DNA of 64,000 nt from contig NZ_CP110680.1 in assembly GCF_028583725.1 (NCBI RefSeq), forward strand, positions 3,534,001 through 3,598,000, written 5' to 3'. A program made the translations under genes and the position numbers. The DNA is from Cellulomonas fimi (GTDB lineage Bacteria > Actinomycetota > Actinomycetes > Actinomycetales > Cellulomonadaceae). Within the stretch, counting starts at the first letter, position 1, and every line of letters starts with the position of its first letter. Shown here one piece after another: positions 1-64,000 of this stretch. The notes beneath the pieces were generated by a model that saw only the letters and a list, made by a program, of their open reading frames with translations, had not been told where the DNA came from and ran no database searches.

Positions 1-776
1 GCCCGCGCGCGCACCTCGTCGGTCAGCAGGATCTCCCGGCACGGCGGCGCCCACAGCCCGTGCTGCGCGACCTCCAGGGACCGCTGGTCCGCGACCGAGA
101 ACCAGCGGATCTCCTCGACGTCCTCGCCCCAGAGCTCGATGCGCAGCGGGTGGTCGTCGGTCGGCGGGAACACGTCGAGGATGCCGCCGCGCACCGCGAA
201 CTCGCCGCGCTTCTCGACCATGTCGACGCGCTGGTAGGCCGCGCCCACGAGCCGCTCGGTGAGGTCGTCGAGGTCGACGCGGTCCCCGACGGACACCGCG
301 ACGGGCTCGAGCTCGCCGAGCCCCTCGACGACCGGCTGGAGCAGCGCGCGCACCGGCAGCACGAGCACGCGCACCGGGCCGGTCGGGCCGTCCGCGGTCG
401 GGTGCGCGAGGCGGCGGAACACGGCGAGCCGCCGGGCGACGGTGTCCGAGCGCGGCGACAGGCGCTCGTGCGGCAGCGTCTCCCACGCGGGCAGCACGGC
501 CACCGCGTCGTCGGGCAGGTAGCAGCGCAGCGCCGCTGCGAGCTCGTCCGCGTCCCGGCCCGTCGCGGTCACGACGACGAGCGGACGCCCCTTCGCGCCA
601 CGGCCGCCCGACCCGTCACCCGCGGTGGCGTGCACGCCCGCGAGCGCCGCGAGCAGGGGCGGCCGGATGCCGGCCGGGCCGACGACGTCGAGCTCGCCCC
701 GCGCGGGGACGAGCGAGACGGCCTCCGCGAGCGCGGGGTCGTCGAGGAGCGCGGGCAGCAGGCCGGTGAGGTCCAT
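1..776 (-). CDS. mfd: Transcription-repair coupling factor Mfd, N-terminal part (cut by window edge)
   Basis: Mfd is the DNA translocase that releases RNA polymerase stalled at DNA damage and recruits UvrA. Only about 258 N-terminal residues are present; the frame stays open to base 1, so the gene continues beyond the left edge. The start is the ATG at 776, giving MDLTGLLPALLDDPALAEAV. The visible part matches the UvrB-like N-terminal domains: VVVTATGRDADELAAAL near residues 70-86, then ETLPHERLSPRSDTVARRL, and the UvrA-contact type stretch RVDMVEKRGEFAVRGGILDV. The gene lies downstream of the tagD-like gene on the same strand, with a strong hairpin in between, so it is probably transcribed separately. 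In many actinobacteria mfd sits next to pth/rplY; here a 30 kb surface-polysaccharide locus lies between them. Confidence 0.9.
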   Translation of the reverse strand, partial: MDLTGLLPALLDDPALAEAVSLVPARGELDVVGPAGIRPPLLAALAGVHATAGDGSGGRGAKGRPLVVVTATGRDADELAAALRCYLPDDAVAVLPAWETLPHERLSPRSDTVARRLAVFRRLAHPTADGPTGPVRVLVLPVRALLQPVVEGLGELEPVAVSVGDRVDLDDLTERLVGAAYQRVDMVEKRGEFAVRGGILDVFPPTDDHPLRIELWGEDVEEIRWFSVADQRSLEVAQHGLWAPPCREILLTDEVRAR

Positions 777-836
777 GGTTCCTTCGCGGAGGGCTCGACG
801 GAGCGCTGGCGACCGGGTCCGGGCACAGCACGAACG

Positions 837-860
837 CCCCGGATCCGTGGGGATCCGGGG
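837..860 (-). terminator. Hairpin terminator after the tagD-like gene
   Basis: CCCCGGATCC at 837-846 and GGATCCGGGG at 851-860 form a perfect 10-bp stem with a 4-base loop. It lies between the stop of the cytidylyltransferase-like gene at 909 and the start of mfd at 776. There is no clear U-tract, which is usual for terminators in very GC-rich actinobacteria. Confidence 0.55.
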
Positions 861-908
861 TGCACGACGAGTCTACGAGCCCCCGCCGACACCGCCCGCG
901 GGAGGGCG

Positions 909-1361
909 TCAGCCGACCTCGGACGCGACGAGCTCCTCCGGGCCGTCGATCGCCGCGAGCGCGCGCCGCAGCGCCGTGCTCGACGTGTGCACGGTGTACG
1001 GGAAGTAGATGACCTCGACGCCGACGGCCGCGAAGTCGCGCTCGAGCCGGTCACCCTTCGGGGTGCCGCGCCAGTCGTCGCCCTTGAAGATCACGTCGAA
1101 CCCGACGCTGCGCCAGGTCTCGACCTTGTCGGGCTGGACCTCGGCGACGACCTCGTCGACGTACGAGATGTGCCGCAGGATCTCCATGCGCTCGGCCAGC
1201 GGGATGATCGGCCGGCGACCCTTGGTCAGCTCGAGCACCTCGTCCGCGACCACGCCGGCGATGAGGTAGTCGCAGCGCCGCTTCGCGTGCCGGAGGATGT
1301 TGAGGTGTCCCACGTGGAACAGGTCGTACGCGCCGGGCGCGTACCCCACGATGCGTGCCAT
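909..1361 (-). CDS. Glycerol-3-phosphate cytidylyltransferase-like protein (TagD family)
   Basis: A 150-residue cytosolic nucleotidyltransferase of the cytidylyltransferase-like fold, expected to join CTP and an alditol phosphate such as glycerol 3-phosphate. The signature HxGH is HVGH at residues 16-19. The TagD-like stretch FKGDDWRGTPKGDRLERDF follows, and HTSSTALRR stands where the family has RTEGISTT. The length is close to that of TagD. The ATG at 1361 was chosen because AGGAGGG lies just upstream and the conserved domain begins immediately; a longer frame to 1439 would add an unconserved tail. It stands at the edge of the EPS locus, which also carries a CDP-alcohol phosphatidyltransferase (18874-19674), so the two may supply and use a CDP-alditol for polymer decoration. 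The exact substrate cannot be read from sequence. Confidence 0.8.
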   Translation of the reverse strand: MARIVGYAPGAYDLFHVGHLNILRHAKRRCDYLIAGVVADEVLELTKGRRPIIPLAERMEILRHISYVDEVVAEVQPDKVETWRSVGFDVIFKGDDWRGTPKGDRLERDFAAVGVEVIYFPYTVHTSSTALRRALAAIDGPEELVASEVG

Positions 1362-1770
1362 GCAACACCCTCCTGCTGACGAGACGGACCACGGGCCCGC
1401 GCCGTCGAGGACCTCCTGTCGCGGGCTGCACTGCCGCAACCCGACCAGGCGACTGTAGAGGGAATCCCCCCAACCCGGACATAGCGCACCCTCGACGTCA
1501 CCCTCCCGAACCGTTTTTCACCCACTTGTCCGGCTCACGACCACGATCGGGGTCCTGCGGCTCGGCGATCGGGTGGACCTGCGGCGTCACGGTGGGCCGA
1601 CCGGGCGAAAACCACCGAGGTTTCACATTTCGCCCACACCGGCGCAGGGCTTTCCGGGGCAGGATCGTCGACAATCAAGAGCACTGACCAACGGTGGGGG
1701 GCAGCTCGGGCGACGCGATCCCCGGTGTACGTCCAGCGCGGGGGTGCACCGTCAGGAGAGGGGATCAGGC
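1362..1770. promoter_or_regulatory. Divergent intergenic region with a TTTTCACCC motif and an inverted repeat
   Basis: This 409-base stretch separates the divergent tagD-like and wzz-like genes and holds no plausible gene. It contains TTTTCACCC at 1515-1523, a 9-mer that recurs in three other intergenic regions of the EPS locus. It also contains the perfect inverted repeat GGGCGAAA (1603-1610) / TTTCGCCC (1628-1635) with 17 bases between the arms. A possible -10 element GACAAT lies at 1670-1675 on the plus strand. The region is more AT-rich than its neighbours, as expected for a promoter region. Which regulator binds here is unknown. Confidence 0.45.
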
Positions 1771-3513
1771 ATGGAGCCTGCGGAGTACCTCGCAGCGCTG
1801 CGCAAGCACTGGCTGCTCATCGGCGTGCTCGCTGCGCTCGGGTTCGCGGCCGGCTACGCCTACTCGACCACGCTCCCGTCGAGCTACCGCGCGACGTCCA
1901 GCGTGTACGTGACGGCGACCGGCACCAGCTCCCCCGGCGAGCTCGTCCAGGGCTCCACCTACGCGCTCAACCGCATCGAGAACTACGCGCAGCTCGCCAC
2001 CAAGCCGTACGTGCTCGACCCCGTCATCGACGAGCTCGGCCTCGACACGACCGGACGCTCGCTCGCGAAGTCGGTGAACGTCTCCGCGCTGCTCAACGCC
2101 ACGATGCTCGAGATCTCCGTCGTGTCCGGCAACCCCGAGCGCTCCGCGGACATCGCCAACGCCGTCGCCCGGCAGCTGTCCGTCGCGGTCGAGGACCTCG
2201 AGGGCGACTCGGCCGAGGGCGAGCCGAACGTCCAGATCACGCTCGTCGGCGAGGCCGCGCCCCCGTCGTTCGCGTTCGCGCCGAACACCAAGCTCAACGC
2301 GGCGACCGGCATGGCGCTCGGCCTGGTCGCGGGCGTCGTGATCGCACTGGCCCGCACCCTGCTCGACACCCGCATCCGCTCGATGAAGGACCTGCGCCGG
2401 GTCACCGACACGCCCGTGCTGTCGTCGGTGCGGTGGGACCGCAAGAACCGCAAGAGCCCGCTGCTCATGCGGCGCGACCCGTTCGGCGACCAGGCGGAGG
2501 CGTTCCGACGGCTGCGGACCAACCTGCGCTTCCTCACCATCGCGGGCCCGAGCCGGTCGATCGTCGTCACGTCGTCGCTGCCGACCGAGGGCAAGTCGAC
2601 CGCCGCGATCAACCTCGCCATCGCGATGGCGGAGGGCAACCAGCGCATCCTGCTGATCGACGCCGACCTGCGGCGCCCGTCGGTGCACCGTTACCTCGGG
2701 ATCGAGGGCGCGGTCGGGCTCACGACGATCCTCATCGGCGAGGCGACCGCCGAGGACGTCATCCAGCCGTGGGGCGAGGGGTCGCTCGACGTGCTGCCCG
2801 CCGGGCAGATCCCGCCGAACCCCAGCGAGCTGCTCGACTCCCCCGCGATGGGCCGGCTCCTGCAGCGGCTCGCGCTGCGGTACGACGTGATCCTGCTCGA
2901 CTCCGCGCCGCTGCTGCCCGTGACCGACGCGGCGGTCCTGTCCCGGCTCACGGACGGCGCGCTCGTCGTCGTGGGCTGCCGGACCGTGCACCGCGCGCAG
3001 CTCTCCGACGCGCTCGCGTCGCTGCACGCCGTCGACGCGCGCGTGCTCGGCCTGCTGCTCAACCAGGTGTCCGCGAAGGCGTCGGGCTCGATCCTCACCT
3101 ACGGCTCCACGCCGCAGTCGACCGCCAGGGCGTGGTCCCTCGGGCAGCGCACGGGCCGCCGGCGCCCCGGGAAGCACGGCACGCCCCCGCCCGTCACGCC
3201 CCCGGCACCCGCCGGGTCGTCCGCGCCGGCCGAGGTGCCGCCCGGTCCGCCGGAGACGGGTGGTGCAGCCCCGGACGCGACGCCGCCCGCGCGGCCCGCT
3301 CCCGCCGGACCCGTCGCGCCGCCGGTCCCGACCAACGGCTCCCCCGTGCCCGTCCGCACGGGCGGTGGCCCCGCCGCGACGAACGGCGCGCGCCCCACCG
3401 TGCCGGACGAGGCCCTGCTGCCCGGGCGTGAGCTCGCCGGGCTCGACGACCTGGAGCTGCCGGCCCCGCGCCCGATGGTGCAGGAGCGCGGCGCGCACGC
3501 CTCCTGGCTGTGA
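1771..3513 (+). CDS. Wzz-type chain-length regulator fused to a BY-kinase ATPase domain
   Basis: A 580-residue membrane protein controlling polymer length and export in Wzx/Wzy systems. The N-terminal Wzz part has a membrane segment at about residues 15-33 and a second at about 178-197 (GMALGLVAGVVIALARTLL). The cytosolic BY-kinase (CpsD/CapB-like) domain follows, with Walker A PTEGKST at 271-277, the A' motif LLIDADLRRP near 294-303 and Walker B VILLD near 373-378. The start is the ATG at 1771 after AGGAGAGG; a longer open frame begins at 1573 but adds no conserved sequence. Unusually, the roughly 130-residue C-terminal tail is rich in Pro, Ala and Gly and lacks the tyrosine cluster that classical BY-kinases autophosphorylate; I see one Tyr (LTYGS) near its beginning. 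It is first in a plus-strand operon with the polymerase and two glycosyltransferases. Confidence 0.88.
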   Translation: MEPAEYLAALRKHWLLIGVLAALGFAAGYAYSTTLPSSYRATSSVYVTATGTSSPGELVQGSTYALNRIENYAQLATKPYVLDPVIDELGLDTTGRSLAKSVNVSALLNATMLEISVVSGNPERSADIANAVARQLSVAVEDLEGDSAEGEPNVQITLVGEAAPPSFAFAPNTKLNAATGMALGLVAGVVIALARTLLDTRIRSMKDLRRVTDTPVLSSVRWDRKNRKSPLLMRRDPFGDQAEAFRRLRTNLRFLTIAGPSRSIVVTSSLPTEGKSTAAINLAIAMAEGNQRILLIDADLRRPSVHRYLGIEGAVGLTTILIGEATAEDVIQPWGEGSLDVLPAGQIPPNPSELLDSPAMGRLLQRLALRYDVILLDSAPLLPVTDAAVLSRLTDGALVVVGCRTVHRAQLSDALASLHAVDARVLGLLLNQVSAKASGSILTYGSTPQSTARAWSLGQRTGRRRPGKHGTPPPVTPPAPAGSSAPAEVPPGPPETGGAAPDATPPARPAPAGPVAPPVPTNGSPVPVRTGGGPAATNGARPTVPDEALLPGRELAGLDDLELPAPRPMVQERGAHASWL

Positions 3514-3520
3514 GGGCGTC

Positions 3521-4852
3521 GTGATCAGCCCCGCCGTGCAGGACGTCGGGCACGCACCGCGCGCCGTCCCGACCGGCTCCCACGCGCCGGCGCCGCTGCC
3601 GGTCCCGCGCCGCTCCACGCGGTACGTCGCGATGGCGGCGGTCGCGCTCGTCGCGCTCAACTACCAGCTCGTCGACGCCTTCACGACCGCGATCGTCGTG
3701 CCGCTCGCGCTCGTCCCGGTGTGGTGGTCGGCGCCGCGGCGGTTCGTCGGCGCGCGCGGGCTGCTGCTGCTCGGTGCGCTCGCGCTCGCGTCGGGCGTGT
3801 GGCTGACGGCCGTGTCGTCCGGGTCGCATGCGATCAGCGCGGTCGTGCTGCGCGCCAACCTGCTGCTGGTGGTCGGCGCGTTCTGCGCGATCGGCCTGCT
3901 GCTGTGGGCGCGCACCGTGCTGCCGATGCGGACCGTCGCGCTGTCGGTCGCCGCCGGGCTCGTGCTGCGCATCGGGCTCGAGCCGATCAACCCGGCCAAC
4001 CCGTGGAAGTACAACTTCTCCTACGCCGTCACGGTCCTGGCGCTGGGCCTCGTCGTCCGCAAGCGCCCGCGGCCCGTCGAGATCGTCCTGCTGCTCGGGC
4101 TCGCCGCCGTCTGCATGCTGAACGACTCACGGTCGGCGTTCGCGACGCTCGTCCTGGCGGCGCTCCTCGTGGCGTACCAGCTGCGCCCGACGACGCTCGG
4201 CCGGCGGTCGAGCGCGCTCGCCACGATCGCGCTGTTCGCGGGCATCTCCGCGTGCGTCTACTCGGTGGGCACCACGCTGATCCTCGAGGGGTACCTCGGC
4301 GCGGAGACGCAGCAGCGGTCGCAGGAACAGGTCCAGACGTCGGGGTCGATCCTCCTCGGCGGCCGTCCCGAGTGGGGTGCGAGCCTCGCGCTGTTCGAGT
4401 CGCGGCCCATGGGGTACGGCGTCGGCGTCGTCGCGAACCTCGACGACATCCTCGTCGCGAAGTCCGGCATGGCCGCGCTCAACTACGACCCCGACAACGG
4501 CTACGTCGAGAACTACATGTTCGGCAGCGAGATCAAGCTGCACGCCGTGATCGCGGACCTGTGGTCCAACTTCGGCGTCCCGGGCCTCGTGCTCGGTGCG
4601 TGGATCCTCGGGCTGTCGGTATGGTCGATCGCGAGCGCCGCCGCCCGGCGTGTCGCGTCCGGCCTCGTGATCTACCTGACGTGCGTCATGCTCTGGAACT
4701 TCGCGTTCGGTCCCATCTACAGCTCGATGCCGATCATCGTGCTCGCGCTCGGCCTCCTGCTGCTGCCCCGCCCCGGCGTCGACGCGGGCGAGGCGACCCT
4801 CGACGACACCCCACCGGCCGCACCGGCCATCCCCTCCGGAGGGCGCGCATGA
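3521..4852 (+). CDS. Wzy/O-antigen ligase-like polysaccharide polymerase
   Basis: A 443-residue polytopic membrane protein with about ten hydrophobic segments. The large outside loop in the last third (about residues 240-345) is typical of Wzy_C/O-antigen ligase proteins. It is followed by ADLWSNFGVPGLVLGAWILG, which resembles the conserved post-loop helix of this family. Such proteins link lipid-carried repeat units into polymer outside the membrane. The GTG at 3521 is taken as start because it lies 7 bases after the upstream stop; an ATG at 3632 is possible but would trim the region before the first membrane helix. The final codons overlap the next glycosyltransferase start (ATGA at 4849-4852), so the genes are translationally coupled. 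Family sequences diverge strongly, so assignment as polymerase rather than ligase rests on the locus. Confidence 0.75.
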   Translation: MISPAVQDVGHAPRAVPTGSHAPAPLPVPRRSTRYVAMAAVALVALNYQLVDAFTTAIVVPLALVPVWWSAPRRFVGARGLLLLGALALASGVWLTAVSSGSHAISAVVLRANLLLVVGAFCAIGLLLWARTVLPMRTVALSVAAGLVLRIGLEPINPANPWKYNFSYAVTVLALGLVVRKRPRPVEIVLLLGLAAVCMLNDSRSAFATLVLAALLVAYQLRPTTLGRRSSALATIALFAGISACVYSVGTTLILEGYLGAETQQRSQEQVQTSGSILLGGRPEWGASLALFESRPMGYGVGVVANLDDILVAKSGMAALNYDPDNGYVENYMFGSEIKLHAVIADLWSNFGVPGLVLGAWILGLSVWSIASAAARRVASGLVIYLTCVMLWNFAFGPIYSSMPIIVLALGLLLLPRPGVDAGEATLDDTPPAAPAIPSGGRA

Positions 4853-5898
4853 CCGTCACGGTGCTCGAGTCGTTCCCGCGGCCGCGCCGCACGACCAACC
4901 CGTACCTCGCCCAGCTGCTCGTCGAGCTGCCGGACGACGTGCACGCGCTCACCTTCGACTGGCGCACCGCCCTGCTCGGCCGCTACGACGTCTTCCACGT
5001 GCACTGGCCCGAGAAGCTGCTGCGCGGCACGTCGCGGCTCAAGACGGCGGCCCGGTTCGCGACCACGACGGCGCTGCTCGCCCGCCTCGCGCTGACCCGC
5101 ACGGCCGTCGTGCGCACGCTGCACAACGTCGAGCCGCACGAGTCCGGCAGCGCGCTCGAACGGTGGGTGCTGCGCCTCGTCGACCGCCGCACGACCGTGT
5201 TCGTCCGCCTCAACGGGACGACGCCGCTGCCCGCGGACGCCCGGCCCGGCACGCCGCTGGTGACCGTGCCGCACCCGCACTACCGCGACTGGTACGCCGC
5301 GCACCCGCGCGGCGACGCCCGGCCCGGGCGCGTGCTGTTCTTCGGGCTCGTCCGCCCCTACAAGGGCGTCGAGGAGCTGATCGAGGCCTTCCGTGCGACC
5401 CCCGGCGACGACCTGGAGCTGCGCGTCGTCGGCAGCCCCGAGAGCGACGAGCTGCGGGCGACCGTCGAGGCCCTCGCCGCCCCCGACCCGCGCGTCGGGC
5501 TGCGGCTCGCGTACGTCGACGACGACGTGCTGGCCGCCGAGGTGTCCGCCGCGTCGCTCGTCGTGCTGCCCTACCGGCGCCTGCACAACTCCGGCGCGGC
5601 GCTGCTCGCGCTGTCGCTCGACCGGCCCGTCCTCGTCCCCGCGGGGCCCACGTCCGCCGAGCTCGCCGCCGAGGTCGGCAGCGCCTGGGTCGCGACGTTC
5701 ACCGGGTCCGTCACCCCCGCCGACCTGCGGGCCGCCCTCGACCGGGCCGCCGCGCTCGACCTCGGCCGCGACCGACCGGACCTCACGGCGCGCGACTGGT
5801 CCGCGGTCGGCGCCGGGCACGCCGCGGTGTTCCACGACGCCGTCGCGCTCGCGCACGGGCGGCCCGCCGCACAGCTCGTCGACCAGGACGTGTCGTGA
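4849..5898 (+). CDS. GT4/GT1-type glycosyltransferase
   Basis: A 349-residue cytosolic, membrane-associated glycosyltransferase of the GT-B fold. The N-terminal domain carries DVFHVHWPEKLLRG, a pattern seen in mannosyl/glucuronosyl-type GT4 enzymes. The C-terminal nucleotide-sugar domain begins with RVLFFGLVRPYKGVEELIEAF, the usual FxGxxxxxKG motif, and SLVVLPYRRLHNSGAALLAL replaces the E-x7-E region. The start ATG at 4849 overlaps the stop of the polymerase gene and has a CCGGAGGG ribosome site. Donor and acceptor sugars are not predictable from this sequence. Position in the wzz-wzy operon supports a role in building the EPS repeat unit. Confidence 0.8.
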   Translation: MTVTVLESFPRPRRTTNPYLAQLLVELPDDVHALTFDWRTALLGRYDVFHVHWPEKLLRGTSRLKTAARFATTTALLARLALTRTAVVRTLHNVEPHESGSALERWVLRLVDRRTTVFVRLNGTTPLPADARPGTPLVTVPHPHYRDWYAAHPRGDARPGRVLFFGLVRPYKGVEELIEAFRATPGDDLELRVVGSPESDELRATVEALAAPDPRVGLRLAYVDDDVLAAEVSAASLVVLPYRRLHNSGAALLALSLDRPVLVPAGPTSAELAAEVGSAWVATFTGSVTPADLRAALDRAAALDLGRDRPDLTARDWSAVGAGHAAVFHDAVALAHGRPAAQLVDQDVS

Positions 5899-5989
5899 CC
5901 GCGCGCGCGGTCCCCGTCCGCGCACCCCGTCGTCCCGCTCGCGCCACCGGCGCGCCGCGTCCCGTCGTGCCGCACCCGAAGGAGCCCCG

Positions 5990-7039
5990 ATGACCGCCAC
6001 CCCGGTCACCGCGACGCGCACCGCCGTCGAGGTCGTCTTCCGTGCCGAGCGCGACGTGGCGTCGTGGGAGGCCCGGCACGCGCGCGGCGAGGTCCCCGGA
6101 CGCTGGCCGTACGGGCTGGACCTCCTCGCGCGCACAGGCGCGACCGTCACGACCGCGAACCTGCCCGAGCCGACGCGCGCCGACCGGGTGCGCGCGCTGC
6201 TGCGGTCCGCGGTCCCGCACCCCGGGCGCAGCCGCCACGACGTCGGCATCGCGTGGGACGAGAACCTCGCGCGCCGCATGCTCGTGCTGTCGCCGCACGC
6301 CCGCATGTACGCGGGTGCGATCTGGCTGACCGACGCGCTCGAGATCGACCCGTCGTCGGAGCGCGTGCGCGGCGCACTCGACGTGCTGCGTCGCATGGAC
6401 GGCGTCTTCGTCAACAGCAGCGCCCAGGTCGAGCCGCTGCAGGCCGCGCTCGGCCGGTCCGGGCCGCCGGTGTCGTTCTTCACGTTCGGCGTCGACCACG
6501 AGTTCTTCTCCGCGCAGCCGCCCGCACCCGCGCCGCTCGTCGTGAGCGTCGGCGGCGACCGCGACCGCGACCCCACGACCCTGTTCGCCGCGCTGTCGCG
6601 CGTGCACGAGGCACGGCCCGACGTCGAGATCGTCGTGCAGAACGCGTCCGACGTGCCCGCGCCCCCGGGCGTCACGAAGGTGCCGCGGCTGTCGCACACC
6701 GAGCTGCGCGACCTGTACGCGCGCGCGAGCGTCGTCGCGATCGCGACGCGCCCGAACCTGCACATGTCCGGGCTCACCGTGAGCCTCGAGTCGATGGCGA
6801 CCGCCCGGCCCGTCGTCCTCACCGCGACGCCCGGCCACGAGGACTACCACCGCGACGGCGAGACCGCGCTGCTCGTCGAGCCGCAGGAGCCGACCGACCT
6901 CGCCGACCGCGTGCTCGACCTGCTCGACGACCCCGACGCAGCGATCGCCCTCGGTCAGCGCGCGCGGCAGGCAGTCGAGGACCGCTTCACGTCCGCGCAC
7001 CTCGTCGACGGCATGGCCCGCGCGGTCGGGCTCGTCTGA
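5990..7039 (+). CDS. Glycosyltransferase, GT-B fold (GT4-like)
   Basis: A 349-residue enzyme expected to add one sugar to the lipid-linked repeat unit. The C-terminal donor domain is the best-conserved part: VVSVGGDRDRDPTTLFAAL, then RLSHTELRDLYARASVVAIA, and HMSGLTVSLESMATARPVVL, which contains the glutamate of the EX7E region (SLESMATARPVV). The start ATG at 5990 is preceded by AAGGAG at 5979-5984. A 91-base gap separates it from the previous glycosyltransferase. It ends six bases before the convergent stop of the flippase gene. The sugar specificity is unknown. Confidence 0.8.
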   Translation: MTATPVTATRTAVEVVFRAERDVASWEARHARGEVPGRWPYGLDLLARTGATVTTANLPEPTRADRVRALLRSAVPHPGRSRHDVGIAWDENLARRMLVLSPHARMYAGAIWLTDALEIDPSSERVRGALDVLRRMDGVFVNSSAQVEPLQAALGRSGPPVSFFTFGVDHEFFSAQPPAPAPLVVSVGGDRDRDPTTLFAALSRVHEARPDVEIVVQNASDVPAPPGVTKVPRLSHTELRDLYARASVVAIATRPNLHMSGLTVSLESMATARPVVLTATPGHEDYHRDGETALLVEPQEPTDLADRVLDLLDDPDAAIALGQRARQAVEDRFTSAHLVDGMARAVGLV

Positions 7040-7045
7040 CGCGCC

Positions 7046-8410
7046 TCAGCGGCGGGGGCGGAGGCGGCGGGTGACGCCGCCGACGAGGGTGCCGGCGTAG
7101 CCGCGCAGGATCGTCAGGTCGGTGCGGCGGACGCCGTAGAACGACAGCATCGAGACGCCGAAGAGGCGCTTGAGGAACCACTGGTTCAGGCCGGACGAGA
7201 CGACGTAGCCGAGCAGCGTCGCCCACGCCGCACCCATCGCACCGTACGTCGGGACGAGCAGGACCAGCAGGCCGATGTTGAGGACGCACGCGATCACGAG
7301 CGCGATGCTGCGCAGACCCGGCCGGCCGCGCGCCGAGAGGCCGGCACCCGCGATCGACCCCGGCGTGCTGATGACGACCGCGACGAGCAGCAGCCACGCG
7401 ATCGGCACCGCGGGCGCGAACTCCTGCCCGAACAGCAGCGGCAGCCACCAGATCATCGTGCCGCCCAGGACGAGCGCGACGACCGTGCAGATGAGCGTCG
7501 AGATGCGCGCGGCGGCCGCGAGACGCGCGTCCTCGCTGCGGCTCGCGTCGGTCACGAACGTCACGTCGCGCACAGCGCGGTGGATGACCAGCGGCAGCTC
7601 GCTGACGTTGACGGCGACGACGTACAGTCCGAGCTCGTAGGCGCTGCTCAGCGGGGTCATGATCGTCTGGTCGACGCGGGACAGCAGGATCCCGGAGATC
7701 GTGCCGATCCACAGCCGCAGGCCGTAGCCGGTGAGGGCACGCGTCGAGGCGAGGCCGTCGGTGTCGGGCTCGGCGGGCGGCAGACGTCGCGGCAGCGTCA
7801 GGTAGGCGAGCGCGCCCATCACGGGCATGACGGCGAGCACGACGGTCGCCGTGAACGGCGTGAGGTGGTCGGTCAGCCAGAGCGGGACGAGCACCAGGAG
7901 CCGCAGGCCGGACGCGAGCACCTTCTCCCACGCGACCATCGCCCAGCGCTGGAGCCCCGACGCGATGCCGCGCAGGACGCCGAGCAGGAGCGTCGGCAGC
8001 ACCGCGAGCGACGCGACCGCCATGAGCTTCTGGATCTCCAGGTCGCCGCCCGACAGCCACTCGCGCGCCGCGAACACCGCCCCGGTCGCGAGCAGGCCCG
8101 CGAGCACCACGATGAGCGCGCCGTTGCGGGCCGCGACCCGGACCAGGCGCGGGTGCCGCGCGACCGCGTAGGACACGGCCTCCGGCACGCCGAACGTCAT
8201 GAGGGCGATCGCGAGGCCGAGCGGGGCCGTCGCGGCGGCGACCGCACCGCGGCCGTCGACCCCCAGCGACTGCGCGAGGATCGGGCCGCTCGCGAGCGCG
8301 ACCACGGGCGGGAACAGGTTCCCGACCAGCGTGATCGTCATGCTGCGGGCGGTGCCGCCCTTCGCCGTCGTGCGGTCCTCCACCGCTGGCCCCCCGGTCT
8401 TTCGGGTCAC
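7046..8410 (-). CDS. Wzx-type lipid-linked oligosaccharide flippase (MOP superfamily)
   Basis: A 454-residue membrane protein with about twelve to fourteen predicted helices, beginning SMTITLVGNLFPPVVALASG and continuing with the paired helices typical of polysaccharide biosynthesis MATE/MOP exporters. It should move undecaprenyl-diphosphate-linked repeat units across the membrane. The GTG at 8410 is taken as start because it overlaps the stop of the upstream glycosyltransferase (GTGA), implying translational coupling. The longer open frame above it belongs to other genes. It is last in the minus-strand group PKD protein - GT2 - Wzx. It and the polymerase are the only such pair in the locus, which supports a Wzx/Wzy-dependent pathway. 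Confidence 0.85.
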   Translation of the reverse strand: MTRKTGGPAVEDRTTAKGGTARSMTITLVGNLFPPVVALASGPILAQSLGVDGRGAVAAATAPLGLAIALMTFGVPEAVSYAVARHPRLVRVAARNGALIVVLAGLLATGAVFAAREWLSGGDLEIQKLMAVASLAVLPTLLLGVLRGIASGLQRWAMVAWEKVLASGLRLLVLVPLWLTDHLTPFTATVVLAVMPVMGALAYLTLPRRLPPAEPDTDGLASTRALTGYGLRLWIGTISGILLSRVDQTIMTPLSSAYELGLYVVAVNVSELPLVIHRAVRDVTFVTDASRSEDARLAAAARISTLICTVVALVLGGTMIWWLPLLFGQEFAPAVPIAWLLLVAVVISTPGSIAGAGLSARGRPGLRSIALVIACVLNIGLLVLLVPTYGAMGAAWATLLGYVVSSGLNQWFLKRLFGVSMLSFYGVRRTDLTILRGYAGTLVGGVTRRLRPRR

Positions 8411-9447
8411 GACGCGCCCGGCACCTTCCCGGCGCGCACCGTGCGCCGCCCGTCGCGCGCGTACTCGACGTACACCGTGCCGTACGCACCCGCGATCATG
8501 CCCGTGCCGCGCGCGAACGTGCGACGGCCCTTCGCCTGGTGGACCTGCGAGCGAGTGACCGTGCCGAGCGCCCAGCGGGCCGCGCCGCCCGCGGCACGGA
8601 CGGCACCCTGCCCCGTGACGCGTGCCCGGACGAGCGCGCGGTCGAGCGGACCGTCGGCCAGCACGACCGAGGTGCGGCCCCACGTGTTGCCGTTGCGGAA
8701 GGCGCGCGCCAGCACCCAGCGGCGCGTCACGCGGTCCGGCGGGACGACGTCGACCACGACGGCCTCGTCGCACCACACCATCCGGCCGCCGGCCTTCGCG
8801 AGCTGCCGCGTGAGCAGCTGGTCCGAGCCGCCGGACAGGCCGAACCGCTCGTCGAACCGCAGGCCGAGCGCGCGCACGCGGGCCAGGTCGAGCAGCAGGT
8901 TGTTCGTGGCGGCCACGTCCGTCGTCGTGCCCGTCGGCAGGCGGCGGCGGTCGAAGAACCGGCCGGCGGCGACCCACGCGTCGGGCTGCTGCTCGAACTC
9001 GGACACGACCGGCCCGACGACGCCCTCGGGACGGTCCACCAGGTAGGTGTCCACCAGCAGGCGCAGCCACGTCGGGACGGGCCGCTCGTCGTCGTCGATG
9101 AACACCAGCAGGTCCGCGTCGCCCGACTCGTCGAACGCGCGGTTGCGGGCCGCCGCGATGCCCGGCTGCGGCTCGTGCGCGTACCGGACGACCGGCCCGC
9201 CCTCGGCCGCGGACCGCGCCGCCTCGCTCTCGACCACGTCGCGTGCGCCGCCGTCGGGGTCGTTGTCGACCACGAGCACCTGCGCGGGCGGGTCCAGCAG
9301 CGCGGCCTGCGCCACGAGCATCGGCAGCGCCGCCCGCAGGTCGTCGGGGCGCTTGTACGTCAGCACCCCGACGACCGTGCGCGGGTCGTCGTGCCGGGTC
9401 CGGGTCGCGTCGCGCGCGGCCTCGACCACCTCCGAGCCGTCCTCCAT
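8407..9447 (-). CDS. Family 2 glycosyltransferase
   Basis: A 346-residue GT-A fold enzyme. It opens with DPRTVVGVLTYKRPDDLRAA and has the nucleotide-binding acid pattern VLVVDNDPDGG, then QPGIAAARNRAFD and the metal-binding DXD region LLVFIDDDERPVP. Later GLSGGSDQLLTRQLAKAG fits the acceptor-side ED-like motif. The ATG at 9447 is preceded by AGGGGGAC; an alternative ATG at 9489 lies inside the end of the upstream gene. The C-terminal 90 residues contain amphipathic or membrane-associating stretches. It is followed directly by the flippase with a GTGA overlap. The sugar transferred is not predictable. Confidence 0.83.
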   Translation of the reverse strand: MEDGSEVVEAARDATRTRHDDPRTVVGVLTYKRPDDLRAALPMLVAQAALLDPPAQVLVVDNDPDGGARDVVESEAARSAAEGGPVVRYAHEPQPGIAAARNRAFDESGDADLLVFIDDDERPVPTWLRLLVDTYLVDRPEGVVGPVVSEFEQQPDAWVAAGRFFDRRRLPTGTTTDVAATNNLLLDLARVRALGLRFDERFGLSGGSDQLLTRQLAKAGGRMVWCDEAVVVDVVPPDRVTRRWVLARAFRNGNTWGRTSVVLADGPLDRALVRARVTGQGAVRAAGGAARWALGTVTRSQVHQAKGRRTFARGTGMIAGAYGTVYVEYARDGRRTVRAGKVPGAS

Positions 9448-9485
9448 CAGTCCCCCTGTCGGACGTCGCTCCCCCTGAGCGGCGA

Positions 9486-12400
9486 TCATGGCACGACCGG
9501 GCGCGCCACCAGCTCGCTCCACCGAGCAGTGAGCGGCAGCGTCGTCGTGGTCGCCGACGTGTACACCGACAGGCCGACCCCGCCCGCGGCCTGGAGCGCG
9601 GCCGTGGTGCTCGTGCCCGACAGCGTCCACGCCGCCGGCTCCGGCGAGCCCGAGGCCCACACCTTCGCGCGCAGCGTGGTCGTGCCCGTCCCGGTCACCT
9701 GGAACCGTGCCTGCAGCGTCTGCCCGGCGGCGTACGTGATGCCCGGGACGTTGACCTGCGCGACGGTGACGGTCGTGCCGGCGGAGATCCCGACGATCGA
9801 CGCCCGCACGACACCCGTCGACAGCATCTTGAGCCGCAGCCGGTAGCCGTCGGTCGTGCCCGCGGTCCGGCCCGCGAGCTCGAGGTCGGTGCCCGACCCC
9901 GTCGGCATCACGTCCAGGCTCACCTTGGCCGTCAGGTCCGTGCTGGTCGACGACACCGGCAGGAAGGACGACAGGCGGTACCCGGCGCCGGTGACGCGCA
10001 TCGCGCCCGTGCCGTTCGCGACGGAGAAGTTCGCGGCACCGCCCTGGACGGTCCACGCGCCGCCGGTGTCGGCGGAGCCCCAGCCGCCCGTGAGTGACCG
10101 CGCGAACGGGTCGAGCGCGAACGGCGTGTCGGCGGGCGGTGCCGCCACGGAGACCTCGCGGGTCGTCGTGCCGGTGTCGCCGTCGTCGTCCGTCGTCGTG
10201 AGCGTGATCGTGTACGTGCCGTCCACGGCGTACGTGTGGTTCGCCGTCGCGCCGGTCGCGGTCGCGCCGTCGCCGAAGTCCCACGCGTAGGACGTGATCT
10301 GGCCGTCCGCGTCCGTCGAGGTCGACGCGTCGACCGCGACCGCGAGGTGCGTCGGCGTCGCCGTGAAGGCCGCGACCGGGCCCTGGTTCGGCACCGGGGC
10401 CGCCACCGTGACCTCGCGGGTCGTGGTGCCGGTGTCCCCGCGGTCGTCCGTGACCGTGAGCGTGACGGTGTACGTGCCGGCCGCCGCGTAGGTGTGCGAC
10501 GCGGTCGCGCCCGTGCCCGTCGCGCCGTCGCCGAAGTCCCACGCGTGCGCGGTGAGCGTGCCGTCGGCGTCCGCCGACGCGGTGCCGTCCACCGCGACCG
10601 TGAGGTCGGTCGGCGTCGCCGTGAACGCCGCGACCGGCGCCTGGTTCGGCGCGACGACCGTGACCGTGCGGACCGTCTGCGCGCTCCCGCCACGGTCGTC
10701 CGTGATCGTGAGCGTCACCTCGTAGTCGCCGCCCGCCGCGTACGTGTGCGTCGGGGCCGGCCCGTCACCCGTCGAGCCGTCGCCGAACGTCCACGCGTGC
10801 TGCGTGATCGTCCCGTCGGGGTCGGACGAGGTGCCGGCGTCGAACGCGACCGTGAGGTCCTCGGGCGTCGCCGTGAACGCGGCCGTGGGGAGCTGGTTCG
10901 GCGGGACGACCGTGACGTCGTGCGCCACCTGCGCCGTCGCGCCCTCGTCGTCGGTGACCGTCAGCGTGACCGTGTAGGTGCCGCCCGCGGCGTACGTGTG
11001 GGAGGGCGTCGCGCCCGTCGCGGTCGCACCGTCGCCGAACGACCACGCGTAGCCCGTCACCGTGCCGTCCGAGTCGGTCGACCCGGTCGCGTCGAACGCG
11101 ACCGTGAGGTCCGTCGGCGTCGAGGTGAAGGCCCCGACCGGCACCTGGTTCGGCAGCTGACCCGTCTTGCCGAGCGCGTAGTGGTTGGCCACCGCCTGCG
11201 CGTCGAGCACCGAGGAGTAGACCGCGACCTCGTCGATCGTGCCCGCGAACCACGCCTGCGGGCCCCACGTCGTGTCGCCGAACACCCGCCAGTACCCGTT
11301 GTAGGCCTGCGCGCCCGTCTGCGGGTTGGTGCCCTGGAGCACGCCGTCGACGTAGAGCTTCATGCCGTCCGGGCCCTGCGTGGCGACGAGGTGGTGCCAC
11401 TGGTTGTTGTTGTACGACGCGGACGTCGTGATCGTGTTCGTCACGCCCGTCCAGGTGCCGAACGTCAGGCGCCCGTTCGTCTCCATGTAGACGTGCCGGT
11501 CGTAGCTGCCCGACACCCCGGTGTTCGTGTCGCCGAAGCCGATGAGCTTCCCGCCGTTGCTCGTCGACGTCCTGAACCACAGCTCCTGCGAGTACACCGT
11601 CGGGTTCGACACCTGCTGCGTGCTCGCGACGAGCGTGTTGCTCGACCCCAGCGACCGGACCGCGGTGTTGCTCACGCCCGACAGCGCGCCCGACTGGCTG
11701 CGCAGGAACGTGCCCCGGTAGACGCCCGGTGTGCCGTACGGGCCGGAGTCCGCCGCGGTCGTGCCCGAGCCCTCACCGAGCCGCCAGTACAGCTCGGGAC
11801 CCGCGTCGTAGACGGCCTTGCCGTACGCGTCGGCGGGCGCCGGCGGCCGGGCGACGGTGCGACCCGACAGCGTGTAGTGGTTCTCGACCTGCGCGATCGT
11901 CAGCGGCGCCGGGTAGACGGCGACGTCGTCGATGCTGCCCGCGAGGTAGCCGCTCGTCGGCTGGTTCGGCCAGCCGCCGAGGTTGTCGCCGCCGATCCGC
12001 CAGTAGCCGGCGTACGCCTGGCCCATGGTCGTGTCGGCACGCTGCCCGACGCGCCGCCCGTCGACGTAGAGCTTCATGCCCTCGGCGCCCATCGACGCCA
12101 CGACGTGGTGCCACTGGCCGTCGTTGTACGACGCGGAGCTCGTGAGGGTCCGGACGGAGCCCGGGTAGACGCCGAACGTGATCCTGCCCGAGTTCTCCAT
12201 GTAGACGTGCCGGTCGTAGCTGCCCGACGAGCCCGTCTGCAGGTTGGAGAAGCCGACGATCTTGCCGCCGCGCGTCGTCGTGGTCTTGACCCACGCCTCG
12301 ACCGCGAACGAGTCGGGACCCTGGATCGCGGTGCTGGTCGCGCCCGTCGACGACGCCGTGCCGTCGAACGTCGACGCGGCGTTCACGTCACCGCCGATCG

Positions 12401-14195
12401 CACCGGCCGCGCCGCGGGTGACGCCCGCGCCGAGCGTGAGGTCGGACCAGCCGACCCAGTCGAACGCGGTCGTGCCGCTGGGCTCGCCCAACCGCCACAG
12501 CGACGTCGCGCCGTCGGTGCGCACCTGCTGCGCGTACGGGCTGATCGAGGAGTCGTCCGACACCGTGACCTGGACCTGGTCGGTGATCGCCGCGTTGCCG
12601 AACGGGTCGACCGCCTTGACGCGGTACGTGTACGTCGTCCCGGGGGTCAGGCCGGTGTCCATGAAGCCCATCTGCGGGCGCTTCCACACGACCGACGGCG
12701 CCGTGACGGTGTGGATCACCTGGCCGTTGCGGGACACCGTGTACGTGAGGTTCTCGTTGTCGCGGTCGTAGTTCGCGGGCCAGCTGAGGCGCACCGTGCC
12801 GGACTGGAACGACGCCGCCGACAGCGGCCACGTCGCGGAGGCCAGGCGCGGCCCCTGCTTGTTGGGCGCGGTGTCCGTGCGCGCGAACCGCGCGAGCCCC
12901 TGCTGGCCCTTGTTGTTGACGATCGTGAACTCGCCGCCGTACAGGAGGTACTGGTCGTTGCCCGTGACCGTCCAGGGCCCCTGGCCCTGACCGGTGTACG
13001 ACCCGCTGTTGATGTCCGGGTACCAGCTGAGCAGCGTCGGCGTGGGCTTGCCGGCGTAGTTGTAGTACCCGTACGGGTCGGCGGTCGCGACGCCCGTCAC
13101 GGCCTTGCTGAACGCGAGGCCGCGGTAGAACGTCCACGGCTCCGTCTGCGGGAAGCCGCCGATGTTGCCGCAGTAGTGCGGGTGCCCGGCGACGTACACC
13201 GCGTCGCCCGGACCGGGCCACGCCGCGTACGTGTCACCGTGGCAGTCCTCGACCCAGATCAGCTCGCCCGTGGCCCAGTCGCCGCGCGCGGTGCCCTCGA
13301 GGTTGCCGGTGCTGCCGAAGACGTACCCGGTGACGTAGAAGCTCGTGGCGTCGGACGTGAGGCTCGTGATCGACGCCTGCGTCGAGCCGTTGCGGATGAG
13401 GCCGTTGATCGCGAGCGGCAGCGTCGCACCGGTGACGGCGTCGACGCGTGCCAGGCCGTAGCCCGGGTTCCCGCTGCCGTTGAACGTCGAGAAGCTGCCG
13501 CCGGCGATGACCTGCGTCTGGTCCGGCGAGACGACGAGGGCGCTCACCGAGCCGTCGTCGGCGCTCGGTGCCCACGGCAGCAGCGCACCGTCGGCCGCGT
13601 TGAACGCGGCGACCTTGTTGCGCGGCGACCCGTTGGCGTTGGTGAACGAGCCGCCGACGTACACGGTCGTGTCGGTCGCGACGATCGTGCGGACCTGCGA
13701 GTCGACGCCCGGGTTGAAGGACGACAGGAGCGCGCCCGTCGCCGCGTCGAACGCCGCGATCCGGTAGCGCGCCTGCCCCGCGATGCTCGTGAAGCTGCCG
13801 CCCACGTACACGCGCGTCCCGTCGGGCGACACCGCGACGGTCCGCACCTGCGCGTTGGGGTCCGGCGCCCACGACGCGTCGAGCACGCCGGTCGCGAGGT
13901 CGTACGCGAGCAGGTTGGCGCGCGGCACGAGGTTGGTGCCCGCGGCCGACCCGGCCGGCCGGGCGTTCGCGAAGTCGCCTCCGACGAAGACGCGCGACCC
14001 CGCGATGCCCTGCTGCCAGACGACGCCGTCGATCTGCACGGTCGGCAGCGAGTCCGCGGCGACCGTCAGCGGTGTCCCCTCGGGCGGGACCGTGTCGGCG
14101 GCGGCCGGGGTGGCGAGGGTGGCCCCCACGAACGCCAGGGCGGCGGTCGCGACGAGCGCGGAGGATCGGGCGACGAGTCCGCGGAAGCGGGTCAT
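9486..14195 (-). CDS. Giant secreted beta-propeller / LamG / PKD surface protein (paralogue 1)
   Basis: A 1569-residue exported protein. A signal peptide spans about residues 1-34 (cleavage near TPAAADT). A beta-propeller region (about 45-450) has repeats of the form VFVGGDF, VYVGGSFTSIAG and VYVGGSFTNANG. An Fn3-like segment (about 455-548) is followed by two LamG/concanavalin-type domains (about 550-780 and 783-1010), each with WHHVVA/WHHLVA and KLYVDG. Four PKD domains follow (about 1014-1352; FGDGATATG- and SHTYA-type repeats). The last module (about 1353-1569) begins DPFARSLTGGWG and is shared with two other proteins here. No LPXTG or membrane anchor is visible at the C terminus. It heads the operon with a glycosyltransferase and the flippase, which points to a structural, adhesive or polymer-binding job. 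The start ATG at 14195 follows GAGGTG. No catalytic motif is recognised. Confidence 0.88.
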   Translation of the reverse strand: MTRFRGLVARSSALVATAALAFVGATLATPAAADTVPPEGTPLTVAADSLPTVQIDGVVWQQGIAGSRVFVGGDFANARPAGSAAGTNLVPRANLLAYDLATGVLDASWAPDPNAQVRTVAVSPDGTRVYVGGSFTSIAGQARYRIAAFDAATGALLSSFNPGVDSQVRTIVATDTTVYVGGSFTNANGSPRNKVAAFNAADGALLPWAPSADDGSVSALVVSPDQTQVIAGGSFSTFNGSGNPGYGLARVDAVTGATLPLAINGLIRNGSTQASITSLTSDATSFYVTGYVFGSTGNLEGTARGDWATGELIWVEDCHGDTYAAWPGPGDAVYVAGHPHYCGNIGGFPQTEPWTFYRGLAFSKAVTGVATADPYGYYNYAGKPTPTLLSWYPDINSGSYTGQGQGPWTVTGNDQYLLYGGEFTIVNNKGQQGLARFARTDTAPNKQGPRLASATWPLSAASFQSGTVRLSWPANYDRDNENLTYTVSRNGQVIHTVTAPSVVWKRPQMGFMDTGLTPGTTYTYRVKAVDPFGNAAITDQVQVTVSDDSSISPYAQQVRTDGATSLWRLGEPSGTTAFDWVGWSDLTLGAGVTRGAAGAIGGDVNAASTFDGTASSTGATSTAIQGPDSFAVEAWVKTTTTRGGKIVGFSNLQTGSSGSYDRHVYMENSGRITFGVYPGSVRTLTSSASYNDGQWHHVVASMGAEGMKLYVDGRRVGQRADTTMGQAYAGYWRIGGDNLGGWPNQPTSGYLAGSIDDVAVYPAPLTIAQVENHYTLSGRTVARPPAPADAYGKAVYDAGPELYWRLGEGSGTTAADSGPYGTPGVYRGTFLRSQSGALSGVSNTAVRSLGSSNTLVASTQQVSNPTVYSQELWFRTSTSNGGKLIGFGDTNTGVSGSYDRHVYMETNGRLTFGTWTGVTNTITTSASYNNNQWHHLVATQGPDGMKLYVDGVLQGTNPQTGAQAYNGYWRVFGDTTWGPQAWFAGTIDEVAVYSSVLDAQAVANHYALGKTGQLPNQVPVGAFTSTPTDLTVAFDATGSTDSDGTVTGYAWSFGDGATATGATPSHTYAAGGTYTVTLTVTDDEGATAQVAHDVTVVPPNQLPTAAFTATPEDLTVAFDAGTSSDPDGTITQHAWTFGDGSTGDGPAPTHTYAAGGDYEVTLTITDDRGGSAQTVRTVTVVAPNQAPVAAFTATPTDLTVAVDGTASADADGTLTAHAWDFGDGATGTGATASHTYAAAGTYTVTLTVTDDRGDTGTTTREVTVAAPVPNQGPVAAFTATPTHLAVAVDASTSTDADGQITSYAWDFGDGATATGATANHTYAVDGTYTITLTTTDDDGDTGTTTREVSVAAPPADTPFALDPFARSLTGGWGSADTGGAWTVQGGAANFSVANGTGAMRVTGAGYRLSSFLPVSSTSTDLTAKVSLDVMPTGSGTDLELAGRTAGTTDGYRLRLKMLSTGVVRASIVGISAGTTVTVAQVNVPGITYAAGQTLQARFQVTGTGTTTLRAKVWASGSPEPAAWTLSGTSTTAALQAAGGVGLSVYTSATTTTLPLTARWSELVARPVVP
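10140..11155 (-). repeat. Four tandem PKD-domain repeats within the giant surface protein
   Basis: Four copies of about 84 codons follow each other, each with NQxPxAAFTxTPxxLTVA, an AW(S/T/D)FGDG core and a THTYA/SHTYA strand ending in TVTLTVTDD. DNA-level similarity between copies is high, so the copy number could change by recombination. The paralogue at 14455-17985 has only two such copies. Confidence 0.85.
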
Positions 14196-14247
14196 GGGGC
14201 ACCTCGGGGGCGACGGGGGCACGCGGCAGGGCGAGCCACGCACGAGG

Positions 14248-14268
14248 ATCGTATGCAGGCGAAACCGC
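14248..14268 (-). promoter_or_regulatory. Promoter element of the first PKD protein gene
   Basis: On the minus strand GCGGTTTCGC (14268-14259) is followed after five bases by the -10-like TACGAT (14253-14248), about 52 bases upstream of the start codon. The same arrangement with the same spacing precedes the paralogue at 17985. Further upstream lie three TCACCC-type copies (near 14275, 14288 and 14309). Confidence 0.5.
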
Positions 14269-14387
14269 ACCGAAGGGTGAGGAACCGGGTGAACTGGACG
14301 CGCAACCGGGTGATTCGGACGAATCGTTTCGCCGACGCGCTGACCAGGCGACTTCCCCGCGACGGCGGCAAGCCCTTGCCGGACGGG

Positions 14388-14430
14388 CACGGCCCCGCCG
14401 TCCCCGCTGGAGGGGGACGACGGGGCCGTG
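14388..14430 (-). terminator. Long hairpin terminator after the second PKD protein gene
   Basis: CACGGCCCCG-C-CGTCCCC at 14388-14405 pairs with GGGGACG-A-CGGGGCCGTG at 14413-14430, with a single internal mismatch and a short loop. It begins 25 bases after the stop codon of the 14455-17985 gene and separates it from the promoter of the 9486-14195 gene. No U-tract is visible. Confidence 0.72.
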
Positions 14431-14454
14431 GTCGACGGGCGCCCGCGAGTCGCG

Positions 14455-17400
14455 TCAGGCGGCGACGGGCCTCGCCGAGAGCTGGCTCCACCGCGCGGTC
14501 AGCGGCAGGGTCGTCGTGCTCGACGACGTGTACACCGACAGGCCCACCCCGCCGCCGACCTGCAGCGCGGCGGTGGTGCTGGTGCCCGTGAGCGTCCACG
14601 CGGCGGGCTCGGGCGAGCCGGCCGGCCAGACCTTGAGCCGGAGGTTCGTGGTCCCGGTGCCCTCGACCTGGAGCCGCACCGACAGCGTCTGCCCGGCCAC
14701 GTACGTGAGGCCCGGGACGTTGACCTGCGCGACGGTCGTCGTGGCGCCCGCGGACACCCCGATGATCGACGCCCGCAGCACGCCCGTGCTGAGCATCTTG
14801 AGCCGGCCGCGGTAGCCGTCGGTCGTGCCGACCGCGCGACCCACGACCTCGAGGTCCGTCCCGCTGCCCGTCGGTGCGACGTCGAGCGCCACGTCGACCC
14901 GGACGTCGGCGCTCGTCGACGAGACCGGCAGGAACGACGACAGCCGGTACCCCGCGCCGGTGACGCGCATCGCGCCGACCCCGGAGGCGACCGAGAAGTT
15001 CGCCGCGCCGCCCGCGACGCTCCACGCGCCGCCCGTGTCGGCCGTGCCCCAGCCGCCCGCAACGGTCCGCGCGAACGCGTCGGCGGCGAACGGGGCGTCG
15101 GCCGGCGGGGTCGTCACCGTGACGTCGTGCGACGTCTGGGCGGTCGCGCCGTCGTCGTCCGTGACCGTGAGCGTCACCGTGTAGGTGCCGTCCGCGGCGT
15201 ACGCGTGCGACGCGGTCGCGCCCGTCGCCGTCCCGCCGTCACCGAAGCTCCAGGCGCGCTGGGCGATCGTGCCGTCCGGGTCGGACGAGCCGGCCGAGTC
15301 GACCTGCACCGACAGGCCGGCGGTCGTCGCCGTGAACGCCGCGACGGGCGGCTGGTTGGGCGGCGGCGGGGTCACCGTCACGTCGTGCGCGACCTGGGCG
15401 GTGTGGCCGTCGTCGTCCGTCACCGTGAGCGTCACGGTGTACGTGCCACCGGCCGCGTAGGTGTGGGACGCCGTGGCACCGGTGCCCGTGCCGCCGTCGC
15501 CGAAGCTCCACGCGTAGGACGCGATGGTGCCGTCGGGGTCGGCCGACGCGGACCCGTCGACGTTCACCGTGAGGCCGTTCGCGGCGGGGGTGAACGCGGC
15601 GACCGGGGGCTCCTCCGGCGCCTCGCCGGTGCGCCCGAGGGTGTTGTGCGCCGCGACGGTCCCGGCCGCGAGCGCGAACGGGTACACGGCGACCTCGTCG
15701 ATCGCACCGTTGAAGTTGTTCGACGACGGCGTGTTCGGCCAACCGCTGAGGCTGTCGCCGCCGATCCGCCAGAACCCGGTGAAGTTGCGCCCGCTCGGGT
15801 TGTCCGCCCGCGACGCGACCAGCGCACCGTCGACGTACAGCGCCATGCCGGCGCCGCTCATCGTGCCGACGACGTGGTGCCACTGACCGTCGTTGACCGC
15901 CTGCGGCGACCGGACGGTGCGGTTCTGGCCCGGGCTGGCGCCGAACTGCACGCGACCGCCGCTGTCGACGTAGAGCTGCCGGTCGCGCGTGCCGCTCGTG
16001 CCGGTCAGGCTCGTCGAGCTGCCGAAGCCGACGACCCAGCCGCCCTGGTTGGACGTCGTGCGGATCCACGCCTCGACCGACAGGTCGTTCATGTTCTGCT
16101 CGCGCTGCGGCGCCACGACGCGGCTGTTCGTCGTGCCGGCGAACGTGGTCGCGGTCGTCGGGTCGCCGGAGATGGCGCCGGCGGTGCCGCGGGTGAGCGC
16201 GGTCCCGGTCGTGCCGTCGTCCGTTCCCGCCGCGTCGAGCGCGGTCGTGCCGCTCGCCTCGCCGAGGCGCCAGTAGTGCGAGGCGCCGTCGCTCATGACG
16301 GTCTGCGCGTACGGGCTGACCGGTCCGGTGCCGTCGGCGACGACCTGGACCGACGGGCTCGTCACGGTGTTGCCGAACGGGTCGGAGACCCGCACCGCGT
16401 AGGTGTACGTCTGCCCCGGGGTGAGCCCGGTGTCCGTGTACCCCTGCGTGGGCCGCTTCCAGATGACCGACTTCTTCACCTCGTTGGAGACGGGCTGGCC
16501 GTTGCGCAGCACGCGGTACGTGAGGTCCTCGTTGTCGAAGTCGGCGTTCGCCGTCCACGAGACCCGCACCGCGCCCGTGCCGATGCCGCGGGCCGTCGGC
16601 GTGAAGTCGGCGCCCGAGAACCGCGGACCCTGGTCGTTCGGCGCGATGCTCGGCACCGCGAACCGGACGAGCCCCTGCTGGCGGCGGAAGTTCACGTTGA
16701 GGAACTCGCCGCCGTACACGATGTACCGGTCGTCGCCGGTGACGGCCCACGGGCCCTGGTTCTGGCCCGTGTAGGTGCCGGTGTCCAGGTCGGGGTAGAA
16801 GTTCAGCATCTCGGGCGCGTTCGTGCCCTCGAAGTTCGTGTAGCCGAGGTGCTCACGGCCGAGCTTGCGCATCGGCTCCTTGGTGTAGGCGTCCGCGCGG
16901 TAGAACAGCCAATCGTCGTTCTGCGGCGTCCCGCCGACGTTGCCGCAGTAGTGGTGGTGGCTCGCCGCGTAGATGACCGGGCCCTGCGCGTGCACGGCGT
17001 AGGAGTCGCCGTGGCAGTCGGCGATCCACCGGATCGAGCCGGTCTCCCAGTCCGCCGCGAAGACGCCCTCGAGCGTGCCGCCCGAGCGTCCGAACGTGTA
17101 GCCGACGCCGTACATGTTGTCCGCGTCGCCGGCCAGGCCCGTGATCGAGCCCGCCGTGCCGCTGTTGCGGATCTGCGAGGTCGCGGGGAACGGGAGCGGC
17201 GCGCCCGTCACGGAGTCGACGCGGGCCAGCCCGTCGGGCGCGGCGGTGCTGCCGTTGAACGACGTGAAGTTGCCGCCGACGATCACCGTCGACCCGTCGG
17301 GCGAGACGGTGAGGGCGCTCACCGAGCCGTCGTCGACCGTGGGGTTCCACGGCAGGAGCGCGCCGTTCGCGGCGTTGAACGCTGCCAGCCGGGTGCGCGA

Positions 17401-17985
17401 CGAGCTGCCCGCCTGCGTGAAGATGCCGCCCGCGTACACGGTCGTGTTGGTCGCGGCGAGCGCGCGGACCTGGCCGTTCGTGCCCGCGTTGAACGTCGTG
17501 ACGAGCGCGCCGGTCGCGGCGTCGAAGGCCGCGATCCGGTACCGGGTCGTGCCCGCGATGCTCGTGAAGTTGCCGCCGACGTAGATCCGCGAGCCGTCGG
17601 GCGACTTCACGACGGCGCGGACCTGGGCGTTCGGGTTCGGCGCCCAGCCGCCGTCGAGCACGCCGGTCGTGACGTCGAACCGCAGCAGGTTGTTCCGCGT
17701 GACGGTGTTGACGCCCGCGGCGGCGCCCGCCGGTCGCGCGTTCTGGAAGTCGCCGCCCGCGTAGACCTGGTTGCCGACCATCGTCTGCTGCCACACGACG
17801 CCGTTGATCTGCACGGTGGGCAGCGCGTCGGCGGAGACGGTCGGCGGGAGCCCCGGGGGCGGCGACGTGTCGGCCTGCGCCGGCGCGGCGCCGACGACCA
17901 GCCCGACGGCGACCGTCGCCGCAGCGGTGAGCAGGGCCCAGGCACGAGCGACCGGCGAGCGGTCGGTGACAGGACGCAGAGACAT
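14455..17985 (-). CDS. Secreted beta-propeller / LamG / PKD surface protein (paralogue 2)
   Basis: A 1176-residue exported protein and the tandem paralogue of the 9486-14195 product. A signal peptide (about 1-40) is followed by the same propeller (VYAGGDFQNARP, IYVGGNFTSIAG, VIVGGNFTSFNG), an Fn3-like segment, one LamG domain (about 554-785) and two PKD domains (about 788-958). The GGWG module closes the protein (about 959-1176, starting DAFARTVAGGWG). The first 550 residues align with the paralogue almost without length change; the difference is one LamG and two PKD copies. The start ATG at 17985 follows GGGGTG. It has its own promoter-like element and terminator, so it is probably a single-gene unit. 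Function is inferred only from architecture: binding of surface polysaccharide or matrix. Confidence 0.87.
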   Translation of the reverse strand: MSLRPVTDRSPVARAWALLTAAATVAVGLVVGAAPAQADTSPPPGLPPTVSADALPTVQINGVVWQQTMVGNQVYAGGDFQNARPAGAAAGVNTVTRNNLLRFDVTTGVLDGGWAPNPNAQVRAVVKSPDGSRIYVGGNFTSIAGTTRYRIAAFDAATGALVTTFNAGTNGQVRALAATNTTVYAGGIFTQAGSSSRTRLAAFNAANGALLPWNPTVDDGSVSALTVSPDGSTVIVGGNFTSFNGSTAAPDGLARVDSVTGAPLPFPATSQIRNSGTAGSITGLAGDADNMYGVGYTFGRSGGTLEGVFAADWETGSIRWIADCHGDSYAVHAQGPVIYAASHHHYCGNVGGTPQNDDWLFYRADAYTKEPMRKLGREHLGYTNFEGTNAPEMLNFYPDLDTGTYTGQNQGPWAVTGDDRYIVYGGEFLNVNFRRQQGLVRFAVPSIAPNDQGPRFSGADFTPTARGIGTGAVRVSWTANADFDNEDLTYRVLRNGQPVSNEVKKSVIWKRPTQGYTDTGLTPGQTYTYAVRVSDPFGNTVTSPSVQVVADGTGPVSPYAQTVMSDGASHYWRLGEASGTTALDAAGTDDGTTGTALTRGTAGAISGDPTTATTFAGTTNSRVVAPQREQNMNDLSVEAWIRTTSNQGGWVVGFGSSTSLTGTSGTRDRQLYVDSGGRVQFGASPGQNRTVRSPQAVNDGQWHHVVGTMSGAGMALYVDGALVASRADNPSGRNFTGFWRIGGDSLSGWPNTPSSNNFNGAIDEVAVYPFALAAGTVAAHNTLGRTGEAPEEPPVAAFTPAANGLTVNVDGSASADPDGTIASYAWSFGDGGTGTGATASHTYAAGGTYTVTLTVTDDDGHTAQVAHDVTVTPPPPNQPPVAAFTATTAGLSVQVDSAGSSDPDGTIAQRAWSFGDGGTATGATASHAYAADGTYTVTLTVTDDDGATAQTSHDVTVTTPPADAPFAADAFARTVAGGWGTADTGGAWSVAGGAANFSVASGVGAMRVTGAGYRLSSFLPVSSTSADVRVDVALDVAPTGSGTDLEVVGRAVGTTDGYRGRLKMLSTGVLRASIIGVSAGATTTVAQVNVPGLTYVAGQTLSVRLQVEGTGTTNLRLKVWPAGSPEPAAWTLTGTSTTAALQVGGGVGLSVYTSSSTTTLPLTARWSQLSARPVAA

Positions 17986-18027
17986 GGCGACACCCCGGGG
18001 CGGTCGGACAGTGGGCGAACGGCCACG

Positions 18028-18048
18028 ATCCTACGAGCGCGAAACCGC
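18028..18048 (-). promoter_or_regulatory. Promoter element of the second PKD protein gene
   Basis: On the minus strand GCGGTTTCGC (18048-18039), five bases, then TAGGAT (18033-18028), about 42 bases upstream of the start. This matches the element before the paralogue in sequence and spacing. GTTTTCACCC lies about 18 bases further upstream (18075-18066). Confidence 0.5.
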
Positions 18049-18147
18049 GCAAAACAGGACAGTAAGGGTGAAAACACCGGTCACGGGGGGTGATACTCGG
18101 ACACCCGTCCGGGGGACACCGCAGCGCTGACCTGCACGGACGCGCGA

Positions 18148-18182
18148 TCCCGGCCCGAGCCTGCGCGCGGCTCGGGCCGGGA
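18148..18182 (-). terminator. Strong hairpin terminator of the minus-strand glycosyltransferase operon
   Basis: A perfect 14-bp inverted repeat, TCCCGGCCCGAGCC (18148-18161) and GGCTCGGGCCGGGA (18169-18182), with a 7-base loop. It starts 15 bases after the stop codon of the 18197-18877 gene. Confidence 0.75.
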
Positions 18183-18196
18183 CGGCCACGACGGGC

Positions 18197-18877
18197 TCAG
18201 GCGGCGGGGCCGGCGCCCTCGAAGAGGACCGTCGTCACGGTCGGGTCGTAGCTCACGGTCACCTGGAGACGGTCGCGCTGGTCGGCCGGCACGTTGAAGA
18301 CGTAGACGCCCGTCACCGACGCGCCCGGCGCGACGGACCCGGAGAACGGCTTGCCGCCCGGGCCGGTGAGGGGCTCGGCGGGAGCGAGGTCCTGCCCGCC
18401 GTAGACGTTGACGACCGCGCTGTCGAGCGGGACCGCCGCGGACGTGCCGTTCGTGAGCCGCACCGTCACGCGCACCGCCGGACCGGCGACCTCGCCGGGG
18501 CCCTGCGCCTCGCCCGCGACGGACTCGACCGTCGTGAGCTCCGCGGTGACGCCGGAGTCGAACGCAGCGGGCTGGTCGAGCGCCACCGCGTCCTTCGTCA
18601 CGGGCGTGTAGGGCGCGGCGGGGTCGGCGTCGTCCGTGGCGCCACCGCCCGGCTCACCGGGAGCGGGGGCCGTGGGCGTCTCCACGGGCGACGGCTCGTC
18701 GCGCACGTCCTCGCCCGCGGAGCGCGACGGCGACGCGGACGACGTGGGGCCGGCGTCCGCCGAGCCGGACTGCGCGACGGCCGCCCAGACGACGCCACCG
18801 AGGACGAGCACGACCAGGGCGGCGACGGCGACGACCGCCCAGCGCGGCACGGGCCGGCGCGCGGGCGCCTCGCTCAC
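18197..18877 (-). CDS. Membrane-anchored extracytoplasmic protein of unknown function
   Basis: A 226-residue protein with one N-terminal membrane helix (about residues 12-34, WAVVAVAALVVLVLGGVVWA) and a Ser/Pro/Thr/Glu-rich linker (about 38-90). The C-terminal beta-rich domain (about 93-226) looks like DUF4352-type Ig-like domains (AVRVTVRLTNGTSAAVPLDS, ASVTGVYVFNVPADQRD). The GTG start at 18877 overlaps the stop of the CDP-alcohol phosphatidyltransferase gene (GTGA), so it is the last gene of a coupled three-gene operon. No enzymatic motif is seen. I infer a surface-exposed accessory role in the EPS system, without closer assignment. Confidence 0.75.
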   Translation of the reverse strand: MSEAPARRPVPRWAVVAVAALVVLVLGGVVWAAVAQSGSADAGPTSSASPSRSAGEDVRDEPSPVETPTAPAPGEPGGGATDDADPAAPYTPVTKDAVALDQPAAFDSGVTAELTTVESVAGEAQGPGEVAGPAVRVTVRLTNGTSAAVPLDSAVVNVYGGQDLAPAEPLTGPGGKPFSGSVAPGASVTGVYVFNVPADQRDRLQVTVSYDPTVTTVLFEGAGPAA

Positions 18878-19674
18878 GCCTCACCGCCCCGGGCGTCACC
18901 GGCGGGACGGCGCAGCGTGCGCATCTCCGCGAACCACGAGCGCAGCGCGAGCACGAGGAAGCCGGCGGTCGCGAGCGCGAGCAGCGCGTACACGACCGCG
19001 AAGCCCGTCGTCCACCCGTACAGCAGGAACGACAGGCACAGCACGCCGTAGTCGGTCGGTGCCACGACCAGCGAGCGCAGCACCGACGGCCGGTCCCCGC
19101 CCGCGGTCGCCCGCATCGTCACGCCCGCCTGCCGCCGGAGCTGGTCGTTGAGGATCATCGCGAAGAACAGCACCGACCACACCGCGGAGTACGCGAGCGG
19201 GACGAGCAGCCACGTGTCGGGCACGACGTCCGCGCGGTACAGACCGACGAGCAGCGCCAGGTGCAGGCTCGAGACCTTGACGGCGTCGATGATGTGGTCG
19301 AGCCACTCCCCCGCGATGCTGCCGCCGCCGCGCAGCCGCGCGACCTGGCCGTCGGCCGAGTCGAACGCGTACCCGACGAGCAGGAGGACCGACACCAGCA
19401 CGCCCGTCCACCACGCGACGGGCGCGAGGGCGAGCACGCCGATCGCGGCGAACGTCCAGACCGCGCTGATCGCGGTGACCTGGTTGGGCGTGAGCCCCGC
19501 GCGGTAGGCCCACGCGGCCAGCACGCGGCCGGCGCGGCGGTTGACGAACCGCGAGTAGGCGGGGGCCCCACGGGCGCCCTTCTGGACGGAGCCGAGACGG
19601 CCGAGCGTCTGTGCGAACGTCTCCGAGACCGAGGTGGTCACCGGCTCCTCCTGGTGCAGCGGCGTGGTCGTCAT
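18874..19674 (-). CDS. CDP-alcohol phosphatidyltransferase family membrane enzyme
   Basis: A 266-residue membrane enzyme with about six helices, transferring a phosphoalcohol from a CDP-linked donor. The family signature DxxDGxxAR-x8-GxxxDxxxD is complete: D105, D108, G109, A112-R113, G122, D126, D130. The ATG at 19674 overlaps the upstream glycosyltransferase stop (ATGA). A GTG at 19641 has a better AGGAGG ribosome site five bases upstream and would give 255 residues, so either start is possible. Most relatives make phospholipids, but here it sits between a glycosyltransferase and a surface protein gene in the EPS locus. Together with the TagD-like gene at 909-1361 this suggests transfer of an alditol phosphate to glycolipid or polymer. 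That substrate is an inference. Confidence 0.82.
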   Translation of the reverse strand: MTTTPLHQEEPVTTSVSETFAQTLGRLGSVQKGARGAPAYSRFVNRRAGRVLAAWAYRAGLTPNQVTAISAVWTFAAIGVLALAPVAWWTGVLVSVLLLVGYAFDSADGQVARLRGGGSIAGEWLDHIIDAVKVSSLHLALLVGLYRADVVPDTWLLVPLAYSAVWSVLFFAMILNDQLRRQAGVTMRATAGGDRPSVLRSLVVAPTDYGVLCLSFLLYGWTTGFAVVYALLALATAGFLVLALRSWFAEMRTLRRPAGDARGGEA

Positions 19675-20918
19675 GCGGCACCGTCCGGGCGGGCCGGGAC
19701 GGCGTCCGACGGGACGCGCACGGGTGCGGGGTCAGGCGACGGTACCGCCGTCGCACCGGACGTGGGGCGGCGGCGGCCCGACGGCCGGCGGCGCCCGCGG
19801 AATTCACCCGCGGCGAGCCGGCGGCACAGCCGCTCGTACCCGTCCGCGACGTCGTCCCAGTCGTAGTCCTCCGCGCGCCGCCGGGCCGCCGCACCGCGCG
19901 CCAGGGCGCCGGCCGGGTCCGCCTCGGCGTCCTCGACGAGCCGCGCGACGTCGTCGGGCGTCGCGAACCAGCGACCTGCGTCGCGCAGCACCTCCCGGTT
20001 GAACGACACGTCGTAGGCGACGGTCGGGGCGCCCGCCCCGATCGCGCGCAGCAGCGACGGGTTGGTGCCGCCGACGCTGTGCCCGTGCAGGTAGGTGAGC
20101 GCGTGCGCGTACAGCTGGTCGAGCAGGTCCTGGTCCCAGACACCACCGAGGAACTGCACGCGGTCGTCGGCCGCGGCGTGCACGCGGCGCGTGTACTCGT
20201 CGGCGTACGGCGCGGAGCCGACGACGACCAGCGGCAGGCGCGCGCCCGACCGACGGTACCCCTCGACGACGAGCTCGACGTGGTTCTCCGGCTCGAACCG
20301 CGCGACGACCAGGTGGTAGCCGCGCGCCTCGAGCCCGACGCCCGCGAGCGCGTCGGTGTCCAGCCCGTCGAGGAGCGGCGCGCCGTAGGCGATCTGCTCG
20401 GTCGGCGCACCGAACTCGGCCGTGTAGTAGTCGGCGATGCCCGCGGCGTCGGCGATCAGCGCGTCGGACCAGCGCACGGCGAGCGCCTCGGCCGCCCGGT
20501 AGTAGCGCCGGCCCGCGCCGCCCCACTTGGCGCGCCGCCACTCGAGCCCGTCGACGTGCGTCGCCACGGGGACACGCGCCGCGCGCAGCGCGGGCAGGAA
20601 GACGGCGTTCGCGGCGTTGAAGACGACGGCCGCGTCGTGCCGGTGGGTGACCTGGTGCCCGACCGACAGCGCCGTGTGGCTGAGCGTCTCGAGCGAGCGG
20701 CGGCGCAGCGCGGGCAGGTGCACGAGATTCATGCCGCGGTACGTGGGGACGCGGTCGGCGCGCTCCGGGGTGCGGCAGTAGACGAGCACGTCGTGGCCGC
20801 GGTCGGCGAGCCGTCCCCCGACCTCCTCGACCGCCGTCTCGAAGCCGCCGTACCGGGCAGGCACGCCGCGGGTGCCGATCAGCGCGATGCGCAGCGGCCC
20901 GTCCTGCGAGCGCCTCAT
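19671..20918 (-). CDS. Glycosyltransferase with N-terminal DUF1972 domain (rhamnosyltransferase-like, GT4)
   Basis: A 415-residue GT-B enzyme. The N-terminal domain starts IALIGTRGVPARYGGFETAV, the hallmark of the DUF1972 group often annotated as rhamnosyltransferases. The C-terminal domain has VVARFEPENHVELVVEGYRR and GHSVGGTNPSLLRAIGAGAP; the conserved EX7E glutamate position is replaced in the SLLRAIG stretch. The start ATG at 20918 follows GGAAGGA. The C-terminal 45 residues are basic and Pro-rich, lying outside the fold. It is first in a coupled operon with the CDP-alcohol phosphatidyltransferase and an anchored protein. Rhamnose as donor is only a family-level suggestion. Confidence 0.83.
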   Translation of the reverse strand: MRRSQDGPLRIALIGTRGVPARYGGFETAVEEVGGRLADRGHDVLVYCRTPERADRVPTYRGMNLVHLPALRRRSLETLSHTALSVGHQVTHRHDAAVVFNAANAVFLPALRAARVPVATHVDGLEWRRAKWGGAGRRYYRAAEALAVRWSDALIADAAGIADYYTAEFGAPTEQIAYGAPLLDGLDTDALAGVGLEARGYHLVVARFEPENHVELVVEGYRRSGARLPLVVVGSAPYADEYTRRVHAAADDRVQFLGGVWDQDLLDQLYAHALTYLHGHSVGGTNPSLLRAIGAGAPTVAYDVSFNREVLRDAGRWFATPDDVARLVEDAEADPAGALARGAAARRRAEDYDWDDVADGYERLCRRLAAGEFRGRRRPSGRRRPTSGATAVPSPDPAPVRVPSDAVPARPDGAA

Positions 20919-21088
20919 CTGGGTCCTTCCGTCGTCCCGCACGCGGGGGTGGGCCCGGGTCGGTGGGCGGGACGTCGAGCATCCCGCGCCGCACGCACGG
21001 CGGGTACCGCCGTCCGGGTCGTCCGTCTGTGTCCGTTCCGACCGTGGCCTGGTCGGTTGCGCGCCGCGGTGCGGTCGGCGGCCGTGCG

Positions 21089-22621
21089 TCAGTACGCCCC
21101 GGCGCCGGTGACCACGGCGCGGAACGTCTTCCACAGGATCATGAGGTCCATCGTCACGGACCAGTTGTCGACGTAGCGCAGGTCGAGCCGGATCGACTCG
21201 TCCCACGGCAGGTCCGCGCGGCCGCTGACCTGCCACAGCCCCGTGATGCCGGGCTTGACGCGCAGCCGCTGGTGCACGGCGTCGTGGTAGCCGAGCACCT
21301 CCTCGCGCAGCGGCGGCCGCGGGCCGACCAGCGACATGTCACCGCGGACGACGTTGTAGAACTGCGGCAGCTCGTCGAGCGAGAACCGGCGCAGCACGCG
21401 CCCGACGGGCGTGATCCGCGGGTCGCGCGCCATCTTGAACATGAGCCCGTCGCGGTCGCTGCTGTCGAGCAGCTCGGCGCGGCGCCGGTCGGCGTCGCGG
21501 TACATGCTGCGCAGCTTCCAGATCGTGAACTCGCGCCCGTCGACGCCGACCCGCGTCTGCGTGTAGAAGGCGCGACCGGGCGACGTCAGCCGCACGGCGA
21601 CGGCGGCGACGAGGATGACCGGTGCGACGAGCGTGAGGGCGACGAGCCCGAGGACGCGGTCCATCACGGCCTTGGCGACGAGCCGGCGACGCGGCGGCTC
21701 GATCTCGAGGCGCAGCAGGGACAGGCCCGCGGTCGGGTGCACGCTCACGCGCTCCTGCGCGACCTCGACGAGGCCGGGCGCGACGACGAGCTCGGCGCCC
21801 GCGCGACGCAGGGCCCACGACAGCCGGCGCAGCGCCTGGCCGCTCAGCGCGTTGCCCGCGACGACGACGACGGACACCGCGTAGTCCGAGACGATCTGCG
21901 GGATGTCCGCGAGCGCGCCGAGCGTCGGGACCGGCACCTCGGTCTCGGGCTCGACGTCCGACAGGCACGTCCCGATGACGAGGTAGCCGTGGTACGGCGC
22001 GAGACTGAGGTCGTCGATGACGTCGGCGACCGCGGCGGTGTCACCGACCACGATGGTCCGCATCATCGCCTGGCCGCGGTTGCGTCGTGCGTGCAGGAAC
22101 CGGCGGTGCAGGTAGCGGGCGGCGCACGCGGCGGCCGCGGCGACGGGCACGCCGACGACGACGACCTCGCGCGGGACCGGGAGCGTCGTGAGGTAGGCGA
22201 TGGCCATGACGAGCGCCGCGAGCAGCACGGACGAGCGGAGCAGCACCTGGAACTCGCCGGGACCGTCGCCCATGTTGTGCCGCTCGTAGCCGCGCATCGC
22301 CGCGACGGTGACCGGCAGCGCCACGGCGCAGACCGCACCGAGGACCGCGGCGGACGACCAGGCGGACCCGCCGAGCACCGCGGCGGCGGTCACACCCGCC
22401 CCGGCGGCGGCGGCGTCGATCGCGACGGTCACGCGCTGGTACCCGGTGGCGCTGTGGACCCACGGGAGCGCGCCGAGCGCGTCCTCCCCGGAGTTGTGCT
22501 CGGTCGCCCGGCGCACGAAGGGCTCCGGGGACGCCCACGAGCGTCGGGGGAACTTGGCGGGGCGGCGCCGCTCGAGCCACGCGTCGGTCCGTTCGGACCC
22601 GTGCCCGGCTGTCAGCGTCAT
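21089..22621 (-). CDS. Undecaprenyl-phosphate sugar phosphotransferase (EPS-initiating enzyme)
   Basis: A 510-residue membrane enzyme that starts polymer synthesis by moving a sugar 1-phosphate to undecaprenyl phosphate. The N-terminal half has four hydrophobic helices and a Rossmann-like central region (TIVVGDTAAVADVIDDL near residue 190). The C-terminal catalytic domain of the bacterial sugar transferase (PNPT/WbaP-WcaJ) family is clear: KLRSMYRDAD, RRFSLDELPQFYNVVRGDMS, LVGPRPPL, KPGITGLWQVSGR and DLRYVDNWS. The ATG at 22621 is chosen; a GTG two codons upstream (22627) is equally possible, both after GAGGGGGG. It is transcribed alone or with the upstream glycosyltransferase 160 bases away. 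The first sugar is typically glucose or galactose in this family. Confidence 0.9.
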   Translation of the reverse strand: MTLTAGHGSERTDAWLERRRPAKFPRRSWASPEPFVRRATEHNSGEDALGALPWVHSATGYQRVTVAIDAAAAGAGVTAAAVLGGSAWSSAAVLGAVCAVALPVTVAAMRGYERHNMGDGPGEFQVLLRSSVLLAALVMAIAYLTTLPVPREVVVVGVPVAAAAACAARYLHRRFLHARRNRGQAMMRTIVVGDTAAVADVIDDLSLAPYHGYLVIGTCLSDVEPETEVPVPTLGALADIPQIVSDYAVSVVVVAGNALSGQALRRLSWALRRAGAELVVAPGLVEVAQERVSVHPTAGLSLLRLEIEPPRRRLVAKAVMDRVLGLVALTLVAPVILVAAVAVRLTSPGRAFYTQTRVGVDGREFTIWKLRSMYRDADRRRAELLDSSDRDGLMFKMARDPRITPVGRVLRRFSLDELPQFYNVVRGDMSLVGPRPPLREEVLGYHDAVHQRLRVKPGITGLWQVSGRADLPWDESIRLDLRYVDNWSVTMDLMILWKTFRAVVTGAGAY

Positions 22622-22782
22622 GAACACCCACCCCCCTCGTGCGAGAACTGTGGATGAACGTATTACGGGGGGTATGTCGGATTCATCCGCCTCGGCCGCT
22701 TTTCACCCGTGCGCCCCGGTGTGCGGTGACTCACACCCGTTCGGGTCACGTCGCCCGACCGGACCAGCGGCGGCCGCCCAGG
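22622..22782. promoter_or_regulatory. Intergenic region upstream of the initiating transferase with TTTTCACCC
   Basis: This 161-base gap is AT-rich for the window and carries TTTTCACCC at 22700-22708 (plus-strand orientation). It is the same 9-mer found before other transcription units of the locus. No gene or hairpin terminator was recognised in it. Confidence 0.4.
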
Positions 22783-23895
22783 TCAGCGCGCGCGCAGCAG
22801 CCAGGCGTCCGCGGCGAGGCGCCCGTCGACGTCGGGCAGGTCGCCCACGACCGACGCGGGCGACCGGCGGGCTGCGAGGAGCCCCACGAGCGCGTCCGCG
22901 ACCGCGGGCGCCGGGGCGTCGGGCTCGACGACCGCGTGCCCGTGCGCACCGAGCCACGCCGCGAGGCCCGTCTCGGTCGTCGCGAGCACCGCGCAGCCGT
23001 GCGCGAGCCCCTCCACGACCGGGAGGCCGACCTGCTCGCGCCACGTGCGCGTCCGCTGCGACAGGAGGACCGCGACCGCCGCCCGGCGCTGGTGCGCGTG
23101 GACCTCCGCGCGCGGCGGGTCGACGACGACCGTGACCTCCGGCCGGTCGGCGGCGAACGCGTGCACCTCGTCCACGAGGGGGCCCTTGCCGACCAGCGTG
23201 AGCCGCGCGCCGGGGTGCGCCGCGACGACCGCGGGCCACGCCGCGAGCAGCTCGCGCACGCCCTTGCGCTCCTCGAACGCCCCCACGAACAGCACCTCGT
23301 CGGCGTCCTTCGCGTCGAGCGGGCCGCACCCGCACGCCGTGGGCAGCGCCGGCAGCAGGACGTGCTCGGCGCGCCGCAGCCTCGGCACGAGCGCGCCGTA
23401 GAGCTCCTGCGCGGCCGGTGTGCCGAAGACGACCCGGTCGACCCGCCCGGCCACGCGCGCGATCAGCCGGGCGTCGAGCCACCGCCGTACCCGCCCCGCC
23501 GCACCCGGACGCGCGGGCGGCCGGAACGGGTCGTCGTTCGCGATCGCGTACGTCACGACGAGCGCGCGGGGTCGCCGCCGCACGCGCCGCGACAGGTCGA
23601 CGGCCGCGAGCGCGAGCGCCGACCGGCGCAGGCTCGACACCATGAGCGGCTCGTTGACCTCGAGCTCACGGACGTCGGACCGCGCCAGCACCCACGCGGC
23701 GCGGGCGGGACCGGCCTCGACCAGGTCCAGGCCCCGGGCCAGCCCGGAGTCGAAGTCGTAGCGCCGGCTCCGGTAGACGATCGACGCGGGCGCGAGCTCG
23801 TGCGCGCGCTCCAGGTGGGCGGTCCGGAGCGTCTCGTAGAGCCGGACCCGGGGCAGCGCGGTGCGGCCGGCGCCTCCTGCGCTCGCTGTCGTCAC
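22783..23895 (-). CDS. Glycosyltransferase, GT4-like
   Basis: A 370-residue GT-B type enzyme. The donor domain shows EVLFVGAFEERKGVRELLAAW, then ARLTLVGKGPLVDEV, and LPVVEGLAHGCAVLATTETG, which supplies the conserved E of the EX7E motif. The N-terminal acceptor domain is poorly conserved. The start is a GTG at 23895 with GAGGAG upstream. It is divergent from the family 2 glycosyltransferase at 24011. The catalytic sugar is unknown; it is one of seven glycosyltransferases in the locus. Confidence 0.8.
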   Translation of the reverse strand: MTTASAGGAGRTALPRVRLYETLRTAHLERAHELAPASIVYRSRRYDFDSGLARGLDLVEAGPARAAWVLARSDVRELEVNEPLMVSSLRRSALALAAVDLSRRVRRRPRALVVTYAIANDDPFRPPARPGAAGRVRRWLDARLIARVAGRVDRVVFGTPAAQELYGALVPRLRRAEHVLLPALPTACGCGPLDAKDADEVLFVGAFEERKGVRELLAAWPAVVAAHPGARLTLVGKGPLVDEVHAFAADRPEVTVVVDPPRAEVHAHQRRAAVAVLLSQRTRTWREQVGLPVVEGLAHGCAVLATTETGLAAWLGAHGHAVVEPDAPAPAVADALVGLLAARRSPASVVGDLPDVDGRLAADAWLLRAR

Positions 23896-23998
23896 GGGGC
23901 GTCTCCTCGTCGTCCGGGTGGTCCCCGCGGAGGCTGGAGGGCCGTCCGGCCTGCGGTCTCACCCGCTCCCGCCCGCCGTCGCGGGGTGTCCGACAAGA

Positions 23999-24004
23999 TA
24001 GCGT
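23999..24004 (+). promoter_or_regulatory. -10 element for a probably leaderless mRNA
   Basis: TAGCGT lies six bases before the GTG start at 24011, which lacks a ribosome binding site. This spacing fits transcription starting at or next to the start codon. A TAGCGT element with similar spacing precedes the GTG at 38774 on the minus strand. Confidence 0.4.
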
Positions 24005-24010
24005 TCGACC

Positions 24011-24940
24011 GTGCTCGGGATCGTCGTCGTGAGCTTCGGCTCCGCCTCGCTGCTGCGCGCGAACCTCGCCGACGTCGACGTCGCCGCCCTGCGCCGACCG
24101 GCCGCGGTGGTGGTCGTCGACAACTTCAAGGGTCCGCGCGAGCGCTCCGACGTGCGCGCCGTCGCCGCCGAGCAGGGGTGGGAGCTGGTCGAGAACGCGA
24201 CGAACGCCGGGTTCGGTGCCGCGGTCGACGCCGGGGTCGCGCGCGCCGCGGCCCTGGGGTGCACGGCCGTCGTCGTGGTGAACCCCGACGCCCGCGTCCC
24301 CGCCGACGTCCTCGACGCGCTCGCCGACGCCGTCACCGCGTCGCCGCGGACGCTGGTCTCGCCGCGCGTCGAGCGCCCGGACGGTCGCGCGTGGTTCACG
24401 GGTGGTGCGCTGGACGTGGCCGGTGCACGGACGCGCAACGTCGAGGCGCCGGGGACGCCGCAGCGGACGGGCTGGCTGTCGGGCGCGTGCCTCGCGGCGG
24501 ACGTCGGCGAGTGGACCCGCGTGGGCGGGTTCGACGACGACTACTTCCTCTACTGGGAGGACGTCGACCTCTCGACGCGGTGGACCGCCGCGGGCGGCAC
24601 GCTCCAGGTGCGGCAGGACCTCGTCGTCGTGCACGACGTCGGGGGCACGCAGGAGACCGCCGGGTCGCGGGCGAAGTCGCCGACGTACTACCGCTACAAC
24701 TGTCGCAACCGCCTGGTGTTCGCGGCGAAGCACCTGCCGGCCGCGGACGTGCGCCGCTGGCTGTGGCGGACGCCGTCGTACGCGTGGCAGGTCCTGCTGC
24801 GCGGCGGGCGCCGTCAGCTGCTGCGGCCGGTGCGACCGGTGGGGGCGGTGCTGCGCGGCTCGGCGGAGGGCGTCGGCTGGGCGCTGCGCGCGCTGCTGCG
24901 GCCCGCGCCGCGGCCGGACCGGACGGAGGTGACCGCGTGA
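24011..24940 (+). CDS. Family 2 glycosyltransferase (rhamnosyltransferase-like)
   Basis: A 309-residue GT-A enzyme beginning LGIVVVSFGSASLL. It shows AVVVVDNFKGP, the NxGFG signature ENATNAGFGAAVDAGV, and VVVVNPDARVP, which contributes the DXD-like metal site. GWLSGACLAA and GGFDDDYFLYWEDVDLSTR follow, the latter carrying the WEDVD acceptor motif typical of rhamnosyl/galactofuranosyl family 2 transferases. The GTG at 24011 has no Shine-Dalgarno sequence but a TAGCGT -10 just upstream, so the mRNA is probably leaderless. Its stop overlaps the next start (GTGA), coupling it to the following glycosyltransferase. Confidence 0.84.
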   Translation: MLGIVVVSFGSASLLRANLADVDVAALRRPAAVVVVDNFKGPRERSDVRAVAAEQGWELVENATNAGFGAAVDAGVARAAALGCTAVVVVNPDARVPADVLDALADAVTASPRTLVSPRVERPDGRAWFTGGALDVAGARTRNVEAPGTPQRTGWLSGACLAADVGEWTRVGGFDDDYFLYWEDVDLSTRWTAAGGTLQVRQDLVVVHDVGGTQETAGSRAKSPTYYRYNCRNRLVFAAKHLPAADVRRWLWRTPSYAWQVLLRGGRRQLLRPVRPVGAVLRGSAEGVGWALRALLRPAPRPDRTEVTA

Positions 24941-26037
24941 CGCGGGTCGGGATCGACGCGCACGTGCTCGACGGCAAGTTCCAGGGGTCGCGCACGTGGG
25001 TGCTGGAGACGCTGCGGCGGGCGCCGCTGCTCGCCGCCGACCTGACGTTCGTCGTCTACTCGGGCGACCCGGCGCGCACGGCCGCCCTGCTGGGCGACGT
25101 GCCCGTGGAGCACCGTCGGCTCCCGCCGGGCGGGCCGGTCGGGCGCAACCTGAGGTTCTGGCCGCGCGCCGTGCGGCAGGACGGGCTCGACGTGCTCGTG
25201 ACGCAGTACTTCAGCCCGCCGCGGTTCGCGCGCCGCCAGCTGGTGGTCGTGCACGACGTGCTGTTCGAGACGCACCCCGAGTTCTTCGGCCGCGGCACAC
25301 GTTGGCGCAACAAGCTGCTCGTCGGCTGGTCGGCCCGCCGCGCGGGCACGGTCGCGACGGTGTCGGAGTACTCGCGCGCGCAGATCGCTCGTGTCTACGG
25401 CCGTCGCGCCGACGAGATCGTGCTCGTGCACAACGGCGTCGACCCCGATCCCCCGACGGGCGGTGCCCTGCCGGCGCAGGTGCCGGCCGGCACCCGGTAC
25501 GCGCTCATGGTCGGGCGGCTCGAGCCGCGCAAGAACCTCGCGCTCGCGCTCGACGCGTTCGCGCGGGTCGAGGACCCTGACGTGCGACTGGTCGTCGTCG
25601 GGCGGGACGACTTCGAGGACCGCGAGACGCTCGCCCGTCTCGCGGCGGAGCCGCGCGCCGTCCAGCTGAGCGACGTCGCGCCGGACGCGCTGTGGGAGCT
25701 GTACCGCCACGCGACGGTCTTCGTGTTCCCGAGCCGCGGCGAGGGCTGGGGGATCCCGTTGCTCGAGGCGCTCGCCGCGGGCACGCCGGTCGTGGCGTCG
25801 GACGCGACGGCGATCCCGGAGGCCGGTGGCCCGGCGTGCTCCTACGTGGACGTCGCCGCGCCCGACGCGGCGGACCGGTGGGCGGGGCTGCTCGCGGACG
25901 CGTTCGCGGGTCGCCTGCCGTTCGACGCCGACGCCGCGCGCGCGCACGTCGCCGCGTTCGGCTGGGACCGGTCGGCGCAGGAGCTCGTCACCGCGCTGCG
26001 CCGGACCGCGGGCGTGCGGGAGACCGCCGGCCGCTGA
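24937..26037 (+). CDS. Glycosyltransferase, GT4 (mannosyltransferase-like)
   Basis: A 366-residue GT-B enzyme with a well-preserved GT4 C-terminal domain: YALMVGRLEPRKNLALALDA, DVAPDALWELYRHATVFVFP and SRGEGWGIPLLEALAAGTPV (the G-x-G/EX7E region), ending in SDATAIPEAGG. The N-terminal part includes LVVVHDVLFETHPEFF and TVATVSEYSRAQIARVYG, both common in mannosyl-type GT4 enzymes. The GTG at 24937 overlaps the preceding stop, and GGAGG at 24925-24929 provides the ribosome site. Sugar specificity is not proven. Confidence 0.84.
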   Translation: MTRVGIDAHVLDGKFQGSRTWVLETLRRAPLLAADLTFVVYSGDPARTAALLGDVPVEHRRLPPGGPVGRNLRFWPRAVRQDGLDVLVTQYFSPPRFARRQLVVVHDVLFETHPEFFGRGTRWRNKLLVGWSARRAGTVATVSEYSRAQIARVYGRRADEIVLVHNGVDPDPPTGGALPAQVPAGTRYALMVGRLEPRKNLALALDAFARVEDPDVRLVVVGRDDFEDRETLARLAAEPRAVQLSDVAPDALWELYRHATVFVFPSRGEGWGIPLLEALAAGTPVVASDATAIPEAGGPACSYVDVAAPDAADRWAGLLADAFAGRLPFDADAARAHVAAFGWDRSAQELVTALRRTAGVRETAGR

Positions 26038-26656
26038 CGTCGGCCGTGGCGCACGGCACACCGCGCGACCGGCACCCACCGTCCGGAGTACGGGACGGGT
26101 GTCCGTCACCCGGACGGGCGGTCCGCCGTTCACCCGTCCAGCCGCTCGTTCCGGGGCCTCTGCGCCGTTTTCACCCGCTCGTCGCGGCCTAGCAGAGCCG
26201 GCGTCCGACGTCCCTCGCGCTCGCCCGACCGGCCGAGCGCGACCGGCCCGACGGCCCGCCCCGACAGGTCCGGGGTGCCCGTCGCGGCCGGCTCGCGAGG
26301 GCCGTTCGGGTGACGACCGGAAAGCGTTTACGTCCGATTCCTGCCGACTCGGGCGATACGCGCCGCGGTTGTGACATAACTCACCTGGCGAACTTGTCAC
26401 CCGGGGCAATCCGGACATTCGCCAGCGAAGGCACAGGTCAACGTATGTCGGGAGTTGTCTGACCGCCGTCGAGCCTCATTCGGAGTGACATAACGTTGGG
26501 ACCAGCGGCCCAAGTCCGGCGATTTCCCGCCGATAAGTTGATTGGCGTCGCACACCGCGGGCCAGGCAGCCCGACGGTTCCCCAGGGCTCCAGCCCCGGC
26601 TACGACCCCACCCGGTCGAGCGCGCCAGCGACTCTCACATCCCGAGGAGTTTTTGC
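26038..26656 (+). promoter_or_regulatory. 619-base regulatory region before the first beta-helix gene
   Basis: No gene is seen in this AT-enriched stretch. It holds TTTTCACCC at 26168-26176 and a weaker copy, GTTCACCCG, at 26129-26137. The 10-mer GTGACATAAC occurs twice (26371-26380 and 26486-26495), the first being part of a Crp-like palindrome. The length and signal content suggest a heavily regulated gene downstream. I compared it with c-di-GMP and c-di-AMP riboswitch consensus features from memory and saw no match. Confidence 0.45.
26370..26385 (+). promoter_or_regulatory. Crp/GlxR-like binding site
   Basis: TGTGACATAACTCACC matches the Crp-family palindrome TGTGA-N6-TCACA at all but the last base, including the central TA favoured by actinobacterial GlxR/Crp proteins. 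It lies about 270 bases upstream of the secreted beta-helix gene at 26657. It suggests control by cAMP or carbon status. Confidence 0.5.
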
Positions 26657-28282
26657 ATGTCTTCCGCACGCCTGCACGTCTCCGCGCCAGTCCGCCGCAC
26701 CGCCCTCGCGGTGCTCGCCGGCGCACTCTCGGTCGGCATCGTCGGCCTCGGGGCTCCCGCGTCCGCCACGACGGCGGACTACACGAGCAGCGCCGAGTCG
26801 CTCGCCGCGAACACGGCGACCCCGACGACGGTCGCCGTCGACGCGTTCGGCCGCACCGTGTCGGGCGGGTGGGGCACCGCCGTCACCGGCGGGGCGTGGA
26901 GCACCGCCGGGGGCGAGGCGAACGACTACGCCGTCGCGAACGGCATCGCGAGCATGCAGGTCCGCAAGGCCGGCTGGCAGCTGGGCACCTCGCTCCCGAC
27001 CGTGAAGTCGAGCGACACCGACCTCCGGGCGACGGTCAGCCTCGACAAGACGCCGGTCGGTGGCAGCGTCGACGCCGACGTCGTCGGCCGGTTCGTGAAC
27101 GCGACGTCGGGCTACCGCCTCCGCGTCAAGATGCTCGCCGACGGCAAGGTGCGCACGTCGCTGATCAGCGTGAACGGTTCCACGACGACCACCCTGGCGT
27201 CCCAGACGCCCCTGGGTCTGACCGGCGGCGCCGGCAAGCAGCTCGAGGTCCGCCTCGTCGCCACCGGCACCTCCCCGACGAAGCTCCAGGCGAAGATCTG
27301 GGCCGCGGGCACCGCCGAGCCCGCAGACTGGCAGGTCGCCGCGAGCGACAGCACCGCCGCCCTCCAGACGGCCGGCGGCATCGCGTTCGGCGGCTACACC
27401 GGTCCGTCCGTCACGAACGCCCCGATCTCGGTCCGCGTTGCCAACGTGCGCGCCACGTCGACCGAGGTGGCAGCCCCCGCGCCCGTCACCCCCGGCGTGG
27501 TCGGCACCTACGTGCCCGACGCCACCACCACGGGCGTGCCGAACGGGACCAGGCTCACGGTCCACCAGGGCGACCTGACGATCACCACCCCGAACGCGGT
27601 CATCGACGGCCTCGACGTCCGCGGCTTCGTCAAGGTGGCGGCGCCGAACGTCACGATCAAGAACTCGATCATCCGCGGCGCGGCGACCTCGAAGCAGACC
27701 GCGCTGATCACCAGCGCGTCCACCACGTCGTCCGTCACGGTCGTCGACTCCGAGCTCTACAACTCCGTGCCCGGCCCCTGGGTCGACGGTGTGCGCGGCT
27801 ACAACTTCAAGCTCCAGCGCGTGAACCTGCACGACGTGATCGACATGGCGCACATCTACGGCGACAACGTCACCATCGAGGCGTCCTACCTGCACGACAA
27901 CCTGCACTACGAGGTCGACCCGGCCCAGAACAACACCCCGAGCCACGACGACAGCATCCAGATCCAGAAGGGCAACAACATCCGGATCGTCGGCAACAAC
28001 ATCTCGGGCGCGTTCAACACGGGCATCCAGTTCACGCAGGACCAGGGCATCGTCTCGAACGTGACCGTCGACAAGAACTACCTCGACGGCGGCGGCTGCA
28101 CCGTGAACCTCGCCGAGAAGGGCAGGGGCCCGTTCCAGGGCATCACGGTCAAGGACAACAAGTTCGGCCGCACCACGAAGGTCTACAACTGCGCGATCAT
28201 CTCGCCGACCACCACGGTCGTCGCGAACTCGAACAACTACTTCACGGACGGCGCCGTCGCCACCGTCCGCAAGGGCAGCTGA
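26657..28282 (+). CDS. Secreted right-handed beta-helix protein with N-terminal GGWG module
   Basis: A 541-residue exported protein. A signal peptide covers about residues 1-37 (ending SATTADY). A module at about 59-271 starting DAFGRTVSGGWG is homologous to the C-terminal modules of the two PKD proteins, with shared GYRLRVKML, AKIWAAGTAEPADW and STAALQTAGG. After a short Pro/Ala linker a parallel beta-helix occupies about 285-541, with rungs such as APNVTIKNSIIRG, NVTIEASYLHDN, NNIRIVGNNISG and GIQFTQDQGIVSNVTV. An acidic pair in SHDDSIQIQKG may be catalytic or metal-binding, as in beta-helix lyases and hydrolases. The ATG at 26657 follows GAGGAG. A role in binding or trimming the locus polysaccharide is likely but unproven. 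Confidence 0.85.
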   Translation: MSSARLHVSAPVRRTALAVLAGALSVGIVGLGAPASATTADYTSSAESLAANTATPTTVAVDAFGRTVSGGWGTAVTGGAWSTAGGEANDYAVANGIASMQVRKAGWQLGTSLPTVKSSDTDLRATVSLDKTPVGGSVDADVVGRFVNATSGYRLRVKMLADGKVRTSLISVNGSTTTTLASQTPLGLTGGAGKQLEVRLVATGTSPTKLQAKIWAAGTAEPADWQVAASDSTAALQTAGGIAFGGYTGPSVTNAPISVRVANVRATSTEVAAPAPVTPGVVGTYVPDATTTGVPNGTRLTVHQGDLTITTPNAVIDGLDVRGFVKVAAPNVTIKNSIIRGAATSKQTALITSASTTSSVTVVDSELYNSVPGPWVDGVRGYNFKLQRVNLHDVIDMAHIYGDNVTIEASYLHDNLHYEVDPAQNNTPSHDDSIQIQKGNNIRIVGNNISGAFNTGIQFTQDQGIVSNVTVDKNYLDGGGCTVNLAEKGRGPFQGITVKDNKFGRTTKVYNCAIISPTTTVVANSNNYFTDGAVATVRKGS

Positions 28283-28336
28283 CCAGCCCTTCCGCACCAC
28301 GGGCGCGCCGGACCGACCGGTCCCCCGCGCCCACGC

Positions 28337-28381
28337 ACGGACGGAGCACGTCCCGGACACCCCGGGGCGGGCTCCGTCCGT
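28337..28381 (+). terminator. Hairpin terminator after the first beta-helix gene
   Basis: ACGGACGGAGC (28337-28347) pairs with GCTCCGTCCGT (28371-28381), an 11-bp perfect stem with a 23-base interior that is itself GC-rich. It starts 54 bases after the stop codon at 28282. Confidence 0.55.
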
Positions 28382-28450
28382 CGTGGCTCACGGCGGGCGG
28401 GTGAAGACGTCCCACATGCCGAGATCCGTTGCCCCGCGGTCCCGACGCAG

Positions 28451-28527
28451 GTCACGAACAGGTCACGGCCCGGACGAGGCGTGTCCGAGACGTCGTGATT
28501 CCGCCGAATGGGTGTTTCTCCTATAGT
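28451..28527 (+). promoter_or_regulatory. Promoter region of the second beta-helix gene: GTCAC direct repeat and -10
   Basis: Two GTCAC pentamers (28451-28455 and 28462-28466) lie exactly 11 bases apart, the same GTnAC-N6-GTnAC arrangement seen before both muralytic genes at 55561 and 56944. A -10-like TATAGT follows at 28522-28527. The start codon lies about 155 bases downstream. The repeat fits an activator site upstream of the promoter. Confidence 0.45.
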
Positions 28528-28682
28528 CGGCGTGCGCGGCGAGCCAGGGCCACGTACGCGGCGAAGTCGCAGGCCCGGGCTCCTCGCGGGACCGGCAGGA
28601 CCCTCCACGGACGGGTGCTCCACCCGTGCAGGACCTGTCGGATCGCCGCTCGACGCCCTGGCCCCCACCCTGGAGACCGCCC

Positions 28683-30887
28683 GTGCGAGGACGACACAGC
28701 GAGACGCAGCACCCGCCGACCCACCGGGCGGCCCGTCCACGGACGACCGCACCGAGCCGACGCCTCGTCACCACCGTCGCGTCCGCGGCCGCCCTCGCCG
28801 TCGCCCTCGTCGTCGCGATCATCGCCCCGGCGGAGTCCGCACCGATCGGCGTCTACCGCCCCGTCGCACCGACCCGTGTGCTGTCGGGGACGACGCTGGC
28901 CCCCGGCGGCACCGTCACGGTCACGCTCCCGGCGGTCCCGGCCGGCGCCACGTCCGCGACCCTCCAGGTCACCGGGGCGCGCACGACCGCGACCACCACG
29001 CGCATCTCCGTGTGCCCGGGCAGCGCCGTCACGGACGCGTGCACCGCGTCGCCCGCGCTCGTCGTCACCGCCGAGGAGCCGGCGTCCGCGACGGTCACCG
29101 TGCCCGTCAGCGCCGGACAGCCCACCGTCACGCTGCAGGCCACCGCCGACACCCGGGTCTTCGCCGACCTGCACGGCTTCGGCGTCGACGCCTCGAAGGG
29201 CTCGGCCGCCGAGGACTCCCTCTACGTCCCGGTCGACCCGCACCGCGTGCTCGAGACGAGCGTCTCCGGGCGCGGCACCACCGCGCTGACCCTCCCCGAG
29301 GCGCCCCGCGGCGCCACCGCCGTCGCGCTGCGGCTCACCTCGACCGCCAGCACCGAGACCTCGTACGTCGCCGTGTGCCCCGACGGCCAGACCACCGCGA
29401 CGTGCGCCGCGACCTCCGTGCTCAACCCGATCCCCGAGCGCGCCCGGCAGGCGTCGCTCGTCGTGCGGCTCGGCGCCGGCGGCACGCTCCAGCTGTTCAA
29501 CCAGCAGGGCGACCACACCGTCGCGATCGACGTCGACGGGTGGTACGTCGCCCGCGGGGTCAGCAGCACCGGCGGCAACCTGCAGACGCTCGAGGAGCCC
29601 GACACGCTCGCGGACAAGGTCGTGAAGTCGGGCGCCAGCGCGACGCTCACGCTCGACGACGTCCCCGCGAACGCCACCGCGGTCCAGGTCCGGCTCACCG
29701 CGAAGGGCGCCTGGCGTCCCACCGAGCTCAGCGCGTGCCCCGGCACTGCCGCGTCGCAGGACTGCCGCGAGACGACCTTCCTCGTCGCGTCGCCCGACGC
29801 ACCGGCCCGCAACCAGGCACTCGTCCCGCTCGGCGGTGCGGCGCGCGACACCATCACGCTGTCGTCGAGCGACGCGAGCGTCCGCGTGACCCCCGAGGTC
29901 GTCGGCTACGTCGTCGGCCCCGGCGGCGTCACGGTCCCGCCGCCCACGTCGACACGGACCCCCACGCCCACCGTCACGCCGACGCCCACCCCGACGCCGA
30001 CGCCGACCCCCACCCCGACGCCGACCGCGACGTCGACCCCGAAGCCGACGGCGGCGCCCACGGCCACCGCGACTCCCCAGCCGCAGACGACGGCCGCACC
30101 GGGCAGCGTCAAGCCGGGCGCGTCCAACACGGGGGTGCCCGCTGGGACGAGGCTCACCGTGCACGAGGGCGACCTCACCGTCACCACCCCCGGTGCGGTG
30201 GTCGACTCGCTCGACATCCGCGGGTTCGTCAAGATCGCGGCGCCCAACGTCACGATCAAGAACTCGATCATCCGCGGCTACGCGACGACCATCCAGCGCG
30301 CGCTCGTCACCAACAACACCAGCGGCGCGAGCGTGCTGATCCAGGACAGCGAGCTGTACGCGCAGTCGCCGTCGGCCCACATCGACGGCGTCCGCGGGTC
30401 CAACATCACCGTGCGCCGCAGCAACATCCACGACGTCATCGACGTGTTCCACCTCACCGGCGGCAACGTCACGATCGAGTCGTCGTGGCTGCACGACAAC
30501 CTGCACTACGAGAAGGACCCGCTGCAGAACAACACCCCGAGCCACGACGACACCGTGCAGATCCAGACCGGGTCGAACATCACGATCGTCGGCAACACCA
30601 TCGAGGACGCGAACAACAGCGGCATCCAGTTCACGCAGGACCAGGGTGTCGTCTCGAACGTCACGATCTCGAAGAACTGGGCCGGCGGCGGCGGGTGCAC
30701 CATCAACTTCGCCGAGAAGGGCAAGGGCCCGTTCCAGGGCGTCGTCATCACGGACAACGTCTTCAGCCGCGACCAGCGCGTCGCGAACTGCGCGATCATC
30801 GCGCCCTCGACGACGAGCAAGGTGCTGACCGTCGCCCGCAACACCTGGACCGACGGCAGCGCGGTGAGCGTCTCGCGCGGCGACTGA
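28683..30887 (+). CDS. Secreted right-handed beta-helix protein with triple N-terminal beta repeats
   Basis: A 734-residue exported protein. An N-terminal membrane-type signal lies at about residues 26-52. Three repeats of about 120 residues follow (about 55-175, 181-292 and 299-415), with recurring PTRVL/PHRVL, VTLQAT/LQLFNQ and VDGWY/VVGYV endings. They resemble the extracellular repeat domains of actinobacterial wall-associated enzymes. A Pro-Thr repeat linker (about 420-476) leads to a beta-helix (about 483-734) homologous to that of the 26657-28282 product, with APNVTIKNSIIRGY, LHDNLHYEKDP and SHDDTVQIQ. The GTG at 28683 is chosen because GGAG stands seven bases upstream; an in-frame GTG at 28626 would add 19 residues. 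It is probably a surface polysaccharide-binding or -cleaving protein. Confidence 0.82.
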   Translation: MRGRHSETQHPPTHRAARPRTTAPSRRLVTTVASAAALAVALVVAIIAPAESAPIGVYRPVAPTRVLSGTTLAPGGTVTVTLPAVPAGATSATLQVTGARTTATTTRISVCPGSAVTDACTASPALVVTAEEPASATVTVPVSAGQPTVTLQATADTRVFADLHGFGVDASKGSAAEDSLYVPVDPHRVLETSVSGRGTTALTLPEAPRGATAVALRLTSTASTETSYVAVCPDGQTTATCAATSVLNPIPERARQASLVVRLGAGGTLQLFNQQGDHTVAIDVDGWYVARGVSSTGGNLQTLEEPDTLADKVVKSGASATLTLDDVPANATAVQVRLTAKGAWRPTELSACPGTAASQDCRETTFLVASPDAPARNQALVPLGGAARDTITLSSSDASVRVTPEVVGYVVGPGGVTVPPPTSTRTPTPTVTPTPTPTPTPTPTPTPTATSTPKPTAAPTATATPQPQTTAAPGSVKPGASNTGVPAGTRLTVHEGDLTVTTPGAVVDSLDIRGFVKIAAPNVTIKNSIIRGYATTIQRALVTNNTSGASVLIQDSELYAQSPSAHIDGVRGSNITVRRSNIHDVIDVFHLTGGNVTIESSWLHDNLHYEKDPLQNNTPSHDDTVQIQTGSNITIVGNTIEDANNSGIQFTQDQGVVSNVTISKNWAGGGGCTINFAEKGKGPFQGVVITDNVFSRDQRVANCAIIAPSTTSKVLTVARNTWTDGSAVSVSRGD
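29940..30110 (+). repeat. Pro-Thr codon repeat (spacer between wall repeats and beta-helix)
   Basis: A low-complexity run built from CCSACS-type hexanucleotides encodes alternating Pro-Thr residues. It separates the repeat region from the beta-helix. Such tracts change length readily by slippage. Confidence 0.75.
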
Positions 30888-30901
30888 CCCGCTCGCACGG
30901 C

Positions 30902-30935
30902 CGAGGACGGCACCCCCACGGGAGTGCCGTCCTCG
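30902..30935. terminator. Bidirectional hairpin terminator between beta-helix gene and pth
   Basis: CGAGGACGGCAC (30902-30913) pairs with GTGCCGTCCTCG (30924-30935) in a 12-bp stem with a 10-base loop. It lies between the convergent stops at 30887 and 30958 and could end transcription from both sides. Confidence 0.75.
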
Positions 30936-30957
30936 TCGCGCCGGGCCTCGGGTGCCG

Positions 30958-31578
30958 TCAGGCCTTCGTGTGGAAGCGCAGCTGGGCCTTCTCCAGGCCC
31001 TCGACGACGACGGCCTCGACCGCGTCCGCGGCGGCGTCGAGCAGCCACGGCAGGTCCTTGAGCTCGGGCTTCGCGAAGTCCCGCAGGACGAAGTCGGCCG
31101 GGTCCATCCGGCCCGGCGGCCGGCCCACGCCGACGCGCACCCGCACGTAGTCCTTGGTGCCCAGCGCCTTCGACGTGTCGCGGAGCCCGTTGTGGCCGCC
31201 CTCGCCTCCCCCGCGCTTGAGCCGCACGTCGGCGAACGGGATGTCGAGCTCGTCGTGCACCACGACGACCCGCTCCGCGGGCACGTCGTAGTACTTCGCG
31301 AGCGCCGCCACCGGTCCGCCGGACACGTTCATGTACGTCGTCGGCTTCGCGAGGATGACGCGCGGGCCGGGCACACCGCCGGGCAGCGTCCCGAGCCGCG
31401 CCTCGGCGACCGCGGCCTGCGGGCGGCGCGACAGCACCCCGCCGCCCTTCCCGCCGAACGACGCACCGGTGCGGCGCGCGAGCTCGTCGAGCACCATCTG
31501 GCCCACGTTGTGGCGGTTGCCCGCGTACTGCGGCCCCGGGTTGCCGAGGCCCACGACGAGCCACGGTCCGTCGGTCAT
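30958..31578 (-). CDS. pth: Peptidyl-tRNA hydrolase
   Basis: A 206-residue cytosolic esterase that recycles tRNA from prematurely released peptidyl-tRNA. The fold starts [20 protein letters not shown], with the catalytic His at residue 23. [31 protein letters not shown] and GGHNGLR follow, matching the substrate-binding Asn and catalytic Asp regions. The length is normal for the bacterial family. The ATG at 31578 is preceded by AGGGAG; an in-frame upstream start at 31623 adds an unconserved 15-residue tail. It stands downstream of rplY with a hairpin between them, the usual rplY-pth actinobacterial order. Confidence 0.95.
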
Positions 31579-31610
31579 GAACGCTCCCTGCGTCGAGGTC
31601 GGACGAACGA

Positions 31611-31646
31611 CGACGCCCGGCACCGCAGGAACGGTACCGGGCGTCG
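31611..31646 (-). terminator. Hairpin terminator after rplY
   Basis: CGACGCCCGGCACC (31611-31624) pairs with GGTACCGGGCGTCG (31633-31646), with one mismatch (31621/31636) and an 8-base loop. It sits between the rplY stop and the pth start. It may attenuate rather than fully separate the two genes. Confidence 0.65.
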
Positions 31647-31663
31647 CGGGTGGTGCTGGAGGA

Positions 31664-32294
31664 TCAGCCCTCGGCCGGGGCGTCCGCGGCGGAGGCGGCC
31701 GACTGCTCGGCGGCGAGCTCGGCAGCGGCCTCGTCGGCCGCGAGGTCGTCCGCCGACACCTGCGGCAGGCTGACCGTCAGGACGATCACCTCGGCGTCCG
31801 TCACGAGCGTCGCGCCCTTCGGCAGCGCGAGGTCGCCGGCGTGCACGATGGCACCGGCCTCGAGACCCGCGATGTCGACCTCGACGTTCTGCGGCAGGTG
31901 CGTCGCCTCGGCCTCGAGGGACACGGCCTGCGTCTCGACGACGTGGATCGTGCCGGGGGCGGACTCGCCGACGACGTGCACGGGCACCTCGACGGCGACC
32001 TTCTCGCCCTTCTTCACGATGAGCAGGTCGACGTGCTCGATGACGTTGCGGACCGGCTCGACCTGGACGTCCTTGGCCAGCGCGAGCGTGGTCTTGCCGT
32101 CGAGCCTCGATCTCGAAGAGGGCGTTCGCGTGCTTGACCGCGAGCATCGTCTCGTGGCCCGGGAGGGACACGTGGACCGGGTCCGAGCCGTGCCCGTACA
32201 GGACGGCGGGGATCTGGTGGGCACGGCGCAGGCGGCGCGCGGCGCCCTTGCCGAACTCGGTGCGGGCGGTGGCGACGAGCTTGACCTCGGACAC
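31664..32294 (-). pseudogene. rplY: 50S ribosomal protein L25/general stress protein Ctc, interrupted by a one-base frameshift
   Basis: L25 binds 5S rRNA in the large ribosomal subunit. Reading from the GTG at 32294 gives VSEVKLVATARTEFGKGAAR up to NALFEIE. The rest, DGKTTLALAKDVQVEPVRNV, continues in the next frame to the stop at 31664 with the TL5/CTC-type C-terminal domain. One extra C at 32105/32106 explains the break: GAGCC where GAGC restores FEIELDGKTTLAL. The repaired protein would be 209 residues, a normal length. All conserved sequence on both sides is intact, so a sequencing or assembly error is at least as likely as true inactivation. The ribosome site GGGAG precedes the start. 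Confidence 0.85.
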
Positions 32295-32549
32295 GGTGAC
32301 TCCCAGGAGCAGGCGTCCGCGACCGGGCGCGGACGGGATGACGGTGATGGCGGTGCCACCGCCGGGGCGGCGGCACGTGAACAACGGCGTGGGTGGTGGC
32401 CTCGACGCGGGGCGCAGGACGGGCACGCGGAGGCGTGCGCCCAGTCGATCACGGAGCTGGTGCGGCCGTGCGACCCGGGCGGTGGACCTGCACCGCACCT
32501 GGGCCACGTCGTACGACCGTCCGACGTCCCTCGCCGAGGCAACCTGACG

Positions 32550-32579
32550 ATCTTACCCGCTGGCGGCACCCATCCCCAA
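32550..32579 (-). promoter_or_regulatory. rplY promoter with a long untranslated leader
   Basis: On the minus strand TTGGGG (32579-32574), 18 bases, then TAAGAT (32555-32550), a good housekeeping sigma-factor promoter. It lies about 255 bases upstream of the rplY start, so the mRNA would have a leader of roughly 250 bases (32295-32544). No gene was recognised in this leader. Confidence 0.5.
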
Positions 32580-32647
32580 CTCCCGCAAGGTCCCGGGTGA
32601 GGACGAGCGGCGTGTGCCACACCCCCGCGCAGGGCGCCGGGCACGAC

Positions 32648-32686
32648 GACGGCCCCGGACCTGCACGAGGCGGGTCCGGGGCCGTC
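32648..32686 (-). terminator. Hairpin terminator of the glmU-prs operon
   Basis: A perfect 14-bp inverted repeat, GACGGCCCCGGACC (32648-32661) and GGTCCGGGGCCGTC (32673-32686), with an 11-base loop. It lies a few bases downstream of the prs stop codon at 32695. Confidence 0.8.
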
Positions 32687-32694
32687 CGTGCAGG

Positions 32695-33678
32695 TCAGGC
32701 GTTGCCGTCGAAGAGCGACGTCACCGAGCCGTCGTCGAAGACCTCGCGGATCGCCCGCGCGATCAGCGGCGCGATCGACAGCACCGTGAGCTTCTCGAAC
32801 CGGGTCTCGTCCTCGATCGGCAGCGTGTCCGTGACGATCACCTCACGCGCGCCGCTCTCCTGGAGGCGCTCGGCCGCCGGGTGGGACAGCACACCGTGCG
32901 TCGCGGCGACGATGACGTCCTTCGCGCCGGCGTCGAGCAGCACGCGCGCCGCGCCCGCGATCGTGCCGCCGGTGTCGATGAGGTCGTCGACGAGCACGCA
33001 CGAGCGGCCCTCGACCTCGCCGACGACGCGGTTCGCGACCGTCTTGTTCGGGCTGCGGATGTCCCGCGTCTTGTGCACGAACGCGAGCGGGGCACCGCCG
33101 AGCTTCGCCGCCCACTGCTCGGCCACACGGATGCGGCCGGCGTCGGGCGAGACCACCGTCACGTTCGACGTGTCGACGCGCGTGCGGACGTAGTCGATGA
33201 GCGTCGGCATCGCCCACAGGTGGTCGACCGGGCCGTCGAAGAAGCCCTGGATCTGCGCGGTGTGCAGGTCCACGCTCATCAGGCGGTCGGCGCCGGCCGT
33301 CTTGAACAGGTCGGCCAGCAGCCGGGCCGAGATCGGCTCGCGGCCGCGGTGCTTCTTGTCCTGACGGGCGTAGCCGTAGAACGGCGCGACGACGGTGATC
33401 GTCTTCGCGGACGCCCGCTTGAGGGCGTCGACCATGAGCAGCTGCTCCATGATCCACTGGTTGATCGGCCGCGCGTGCGACTGCAGGACGAAGGCGTCCG
33501 AGCCGCGCACCGACTCGCCGAACCGGGTGTAGATCTCGCCGTTCGCGAAGTCGTACGCCGTGGTCGGCACGAGCTCGATGCCGAGGTGCTCCGCGACGTC
33601 GGACGCGAGCTCGGTGTGCGCGCGTCCGGAGACGAGCACCAGGCGCTTCTCGCCGTCGTTCGAGACGATGCCGGTCAT
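32695..33678 (-). CDS. prs: Ribose-phosphate pyrophosphokinase (PRPP synthetase)
   Basis: A 327-residue cytosolic enzyme making PRPP from ribose 5-phosphate and ATP, feeding nucleotide, His and Trp synthesis. Class I signatures are present: [39 protein letters not shown] (the flexible ATP loop), [20 protein letters not shown] and the PRPP-binding loop [17 protein letters not shown]. The length is typical. The ATG at 33678 overlaps the glmU stop (ATGA), so the genes are co-translated as glmU-prs, a conserved actinobacterial pair. Confidence 0.96.
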
Positions 33679-35330
33679 CGCGCCGACTCCTCCGTGGTCG
33701 GGCCTGCCGGGTCGGCGAGCGGGGTGGGCTGGTCGGGCAGGTCCGGCGGCGGGGTCCGGCGAGGGCCGCTCGCGGCCTGGGCGGCGCGCTCGCGCTCGGC
33801 GCGCGCCTGCGGCGACAGCTCGTCGGCCGCGCCACCACCCGCGCGGGCGGCGGCGTCGGCGGCAGCGGTGCCGGCCCGGGCCCGCGCGACCCAGCCCTCG
33901 ATGTTGCGCTGCGCGCCGGCCGAGACGCCCAGGGCGCCCGGCGGGACGTCGCGCCGGATGACGCTGCCCGCCCCCGTGTACGCGCCGTCGCCGATCGTGA
34001 CCGGCGCGACGAACATGTTGTCCGCGCCCGTGCGGGCGTGCGAGCCGATCGTCGTGTGGTGCTTGTTGACGCCGTCGTAGTTGACGGTCACCGACGCGGC
34101 GCCGATATTCGTGTGCTCGCCGATCGTCGCGTCGCCCACGTAGGACAGGTGCGGGACCTTCGAGCCGGTGCCGATCTGCGCGTTCTTGGTCTCGACGAAC
34201 GTGCCGATCTTCCCGTCGGTGCCGAGCACCGTCCCGGGGCGCAGGTAGGCGAACGGGCCGACGCTCGCGCCCTCGCCGATCACCGCGAGCTCGCCGTGCG
34301 TGCGGCTCACCGTGGCGCGCGGGCCGACCTCCACGCTCGTGAGCGTCGTGTCCGGGCCGACCGTCGCGCCCTCGCGGACGACCGTCGCGCCGTGGAGCTG
34401 CGTGCCGGGCAGAAGGGTCACGTCGCGCTCGAGCTCGACGTCGACGTCGACCCACGTCGTCGCCGGGTCCACGACCGTGACGCCGTCGCGCATCCAGTCC
34501 TCGAGGATCCGGCGGTTGAGCTCCGCCCGCAGCCGTGCGAGCTGGACGCGGTCGTTCACGCCCTCGACGACCACCGGGTCGTCGGTGCGCAGCGCCCGCA
34601 CGTGGCCGCCGGCCTCGCGCGCGATCGCCAGCACGTCCGTCAGGTAGACCTCACCCTGCGCGTTGTCGCGGCCGAGGCGGCCGAGCGCGCCGCGCAGCAC
34701 CGCGGCGTCGAACACGTAGATCGACGAGTTGATCTCGGTGATCGCGCGCTGCTCGTCGTCGGCGTCCTTCTGCTCGACGATGCCGAGCACGTCGCCCGTG
34801 CCGGGCTCGCGCAGGATGCGGCCGTAGCCCGTGGGGTCGTCGACCTCGGTCGTGAGGACCGTCACCGCGTTGCCGTCGGCGTGGTGCGCTGCGAGCAGCT
34901 CACCGAGCGTGCCCGCGTCGAGCAGCGGGACGTCGCCCGCGACCACGACGACCGCACCGTCGAGCAGCACGCCCGCGGCCGAGCCGGGCACGCCCACGCC
35001 GTGGCCGGACGCACCGGCCGCCTGCGCCTGCGCGGCCGCGTCGAGCGCGGTCATCGCGACCTGGACGGCACGGCCGGTGCCGGGGATGTCGTCCTGGTCG
35101 GCGAGCAGCGCCTGCGGGTCGACCTCGGCGACGTGCGCCGCGACGGCCTCACGGCCGTGCCGGACGACGACGACGACGCGGCCCGGGTCGAGCGCGCGCG
35201 CCGTGGCGAGCGCGTGACCGAGCATGCTCCGGCCGGCGAGGGTGTGCAGGACCTTGGGGGTTGCCGAGCGCATCCGCGTTCCCTCACCAGCGGCGAGGAC
35301 GACGACGGCAGCCGGGCGGGGGAACGTCAC
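33675..35330 (-). CDS. glmU: Bifunctional GlmU: UDP-GlcNAc pyrophosphorylase / GlcN-1-P acetyltransferase
   Basis: Makes UDP-N-acetylglucosamine for peptidoglycan and polysaccharides in two steps. The N-terminal uridylyltransferase has [20 protein letters not shown] and [13 protein letters not shown]. The C-terminal left-handed beta-helix acetyltransferase has [20 protein letters not shown] and [14 protein letters not shown], which carries the catalytic His. At 551 residues it is longer than the usual 450-500: there is an Ala/Gly-rich insertion near residues 105-125 and a roughly 70-residue Pro/Ala/Arg-rich tail, as in mycobacterial forms. The GTG at 35330 is used, with AGGAG upstream. It also supplies precursor for the EPS locus. 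Confidence 0.95.
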
Positions 35331-35438
35331 CTGAGGGTGCTCCTCGCGGGTCTGCCCGGAGCACTCCGGGCGGCGGGACCGTGGGCACCTGCACTCTACC
35401 GCCGACCCCAGGGCCCTCCCGACGGGTGGCCCGAGCGG

Positions 35439-35510
35439 CTCCGCCCCCAGGATTCGAACCTGGACCGCGAGGCTCCAAAGGCCTGCGTGCTGCCGTTACA
35501 CCAGGGCGGA
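35439..35510 (-). tRNA. tRNA-Gln (anticodon TTG)
   Basis: A 72-base cloverleaf: acceptor TCCGCCC (35510-35504) pairs with GGGCGGA, and the T-arm CCAGG-TTCGAAT-CCTGG and a D-arm with a GTG/CAC stem are present. The anticodon loop CTTTGGA gives anticodon TTG, decoding CAA for glutamine. The 3' CCA is not fully encoded. It lies just upstream of glmU on the same strand, a typical neighbour in actinobacteria. No att-like duplicate of its 3' end was noticed. Confidence 0.93.
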
Positions 35511-35599
35511 CCGGCGCCGTGCCGTCGGCCGACAGTCTGCCAGGCGCCGACAGGCGGACCCTCGGGGGTCCGTGGGCCGCACACGGCATGATGTTCCCC

Positions 35600-36247
35600 G
35601 TGGCTGCGGAGACGAGGCGAGCACCCCGCTCGCGCATGACGGGGACCGAACGTCGTGCGCAGCTGCTCGACGTCTCCCGCCGCCTGTTCGCGGAGAAGGG
35701 GTTCGACGGGACCAGCATCGAGGAGATCGCGTCGCGCGCGGAGGTCTCCAAGCCGGTCGTGTACGAGCACTTCGGCGGCAAGGAGGGGATCTACGCGGTC
35801 GTCGTCGACCGGGAGATCACGGCCCTCACCGGGGCGCTCACGGGCGCCCTGGAGGGCGGCGGCCACCCGAAGGTGCTGGTCGAGCGCACGGCGCTCGCGC
35901 TGCTCAGCTACATCGAGGCGTCGGAGGACGGCTTCCGGATCCTCGTGCGCGACTCGCCGGTCGCGCAGGCGACGGGCACGTTCTCGAGCCTCATCGGCGA
36001 CGTCGCGACGAAGGTCGAGCACCTGCTCGCCGACCAGTTCCGCAGTCAGGGGCTCGACCCGCGCACCGCGCCGATCTACGCGCAGATGCTCGTCGGCATG
36101 GTCGCGCTCACGGGCCAGTGGTGGCTCGACGCGCGCCGACCGCGCAAGGCGGAGGTGGCCGCGCACCTCGTGAACCTCGCGTGGAACGGCCTGTCCGGGC
36201 TGGAGCGCCGCCCGCAGCTGACCCGGAACACCGAGCCGGTCGCGTGA
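35600..36247 (+). CDS. TetR family transcriptional regulator
   Basis: A 215-residue DNA-binding regulator. The N-terminal helix-turn-helix domain is canonical: RRAQLLDVSRRLFAEKGFDG, TSIEEIASRAEVSKPVVYEH and FGGKEGIYAVVVDREI. The C-terminal ligand-binding domain ends WLDARRPRKAEVAAHLVNLA, a pattern common in actinobacterial TetR proteins of this sort. Candidate starts are ATG 35588, ATG 35591 and GTG 35600. The GTG is preferred because CATGAT (35587-35592) sits as a -10 seven bases before it, fitting a leaderless mRNA. Its target is unknown; it is followed by a MarR gene with its own promoter. Confidence 0.87.
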   Translation: MAAETRRAPRSRMTGTERRAQLLDVSRRLFAEKGFDGTSIEEIASRAEVSKPVVYEHFGGKEGIYAVVVDREITALTGALTGALEGGGHPKVLVERTALALLSYIEASEDGFRILVRDSPVAQATGTFSSLIGDVATKVEHLLADQFRSQGLDPRTAPIYAQMLVGMVALTGQWWLDARRPRKAEVAAHLVNLAWNGLSGLERRPQLTRNTEPVA

Positions 36248-36287
36248 CGACACGCCCGGGTCCCGGTCCGGTTGTGTCGACGTCGAG

Positions 36288-36293
36288 TAATCT
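36288..36293 (+). promoter_or_regulatory. -10 element for a leaderless MarR mRNA
   Basis: TAATCT lies seven bases before the ATG at 36301, which has no Shine-Dalgarno sequence. The placement suggests transcription starts at the initiation codon. Confidence 0.5.
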
Positions 36294-36300
36294 CGCGGTC

Positions 36301-36825
36301 ATGACGCCGGGGACGGCGCCCGACGATCCCGGGGCGCAGGACGAGGTGGACCGGATCGTGCTCGCGTGGGAGCGCGAGCGGCCGGACCTCGACGTGCGCC
36401 CGCTGACCGTCCTTTCGCGCGTGAGCCGGCTGGCCCGCCACCTCGACCTCGCGCGGCGCGGGGCGTTCGCGCGGCACGACCTGGAGACGTGGGAGTTCGA
36501 CGTCCTGTCGGCGCTGCGTCGTGCGGGCGCTCCCTACCGGCTGTCCCCCGGTGCGCTGCTCACGCAGACGCTCGTGACGAGCGGCACGATGACGAACCGC
36601 ATCGACCGGCTCGTCGAGCACGGGCTGGTCGAGCGCCAGCCGTCGCCGGACGACCGGCGCGGTGTCCTGGTGCAGCTCACCGAGGCGGGCCGGACGCGCG
36701 TGGACGCCGCGTTCGCGGACCTGCTCGACGTCGAGCGCGGCCTGCTGGGCGAGCTCGACGAGGCGGACCGGCAGCGGCTCGCGGACCTGCTGCGTGAGGT
36801 CGTGGCACCGTTCGACGCGTCGTGA
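36301..36825 (+). CDS. MarR family winged-helix regulator
   Basis: A 174-residue regulator with the winged-helix core LSPGALLTQTLVTSGTMTNR, IDRLVEHGLVERQPSPDDRR, and the wing VLVQLTEAGRTRV. The DDRRG motif in the wing is typical of MarR proteins, which repress genes until a small phenolic or other ligand binds. It is followed 33 bases downstream by the CynX-type MFS transporter gene on the same strand, so it may control that exporter. The start ATG is apparently leaderless. Confidence 0.88.
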   Translation: MTPGTAPDDPGAQDEVDRIVLAWERERPDLDVRPLTVLSRVSRLARHLDLARRGAFARHDLETWEFDVLSALRRAGAPYRLSPGALLTQTLVTSGTMTNRIDRLVEHGLVERQPSPDDRRGVLVQLTEAGRTRVDAAFADLLDVERGLLGELDEADRQRLADLLREVVAPFDAS

Positions 36826-36858
36826 GGGCATGACGGCTCCCCGACGGGCCGTGGACGC

Positions 36859-38099
36859 ATGACGGCGGCTCGGCGGGCCGCCGCGGACGGTGCGCGCGGG
36901 CTGCTGCTCGCCGCGGTCCTGCTCTACGCGCTCAACCTGCGCGCCCCCATCACGGCGCTCGCCCCCGTGGTCGACGACGTCCAGGCGGACCTCGGCCTGT
37001 CGGCCGCGGGCGTCGGGCTGCTCACGGGCGTCCCGGTCCTGTGCTTCGCGCTCGCGACGCCGCTGGTCGCGATCCTGCTCGCCCGGCAGGGCACGACGCG
37101 CGTCGTGACGGCGTCGCTCGTGACGGTGCTGGTGGGGACGGTCCTGCGGTCGGTCGACGGGTTCGGCACCGCGCTCGTCGGGACGGTGCTCATCGGGGTC
37201 GCCATCACGGCGGGGAACGTCGCGGTGCCGGTCGTGATCGGGCGGGACTTCCCGTCCGCCGTCCCGCGGGCGACGGGCCTCTACACGGCCGCCCTCAACG
37301 CGGGCAGCGTGCTGACCACGACGCTCACCGAGCCGCTCGCGTCGCTCGTCGGGTGGCGGTGGGCGCTCGCGTCGTGGGGCGGGCTGGCCGTCCTCGGGCT
37401 GGTCGTGTGGCGGCGTGCGTACGGGCGACGGGCCGACGCGGTCGTGCGCGCGGCGGGTGCCGCCGGGGACGACGAGCCGGCCACCGCGGGGGACGACCCG
37501 ACCACGGGCGGTGGCGCGGTCCCCGACGCGCTGCGCCGCCCGGTGACGTGGCTGCTCGCGGTCTCGTTCGCCGGCCAGGCGTTCGGGTACTACGCGGTGA
37601 GCGCGTGGCTGCCGACGGTGCTGCACGACGGCACGGGCATGGACCCGACCGCGTCGGGCGGTGCCGCGGCGCTGTTCCAGGCCTGTTCGGGATGGTCGGC
37701 GGTGTCGCGGTGCCGATCGCGCTGTCGCGGCGCGTGCCGATGCGGGTCGTGTCGCTCGCGATCGCGCTGGGCTGGGTGACGCTCCCGGTGGGCCTGGTGC
37801 TGGCGCCGTCGGCGTGGGCGGTGTGGTGCGTCCTCGCGGGCGTCGCACAGGGCGGCAACTTCGCGGTGATCTTCACGGTCGTGGCGCAGACGGCGGGCTC
37901 GCAGCGCGCCGCGCGGCGGATGTCGGCGGCGGTGCAGAGCTTCGGCTACGCGTGCGGAGCGGCGGGTCCGAGCGTGCTGGGTGCGGTGCACGCGGCGTCG
38001 GGCACCTGGCAGGCACCGCTGGTCGTGGTGCTCGGGTCCGTCCTCACGATGGCGGTCGCGGCGCAGCTCGCGCTGCGCTCGGTCCGCCGACCGGCCTGA
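36859..38099 (+). pseudogene. CynX/NimT-type MFS transporter, interrupted by a one-base frameshift
   Basis: A 12-helix major facilitator protein of the cyanate/2-nitroimidazole transporter group, recognised by LNLRAPITALAPVVDDVQAD and GLSAAGVGLLTGVPVLCFA. The first frame is intact to GGAAALFQA near 37680. It then degenerates to Arg/Ser/Cys-rich sequence and stops at 37779. The continuation FGMVGGVAVPIALSRRVPMR is found in another frame to the stop at 38099. Restoring one C in the run at 37682-37683 (GCCTG to GCCCTG) joins both parts into a normal 413-residue protein. A sequencing error or a recent mutation are both possible. The MarR gene upstream is its likely regulator. Confidence 0.82.
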
Positions 38100-38129
38100 C
38101 GCCCTCGGTCGCCTCGGCCTGCCACTGGG

Positions 38130-38774
38130 TCAACCGACGATCTGCAGCAGCGGGTCGAGCAGCAGCATCCCGGCCGCACCGGCGGGCAGCGTGACCGCGA
38201 GCCAGCGCAGGGTGGCACGCAGCGGTCCGGGTCGGCGGCCCACGGTGAGCAGCAGCGCGACGGCGACGGCGCCGAAGACGAGCGCGTCGACGACGTACCC
38301 GAGCCGGACGCCGTAGCCGACGACGGACTCGGTCGCCCACACCCCGACGAGCAGCGCCTCCCCCAGCCCGCGCAGCCGCCCGGTGGCGGTGCGCCACAGG
38401 TGGCCCGCGAGGCCGAAGACGGGGCCGCCCACGACGCCGGTCACGATCCACTCGGCGACCGACGTGACGGAGACGCCGAAGCCCCGCAGGTCCGCGGTCA
38501 CGTAGTACCCGACGACCTGCAGGACGCACGCGAGCAGCCCGGCGAGCACGGCCACGCCCCGGGTGCGCGAGCGCACGCCGACGAGGAACGGGACGACGAG
38601 CCACGGTGACACGGCGTTGGCGAGGCCCTGCACGGGTGCGGGCAGCACGGTCTGGAGGAACGACGTGGCGGCGCCCCACGCGAGCCCGGCGAGGGCCCCG
38701 AGGGCGACGACCACGAGGGTGGGCGCCGCGCGGCGGGTGGGGTCGGCGGGCAGGACGGCGACGGTGCTGGTCAC
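38130..38774 (-). CDS. Multi-pass membrane protein of unknown function (DUF6518-like)
   Basis: A 214-residue protein with about six hydrophobic segments, including APTLVVVALGALAGLAWGAA and GVAVLAGLLACVLQVVGYYV. The overall pattern resembles small actinobacterial DUF6518-type proteins, some of which recall the S-components of vitamin transporters. No solute-binding or ATPase gene is adjacent. The GTG at 38774 lacks a clear ribosome site, but TAGCGT lies eight bases upstream, so it is probably leaderless. It converges on the frameshifted MFS gene. No specific function is claimed. Confidence 0.7.
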   Translation of the reverse strand: MTSTVAVLPADPTRRAAPTLVVVALGALAGLAWGAATSFLQTVLPAPVQGLANAVSPWLVVPFLVGVRSRTRGVAVLAGLLACVLQVVGYYVTADLRGFGVSVTSVAEWIVTGVVGGPVFGLAGHLWRTATGRLRGLGEALLVGVWATESVVGYGVRLGYVVDALVFGAVAVALLLTVGRRPGPLRATLRWLAVTLPAGAAGMLLLDPLLQIVG

Positions 38775-38903
38775 GGACGTCGACGCTAGGCCGGGAGCGC
38801 CGTGGCCGCGTCGCCCTCCGGGTTCGTGCGCGCGTCGCCCGGGTCACCCTGCGGTCGGACCGCACGCGGGAGCGGGTGCGTCCGGAGGCGGACATCCTCT
38901 TAG

Positions 38904-38918
38904 TGAGAATGAGTTTCA
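38904..38918 (+). promoter_or_regulatory. Zur-like operator
   Basis: TGAGAATGAGTTTCA matches the actinobacterial Zur box TGAAAATGATTTTCA at 13 of 15 positions. A possible -10, TACCGT, follows at 38927-38932. The site lies about 60 bases upstream of the AztD-like zinc chaperone gene, so repression under zinc sufficiency is expected. Confidence 0.65.
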
Positions 38919-38978
38919 TCATCTGCTACCGTCCTCGTCGTGACGCACCCGCGTCGCCCCTCGACCAGGAAGGAGCCG

Positions 38979-40274
38979 GTGCCCCACGCACCGGACGAGC
39001 CCATGACGCAGACCCCCACCCGATCGCGCCTGCGCGGCGCGACCCGTGCGGCGGCCGCCGCCCTCCCCCTCGCCCTGCTCGCGGCGTGCGCCGGCACCGC
39101 CGGCGACGCGACCCCCGCCGCGACCACGACGACGACCGCGACCGGCTCCCCCGCCGAGGCCGCCACGTACCAGCCGCGCCTCGTCGTCACGTACGACGGC
39201 GGCCTGCTCGTCCTCGACGCCGACACGCTCGAGACCGTCGACCGCATCGAGAAGGACGGCTTCCTGCGCGTGAACCCCGCGGGCGACGGCCGGCACGTCA
39301 TGGTGTCGACCGACGCGGGGTTCCAGGTGCTCGACGCGGGCACCTGGGCCGAGGAGCACGGCGACCACGCGCACTACTGGACCGCGGACCCGGTGCTGAC
39401 CGACGTCACCTACCCCGCCGAGAAGCCCGGGCACGTCGTCGTGCACGGCGACCGGGTCGCGCTGTTCGACGACGGCACGGGCGAGGTCACCGTGCTCGAC
39501 GTGCACGACGTCGCGGGCGGCCGGGACGCCGTGACCCGCACGTACACCACGCCGTCGCCGCACCACGGCGTCGCGGTGCTGCGCGGCGACGACGCGCTCG
39601 TCGTCTCGGACGGCACCGAGGAGGAGCGCAGCGGCGTGCGCCTGCTCGGCGCGGACGACACCGAGATCGCCGCGACCGACGCGTGCCCGGGCGTGCACGG
39701 CGAGGCGGTCGCGGCCGAGGAGGTCGTGGTCGTCGGGTGCCAGGACGGCCTCGTCGTCGTCCGCGACGACACGATCACCAAGGTCGCGAGCCCGGACGCC
39801 TACGGGCGCATCGGCAACCAGGCGGGCAGCGAGGAGTCGCCCGTCGTGCTGGGCGACTACAAGTCGGACCCCGACGCGGACCTCGAGCGCCCGACGCGCG
39901 TGTCGCTCGTCGACACCCGCACCGCGACGCTGCGCCTGGTCGACCTGCCCGCGTCGTACACGTTCCGGTCGCTGGGCCGCGGTCACGACGGCGAGGCGCT
40001 GGTGCTGGGCACCGACGGGTCGCTGCACGTCGTCGACCCCGAGTCGGGCGCCCTCACGCGCTCGCTCCCGCTGATCGACGCCTGGACCGAGCCCGACGAG
40101 TGGCAGGAGCCGCGCCCGACGCTGCACGTGCTCGACCGCACGGCGTACGTCACGGACCCGGCGACGAACCGCGTGCTCGCGGTCGACGTCGCGACCGGCG
40201 AGGTGTGGCGGTCGGTCGAGCTGGACGTGACGCCGAACGAGCTGACGTCGGCGGCGGGGCGGCACGCGCACTGA
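38979..40274 (+). CDS. AztD-like zinc chaperone lipoprotein (beta-propeller)
   Basis: A 431-residue exported lipoprotein. The signal sequence ends in the lipobox LLAAC. The mature protein is a beta-propeller with strands such as GGLLVLDADTLETVDRIEKD and MVSTDAGFQVLDAGTW. The His-rich loop EEHGDHAHYW is the kind of metal site seen in AztD, the extracytoplasmic chaperone that hands zinc to AztC. The GTG at 38979 follows AAGGAG; an ATG at 39003 is possible. A Zur-like box lies upstream. No aztABC transporter genes are adjacent, so this is an orphan AztD or delivers zinc elsewhere. The chaperone assignment combines recognisable sequence style with the operator. Confidence 0.75.
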   Translation: MPHAPDEPMTQTPTRSRLRGATRAAAAALPLALLAACAGTAGDATPAATTTTTATGSPAEAATYQPRLVVTYDGGLLVLDADTLETVDRIEKDGFLRVNPAGDGRHVMVSTDAGFQVLDAGTWAEEHGDHAHYWTADPVLTDVTYPAEKPGHVVVHGDRVALFDDGTGEVTVLDVHDVAGGRDAVTRTYTTPSPHHGVAVLRGDDALVVSDGTEEERSGVRLLGADDTEIAATDACPGVHGEAVAAEEVVVVGCQDGLVVVRDDTITKVASPDAYGRIGNQAGSEESPVVLGDYKSDPDADLERPTRVSLVDTRTATLRLVDLPASYTFRSLGRGHDGEALVLGTDGSLHVVDPESGALTRSLPLIDAWTEPDEWQEPRPTLHVLDRTAYVTDPATNRVLAVDVATGEVWRSVELDVTPNELTSAAGRHAH

Positions 40275-40306
40275 CGTCGACGGCGGGGCGGCACGTGCGC
40301 CGACCG

Positions 40307-40360
40307 TGACTCTCCCGGCGCCCGCGCGGTGGGGTGACCCGCGCGGGCGCCGGTGAGTCA
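40307..40360. terminator. Bidirectional hairpin terminator overlapping a stop codon
   Basis: TGACTC (40307-40312) pairs with GAGTCA (40355-40360), and CCGGCGCCCGCGCG (40315-40328) with CGCGCGGGCGCCGG (40340-40353), making a stem of about 20 bp. It includes the stop codon of the minus-strand DUF4386 gene (40358-40360). It lies between convergent genes and can serve both. Confidence 0.8.
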
Positions 40361-41095
40361 GGCGGGGAGCGTGACCGGACGCGGCGACGCGGTCACGGCG
40401 GTGGGACCCGAGGGCTGCGGCGGTGTCCGGTAGCCCTTGACGATCAGGTAGACGGCGAGGCTCATCTCCCACGCCGTCACGGGGATCGCGGCCGCCATGG
40501 CGACGGGCGAGACCTGCTCGTAGAACCCGAGGAGCACGAGCGTCGACGACGCGAGCACGAGAGGCCCGCCGACGAGGCCGAGCACCGTGATGGCGCGCGG
40601 GACGAGGTGCGCGCGGTGCACGACGGCCGCGAGGACGAGGCTGTTGAGCCCGATGACGAGGCCGGGCCCGACGAGGAACGTCCAGTCGTGGACGGCGACG
40701 AGGCCGTGCGCGACGGCGACGAGCGCACCGTCGTCGGCGGTCCCCTCGACTCCCGCGGCGCGGTCCTGGCGCAGCGTGACGACGGCGAGCGTCGCGACGA
40801 TGCCGACGCAGATGACGGCCGCCTCGAGCAGGCGCCCGGCGACGTAGCCGAGCGCGGCGGACGGCGCGTGCCGCCGGATCACGGGGTAGATCGTCACGGC
40901 GGTGCCGATGCAGGACACCGCGAGCACGACCTCGAGGAAGCCGCCGAGCAGGACCTGGGTGTCGGCACCCGCGCCGAGCACGTACTCCGGGTCGCCGAGG
41001 ACGGGCTGGTAGAGCGCGAGCGCGGCGATGGCGGCGACGGCGGCGAGGATGAAGAAGACGCCGACGACGACGGCGTTCCCACGGCTGGACTTCAT
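40358..41095 (-). CDS. DUF4386 family membrane protein
   Basis: A 245-residue protein with six to seven membrane helices, from VVVGVFFILAAVAAIAALAL to PVTAWEMSLAVYLIVKGYR, fitting the DUF4386 family, whose function is unknown. The ATG at 41095 follows AGGAG. It is divergent from a TetR gene. Two perfect 17-bp palindromes lie in the shared promoter region, so it is almost certainly the target of that repressor. The terminator hairpin overlaps its stop codon. Confidence 0.83.
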   Translation of the reverse strand: MKSSRGNAVVVGVFFILAAVAAIAALALYQPVLGDPEYVLGAGADTQVLLGGFLEVVLAVSCIGTAVTIYPVIRRHAPSAALGYVAGRLLEAAVICVGIVATLAVVTLRQDRAAGVEGTADDGALVAVAHGLVAVHDWTFLVGPGLVIGLNSLVLAAVVHRAHLVPRAITVLGLVGGPLVLASSTLVLLGFYEQVSPVAMAAAIPVTAWEMSLAVYLIVKGYRTPPQPSGPTAVTASPRPVTLPA

Positions 41096-41118
41096 GACGG
41101 GACTCCTGGCGGTGCGGT

Positions 41119-41135
41119 GGTGTACGGCGTACACC
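41119..41135. promoter_or_regulatory. TetR operator 1
   Basis: GGTGTACGGCGTACACC is a perfect palindrome of 7-bp arms around three bases. It lies 24 bases before the DUF4386 start codon. A near-identical second copy is 35 bases away. Confidence 0.75.
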
Positions 41136-41153
41136 CGATGACGACCGACCATA

Positions 41154-41170
41154 GGTGTACGGTGTACACC
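41154..41170. promoter_or_regulatory. TetR operator 2
   Basis: GGTGTACGGTGTACACC is the second perfect 7-3-7 palindrome, differing from the first only at the central position. It ends five bases before the ribosome site of the TetR gene. It is expected to serve autoregulation. Confidence 0.75.
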
Positions 41171-41189
41171 GGTCAAGGAGGTGCCCCGG

Positions 41190-41891
41190 ATGGCGGACGA
41201 GCGACGCGTGCCGCTCACGCGTGACCGCGTGCTGGACGCGGCCGTCGACCTGGCCGACGGCGAGGGCCTCGACGCCGTGAGCATGCGGCGCCTCGCGCAG
41301 GACCTCGGCGTCGTGCCGATGGCGCTCTACAAGCACGTCGCGCACAAGGACGAGCTGGTCGACGCGATGGTCGACCGCGTGATCGGCGAGATCCCGCCGA
41401 CGGACCCCGACCTGCCGTGGAAGGACGCGCTGCGCACGCGCATCCTCGACGCGCGCGCCGCGCTGCTGCGGCACCCGTGGGCCCGCCGCGCGCTCGAGGC
41501 GCAGGAGGCCCCGACGCCCGTCATCCTCGGCCACCTCGACGCGACCATCGCGATCCTCCTGCGGGGCGGGCTGACCGCCGACCTCACGCACCACGTCATG
41601 CACACGCTCGGCAGCCGCGCGCTCGGGTTCAGCCAGGAGCTGCACACCGAGTCGGCCGCCGCGGGCACACCGCTCGACGACGAGACCGCGGCGATGTTCG
41701 TCGCGGCCTTCCCGCACGTCGTCGCCGTCGCGAGCGCCGCGTCGCACGACCCGGACAGCGTCGTCGAGGCCGGCTGCGACGACCGGTTCGAGTTCGAGTT
41801 CTCGCTCGACCTGCTGCTCGACGGTATCGAGCGGCTGCACCGCGAGGGCTGGTCGTCGGCCGCCGCACGCGCGGCCCGCCACCCCTTCTGA
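41190..41891 (+). CDS. TetR family transcriptional regulator (TetR_C-type)
   Basis: A 233-residue repressor. The N-terminal helix-turn-helix is RDRVLDAAVDLADGEGLDAV-SMRRLAQDLGVVPMALYKHV. The C-terminal half (WKDALRTRILDARAALLRHP, HVMHTLGSRALGFSQEL, FEFSLDLLLDGIERL) is typical of the tetracycline-repressor-like C-terminal domain common in actinobacteria. The ATG at 41190 lies eight bases after AAGGAGG; an in-frame GTG at 41181 falls inside the ribosome site and is rejected. The divergent DUF4386 gene and two palindromic operators make local autoregulation very likely. The ligand is unknown. Confidence 0.9.
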   Translation: MADERRVPLTRDRVLDAAVDLADGEGLDAVSMRRLAQDLGVVPMALYKHVAHKDELVDAMVDRVIGEIPPTDPDLPWKDALRTRILDARAALLRHPWARRALEAQEAPTPVILGHLDATIAILLRGGLTADLTHHVMHTLGSRALGFSQELHTESAAAGTPLDDETAAMFVAAFPHVVAVASAASHDPDSVVEAGCDDRFEFEFSLDLLLDGIERLHREGWSSAAARAARHPF

Positions 41892-41894
41892 CCT

Positions 41895-41913
41895 GCGGGT
41901 TCGCCCAACCCGC
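41895..41913 (+). terminator. Short hairpin after the TetR gene
   Basis: GCGGGTT (41895-41901) pairs with AACCCGC (41907-41913) around a 5-base loop, directly after the stop codon. It is a candidate terminator separating the TetR gene from the siderophore operon. Confidence 0.5.
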
Positions 41914-41995
41914 GCGGCAGCGCGCCCGCCCCCGCGACACCGCCTGCTGGACACGCGTCCGTCTCGTCCGGATCGTCCACGCCTCGGAGCGCGGC

Positions 41996-42035
41996 TTGAC
42001 GCGCGCGTCACGACGGTTAGGTTAGGCGAGCCTTC
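41996..42035 (+). promoter_or_regulatory. Iron-regulated promoter with DtxR/IdeR box
   Basis: TTGACG (41996-42001), 16 bases, then TAGGTT (42018-42023) form a strong promoter. Overlapping its -10, TTAGGTTAGGCGAGCCTTC (42017-42035) fits the DtxR/IdeR/DmdR consensus TTAGGnTAGSCTnnCCTAA at 14 of the 17 constrained positions. Iron-loaded repressor bound here would block transcription of the siderophore operon. Confidence 0.8.
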
Positions 42036-42098
42036 GTCAGGTGAGGTCCCCCTTACCTCGACGGAGCTCCTCGTCCCGTCGACCTCAGGGGGCCTCGC

Positions 42099-43559
42099 GT
42101 GCGCGAGCTGCTGTCGTCCCGCACCGCCGACCACTACGCCGACACGGTGCACACCACCGTCGACCGGCTCGCCGCACGCCTGCGGACCACCACCCAGCCG
42201 TTCTCCGGCGCGACCCCCGCGCAGCTGCGGGCGCTCGTCGACGCCGTCGACCTCGACGGGCCCGCGATCGGCACGCCCGCCGCGCTCCGCGAGGTCGACG
42301 ACCTCGTCCTCGAGCACGCCGTCTGGTTCCACCTGCCGACCTACGCGGCCCACCTCAACTGCCCCGTGGTCCTGCCCGCGGTCGCGACCGAGGCGGTGCT
42401 CGCGGCCGTCAACCCCTCGGTCGACACGTTCGACCAGTCCGGCATCGGGACCTTCGTCGAGCGCAGCGTCGTCGACTGGACCGCGCGCCGCATCGGCTTC
42501 GCCGCCGGGGACGGGATCTTCACGTCGGGCGGCACGCAGTCGAACCTGCACGGGCTGCTGCTGGCCCGCGAGCACGCGCTCGCCGGCGTCGCCGACCGGG
42601 GGTCGGTGCTGCCGCGGCTGCGCGTCGTCGCGAGCACGTCGAGCCACTTCAGCGTCCAGAAGGCCGCGCTGCTGCTGGGCCTCGCACCCGACGCGGTCGT
42701 CGCCGCGCCCGTCGACGTGCTCGGCCGGCTGCGGCCGGAGGGCGTCGCGGCCACGCTCGCCGCGATCCGCACCGCGGGCGACGTGCCGATGGCGGTCGTC
42801 GCGACCGCGGGCACCACCGACCGCGGGTGCGTCGACCCGCTCGCGCCGATCGCGCTGACATGCGAGACCGGCGGGACGTGGCTGCACGTCGACGCCGCCT
42901 ACGGGTGCGGGCTGCTCGTGTCCCCCACCCGGCGGCACCTGCTCGACGGCATCGAGCACGCCCGGTCCGTGACCGTCGACTTCCACAAGAGCTTCTTCCA
43001 GCCGGTGTCGTCGAGCGCGCTCGTCGTGCGCGACCCCGCCGACCTCGCACCCGTCGCGTGGCACGCCGACTACCTCAACCCCGAGGACAGCGACGAGCCC
43101 AACCAGGTCGACAAGTCGCTCCAGACGACGCGCCGGTTCGACGCGCTCAAGCTCTGGACGACGCTGCGCGCGCTCGGCGCCGACCGGCTCGGTGCGATGT
43201 TCGACGAGGTGCTCGACCTCGCCGCCGCCGCGCACCGGTGGGTCGACGAGGACGACGACCTGGTCCTCGTCGGGCGCTCGCAGCTGTCGACCGTCCTGTT
43301 CCGCTACCAGCCCGCGGGGCTCCCGGACGTGCAGGCGGACGCGCTCGTGCCGCAGATCCGCGCCGCGCTGTTCGGCTCGGGCCGCGCGCTCGTCGCCAAG
43401 ACCGTCGTCGACGGGCGGCCGTGCCTCAAGCTCACGCTGCTCAACCCCGACACCACGCTCGACGACGTCGCCGCCGTGCTCGAGCTCGTGCGCGCGGCCG
43501 GTGCCGCGCTCGCCGAGGGCGACGACCTGCTCGCCGACGCCACGGCGGTGGCCCGGTGA
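42099..43559 (+). CDS. desA: PLP-dependent lysine decarboxylase of desferrioxamine synthesis (DesA-like)
   Basis: A 486-residue group II amino-acid decarboxylase expected to convert lysine to cadaverine, the first step to desferrioxamine. The PLP-binding lysine is Lys297 in DFHKSFFQP; GTQSNLHGLLLAREHAL, STSSHFSVQKAALLLGL and WLHVDAAYGCGLL also fit. The start is a GTG at 42099 after CAGGGGG. It is first in a chain of GTGA/ATGA-coupled genes following the order desA-desB-desC-desD. Sequence alone does not separate lysine from diaminobutyrate or ornithine as substrate; the cluster order supports lysine. Iron control is likely through the box at 42017-42035. Confidence 0.88.
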   Translation: MRELLSSRTADHYADTVHTTVDRLAARLRTTTQPFSGATPAQLRALVDAVDLDGPAIGTPAALREVDDLVLEHAVWFHLPTYAAHLNCPVVLPAVATEAVLAAVNPSVDTFDQSGIGTFVERSVVDWTARRIGFAAGDGIFTSGGTQSNLHGLLLAREHALAGVADRGSVLPRLRVVASTSSHFSVQKAALLLGLAPDAVVAAPVDVLGRLRPEGVAATLAAIRTAGDVPMAVVATAGTTDRGCVDPLAPIALTCETGGTWLHVDAAYGCGLLVSPTRRHLLDGIEHARSVTVDFHKSFFQPVSSSALVVRDPADLAPVAWHADYLNPEDSDEPNQVDKSLQTTRRFDALKLWTTLRALGADRLGAMFDEVLDLAAAAHRWVDEDDDLVLVGRSQLSTVLFRYQPAGLPDVQADALVPQIRAALFGSGRALVAKTVVDGRPCLKLTLLNPDTTLDDVAAVLELVRAAGAALAEGDDLLADATAVAR

Positions 43560-44899
43560 CCGCGACCGCCCAACCCCGCACGCACGACCTCGTCGGCATC
43601 GGGATCGGCCCGTTCAACCTGGGCCTCGCCGCGCTCGCCGACCCGCTCGGCCTCGACGCCGTGTTCCTCGACGCGCGCGAGGGCTTCGCGTGGCACCACG
43701 GGATGATGCTCGAGGGCGCGACGATCCAGGTCCCGTTCCTCGCCGACCTCGTGACGATGGCCGATCCCACGTCGCGCTTCTCGTTCCTCGCGTGGCTCAA
43801 GGCCACCGGACGGCTCTACCCGTTCTACATCCGCGAGTCGTTCTTCCCGCTGCGCGCCGAGTACGACGCGTACTGCCGGTGGGTCGCCGACCAGCTCCCG
43901 ACGCTGCGGTGGGGGCGCACGGTCGTGCGGGTCGAGGCGGACGGCGACGACTACCTGGTGCGCGCGCAGCGCGCGGACGGAGGCGTCGAGACGTATCGCA
44001 CCCGCCACGTCGTGCTCGGGATCGGCACGCAGCCCGTCGTCCCGCCCGCGCTGCGCGACGTCGGCGGACCCGTCGTGCACAGCGCCGACTACCTGCCGTC
44101 GCGCGCGGCGCTCCAGGCGGCCGGCAGCGTGACCGTCGTCGGCAGCGGGCAGTCCGCGGCGGAGATCTACCGCGACCTGCTGGAGGACGTCGACCGGCGC
44201 GGCTACCGGCTGGACTGGGTCACGCGCTCGCCGCGGTTCTTCCCGATGGAGTACACGAAGCTCACGCTCGAGATGACGTCGCCCGAGTACACCGACCACT
44301 TCCACGGGCTCCCGACGGATCTGCGCGACCGCGTCGGGCGCGAGCAGCGCGCGCTGTCCAAGGGCATCAGCGCGGCGCTCGTCGACGACATCTACGACAC
44401 GCTCTACCGCAAGAGCGCCGCCGGTCCCGTGCCCACGACGCTGCTCACCGACACCGAGGTCGTCGGCGCCCGGTGGGACGGCGAGCGGTACACGCTGCGG
44501 CTGCGGCACGCGCAGCTCGACGCCGAGCACGAGCGGACGACCGACGCGCTCGTCCTCGCGACCGGGTACGCCGCGCACGTCCCCGCGTTCCTCGACCCCG
44601 TGCTCGACCGGCTCGACCTCGACGCGCGCGGGCGGTTCGCCGTCGCTCGCGACTACTCGGTCGACGGCGGGCGCGGGCGCGTCTTCGTCCAGAACGGCGA
44701 GGAGCACACGCACGGCGTCACCGCACCCGACCTCGGCTTCGGCGCGTGGCGCTCGTCCGCGATCCTCGAGGCGGTCGTCGGGCGGGAGGTCTACGCGCGC
44801 GAGCGCCGCATCGCGTTCCAGGAGTTCGGCGTCCCGGCCGACGCCCGCCCGGTCGCCGCGGACGACGCACCCGACGCGCTCGTCGGAGGTGCGCGGTGA
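43556..44899 (+). CDS. desB: Cadaverine/lysine N-hydroxylating monooxygenase (DesB-like)
   Basis: A 447-residue FAD- and NADPH-dependent N-hydroxylase of the IucD/PvdA family, expected to convert cadaverine to N-hydroxycadaverine. The FAD site is GIGIGPFNLGLAAL. The substrate region has QVPFLADLVTMADPTSRFSF. The NADPH site is TVVGSGQSAAEIY, and the late ATGY motif is LATGYAAHVPAFL. The length is normal. The GTG at 43556 overlaps the desA stop, and the stop overlaps the next GTG, so all are co-translated. Confidence 0.9.
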   Translation: MTATAQPRTHDLVGIGIGPFNLGLAALADPLGLDAVFLDAREGFAWHHGMMLEGATIQVPFLADLVTMADPTSRFSFLAWLKATGRLYPFYIRESFFPLRAEYDAYCRWVADQLPTLRWGRTVVRVEADGDDYLVRAQRADGGVETYRTRHVVLGIGTQPVVPPALRDVGGPVVHSADYLPSRAALQAAGSVTVVGSGQSAAEIYRDLLEDVDRRGYRLDWVTRSPRFFPMEYTKLTLEMTSPEYTDHFHGLPTDLRDRVGREQRALSKGISAALVDDIYDTLYRKSAAGPVPTTLLTDTEVVGARWDGERYTLRLRHAQLDAEHERTTDALVLATGYAAHVPAFLDPVLDRLDLDARGRFAVARDYSVDGGRGRVFVQNGEEHTHGVTAPDLGFGAWRSSAILEAVVGREVYARERRIAFQEFGVPADARPVAADDAPDALVGGAR

Positions 44900-45462
44900 G
44901 CGCGGCCGTCACCGCACCGGCGCTCGTCGTCACGCTCGAACCGCTCGACGTCGCCGCGCACGCCGCACGGCTGCACGCGTGGCTCACGCACCCGCGGTCC
45001 GCCGCGTGGGAGATGGGCCACCTGACCGTCGACGAGGTGCGCGGCTACCTCGACGACGTCGCGGCCGACCCGCACCAGCGGGCGTGGCTGGGCCGCGTCG
45101 ACGGGGAGCCGACCTTCCTCGTCGAGACGTACGACCCCGCGCGCGTGCTGCTCACCGACGTCTTCGACGCCGCACCCGGGGACGTCGGCATGCACCTGCT
45201 CGTCGCCCCGCCGACGGGTGCGCCCGTGCACGGCCTCACGTCGGCCGTCATGCGCGAGGTCGTGCGGTTCGTGCTCGACGACCTCGGCGCGGCGCGCGTC
45301 GTCGTCGAGCCCGACGTCACCAACGCCCGCATCGCCGCGAAGAACGCGGCCGCCGGGTTCCGCGTGCTGCGGGAGGTCGACCTCCCGGGCAAGCGCGCGC
45401 TGCTGTCCGTGTGCACGCGCGCCGACCTCGCCGCGAGCCCTCTGGGAAGGACCCTGCGATGA
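44896..45462 (+). CDS. desC: GNAT N-acyltransferase of hydroxamate siderophore synthesis (DesC-like)
   Basis: A 188-residue acyltransferase of the GNAT/IucB-AlcB type, expected to acylate N-hydroxycadaverine with succinyl-CoA or acetyl-CoA and form the hydroxamate. Family features include HAWLTHPRSAAWEMGHLTVD, FLVETYDP, PGDVGMHLLVAPP and ARVVVEPDVTNARIAAKNA. The GTG at 44896 has GGAGG upstream and overlaps the desB stop. A second, divergent relative lies at 49581-50186, so the two may use different acyl groups. Confidence 0.87.
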   Translation: MSAAVTAPALVVTLEPLDVAAHAARLHAWLTHPRSAAWEMGHLTVDEVRGYLDDVAADPHQRAWLGRVDGEPTFLVETYDPARVLLTDVFDAAPGDVGMHLLVAPPTGAPVHGLTSAVMREVVRFVLDDLGAARVVVEPDVTNARIAAKNAAAGFRVLREVDLPGKRALLSVCTRADLAASPLGRTLR

Positions 45463-47294
45463 CCGCCACGACCGAGCGTGCCGGCACCGGCCTGGCGCCC
45501 GTCGCGCACGCCGCCCACCTGCGCCCCGAGACGATGGCGGTCGCGCAGCGGCACCTCGTCGCGAAGGCGCTGTCCGAGCTCGCGCACGAGCGGCTGCTCG
45601 CACCCGTCCGCGACGGCGACCCGACCGACCTCGTCGGGGACGACGAGCGCGGCGCGCACGACTACCGCGTCGCGCTCGACCACGGCCGCGTCGTCTACCG
45701 GTTCCGCGCACGGCGGATGTCGCTCGAGCACTGGGCGCTCGACGAGGCGAGCCTCACGCGCGACGTCGACGGCGCCCCCGCACCGCTCGACGCGATGGCG
45801 CTGGTCCTCGAGCTGCAGCCGCTGCTGCGCATCCCCGACCAGCTGCTCGCGGTCTACCTGGAGGAGATCGCGTCGACCCTCGCGAGCGGCGCGTTCAAGG
45901 CGCACCACGGCGGCCCGTCGGCGGCCGCCCTCGTCGGTGCGCCGCTGTGGGAGGTCGAGGCGGCGATGACCGAGGGGCACCCGTCGTTCGTCGCGAACAA
46001 CGGACGGATCGGCTTCGGCGTGAGCGACCACGCCGCCTACGCGCCCGAGGCGGGCCGGCCCGTGCGGCTCGTCTGGCTCGCGGCCCGTCGCGACGTCAGC
46101 CACCTCGCGCTCGGTGCCGGGCTCGACGAGGACGCCTTCTACCTCGCGGAGCTCGGCGGCGCGACGATCGCGCGCTTCCACGCGCAGCTCCGCGACCTCG
46201 GCCTCGACCCCGCCGACTACCGCTGGCTGCCCGTGCACCCCTGGCAGTGGGAGCACCGGCTCGCCGTGACGTTCGCGCCCGACGTCGCACGCCGCGACCT
46301 CGTGCTGCTCGGCGCGGGCGACGACGACCACCTCCCCCAGCAGTCGATCCGCACCCTGCTCAACGTCTCCGACCCGTCGCGGCACTACGTCAAGGTCGCG
46401 CTCGCGATCCAGAACATGGGCTTCCTGCGCGGCCTGTCCCCCGCCTACATGGCCGCGACCCCGGGGATCAACGACTGGGTCGCGGACCTCGTCGCGGGCG
46501 ACCCGGTGCTCGCGGCGCACGGGTTCCGCGTGCTGCGCGAGCGCGTCTCGATCGGGTACACCGGCGACGCGTACCACCGCACGCCGCAGCCGAACGCGCA
46601 CCGCAAGATGGTCGCCGCGCTGTGGCGCGAGAGCCCCGTCCCGCTCGTCCCCGCCGGGCACGCGCTCGCCACGATGGCGTCGCTGCTGCACCGCGACGCC
46701 GACGGCGCGTCGTACGTCGGTGCGCTCGTCGCCGCGTCCGGCCTCGACGCCGCGACGTGGCTGCGGCGCTACCTCGACGTCTACCTCACGCCGCTCGTGC
46801 ACTGCCTGCTCGCGCACGACCTCGCGTTCATGCCGCACGGCGAGAACGTGATCCTCGACCTCGACGGTCACGTGCCCGTCGGCGCGTTCCTCAAGGACAT
46901 CGGCGAGGAGGTCGTCGTCCTCACCGACCGGCCGCTGCCCGCCGAGGTCGAGCGCGTCCGGCACCCGGTCGACGCCGACGAGGCCGCGCTCGCCGTGTTC
47001 ACCGACGTGTTCGACGGGTTCCTGCGGCACCTCGCCGCGATCCTCGACACCGACGGGCTGCTCGACGAGCGGGCGTTCTGGGCGGCCGTCGGCGACCGGG
47101 TCGACGCGCACGCCGCGCAGCACCCGGACCTGCACCGCCGCGTCGACCTGCGCGCGCGGCGCTTCGCGCACTCGTGCCTCAACCGGCTCCAGCTGCGCAA
47201 CACCGCGCAGATGGTCGACCTGGCGGACCCGTCGGGCTCGCTCATCTACGCGGGCACGCTCGCCAACCCCGTCGCCCGGGGGCGCGACGCATGA
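45459..47294 (+). CDS. desD: NRPS-independent siderophore synthetase (DesD-like, IucA/IucC family)
   Basis: A 611-residue NIS synthetase that uses ATP to join and cyclise N-hydroxy-N-succinylcadaverine units. The ATP/substrate motifs are GHPSFVANNGRIGFGVSDHA, HPWQWEHRLAVTF, STL-type LPQQSIRTLLNVSDPSRHYV and the C-terminal FhuF-like HGENVILDLDGHVPVGAFLK. The length matches DesD proteins. The ATG at 45459 overlaps the desC stop. Product size and cyclisation cannot be read from sequence; desferrioxamine E/B-type products are the usual outcome of desABCD. Confidence 0.9.
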   Translation: MTATTERAGTGLAPVAHAAHLRPETMAVAQRHLVAKALSELAHERLLAPVRDGDPTDLVGDDERGAHDYRVALDHGRVVYRFRARRMSLEHWALDEASLTRDVDGAPAPLDAMALVLELQPLLRIPDQLLAVYLEEIASTLASGAFKAHHGGPSAAALVGAPLWEVEAAMTEGHPSFVANNGRIGFGVSDHAAYAPEAGRPVRLVWLAARRDVSHLALGAGLDEDAFYLAELGGATIARFHAQLRDLGLDPADYRWLPVHPWQWEHRLAVTFAPDVARRDLVLLGAGDDDHLPQQSIRTLLNVSDPSRHYVKVALAIQNMGFLRGLSPAYMAATPGINDWVADLVAGDPVLAAHGFRVLRERVSIGYTGDAYHRTPQPNAHRKMVAALWRESPVPLVPAGHALATMASLLHRDADGASYVGALVAASGLDAATWLRRYLDVYLTPLVHCLLAHDLAFMPHGENVILDLDGHVPVGAFLKDIGEEVVVLTDRPLPAEVERVRHPVDADEAALAVFTDVFDGFLRHLAAILDTDGLLDERAFWAAVGDRVDAHAAQHPDLHRRVDLRARRFAHSCLNRLQLRNTAQMVDLADPSGSLIYAGTLANPVARGRDA

Positions 47295-47370
47295 CGACGC
47301 CCCCGGCCGCCCACCCGCCGACCGGCGCCGCCGCGTGCGCGGGCGCGTCGACCCGCAGCAGGGTGGGTGC

Positions 47371-49584
47371 ATGACGGTCGACGTGTTCCGCGACGCGTGG
47401 GGCGTGCCACACGTGCGCGCCGACGACGAGCTCGGCCTCGCGTACGGCCAGGGCCTGGTGACGGCGGTCGACCGCGCGTGGCAGATCGAGGTCGACCTGT
47501 GGCGCGCGCAGGGGCGGCTCGCGGAGCGGATCGGCCCGGCGGGCGTCGACTGGGACGTGCTCGCGCGGCGGCTGCGCCTCGCCGACACCGCCCGGCGCGT
47601 GCACGACGCGCTGCCCGACGACGACCGCGCCTGGCTCGCCGCGTACGTGCGCGGGATCGACGACGGCCTGCGCGGGCGACCCGTCGCGGAGGTCGCCGCG
47701 CTCGACGCGCGCCTCGGCGGCAGCACCCCGCGCGACCCGTGGCCGGCGTGGGGCCCGATCGGCGTGCTGCTCGTCGCGCACGCGCTGTTCTCGACGTTCC
47801 CGCGCCTGCTCTGGAACGACCACGTCGCGCGCGCCCTCGGCGACGACGCGGTCGCGCTGTTCGACGCGGCGGGCGGTGCCGGCGACCCCGGGTCGGGCGG
47901 CAGCAACGCGTGGGCGCTGCACGGCTCGCGCACCGCGAGCGGCCTGCCGCTCGTCGCGGGCGACCCGCACCGGCTCCTGGAGCTGCCGGGTGTCTACCAG
48001 CAGGTCCGGCTCGCGTGCCCCGGCGTCGACGTCGTCGGCCTCGCCTTCCCCGGGGTACCGGGCGTGCCGCACGTCGCGCACACCGGGGACGTCGCCTGGG
48101 GCGTGACCAACGCGATGGCGCACCACGTCGAGGTGTTCCGCGAACGGCTCCGACGCACGGCCGGCGGCTGGGAGGCGCGGGGCCCCGACGGGTGGGAGCC
48201 CGCGACGGTGCACGAGGAGACGGTCCGCGTCCGCGCCGGCGCCGACGTCCCGGTCCTCGTGGGCGAGACCGCCCGCGGCCCCGTGCTCTGGCGCTCGGCC
48301 GCGGACGGACGGCCCCGACGCACCGGCACGACCGGACCGGCCACCGCGCCGGCCGACGTGCGCACCGGGACCGAGGTCGCGGCCTGGTCCGTCCGTCTCC
48401 CCGCGCGCGCGACCGCCGACGCCGGGGTCACCTGCCTGCGCCGGCTGCTGCACGTGCGCACCGCGGGCGAGGTCGCCGACGTGCTGCGGGACTGGGTCGA
48501 CCCGGTCAACCGCGTGCTCGTCGCCGACCGGCACGGCACCGTGCTGCGCGTCGTCGCGGGCCGGGTGCCCGACCGGCGCGCCGGGCTCCGCCGTCGCCCG
48601 CACGACGCGTGGTCGGACGCGGCCCGGTCGCCGCGGTGGGTGTCGCCCGTGCCGCCCGAGCCGGTCACGGACGTCGCGGTCGACGCGAACGAGCGGCCCG
48701 CGCGACCCGAGCACGACCTCGGCGCCCTGTACGCGCCGCCGCAGCGCGCCCGCCGGATCCGGACGCTGCTCGACGCCACGCCGGACGCGCTCGCGACCGC
48801 CGGGAGCACCGCGCGCGTGCACGGCGACGTCCGCCACGACGGCGCCGCGCGCCTGCTCGCGCACCTCCCCGCCCCGGACGGTCCGACGGCGCCCCCTCCG
48901 GCGTCCGGTGTGCCTCTGTCGGCCGGCGCGCGCGACGTGCGGGACCGTCTCCTGGCGTGGGACCGCGAGATGGCCGCCGAGAGCCGCGCCGCGGCGGACT
49001 TCGCCCGCTGGCGTTCGGCGCTCGTCCGCCGCGTCGCCGCCCACCCCGCGCTCGCCGCGCTGCACGACGACCCCGGCGCCGGCCCGGTGCTCGCCCCGTG
49101 GTTCGTCGTCACCGCCCGCGTCGCCGACGCGCTCCCCGCGCTGCTCGACGCGGACCGCGCGGACCCGGACCGCCTCGGCCTCGACGGGCCCGCGCTCGTC
49201 CGTGCGGCGCTGGAGGACGCGGCCGCCGACGACGACGGGTCGACGTGGTCGGACCTGCACCGCCTGCACCCGCTGCACGTGCTCGACGAGGTCCCGGGCT
49301 GCGCGTCGCCGTTCCCGGTGGACGCCGGGGTGGGCGGCGACGTGGACTGCGTGCGCTCCACGTCGTCCACCCCGGGAGTCACCCACCGCTCATGGCGGGG
49401 GTCGGTCGCGCGCTACGTGTGGGACCTGGCCGACCGCGAGCGCAGCCGGTGGAACGTGCCGTTCGGCGCGAGCGGTGTGCCCGGCGACCCGCATTCCCTC
49501 GACCAGCTCGACGCCTGGACGGACGCGCGCACGACCGAGGTCGTCACCGACTGGGACCGTCTGCACCGGGAGGACCTGCCATGA
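47371..49584 (+). CDS. Penicillin-acylase-type Ntn hydrolase, apparently cytosolic
   Basis: A 737-residue amidohydrolase of the penicillin G acylase family. These proteins mature by self-cleavage before a nucleophilic Ser, here Ser178 in GGSNAWALHGSRTASGLPL. The second-domain signatures are AGDPHRLLELPGVYQQ, HVAHTGDVAWGVTNAMAHHV and the late Asn/Arg region. No signal peptide is visible at MTVDVFRDAWGVPHVRADDE, unlike PvdQ and most penicillin acylases, which are exported. The ATG at 47371 follows AGGGTGG, and the stop overlaps the next GNAT gene (ATGA). Membership of the siderophore operon suggests removal or exchange of an acyl group on a siderophore intermediate or product. That role is an inference. 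Confidence 0.82.
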   Translation: MTVDVFRDAWGVPHVRADDELGLAYGQGLVTAVDRAWQIEVDLWRAQGRLAERIGPAGVDWDVLARRLRLADTARRVHDALPDDDRAWLAAYVRGIDDGLRGRPVAEVAALDARLGGSTPRDPWPAWGPIGVLLVAHALFSTFPRLLWNDHVARALGDDAVALFDAAGGAGDPGSGGSNAWALHGSRTASGLPLVAGDPHRLLELPGVYQQVRLACPGVDVVGLAFPGVPGVPHVAHTGDVAWGVTNAMAHHVEVFRERLRRTAGGWEARGPDGWEPATVHEETVRVRAGADVPVLVGETARGPVLWRSAADGRPRRTGTTGPATAPADVRTGTEVAAWSVRLPARATADAGVTCLRRLLHVRTAGEVADVLRDWVDPVNRVLVADRHGTVLRVVAGRVPDRRAGLRRRPHDAWSDAARSPRWVSPVPPEPVTDVAVDANERPARPEHDLGALYAPPQRARRIRTLLDATPDALATAGSTARVHGDVRHDGAARLLAHLPAPDGPTAPPPASGVPLSAGARDVRDRLLAWDREMAAESRAAADFARWRSALVRRVAAHPALAALHDDPGAGPVLAPWFVVTARVADALPALLDADRADPDRLGLDGPALVRAALEDAAADDDGSTWSDLHRLHPLHVLDEVPGCASPFPVDAGVGGDVDCVRSTSSTPGVTHRSWRGSVARYVWDLADRERSRWNVPFGASGVPGDPHSLDQLDAWTDARTTEVVTDWDRLHREDLP

Positions 49585-50186
49585 CCACCGCCCCGACCTC
49601 CGCCGCGCGCCTGCGCTCGGGCCCGCGCGGCACCGTCGTCGACGAGCGCGACGTCCCCGGGCTGGGCGTGCTCACGACGACCGTCCTCGACCCCGACGCC
49701 GACCTGGACACCGTGCACACGTGGGTCACGCAGCCGCACACCGGCTTCTGGGGCCTCGGCGCGCTGACCCGCACGGAGCTGCGCGACACGTACGCGTTCG
49801 TCGACGGCCTGCCGCACCACCACGCGTTCCTGCTGCGCCGCGACGGCCTGCCGGTCGCGCTGCTGCAGACGTACGAGCCCGAGCACGACCCCGTGGGCGA
49901 GGTGTACGACGTCGAGGCCGGCGACGTCGGGCTGCACGTCCTGCTGGGTGCGCGCGGCCGCCCGACCCCGCGGTTCTCGACGCTGCTGTTCGGCGCGGTC
50001 CTCGACGCGCTCTTCGAGCCGCCCGCCGTGCAGCGCGTGGTGATCGAGCCGGACGCGCGCAACGACCGCGCGGTCGCGCGCGCCGTGCGTCAGGGCTTCG
50101 TGCTCGGCCCGGTCGTCGACCTGTCGACCAAGCGCGCGCAGCTCGCGTTCCTCACGCGCGCACGCTGGTCGTCGGCACCGCGCTGA
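49581..50186 (+). CDS. Second GNAT acyltransferase of the siderophore operon
   Basis: A 201-residue GNAT enzyme related to the DesC-like product: THTWVTQPHTGFWGLGALTR, LLQTYEPEHDPVGEVYDVEA, GDVGLHVLLG and RVVIEPDARNDRAVARAV. The match is clear in arrangement but diverged in sequence. It is translationally coupled to the acylase gene (ATGA), with GGGAGGAC upstream. Such a pair could install a different acyl group after deacylation, or modify a second intermediate. Aminoglycoside or other acetylation cannot be excluded. It is the last gene of the operon. Confidence 0.78.
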   Translation: MTTAPTSAARLRSGPRGTVVDERDVPGLGVLTTTVLDPDADLDTVHTWVTQPHTGFWGLGALTRTELRDTYAFVDGLPHHHAFLLRRDGLPVALLQTYEPEHDPVGEVYDVEAGDVGLHVLLGARGRPTPRFSTLLFGAVLDALFEPPAVQRVVIEPDARNDRAVARAVRQGFVLGPVVDLSTKRAQLAFLTRARWSSAPR

Positions 50187-50252
50187 CGCCCGGGTGCGCC
50201 CGCTGCTCGGCGCCCCGAGCCGGCCTGAACGCCCGGACCTGCGGCGCCGTCG

Positions 50253-52052
50253 CTAGCCCGCGACCTCCGCGGCCTCGAGCCAGGCGGCCTCGAGCTCGTC
50301 CTTCTCGACGGCGAGCGCACGCAGCTCCGCGTCGAGCGCGAGCACGGCCTGGTGGTCGGTCGCCTGCGCGGCCATGCGGTCGTGCAGGTCCTTCTCGAGG
50401 TCGGCGATGCGCGACAGGCGGCGCTCGATGCGCGCGATCTCCTTGCGGGCGGCGCGGACCTCGGCCTGCGTCGGGCCCGCGGCGGCGACGGCGGCAGCCG
50501 CGGGCAGGTCGGCGGCTGGCGGGACGGCTGCGGGGGGCTGGGCCTCGCCCGCGGCGCGGCGCAGCTCGAGGTACTGCTCGACGCCGCCGGGCAGGTCGCG
50601 GAGCTTCGCGTCGCCGAGCAGCGCGACCTGCCGGTCGCACACGCGCTCCAGCAGGTAGCGGTCGTGCGAGACGACGACGAGCGTCCCGGGCCAGCCGTCG
50701 AGCAGGTCCTCCAGGGCCGCGAGCGTGTCGGTGTCGAGGTCGTTCGTCGGCTCGTCGAGCAGGAGCACGTTGGGTTCGCCGACGAGCAGGCGCAGGAGCT
50801 GGAGCCGGCGCCGCTCCCCGCCGGACAGGTCGCGGACCGGGGTGCGGGCGCGGTCGCGCGGGAAGCCGAGCCGCTCGACGAGCTGCGACGCGGTGAGCTC
50901 CTTGCCGCCGACCACGACGGACCGCTTCTCGCGCTCGACGACCTCGACGACGCGCAGGTCCGCGAGCTCGTCGAGGTCCTCGACGTCCTGGCGCAGCTCG
51001 GCGACCGCGACCGTCTTGCCGCGCTTGACCCGGCCCGACGTGGGCGCGAGCCGCCCGGCGAGCAGGCGCAGCAGCGTCGTCTTGCCGGCACCGTTGACGC
51101 CGACGACGCCGATCCGGTCGCCGGGGCCGAGCCGCCACGTCACGTCGTCGAGCAGCACCCGGTCGCCGAACGCGAGCGTCACGTCCTCGACGTCGAGCAC
51201 GTCCTTGCCGAGCCTCGCGGTCGCCATGCGCGCGAGCTCCATGCGGTCGCGCGGCGGCGGCTCGTCGGCGATCAGGGCGTTCGCGGCGTCGATGCGGAAA
51301 CGCGGCTTCGACGTGCGCGCAGGGGCGCCGCGGCGCAGCCACGCGAGCTCCTTGCGCAGCAGGTTCTGCCGCTTCTCCTCGGTCGTCGCGGCCGTGCGGG
51401 CACGCTCGGCGCGCGCGAGCACGTAGGCGGCGTACCCGCCGTCGTACTGGTCGACGCCGCCGTCGTGGACCTCCCACGTGCGCGTGCACACCGCGTCGAG
51501 GAACCACCGGTCGTGCGTCACGACGACGAGGGCACCGGACCCGCGCGCGTACCGCTCGACGAGGTGCGCGGCGAGCCACGCGACCCCCTCGACGTCGAGG
51601 TGGTTCGTCGGCTCGTCGAGCACGAGCACCTCGTCGTCGCGCACGAGCAGCGCGGCGAGCGCGACCCGGCGGCGCTGCCCGCCGGACAGGGACGACACGT
51701 CGGCGTCGAGCGCGACGTCGGACAGCAGGCCCGCGTGCACGGCGCGGATGCGCGCGTCGGACGCCCACTCGTGCGCGTCGGCGGACCCGTGCACGGCGTC
51801 GAGCACCGTGCCGGGCGTGAGGTCGTCGCGCTGGTCGAGGACCGCGACGCGGGCACCGCCCGCGCGCGTGACGCGACCGGCGTCCGGCTCCTGCAGGCCG
51901 GCGAGGACCCGCAGGAGGGTCGACTTGCCGGCGCCGTTGGGTCCGACGACGCCGATGCGCTGGCCGTCGTCCAGCCCGAGGCTGACCTCGTCGAGGAGCG
52001 TGCGCGTGCCGAGCGTGAGGGTGACGCGGTCCGCGCCGAGCAGGTGAGCCAT
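50253..52052 (-). CDS. ABC-F family ATPase (Uup-like)
   Basis: A 599-residue soluble protein with two ABC domains and no membrane segments. The first Walker A is GPNGAGKST (residues 37-45) and the second GVNGAGKTT. The signature motifs are SSLSGGQRRRVALAALLV and LSGGERRRLQLLRLLVG. A Lys/Arg-rich linker with LRKELAWLRRGAPARTSKPR fits the ABC-F P-site tRNA interaction motif region. The C-terminal coiled coil (about 530-590, EIARIERRLSRIADLEKDL) is typical of Uup. Its role is on ribosomes or DNA, not transport, so it is not the siderophore exporter. The ATG at 52052 may be leaderless, with TAGCCT nine bases upstream. It is commonly next to ispE in actinobacteria. Confidence 0.9.
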   Translation of the reverse strand: MAHLLGADRVTLTLGTRTLLDEVSLGLDDGQRIGVVGPNGAGKSTLLRVLAGLQEPDAGRVTRAGGARVAVLDQRDDLTPGTVLDAVHGSADAHEWASDARIRAVHAGLLSDVALDADVSSLSGGQRRRVALAALLVRDDEVLVLDEPTNHLDVEGVAWLAAHLVERYARGSGALVVVTHDRWFLDAVCTRTWEVHDGGVDQYDGGYAAYVLARAERARTAATTEEKRQNLLRKELAWLRRGAPARTSKPRFRIDAANALIADEPPPRDRMELARMATARLGKDVLDVEDVTLAFGDRVLLDDVTWRLGPGDRIGVVGVNGAGKTTLLRLLAGRLAPTSGRVKRGKTVAVAELRQDVEDLDELADLRVVEVVEREKRSVVVGGKELTASQLVERLGFPRDRARTPVRDLSGGERRRLQLLRLLVGEPNVLLLDEPTNDLDTDTLAALEDLLDGWPGTLVVVSHDRYLLERVCDRQVALLGDAKLRDLPGGVEQYLELRRAAGEAQPPAAVPPAADLPAAAAVAAAGPTQAEVRAARKEIARIERRLSRIADLEKDLHDRMAAQATDHQAVLALDAELRALAVEKDELEAAWLEAAEVAG

Positions 52053-52077
52053 CGAGGCGCAAGGCTACCCGTCGCCG

Positions 52078-53022
52078 TCAGTCGGTCGCCGAGACCACCC
52101 GGGCACCCGCGACGGGACCGGCCGCGGTGAGGACGCGGTCCGCGACCCCGGAGGCGGTGAACGCCGCGGCCAGGACGAGCGCGTGCTGCCGGCTGCGGGC
52201 GAGCGCGGCGACCGTCGGGCCGGAGCCGGACACGATCACGCCGAGCGCACCCGCGTCCTCCGCGACGGCGAGCGGCTCGGCGAGCCCGGGGTCGAGCTCG
52301 AGGGCCGCCATCTGCAGGTCGTTGTGCAGCGCGGCGCCGAGGGCCCGGGCGTCGCCCGCGCGCAGCGCCTGCATGAGGGGCACGTCCGCCTCGGGGTCCG
52401 GATCCGCGAGGGCGTCGTGCCCGTGGAGCTCGTCGAACGCGCGGTACACGGCGGGCGTCGAGAGCCCGCGGTGCTGCACGGCGAACGCCCAGTGGAACTC
52501 GCCGCGCGTCAGGGCGGGCGTCAGGAGGTGGCCGCGCCCGGACCCGACGGCGGTGTGCCCGGTGAGCGAGAACGGCACGTCGGAGCCGAGCGCCGCGGCC
52601 AGGTCGAGCAGGTCGTCGCGGCCGAGGCCGGTGCGCCACAGGGCGTCGCACGCGACCAGCGCGGCGGCGGCGTCGGCCGAGCCGCCCGCCATGCCGCCGG
52701 CGACGGGCACGTCCTTGACGACGTGCAGGTGCACGCCCGCGTCGATCCCGACGCGCTCGGCGAGCATCCGCGCGGCCCGGAGCGCCAGGTTGCCGTCGTC
52801 CGTCGGCACGACCTCCGCCTGCGGACCGCTCACGGTGAGCTCGAAGACGTCCGACGGCGTGGCGACGACCTCCTCGAAGACGCCGACCGCCTGGAACACC
52901 GTCGACAGCGGGTGGTACCCGTCCTCGTCGCGCGGGCCGACCCGCAGCGAGAGGTTGATCTTCCCGGGCGCGCGGACCCTGACCTCGTGCTCGGGCAGCG
53001 GGGCCACGGGGGTCAGCGTCAC
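52078..53022 (-). CDS. ispE: 4-diphosphocytidyl-2-C-methyl-D-erythritol kinase
   Basis: A 314-residue GHMP kinase of the MEP isoprenoid pathway, which feeds undecaprenyl phosphate and menaquinone. It starts [16 protein letters not shown] (catalytic Lys and substrate region). The glycine-rich ATP loop is [20 protein letters not shown], and the third GHMP motif is [13 protein letters not shown]. The length is normal. The GTG at 53022 overlaps the rsmA stop (GTGA). The rsmA-ispE pair is a conserved actinobacterial arrangement. Confidence 0.95.
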
Positions 53023-53972
53023 GGCTCCACTGTGCCAGGTCCGCCAGCGCCCGCGCCCGCGGGGGCCGCGAGCTGCTCGGCGATGCGCGCGAACGCCTCG
53101 ATGTCGAGCCGCTCGCCGCGGGCCTGCGGGTCGACGCCCGCGGCGACGAGCGCGGTCTGCGCCGCGTCGGCCGACCCGGCGAGGCCCGCGAGCGCGGGGC
53201 GCAGCATCTTGCGTCGCTGCGCGAACGCCGCGTCGACCACGGCGAAGACGTCCTCGCGCGTCGCGGTCGTCGTGGGCGGGTCCCGGCGGTCGAGCCGGAC
53301 GAGCGCCGAGTCGACGTTCGGGACCGGCCAGAACACGCTGCGGCCGACGGTCGCGGTCCGGCGCGCGTGCGTGTACCAGGCGGCCTTGGCCGACGGCACG
53401 CCGTAGGTGCGGCTGCCGGGCGGGGCCGCGAGCCGGTCGGCGACCTCGGCCTGCACCATGACGAGCGCGCGCTCGAGCGAGCCGAACCGCTCGAGGAACG
53501 TCAGCAGCACGGGGACCGACACGTTGTACGGCAGGTTCGCGACCAGCGCGACGGGCGGCTCGCCGGGCAGCGCGCGGACCTCGAGCGCGTCGCGCAGCAC
53601 GACGGTCAGGCGGTCACGGCCGTCGGCGTCCCGCAGCACGACGACGGGCGCACCGTCGGCGTCGTCCGCCTGCTCGACCGTGAGACCCGGCACGTGGGCC
53701 GCGACCGTGTCGGGCAGCAGCCGCGCGAGGACCGGGTCGATCTCGACGGCGACGACGTCCGCGCCGGCCTCGAGCAGCCCGAGCGTCAGCGACCCCAGGC
53801 CGGGCCCCACCTCGACGACCCGCTCGCCCGGCCCGACGTCGGCCTGCCGGACGATCTTGCGGACGGTGCCGGCGTCGAGGACGAAGTTCTGCCCGAGGGT
53901 CTTGGTGGGCCGCACCCCGGCCCGCTCGGCGAGCGCCCGGATCTCCGCAGGCCCGAGCAGCGAGGTCGACAT
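53019..53972 (-). CDS. rsmA: 16S rRNA dimethyladenosine transferase (RsmA/KsgA)
   Basis: A 317-residue S-adenosylmethionine enzyme that dimethylates A1518 and A1519 of 16S rRNA in late small-subunit assembly. Motifs are [18 protein letters not shown], the SAM loop [19 protein letters not shown], the adenine-binding [11 protein letters not shown] and [14 protein letters not shown]. The ATG at 53972 is preceded at seven bases by TAGGCT, suggesting a leaderless message; the longer GTG at 53978 adds two residues. It is followed by ispE and preceded by rpfB, the common rpfB-ksgA-ispE order. Confidence 0.95.
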
Positions 53973-54001
53973 GCGCACGAGCCTAGGTGCTCCGGCGGGG
54001 A

Positions 54002-54044
54002 CGACGACGCCCGCCGCCCCGGGTGGGGTCGGCGGGCGTCGTCG
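54002..54044 (-). terminator. Hairpin terminator after rpfB
   Basis: A perfect 15-bp inverted repeat, CGACGACGCCCGCCG (54002-54016) and CGGCGGGCGTCGTCG (54030-54044), with a 13-base loop. It starts 13 bases after the rpfB stop and separates it from rsmA. Confidence 0.8.
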
Positions 54045-54056
54045 GGACGCGGTGCG

Positions 54057-55313
54057 TCAGGAGAAGAGGTACTTGCCGCAGTGCGGCCACTGGCCGGCAC
54101 CCGAGCGGTTGTAGAGCATCTTCGCGCGCGCGGTCTGCTCGTCCGGGCTCGCCTGCGACGGGAGACCGGCACCGCCGACCGCCTGCCACGTCGCCACCGA
54201 GAACTGGTAGAGACCGTGGTACTTGCCCGTCGACGACACGGCCGACGGGTTGCCGCCGGACTCGCACCTCGCGAGGGCGGCCCAGTTGAGCGAGTCGGCG
54301 CTGCCGCCCGCCGTGATGGGGCCGGCCGTGGTCGAGCCCGACGACGTCGCCGGTCGGGGCGTCGCGGCCGGGCGGGCCTTGGTGCCCGTCTTGACGAGCT
54401 CGTCGACCGGGGCCTGCGTGACCTGGTCCGACACGGTCTCGCGGGCCGTCTCGACGCCGTCGACGGTCGTGACGCGCTCGACGAGCGTGCGCACGCCGGG
54501 GACGCCGGCGACGGCGACCTTGCGCTGACCGGTGTAGAGGCTCGCGTCCTCCTGCGTGCTCGACGCGAAGGGCACGGCGTGCGTCGAGGCGACCTCCTGC
54601 ACGGCCACGCGGTTCACGACCACCTGGACGCGCCCCTCGGGCGTCTGGCGGACGGACACGCGGTCGAGCGGGTCGAGCGTGATGCCGAGCTCGCCGAGCA
54701 CCTGCGCGACGCGGGCGTCGCCGTCGGGCGTCTGCAGCGTCCGGCCGTCGACGAGGACGTCGGCGGAGCCGTGCAGCGTGAGGTCCAGCGCGAGCTCGGG
54801 GCGGCCGCCGGCGGCGGAGCGCGACGCGACGAGCGCCACGTCGTCCGCGCGGGACGCGAGCGTGTCGAGCGCCTCGTCGGCGGTGATCGCGGTCGTCCAG
54901 ACCGGCGTCTCGGTGCCGTCGAGGGCGACGGTCACCTGGTGCGCGTGCCGCACGACGACCTCGGCACCCTCGGCGAGCGCGCCGCTCGGGGTGACGACGT
55001 CGCGCTCCCCGAGCTGGACGCCCTGCTCGGCGAGCAGCCCGTCGACGGAGCCGGCGAAGGTGGTGACACGCACGACCTCGCCGTCGACGTCGAGCGTCAC
55101 GGCCTTGTTCGCGTGGGCGTAGCCGGCCGTCGCGCCCCCGACGAGGAGGACGGTGGCGGCGGCGACGAGCGGGACCAGTCGACGACCGGACCGGAGGCCC
55201 TTCGTCGCGGCGCCCTGACCGTCGGTGGCGGTCGGGGTCTCGTCCCCCGGGGTCTGCGGGGACTCGGCGCTGCTGCGCGCGAAGGAACTGCGGAATCGGG
55301 TCGTGAAGGTCAC
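54057..55313 (-). CDS. rpfB: Resuscitation-promoting factor RpfB-like muralytic protein
   Basis: A 418-residue exported or membrane-anchored cell-wall hydrolase that cleaves peptidoglycan and promotes regrowth. A membrane helix lies at about residues 46-65 (RLVPLVAAATVLLVGGATAG). Three DUF348 domains (VTLDVDGEVVRVTTFAGSVD and similar) are followed by a G5 domain (RKVAVAGVPGVRTLVERVTT). The C-terminal Rpf catalytic domain has NWAALARCESGGNPSAV, with the catalytic Glu, and YHGLYQFSVATWQAVGG. The GTG at 55313 is chosen (GGAG upstream); a longer frame to 55343 exists. It lies between the second muralytic gene and rsmA. A conserved GTnAC direct repeat stands upstream at 55561-55578. Confidence 0.92.
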   Translation of the reverse strand: MTFTTRFRSSFARSSAESPQTPGDETPTATDGQGAATKGLRSGRRLVPLVAAATVLLVGGATAGYAHANKAVTLDVDGEVVRVTTFAGSVDGLLAEQGVQLGERDVVTPSGALAEGAEVVVRHAHQVTVALDGTETPVWTTAITADEALDTLASRADDVALVASRSAAGGRPELALDLTLHGSADVLVDGRTLQTPDGDARVAQVLGELGITLDPLDRVSVRQTPEGRVQVVVNRVAVQEVASTHAVPFASSTQEDASLYTGQRKVAVAGVPGVRTLVERVTTVDGVETARETVSDQVTQAPVDELVKTGTKARPAATPRPATSSGSTTAGPITAGGSADSLNWAALARCESGGNPSAVSSTGKYHGLYQFSVATWQAVGGAGLPSQASPDEQTARAKMLYNRSGAGQWPHCGKYLFS

Positions 55314-55667
55314 GGGGCTCCAGCCGTCGTCGTGCCCGGGCACGGGGGGCGGGTCGTGCCCCGCAGGGCACCCGGTGGGCGCGTGACGCTCGGCGCACGC
55401 GAGAGGTCAGCCCTCGGGCTGTCCCCCACCGGTCCCGGATCCCCGATCCGGCCGTCGTGACGGCCGCTGTTCCGAGCCGTCGCAGGGGTCCCGCACCGCC
55501 GACACGACCACCGCGCATCGCATGCACACGGGGGCCGGAACGGGCAGGACCGACACGCGACCGTAACGGAACCGTGACAGAACTCCAAGCCCGCGGGGCG
55601 GTCACGCCGGGGTGAAAGAGATCACAGCGCGACGTCCTCGCAGGTCAGCGCTGCGCGACGGGTGAGG
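55314..55667 (-). promoter_or_regulatory. Long rpfB leader and promoter region
   Basis: This 354-base gap carries the GTnAC repeat at 55561-55578, with a TTACGG/TACGGT -10-like element inside it, leaving a leader of more than 200 bases before rpfB. I looked for the c-di-AMP (ydaO) riboswitch often found at actinobacterial rpf genes and did not recognise its conserved blocks. GC-rich inverted segments are present, including GTGCCCCGCAGGGCAC (55350-55365), so the leader is probably structured. Confidence 0.4.
55561..55578 (-). promoter_or_regulatory. Direct-repeat operator upstream of rpfB (MtrA-like)
   Basis: On the minus strand GTCACGGTTCCGTTACGG contains GTCAC and GTTAC exactly 11 bases apart. 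The element before the second muralytic gene is identical at 16 of 18 positions. The layout resembles the GTnAC direct repeats reported for the response regulator MtrA, which controls rpf and wall hydrolase genes in actinobacteria. Confidence 0.55.
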
Positions 55668-56858
55668 TCAGTACCAGCCCTTGGCCTGGCTGTGCGCCCA
55701 CGCGCCGCACGGGTTCCCGTACCGCGCACTGATGTAGTTCAGGCCCCAGGTGATCTGCGTCGCGGGGTTCGTCTGCCAGTCCGCGCCGACCGTCGCCATC
55801 TTCGAGCCGGGCAGCGCCTGCGGGATGCCGTACGCGCCCGACGACCGGTTCTCCGCGTTGACGCGCCAGCCGCTCTCCTTGTTCCAGAGCGACAGCAGGC
55901 ACGCGAACTGGTCGTCGCCCCAGCCGCGGGCCGCGGCCATCTCCTTGCCCATCGCCTGCGCCGTGCCCGGCTCGACCGCGACCGTCGACGGGTCGGGCAG
56001 CTCGGCGGTGCCGACGCGCACGACCTGCGTCACGGGCGGCGTCGTCACGACGGACGTGATCGGGGTCCGGCCCACGACGACGCCGCCGACGACCTGCAGC
56101 TCGTACGTGGTGGTCCGCACGCCCGCGCGCCCCTTGGTCTTCACGACCTTGTTGCCCTTGACGAGGGTCGGGTCCTCGACCTCCTGGACCTCGAACGGCA
56201 TCGCCTCGGTGACGGTCTCGCCGCCCGTGCCGGCGCGCGTGACCAGCACGACGAGGCCGTCGACGGCCGTCGCGTCGAGCGGGACCGAGACCTTGTCGCC
56301 CTCGTTCAGCACCAGGCCGACGTCCTTGAGCGCGTCGCGCACGACCGCGGCGCTGCTCAGGCCGTCGATGACCTGGCCGTCGACCACCAGGTGGATCGTC
56401 TTGAGCGTCGACACGCGCAGCACGTCGCCGCGCTCGAGCGCCGAGCTGCGGGACGCCGACAGCCGCACCTCGCCCTCGCGCAGCCCCAGCCCGTCGACCG
56501 CCTCGCCCACGGTGAGGGCGGTGCTCCACACCGTGCGCTCCTCGCCGTCGACCTCGACCTGCAGCTCGTGGCCGTGCCGCACGACGATCTGCCCGCCGCG
56601 CGCGATCGGGTCGCCGAGCGCCGGCGCGACGAGGTCGCGCTCCCCGACCTGCACGTCGCTGCCCTCGAGCACGTCCGCGACCGTCCGGCCGAACGCCTGC
56701 ACCTCGACGGCGCGGCCGTCGACGTCGAGCGTGACCTCCTTGTGCAGCACCGCGAAGGCGCTCGTGACGCCGACGACGAGCGCCAGGACCACGGCCCGCG
56801 CCACCGCGGGGAGCGCGCCCGACCGCGCGGCGGTCACGGGCGGGTGGGCAGGGCGCAC
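55668..56858 (-). CDS. DUF348/G5 protein with lytic-transglycosylase-like C-terminal domain
   Basis: A 396-residue exported wall protein, a relative of RpfB with a different catalytic end. A signal/membrane helix lies at about residues 17-37 (VARAVVLALVVGVTSAF). DUF348 domains (VTLDVDGRAVEVQAFGRTVA, IHLVVDGQVIDGLSSAAVV) and a G5 domain (PFEVQEVEDPTLVKGNKVVK) follow. The C terminus is lysozyme-like: CLLSLWNKESGWRVNAENRS, SGAYGIPQALPGSKMATVG, with the likely catalytic Glu in NKESGW and an ITWGLNYISARYG ending. The GTG at 56858 follows GAAGGAC; a GTG seven codons later is possible. It should cut peptidoglycan glycan strands. Confidence 0.87.
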   Translation of the reverse strand: MRPAHPPVTAARSGALPAVARAVVLALVVGVTSAFAVLHKEVTLDVDGRAVEVQAFGRTVADVLEGSDVQVGERDLVAPALGDPIARGGQIVVRHGHELQVEVDGEERTVWSTALTVGEAVDGLGLREGEVRLSASRSSALERGDVLRVSTLKTIHLVVDGQVIDGLSSAAVVRDALKDVGLVLNEGDKVSVPLDATAVDGLVVLVTRAGTGGETVTEAMPFEVQEVEDPTLVKGNKVVKTKGRAGVRTTTYELQVVGGVVVGRTPITSVVTTPPVTQVVRVGTAELPDPSTVAVEPGTAQAMGKEMAAARGWGDDQFACLLSLWNKESGWRVNAENRSSGAYGIPQALPGSKMATVGADWQTNPATQITWGLNYISARYGNPCGAWAHSQAKGWY

Positions 56859-56943
56859 GCGGGACGTCCTTCGGGCCGGGAGGGGGCGGCCTGGGCGGCC
56901 CGTCCGGACCGCCCTGGGGCGACCGTCGTGGACGCCTGTCCGA

Positions 56944-56961
56944 CCGTAACCGATCCGTGAC
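56944..56961 (-). promoter_or_regulatory. Direct-repeat operator/promoter upstream of the second muralytic gene (MtrA-like)
   Basis: On the minus strand GTCACGGATCGGTTACGG carries GTCAC and GTTAC 11 bases apart; the second half also forms a TACGGT -10. It lies about 85 bases before the start at 56858. Conservation with the rpfB element extends a few bases beyond the 18-mer. Confidence 0.55.
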
Positions 56962-57039
56962 CCGACCGACCACCTGCGGCCGGACCCCGGACGCCCGGTC
57001 GACGGCGCGACGACCGTGCCGGGACGCACGTCAGCCAGG

Positions 57040-57999
57040 TCACCAGGGACCGTAGACCCGCTCCGCCGTCGCCGAGACGCTGGCGCACACGTCCTCCAGG
57101 GACCGTCCCGTCACCTCGGCGACCGTCCGCACCGTGCCGGGCAGCAGGTAGGGCGCGTTCGGGCGGCCGCGGAACGGGTGCACCGTGAGGTACGGCGCGT
57201 CCGTCTCGACCATCAGCAGCTCCGGCGGGACCTCGCGCAGCGCCGCACGCAGGTCGTCGTTCGCACCGAACGAGACCGGCCCCGCGAACGACAGGAACCA
57301 GCCGTGCGACACCGCGAGCCGGGCGAGCTCCGCGTCGCCCGAGAAGCAGTGGAACACCGTCCGGTCCGGGGCGCCGTCGGCGAGCAGCACCTCGACGACC
57401 TCGGCGTGCGCGTCCCGGTCGTGGATCTGCAGCGCCAGCCCGAGCTCCTTGGCCAGCGCGACGTGCGCGCGGAACGCCTCCCGCTGCACCTCGCGACCCC
57501 GCGGGCCGGCGCGGAAGAAGTCCAGCCCGGTCTCCCCGATCGCCCGCACCCGGGGCGTCGCCCGCGCGACCGCCGCGACGCGCGCGAGCGCCTCGTCGAG
57601 CGGGACGTCCTCGTGCACGAACCGCGGGTCCGGCGTCAGCCCGTCCGGGGCGACCTCGCGGACACCCGCGTGCAGCACGGCCTCGTTGGGGTGGATCGCG
57701 ACGGCGCCGAGCAGCGCCGGGTGCGCCTGCACCAGGTCAGCCGTCAGCACCACCGACTCGAAGTCGCAGCCGACCTGCACCATCCGGTCCACGCCGACGG
57801 ACGCCGCCCGTGCCAGGTGGTCGTCGAGGGTCGGCGCCGGGGCGTCCCGCTCGGCGGCGCCGTCGGCCGACCGCCGCCAGCCGTCGGCCACCCACCCCAG
57901 CACCGACTCGAGGTGCGTGTGGTTGTCGACGACCGGCAGCGGCAGCGGCTCCGGCGGCGGCGGCCAGCCGCGGTCGCGCGTGCGCGCCACGTCAGGCAT
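57040..57999 (-). CDS. tatD: TatD family metal-dependent DNase
   Basis: A 319-residue TIM-barrel hydrolase implicated in DNA quality control and 3'-5' exonuclease activity. Metal ligands and motifs are [10 protein letters not shown] (HxH), AIHPNEA, the central Glu in [28 protein letters not shown] and [12 protein letters not shown]. It is slightly longer than E. coli TatD (about 260) because of insertions near the N terminus. The ATG at 57999 overlaps the end of metG by eight bases, so the two are co-translated. The metG-tatD-rpfB-ksgA order is conserved in actinobacteria. Confidence 0.93.
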
Positions 58000-59776
58000 G
58001 CTCGGCGCGCGCGATCTCCTCCTCGACGATCGCGTCGTCGAGCTTCGTGAAGACCGGCACCGGCTTGTCGACCGACGTGCCCGGGACCAGCGGGGTGGAG
58101 GCCCAGGCCGGCGTCGCCGAGTAGTCGCCCGTGATGATCGGGTACGAGCGCGACGCGTCGTCCAGGTCCTCGACCTCGTCGATCCGCGGCATCGGCGCGA
58201 ACGTGCCCGTGCCGCCCAGCGTCTCGTGCACCTTCTGCGCGGCGAACGGCAGGAACGGCGCGAGCATCGTGTTCGCGTCCGCGACGGCCTGCGCGGCCGT
58301 GTGCAGCACCGTGCCGAGCCGCTCGCGGTCCGCCTTGAGCTTCCACGGCTCGGTCTCCGACAGGTACCGGTTGGCCTCCTGCACGACGCGCATCGCCTCG
58401 CCGATCGCGGCCCGGTTGCGGTGCTCGCCGAGCAGCTTCCCGACGGTGTCGAACCCGGCCGCCGTCGTCGCGCGCAGCGCCTCGTCCACCGGCTGCAGCG
58501 CGCCCGCCTCGGGGATCGCGCCGAAGTTCGTGTGGATCATGTTCGCGGTGCGGTTCACCAGGTTGCCCCAGCCCGCGACGAGCTCGTCGTTCGTCCGGCG
58601 CTTGAAGTCCGCCCACGTGAAGTCGGCGTCCTGCGTCTCCGGGCCCGCGACCGACAGGTAGTACCGCAGCGCGTCCGGCTGGTACCGCGACAGCATGTCG
58701 CGGACCAGGATCACGCGCCCGCGCGACGTGCTGAACTGCTCGCCCGCGACGTTGAGGTACTCGCTCGACACGACCTCCGTCGGCAGCTGGAGGTTCCCGT
58801 AGACGCCCGGCTCACCGCCGCGCGACCCGCGCCCGTCGTAGCCCATGAGCTCCGCCGGCCAGATCTGCGAGTGGAACGTGATGTTGTCCTTGCCCATGAA
58901 GTAGTACGACAGGGCCTGGGGGTCGTTCCACCAGCCGCGCCACGCCTCCGGGTCACCCGAGCGCCGCGCCCACTCGATCGACGCCGACAGGTACCCGATG
59001 ACCGCGTCGAACCACACGTACAGACGCTTGTTCGGGTTCTCCTGCCAGCCCGGCAGCGGCACCGGGATGCCCCAGTCGATGTCGCGCGTCATCGCGCGCG
59101 GACGCATGTCGTCGATCAGGTTGAGGCTGAAGTTCAGCACGTTCGGGCGCCAGCCCTGCCGCGTGCTCAGCCACTGCTCGAGGGCCTGGGCGAACGCGGG
59201 CAGGTCGAGGAAGAAGTGCGTCGACTCGACGAACTTCGGGGTCTCGCCGTTGATGCGGCTCTTCGGGTTGATGAGGTCGATCGCGTCGAGCTGGTTGCCG
59301 CAGTTGTCGCACTGGTCGCCGCGCGCGCCGTCGTAGCCGCAGATCGGGCAAGTGCCCTCGATGTAGCGGTCCGGCAGCGTGCGGCCCGTGCTCGGGCTGA
59401 TCGCCCCCATGGTCTCCTGCTCGACCATGTACCCGTTCTTGTGCACCGTGCGGAACATCTCCTGCACGACCGCGTAGTGGTTGCGCGTCGTCGTCCGCGT
59501 GAACAGGTCGTACGACAGGCCGAGCTGCGTGAGGTCCTCGACGATGACGCGGTTGTAGCGGTCCGCGAGCGCCTGCGGCGTCACGCCTTCCTTCTCCGCC
59601 TGCACGAGGATCGGCGTCCCGTGCTCGTCCGTGCCCGACACCATGAGCACGTCGTGGCCCGCCATCCGCATGTAGCGGGAGAAGACGTCCGACGGGACGC
59701 CGAAGCCGGCGACGTGACCGATGTGGCGGGGGCCGTTCGCGTAGGGCCACGCGACGGCCGACAGGATGCGGGACAT
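57992..59776 (-). CDS. metG: Methionyl-tRNA synthetase
   Basis: A 594-residue class I aminoacyl-tRNA synthetase charging tRNA-Met. The HIGH motif is HIGH at residues 18-21, and the KMSKS equivalent is FSTSRGRVI. The zinc-binding knuckle is [20 protein letters not shown] with four Cys. The anticodon-binding domain is helical ([20 protein letters not shown]). The ATG at 59776 is seven bases after TAGGAT, with no Shine-Dalgarno sequence, so the mRNA is probably leaderless. It is first in the metG-tatD pair. Confidence 0.96.
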
Positions 59777-59833
59777 GCGCCCGATCCTAGGTGAGCGGGT
59801 CGGGCCCGGTCGTCGCAGTTCCGGGGCCCGGCG

Positions 59834-60223
59834 TCAGGTCGGCAGCCAGCCCGTCGGCGTCGGGAACGGCCAGATCGCGACGTAGCCGACCGCCAGCGCA
59901 CCGACGACCGCGAGCGCACCGAGCACCGCACGGACGACCGGTGCCGGCCTCCCGGTGCGCACGACCACGGCGAGCACGGCGAGCGCCACGACCACGACCG
60001 ACGCCGCGACCGCGGCGGCGAGCACGTGTGCGTGCGGTGTGCACGACACCGGCGGCGGGAGGATCGCCGGGCACACGTCGAGCGGTCGCGGGAGCAGCAC
60101 GCGGCGCAACGAGTCGCGGGCGACCCACGCGATCCCGAGCAGCGCGAGCACGGTGACGACGCCACCGAGGAGCAGCGGGCGGCGCAGGAGCGTCCCGCGG
60201 GCGGCGGCCGTCGACGTCGTCAC
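59834..60223 (-). CDS. Small multi-pass membrane protein of unknown function
   Basis: A 129-residue protein with three predicted helices (PLLLGGVVTVLALLGIAWVA, VLAAAVAASVVVVALAVLAV and VVRAVLGALAVVGALAVGYV). A short extracytoplasmic stretch with two Cys (DVCPAILPPPVSCTP) lies between the first and second and may form a disulfide. The GTG at 60223 follows GGGGTGG. I do not recognise a family. Confidence 0.6.
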   Translation of the reverse strand: MTTSTAAARGTLLRRPLLLGGVVTVLALLGIAWVARDSLRRVLLPRPLDVCPAILPPPVSCTPHAHVLAAAVAASVVVVALAVLAVVVRTGRPAPVVRAVLGALAVVGALAVGYVAIWPFPTPTGWLPT

Positions 60224-60278
60224 CCGACCACCCCAGCATGGAGCGCGGGCGGGACGGAAGGGCTGGTCACCCGGTCGG

Positions 60279-61163
60279 TCAGTCGTCGTACAGGCGGTCG
60301 CGTGCCTCGGTGTCCTCGACGGGCACGAACGTGGCCCGGTCGCTCGAGACGTCCCAACCGCGGTCGTCGCGCGCGGCCGGCGGGATGCGGATCGGCTGCG
60401 TGTCGCCCGGCCGGTACGCGGGCTCGCGCTCCGGGCCGGGGGGCGGTGAGCCCGGGACGGTCGCGCCGCCCGGGACGTGCTGCCACGCCGGCGCGGGCGC
60501 CGGGACGGGAGCCGGGACCGGGCCCTGCACCGGCCACGCACCCCCGGTCGGCACGGCACCCGGCCAGCCGGCGGCCGGCGCGGCACCGGGCCAGCCCGCA
60601 CCCGGCACGAGGCCCGGGGTGGTCCTGCCGTACGCGGCGGCGGCGGGGGATCCGGGCGTGAAGATCGTCGCGCACAGCTCGCGGTACGTGGCGTCCGGGC
60701 GAGCGACCCAGTTGATGCGTCGCATCGCCTGGTCCTGGCCGGCCGACTCCAGCAGGAACTCGCCGTACCCGAGCACGCGTCCGACGAGCGAGCGCGAGTA
60801 CCGCATGTCCGTGATCTTGACGAGCGGCATCATCGCGACCTTGTGCGTGACGAGGCCGTACAGCAGGAGCATCCGCTTGTCCGTCGCGACGAACCACTCG
60901 TTGCGCCAGTCGAGCACCTTCCAGCCGAGCCGGCCGAGCAGCACGAGGAACAGCAGCCACAGCCAGTCCGCACTCTCCCCGACCACCACGCCCGCGCCCG
61001 GCACCACGAGGAACGCGAGGAGCAGGAAGCCCCCGAACGTCGTGAGCACGGGCTCGGCGAGCTTGCCCCAGTGGGAGCGGGCGGTGAACACGACGCGCTC
61101 GCCCGGCAGCACGTACCGGCGGATGTTGCGGTGGCTGCGGACGATCGCCTCGGGAGTCGTCAT
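60279..61163 (-). CDS. PH-domain (bPH2-type) membrane protein
   Basis: A 294-residue protein. Two membrane helices (VLTTFGGFLLLAFLVVPG and WLWLLFLVLLGRLGWKVL) precede a bacterial PH-like domain at about residues 85-165 (NEWFVATDKRMLLLYGLVTH, MMPLVKITDMRYSRSLVGR and GYGEFLLESAGQDQAMRRIN). A Pro/Gly/Ala-rich tail fills the C terminus (about 170-294). Proteins of this sort are often attached to the cell envelope, and their role is unclear. The ATG at 61163 is used. The small gene 61182-61349 directly upstream on the same strand is probably in the same transcript. Confidence 0.82.
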   Translation of the reverse strand: MTTPEAIVRSHRNIRRYVLPGERVVFTARSHWGKLAEPVLTTFGGFLLLAFLVVPGAGVVVGESADWLWLLFLVLLGRLGWKVLDWRNEWFVATDKRMLLLYGLVTHKVAMMPLVKITDMRYSRSLVGRVLGYGEFLLESAGQDQAMRRINWVARPDATYRELCATIFTPGSPAAAAYGRTTPGLVPGAGWPGAAPAAGWPGAVPTGGAWPVQGPVPAPVPAPAPAWQHVPGGATVPGSPPPGPEREPAYRPGDTQPIRIPPAARDDRGWDVSSDRATFVPVEDTEARDRLYDD

Positions 61164-61181
61164 GGCGCGCGGTCGGACCGG

Positions 61182-61349
61182 CTACTCGGTGAGGCCCGCG
61201 AAGAACTGGCCGAAGCTCGCGAACGCGCCCGTGATCATGTCCCACAGCGCGCGCACCAGGTCGGCGGCCCGGTCCGGGCTCGTGACGATCGCGTAGACGA
61301 GGAAGATCGCGACGATCCAGATGAGGGTGGTCTTGAGCTTCGGCGGCAT
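61182..61349 (-). CDS. Small single-pass membrane protein (55 residues)
   Basis: A 55-residue protein with one helix (TTLIWIVAIFLVYAIVTSPD) and an amphipathic C-terminal part (ALWDMITGAFASFGQFFAGL). The ATG at 61349 follows GAGGA. It precedes the PH-domain protein gene by 18 bases on the same strand, so they form a likely operon. A joint membrane complex is possible but unproven. Confidence 0.6.
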   Translation of the reverse strand: MPPKLKTTLIWIVAIFLVYAIVTSPDRAADLVRALWDMITGAFASFGQFFAGLTE

Positions 61350-61587
61350 GGGTCCTCGCAGGTCGGGCGTCGGGTCGGGCGGGTCGGCCCCGACCGGGGC
61401 GGCCGAGGTCGGTCCGGGGCGGGCGGCGCGGGGCCGTCCGACGCGTTCCGGCGCGGCAAAGGGTACTGACCGGACACCCCGGTGCCGGGGAGCGCACGCC
61501 CGCGTGGCGCGAAACGGGTGAATCGGTCGGCGTGTCGCGTCGCGGTGCCCCGGCGTGTCGCGCGCCGCGGCGTCGACGCGGACGACC

Positions 61588-61642
61588 GGGCCGTGGCGGC
61601 GGTCAGCGGACGACAGGGCCGTGGCGGCGGTCAGCGGACGAC
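61588..61642 (-). repeat. 27-bp tandem duplication over the 3' end of the sugar dehydrogenase gene
   Basis: Identical 27-base units at 61588-61614 and 61616-61642 are separated by one base. The second unit carries the stop codon of the 61631-62845 gene; the first copy repeats the same stop-codon sequence downstream, outside the gene. Confidence 0.85.
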
Positions 61643-62845
61643 GACGCGCAGGACCCGGTCGTCGCCGTCGCGCGGGGTGCCGCGCCCGCCGGTGTTGTTC
61701 GTCAGCACCCACAGCGACCCGTCGGGGGCGGGCTCGACCGCCCGGAGCCGGCCGTGCTCCCCGACGAGCAGCGCCTGCGGGACCCCCAGACCCGCACCCG
61801 GGTCGCCGGCCACGGCCGGCAGGAGCGGCAGGCGCCACAGCCGCTCGCCGCGGAGCGCCGCGAGGTAGACGCCCTCGCCCGTCACGGCGAGGCCGCTCGG
61901 CGAGGCGTCGCTCGTCGGCCACGTCGCGACCGGGTCGACGAACCCGCGGTTCGCCCCGCCCCCACCCTCGACGACCGGCCAGCCGTAGTTGCCGCCGGGC
62001 TCGACCACGTTGAGCTCGTCCCAGGTGTTCTGGCCGAACTCCGCCGCGAACATCCGCCCGTCCGACGACCACCCGAGGCCCTGCACGTTGCGGTGCCCGA
62101 GGCTCCACACCGGCGACGACGGGTCGGGGTTCCCGGGTGCGGGGGCGCCGTCGGGCGTCACGCGCAGGATCTTGCCGCCCAGCGAGCCCGGGTCCTGGGC
62201 ACGGTCCGGCTGCCCGGCGTCGCCCGTCGTCACGTAGAGGTAGCCGTCCGGCCCGACCGCGAGGCGACCGCCGTCGTGGTTGCCCGCGCGCGGGATGCCC
62301 GTGAGCACCGGCGTCAGGTCACCGAGCGTCGTGCCGTCGAGCGTGCCGCGCAGCACCCGGTTGTCGTCCTCGGTGGTCGCGTAGAGCACGAGGTCGGCGC
62401 CCGTGTCCCCCTCGTCGAGCACCGCGACACCCAGCAGTCCGCCCTCGCCGCCCGGTGCCACGACGTCCGCGAGCGCGTCCGCGCCCGGGCCCGTCACCTC
62501 GCGCACTGCGCCGTCGGGGGCGACGAGGACGACGCGCACCTCGTCCCGCAGCGTCACGAGCGCGGAGCCGTCGGCGAGGAACGCGATCCCCCAGGGCACG
62601 TCGAGGCCCGTCACGACGTCCTCGACCTCGACGACCTCGACCGTCGCCGGACCCGACGGTCCGGTCGTCGTGCCGGGGGACGTCGCCGCCGTCCCCGACG
62701 CCCCCGTGGGCGTCACGCCGGTCCCGACGCCGCCCGACGTGCACCCCGCCGCGAACGCCGCGACCGCGACCAGCCCGACGGCCCCGGGGACGACGCGTCG
62801 CGCACGCGCCCGGTCCCGCCGGTGGGGACGCCCGTCGGAGGTCAT
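61631..62845 (-). CDS. PQQ-dependent sugar dehydrogenase-like lipoprotein (Gdh/GSDH family)
   Basis: A 404-residue exported lipoprotein with the lipobox AAFAAGC near residue 35. A six-bladed beta-propeller of the glucose/sorbosone dehydrogenase family follows, with VTGLDVPWGIAFLADGSALV, GNHDGGRLAVGPDGYLYVTT (the catalytic His is typically in this region), SLGGKILRVTPDG, SLGHRNVQGLGWSSDGRMF and GQNTWDELNVVEPGGNYGWP. Such enzymes oxidise sugars with PQQ, but actinobacteria often lack PQQ synthesis, so the cofactor and substrate remain uncertain. The ATG at 62845 is used. The stop lies in a 27-bp tandem repeat. Confidence 0.85.
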   Translation of the reverse strand: MTSDGRPHRRDRARARRVVPGAVGLVAVAAFAAGCTSGGVGTGVTPTGASGTAATSPGTTTGPSGPATVEVVEVEDVVTGLDVPWGIAFLADGSALVTLRDEVRVVLVAPDGAVREVTGPGADALADVVAPGGEGGLLGVAVLDEGDTGADLVLYATTEDDNRVLRGTLDGTTLGDLTPVLTGIPRAGNHDGGRLAVGPDGYLYVTTGDAGQPDRAQDPGSLGGKILRVTPDGAPAPGNPDPSSPVWSLGHRNVQGLGWSSDGRMFAAEFGQNTWDELNVVEPGGNYGWPVVEGGGGANRGFVDPVATWPTSDASPSGLAVTGEGVYLAALRGERLWRLPLLPAVAGDPGAGLGVPQALLVGEHGRLRAVEPAPDGSLWVLTNNTGGRGTPRDGDDRVLRVVVR

Positions 62846-62927
62846 GCCCCAGCGCAGCACGCACCCGTGCCGGCCGCCACCCGTCGTGCGAGGCTGGACG
62901 TCGGAACCGTCACGCCGGGAGGTCACC

Positions 62928-63518
62928 ATGAGCACCGCGGAGCCGACACGTCGGGCTCTCGTCGTCGTCGACGTCCAGCCCACCTTCTGCGAGGGCGGCG
63001 CGCTGCCGGTCGAGGGCGGCAACGCGGTCGCGCGGGACATCGCGCTGTACGTCGCCGAGCACCGCGACCGGTACGACCTCGTCGTCACGACGCAGGACTG
63101 GCACATCGACCCCGGGGCGCACTTCAGCGACGAGCCCGACTACGTCGACACCTGGCCGCCGCACGGCGTCGCCGGCACGGCCGAGGCCGACCTGCACCCC
63201 GCGCTGTCCGCGATCGTCCCCGAGGCGAGCGTGAAGAAGGGCCAGTACGCCGCGGCCTACTCGGGATTCGAGGGCGTCGACGGCGAGGGCCGCGGGCTCG
63301 CGCAGATCCTGTCCGACGGCGGCATCACCGACGTCGACGTCGTCGGGCTCGCCGAGTCGCACTGCGTGCGGTCGACCGCGATCGACGCCGTCGGGCTGGG
63401 GCTGCGCACGCGCGTCCTGACGGACCTCACCGCGCCGGTGACCGCCGAGCTCGGCGCGGCCGCGCGCGCGCAGATGCAGGCCGCCGGCGCACGGCTCGTC
63501 GCGTCGACCGATCTCTGA
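62928..63518 (+). CDS. pncA: Nicotinamidase / isochorismatase-family amidohydrolase
   Basis: A 196-residue enzyme hydrolysing nicotinamide to nicotinate in NAD salvage. The catalytic triad is visible: Asp15 in VVVDVQPTF, Lys103/104 in SVKKGQYAAAYSGFEG and Cys146 in AESHCVRSTA. TQDWHIDPGAHF supplies the metal ligands. The length is close to PncA. The ATG at 62928 follows GGGAGG. It is divergent from the sugar dehydrogenase gene. The same enzyme type converts pyrazinamide to its active acid. Confidence 0.9.
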   Translation: MSTAEPTRRALVVVDVQPTFCEGGALPVEGGNAVARDIALYVAEHRDRYDLVVTTQDWHIDPGAHFSDEPDYVDTWPPHGVAGTAEADLHPALSAIVPEASVKKGQYAAAYSGFEGVDGEGRGLAQILSDGGITDVDVVGLAESHCVRSTAIDAVGLGLRTRVLTDLTAPVTAELGAAARAQMQAAGARLVASTDL

Positions 63519-63536
63519 GCGGCGTCGCGTTCCGGG

Positions 63537-63971
63537 TCAGCGCGTGTCCTGCGACGCCCACCCGAGGTTGGTCGCCACGCGCTGGAGCACCGCGAGGGTC
63601 GTCGCGTAGTCGTCCTCGGTGACGCCCTCCGAGACGCGGTCGCGGAACCCGCGCACCCGATCGGCGAGCGCCGCGACGTGGTCACGGCCGTCGTCGGTGA
63701 GCACGTACCCGGCGCCGTCCCGCACGACCCAGCGGCGCGACACGAGCAGCGTGAGCTCGGCCGTCCCGACAGGCTCGCCCGCGGCCGTCTCGAACGGGGC
63801 GAGCGCCCGCGCCACCGCGAGCTCGTCGACGGGACCGTCCTCCTGGACGACCGACAGGACCTGCCAGTGCCGGCGGGTCAGGCCGTCACGTGCGAGCTCG
63901 GCGTCGAGCCCCACCTCCAGCAGCCGGTCCACGAGCTTCACCCAGTACCCGATCGGGCGTTCCTGCGGCAT
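63537..63971 (-). CDS. MarR-like winged-helix regulator
   Basis: A 144-residue DNA-binding protein. The core is GLTRRHWQVLSVVQEDGPVD, VGTAELTLLVSRRWVVRDG and the wing GYVLTDDGRDHVAAL. It is somewhat divergent but fits MarR/winged-helix regulators of actinobacteria. The ATG at 63971 follows GGGGGTCC. Its gene converges on pncA, 18 bases apart, and its target is unknown. Confidence 0.75.
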   Translation of the reverse strand: MPQERPIGYWVKLVDRLLEVGLDAELARDGLTRRHWQVLSVVQEDGPVDELAVARALAPFETAAGEPVGTAELTLLVSRRWVVRDGAGYVLTDDGRDHVAALADRVRGFRDRVSEGVTEDDYATTLAVLQRVATNLGWASQDTR

Positions 63972-64000
63972 CGGACCCCCATCCCCCGAACGTCCTCCGC

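Follow-up and report, generated by a model that had tools for sequence, protein, structure and literature searches.

Putatively secreted proteins sharing a CBM66-like module and a beta-helix in an exopolysaccharide locus of Cellulomonas fimi

Results

The locus and its four modular proteins

The window, a stretch of 64,000 nucleotides of Cellulomonas fimi DNA (contig NZ_CP110680.1, positions 3,534,001 to 3,598,000), holds a Wzx/Wzy-type exopolysaccharide (EPS) locus. This assignment follows from the initiating sugar transferase (PF02397), Wzz, Wzx, Wzy_C, glycosyltransferases (GTs), CDP-alcohol phosphotransferase and cytidylyltransferase that lie near one another (Table 1), and on the right the locus is bounded by the gene for peptidyl-tRNA hydrolase (pth) and that for a ribosomal protein of TL5/L25 type. 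Among these genes stand four modular proteins, here called A to D, whose positions and motifs, as originally read from the sequence, agree with the open reading frame (ORF) list and with BLASTP. All four are probably secreted, to judge by eye from their signal-like N-termini, and the best named database matches are Cellulomonas proteins.

Proteins A and B are built alike, with Pfam matches to LamG, PKD, fn3-like and propeller (Rax2, DUF5122) domains in both, and are 73% identical over the 386 aa that carry PKD domains and the C-terminal module described below (BLASTP). The frame of A opens at 14390, and by inspection the Met at 14195 sits before the signal-like stretch. We call the N-terminal domain of both proteins propeller-like, a cautious term that reflects its Pfam matches and its VYxGGxF-type blade-like motifs, of which there are four copies in A and five in B.

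Table 1. Features of the EPS locus, with positions counted from the first letter of the window
Feature	Position	Strand	Basis and remarks
Cytidylyltransferase-like protein (PF01467)	909..1361	-	Recurrent in related loci
Wzz chain-length and ParA/AAA-type ATPase domain protein	1573..3513	+	Probably of tyrosine-kinase type
Wzy/O-antigen-ligase-type polymerase (Wzy_C)	3260..4852	+	True start probably further in
Wzx-type flippase (Polysacc_synt)	7046..8449	-	Pfam
GT2 glycosyltransferase	8407..9483	-	
Protein A	9486..14195	-	ORF; Pfam; start by inspection. Order: signal-peptide-like N-terminus, propeller-like domain, fn3, 2 LamG, 4 PKD, C-terminal GGWG
GGWG module of A, 211 aa	9489..10121	-	CBM66-like ConA-type fold (model, Foldseek, VIA-align)
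Protein B	14455..17985	-	ORF; Pfam; like A but with 1 LamG and 2 PKD
GGWG module of B	14461..15090	-	BLASTP
Propeller-like N-terminal domain of B (survey query)	16723..17871	-	Rax2/DUF5122 beta-propeller Pfam matches; VYxGGxF-type repeats
DUF4352-like protein	18197..18877	-	Below Pfam cut-off; recurrent in related loci
CDP-alcohol phosphotransferase family protein	18874..19674	-	Recurrent in related loci
GT4 glycosyltransferase with DUF1972	19671..21236	-	
EPS initiating sugar transferase (Bac_transf, PF02397), survey anchor	21089..22627	-	Pfam, 220 bits
Glycosyltransferase	22783..23895	-	
Glycosyltransferase	24011..24940	+	
Glycosyltransferase	about 24937..26037	+	
Protein C	26657..28282	+	Model pLDDT 90.6; BLASTP. 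Signal-like N-terminus
GGWG module of C	~26792..27457		
Right-handed beta-helix of C	~27506..28279		
Protein D	28626..30887	+	ORF; Pfam; BLASTP
Three ~120-aa repeats of D	~28851..29933		Followed by Pro/Thr linker
Beta-helix of D	~30102..30881		

A shared module with a predicted carbohydrate-binding fold

One module, which we call GGWG, lies at the C-terminus of A and B and at the N-terminus of C, and is absent from D in BLASTP among the four proteins. Compared alone, the copies in A and B share 79% identity, and they match that of C at 46% identity over 210 aa (E 1e-49) and 49% over 208 aa (E 4e-50), respectively. A second module, the beta-helix, joins C to D (63% identity over 260 aa, E 2e-114). 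E values of about 1e-49 and 2e-114 rule out sharing by chance, and BLASTP confirms the arrangement first proposed, in which three proteins are linked by one module and two by the other.

The structure predicted for the GGWG module of A (pLDDT 96.3) was compared by Foldseek and VIA-align. As a model, it has the fold of carbohydrate-binding modules (CBMs), a ConA-type beta-sandwich of CBM66 shape, and the Foldseek check proposed with the original prediction thus places it among such modules. Members of CBM66 bind terminal fructosides or xanthan side chains. The GGWG module shares the fold of that family, as represented by the Bacillus subtilis module in the PDB and the xanthan-binding CsCBM66 of Cohnella, but its sequence lies outside it: a profile of 33 GGWG modules retrieved no CBM66 chain from the PDB at E <= 10, no sequence relative beyond chance level was found there, and a search of the four proteins gave the module no Pfam or NCBIfam family. 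One report describes a CBM66 that can bind a bacterial EPS, lyase-treated xanthan (PMC11002231).

The genome itself holds six GGWG matches. Three are those of A, B and C. The other three lie elsewhere: a PKD protein at 1.22 Mb carries two of them and a GH88-type protein at 0.77 Mb the third, so that the EPS locus is not the only place where the module occurs. The PKD protein (1.220-1.222 Mb) has the order GGWG-PKD-GGWG, and its N-terminal part, judged only by eye, resembles a metallophosphoesterase; Pfam returned PKD domains and weak matches on the piece searched, including GH115_C below the cut-off, the sole Pfam match over any GGWG stretch. Similar frames of ~870-900 aa with two GGWG copies lie away from PF02397 in several Cellulomonas genomes. 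In the GH88-type protein (0.768 Mb), a divergent GGWG module makes up the C-terminal end. In PHROGs, the GGWG module of C (residues 53-266) matches a phage 'phosphodiesterase' family (E 6e-17), which suggests that the module is also present in some phage proteins.

Linkage to EPS loci within the genus

We surveyed 60 Cellulomonas genomes, our own included, and counted a match as linked when it lay within 35 kb of PF02397, which is present in 59 of them. The GGWG module occurs in 31 genomes with 115 match rows, some of them fragments; 85 rows share a contig with PF02397 and 74 lie within 35 kb of it, against the 3.4 expected under uniform placement. This and all other linkage counts given here take related genomes as separate rows, and the rows are therefore not independent events. 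The other 41 GGWG rows comprise 30 on contigs without PF02397 and 11 that are farther away. Seen by genome, 26 of the 31 have a linked copy, and in the remaining five all copies are on contigs without PF02397. At E <= 1e-20 the beta-helix gives 56 rows in 32 genomes, and its 48 linked rows are all of the 48 on PF02397 contigs, the other 8 being on contigs without it. The propeller-like domain gives 51 rows at E <= 1e-30, from 33 genomes; 41 of these rows are linked and 10 fall on contigs that lack PF02397. A single family, CBM_2, served as control: among the 150 CBM_2 rows listed, 71 are on PF02397 contigs and 3 within 35 kb. The beta-helix, the GGWG module and the propeller-like domain of A and B thus all lie near EPS loci far more often than chance would allow, and a random spread of the GGWG module, which the original prediction had named as the finding that would count against it, is not what the genus displays.

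Propeller-like domain and GGWG module also travel together: of the 60 genomes, 30 have both, 3 the propeller alone, 1 the GGWG module alone and 26 neither. The helix is more loosely associated, being absent from 8 of the 31 GGWG genomes and present without GGWG in 9 of its own 32. Three genomes without a GGWG match (our G029, G031 and G047) have propeller proteins near PF02397, and the propeller therefore retains its EPS link without GGWG.

Since the GGWG module is also carried by proteins outside EPS loci, it may be a general CBM. That it is a general-purpose CBM of actinobacterial secreted proteins whose presence at this locus is incidental seems unlikely to us. Its copies on the GH88-type protein and, twice, on the other PKD protein, far from the locus, speak for such a role, as do the many other Pfam domains carried by its database matches, for example PF04185, PF00149 and PF00150 (which we take to be phosphoesterase, metallophosphoesterase and cellulase). 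An incidental presence is, however, hard to square with the excess of linked GGWG rows over expectation, with a CBM_2 family that is unlinked, or with a set of GGWG genomes that nearly coincides with the set of propeller genomes.

Linkage across the class

A wider sample took in 246 genomes of the class, with the best 12 (GGWG) or 7 (propeller) first-look candidates per genome scored. Among the best 12 candidates per genome, the GGWG module appears in 20 genomes, our own included, and the other 19 give 46 rows, 31 on PF02397 contigs; 20 rows, from 9 of the 19 genomes, lie within 35 kb. For 27 of the 46 rows E is below 1e-40, with 20 on PF02397 contigs and 17 within 35 kb (9 of 11 genomes); only 3 of the 19 weaker rows (E > 1e-40) are within 35 kb, so weaker matches are mostly unlinked. 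PF02397 alone is an imperfect anchor, as the strong unlinked exception illustrates: genome G163 has GGWG, propeller and LamG amid homologues of Wzz, GTs, CDP-alcohol transferase and polymerase, in an EPS locus without a nearby PF02397.

The propeller domain reaches further, with 55 of the 246 genomes, our own included, among the best 7 candidates per genome. Outside our genome there are 106 rows, 61 of them on PF02397 contigs and 43 within 35 kb. Linkage by match strength runs from 13 of 17 rows below 1e-80, through 10 of 11 at 1e-30 to 1e-50, to 20 of 33 at 1e-15 to 1e-30. This makes the propeller family, more than GGWG, the class-wide companion of EPS loci.

A scan of genome contigs, with flanks of at most 10 kb, returned 56 helix loci, which belong to Cellulomonas, Cryobacterium, Salinibacterium, Flavimobilis, Actinotalea and a small number of further genera. 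By inspection, an A/B-type protein of at least 400 bits stands beside the helix in 20 of them, 16 in Cryobacterium, where such proteins (loci L048 and L058) keep the order propeller, fn3-like, LamG, PKD and GGWG-like end. Also by inspection, 21 of the 56 show none of the other genes of the window beyond module or ~50-bit Wzz matches (10 only the ~50-bit Wzz, 8 only the helix and 3, on short contigs, only module matches); many are Cryobacterium copies, several of them extra copies in genomes with a linked one.

The beta-helix proteins

The Pfam Beta_helix model matches D and falls slightly under its cut-off in C. In a fold search with the structure model, the closest folds among the 50 matches listed include polysaccharide-cleaving enzymes; GH87 alpha-1,3-glucanases and the Dettilon phage tailspike match in fold at 11-16% identity and not in sequence, and a sequence search of the PDB with the helix gave no relative. 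Those 50 fold matches include no alginate epimerase, which does not exclude one. Overall, the GGWG and helix modules match no curated family beyond generic Beta_helix/NosD models.

Across 16 helix sequences, H399, H413, H417, D421, H430, D431, D432, Q435, Q461, D462, N474, N484 and K488 are invariant, and H392 is kept in 15. A larger set of 44 rows leaves H413, D421, H430, D432, Q435 and Q461 invariant and H417, D431, N474 and N484 almost so, with H399, D462 and K488 under 90%. H392, H413, Q435, Q461 and N484 follow one another at 21-26 residues, about one coil, a spacing that would by itself put them on one face of the helix. The conserved residues favour a substrate-binding or catalytic groove. 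We weighed whether the HDD at 430-432 might correspond to the Asp pair of GH87 and GH28 enzymes, or DP...HDD to a motif of alginate C5-epimerases, and claim neither likeness.

Alongside its helix, D carries three ~120-aa repeats with 25-31% mutual identity (z 9-12 over shuffles). Described originally as wall-type, they are real as repeats, but a search for relatives, in Pfam at E <= 0.1 and in the PDB at E <= 10, gave 0 matches in either and nothing to mark them as wall-binding. Each has a Cys pair 9 residues apart. Among the 45 strongest of the 56 genus helix rows (the 11 weakest being excluded), with fusion judged by equal open-frame length, 12 helices share a frame with one GGWG module and 5 with two, the remaining 28 having none, and D-type repeats occur on some of the rows without GGWG (for example loci L099, L102 and L103). 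The exchange of modules among partners that the original prediction proposed is thus seen across the genus, and 17 helices with GGWG beside 28 without are what one would expect of an enzyme whose targeting parts can be exchanged.

A bare structural rod would not need so dense a series of invariant His, Asp and Gln residues, and polysaccharide-cleaving enzymes stand among the closest fold matches listed for the helix. Both points weigh against reading A to D as a cell-surface architecture, S-layer-like or a wall-bound scaffold, with the helix as a non-catalytic rod, as does the finding that none of A, B, C or D has an LPXTG-like motif. Surface proteins commonly contain PKD, fn3 and LamG domains, beta-helices can be inert, and in the PDB sequence search the LamG region weakly matches 4qvs, an S-layer-domain chain (E 5e-4); even so, we consider a scaffold quite improbable, and with no sorting motif seen the surface attachment of the original prediction lacks support.

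Discussion

We think it probable that A and B bind, and C and D cut or otherwise modify, the polysaccharide made by their own locus. A and B would be large secreted adhesins, in which fn3, LamG and PKD spacers join a propeller-like head to a tail formed by the GGWG module, a CBM66-like lectin, and several binding domains per chain could cross-link the polymer or tether it to cells. C and D would each present a beta-helix, with its invariant His/Asp/Gln series, together with a differing targeting part, GGWG in C and the triple repeats in D. By cutting or epimerising the same polymer, presumably as a lyase, hydrolase or epimerase, they could set its chain length or release cells. That A to D are instead catabolic enzymes of a plant-polysaccharide degrader, placed by chance beside an EPS locus, is very improbable: Cellulomonas is cellulolytic, CBM_2 reaches up to 35 matches per genome, and GH87- and CBM66-like folds are characteristic of enzymes of degradation, but every helix row on a PF02397 contig of the genus is a linked one, and the pairing of helix and A/B-type protein recurs in another genus, Cryobacterium.

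Binding and trimming by A to D would work like the matrix proteins of Vibrio cholerae, an analogy for which we claim no homology. Passages of one report describe Bap1 and RbmC as secreted modular adhesins with lectin-type domains and a propeller that binds the exopolysaccharide VPS directly (PMC10102183). A and B likewise join a propeller-like domain to lectin folds inside an EPS locus, and the linked propeller rows of the genus repeat the genomic tie to an EPS system. The parts differ: the lectins of Bap1 and RbmC are beta-prisms, whereas A and B have LamG, PKD and the CBM66-like module; and the host is a Gram-positive of another phylum. The Vibrio propeller has eight blades; for A and B a propeller is suggested by the Rax2/DUF5122 matches and the blade-like motifs. 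A phmmer search of the PDB with residues 34-788 of B gave 18 matches at E <= 1, none of them Bap1, for which a crystal structure exists, provided that a Bap1 chain is in the PDB copy searched. For the helix proteins the counterpart would be RbmB, described in passages of a second report as a VPS lyase with a predicted beta-helix that is encoded in the rbm cluster and cuts the EPS of its own cell (PMC11637428). The parallel beta-helices of C and D are also encoded within an EPS cluster, and, unlike RbmB, they bear extra modules.

An EPS locus with embedded matrix proteins is therefore of a known kind, while the GGWG and helix families found here match no curated family. The original prediction knew of no named system with this combination. 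Among the papers listed in literature searches on Cellulomonas and actinobacterial EPS and biofilms, on PKD domains with EPS and on delta-60 repeats, titles and abstract openings gave no description of such a locus. As regards how it works, the view was too strong, since the Vibrio vps/rbm cluster, as those passages describe it, is similar in plan.

As a bolder suggestion, tentative and in our estimate somewhat doubtful, the locus might belong to a hitherto undescribed actinomycete EPS system with a matrix kit of its own, in which propeller-LamG-PKD-lectin adhesins and beta-helix enzymes share a swappable GGWG module as polymer address tag and change partners with the polymer of each species. 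Such a system would be an independent Gram-positive counterpart of vps/rbm, with a new CBM family and a new family of lyases, hydrolases or epimerases. A few Gram-negative models are known to have matrix proteins with which the bacterium binds and trims its own EPS. If the present reading holds, many actinobacterial proteins annotated as 'PKD domain-containing' or 'right-handed parallel beta-helix' would gain both a function and a substrate, the neighbouring polymer, and two unclassified carbohydrate-active families would become testable.

Recurrent neighbours in related loci are a cytidylyltransferase, a CDP-alcohol transferase, a DUF4352-like protein and GTs. The cytidylyltransferase-like and CDP-alcohol phosphotransferase genes, both on the reverse strand in the window, recur together in several related EPS loci, a pairing that hints at an alditol-phosphate group on the polymer. 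The DUF4352-like protein stays adjacent to the propeller protein across many loci.
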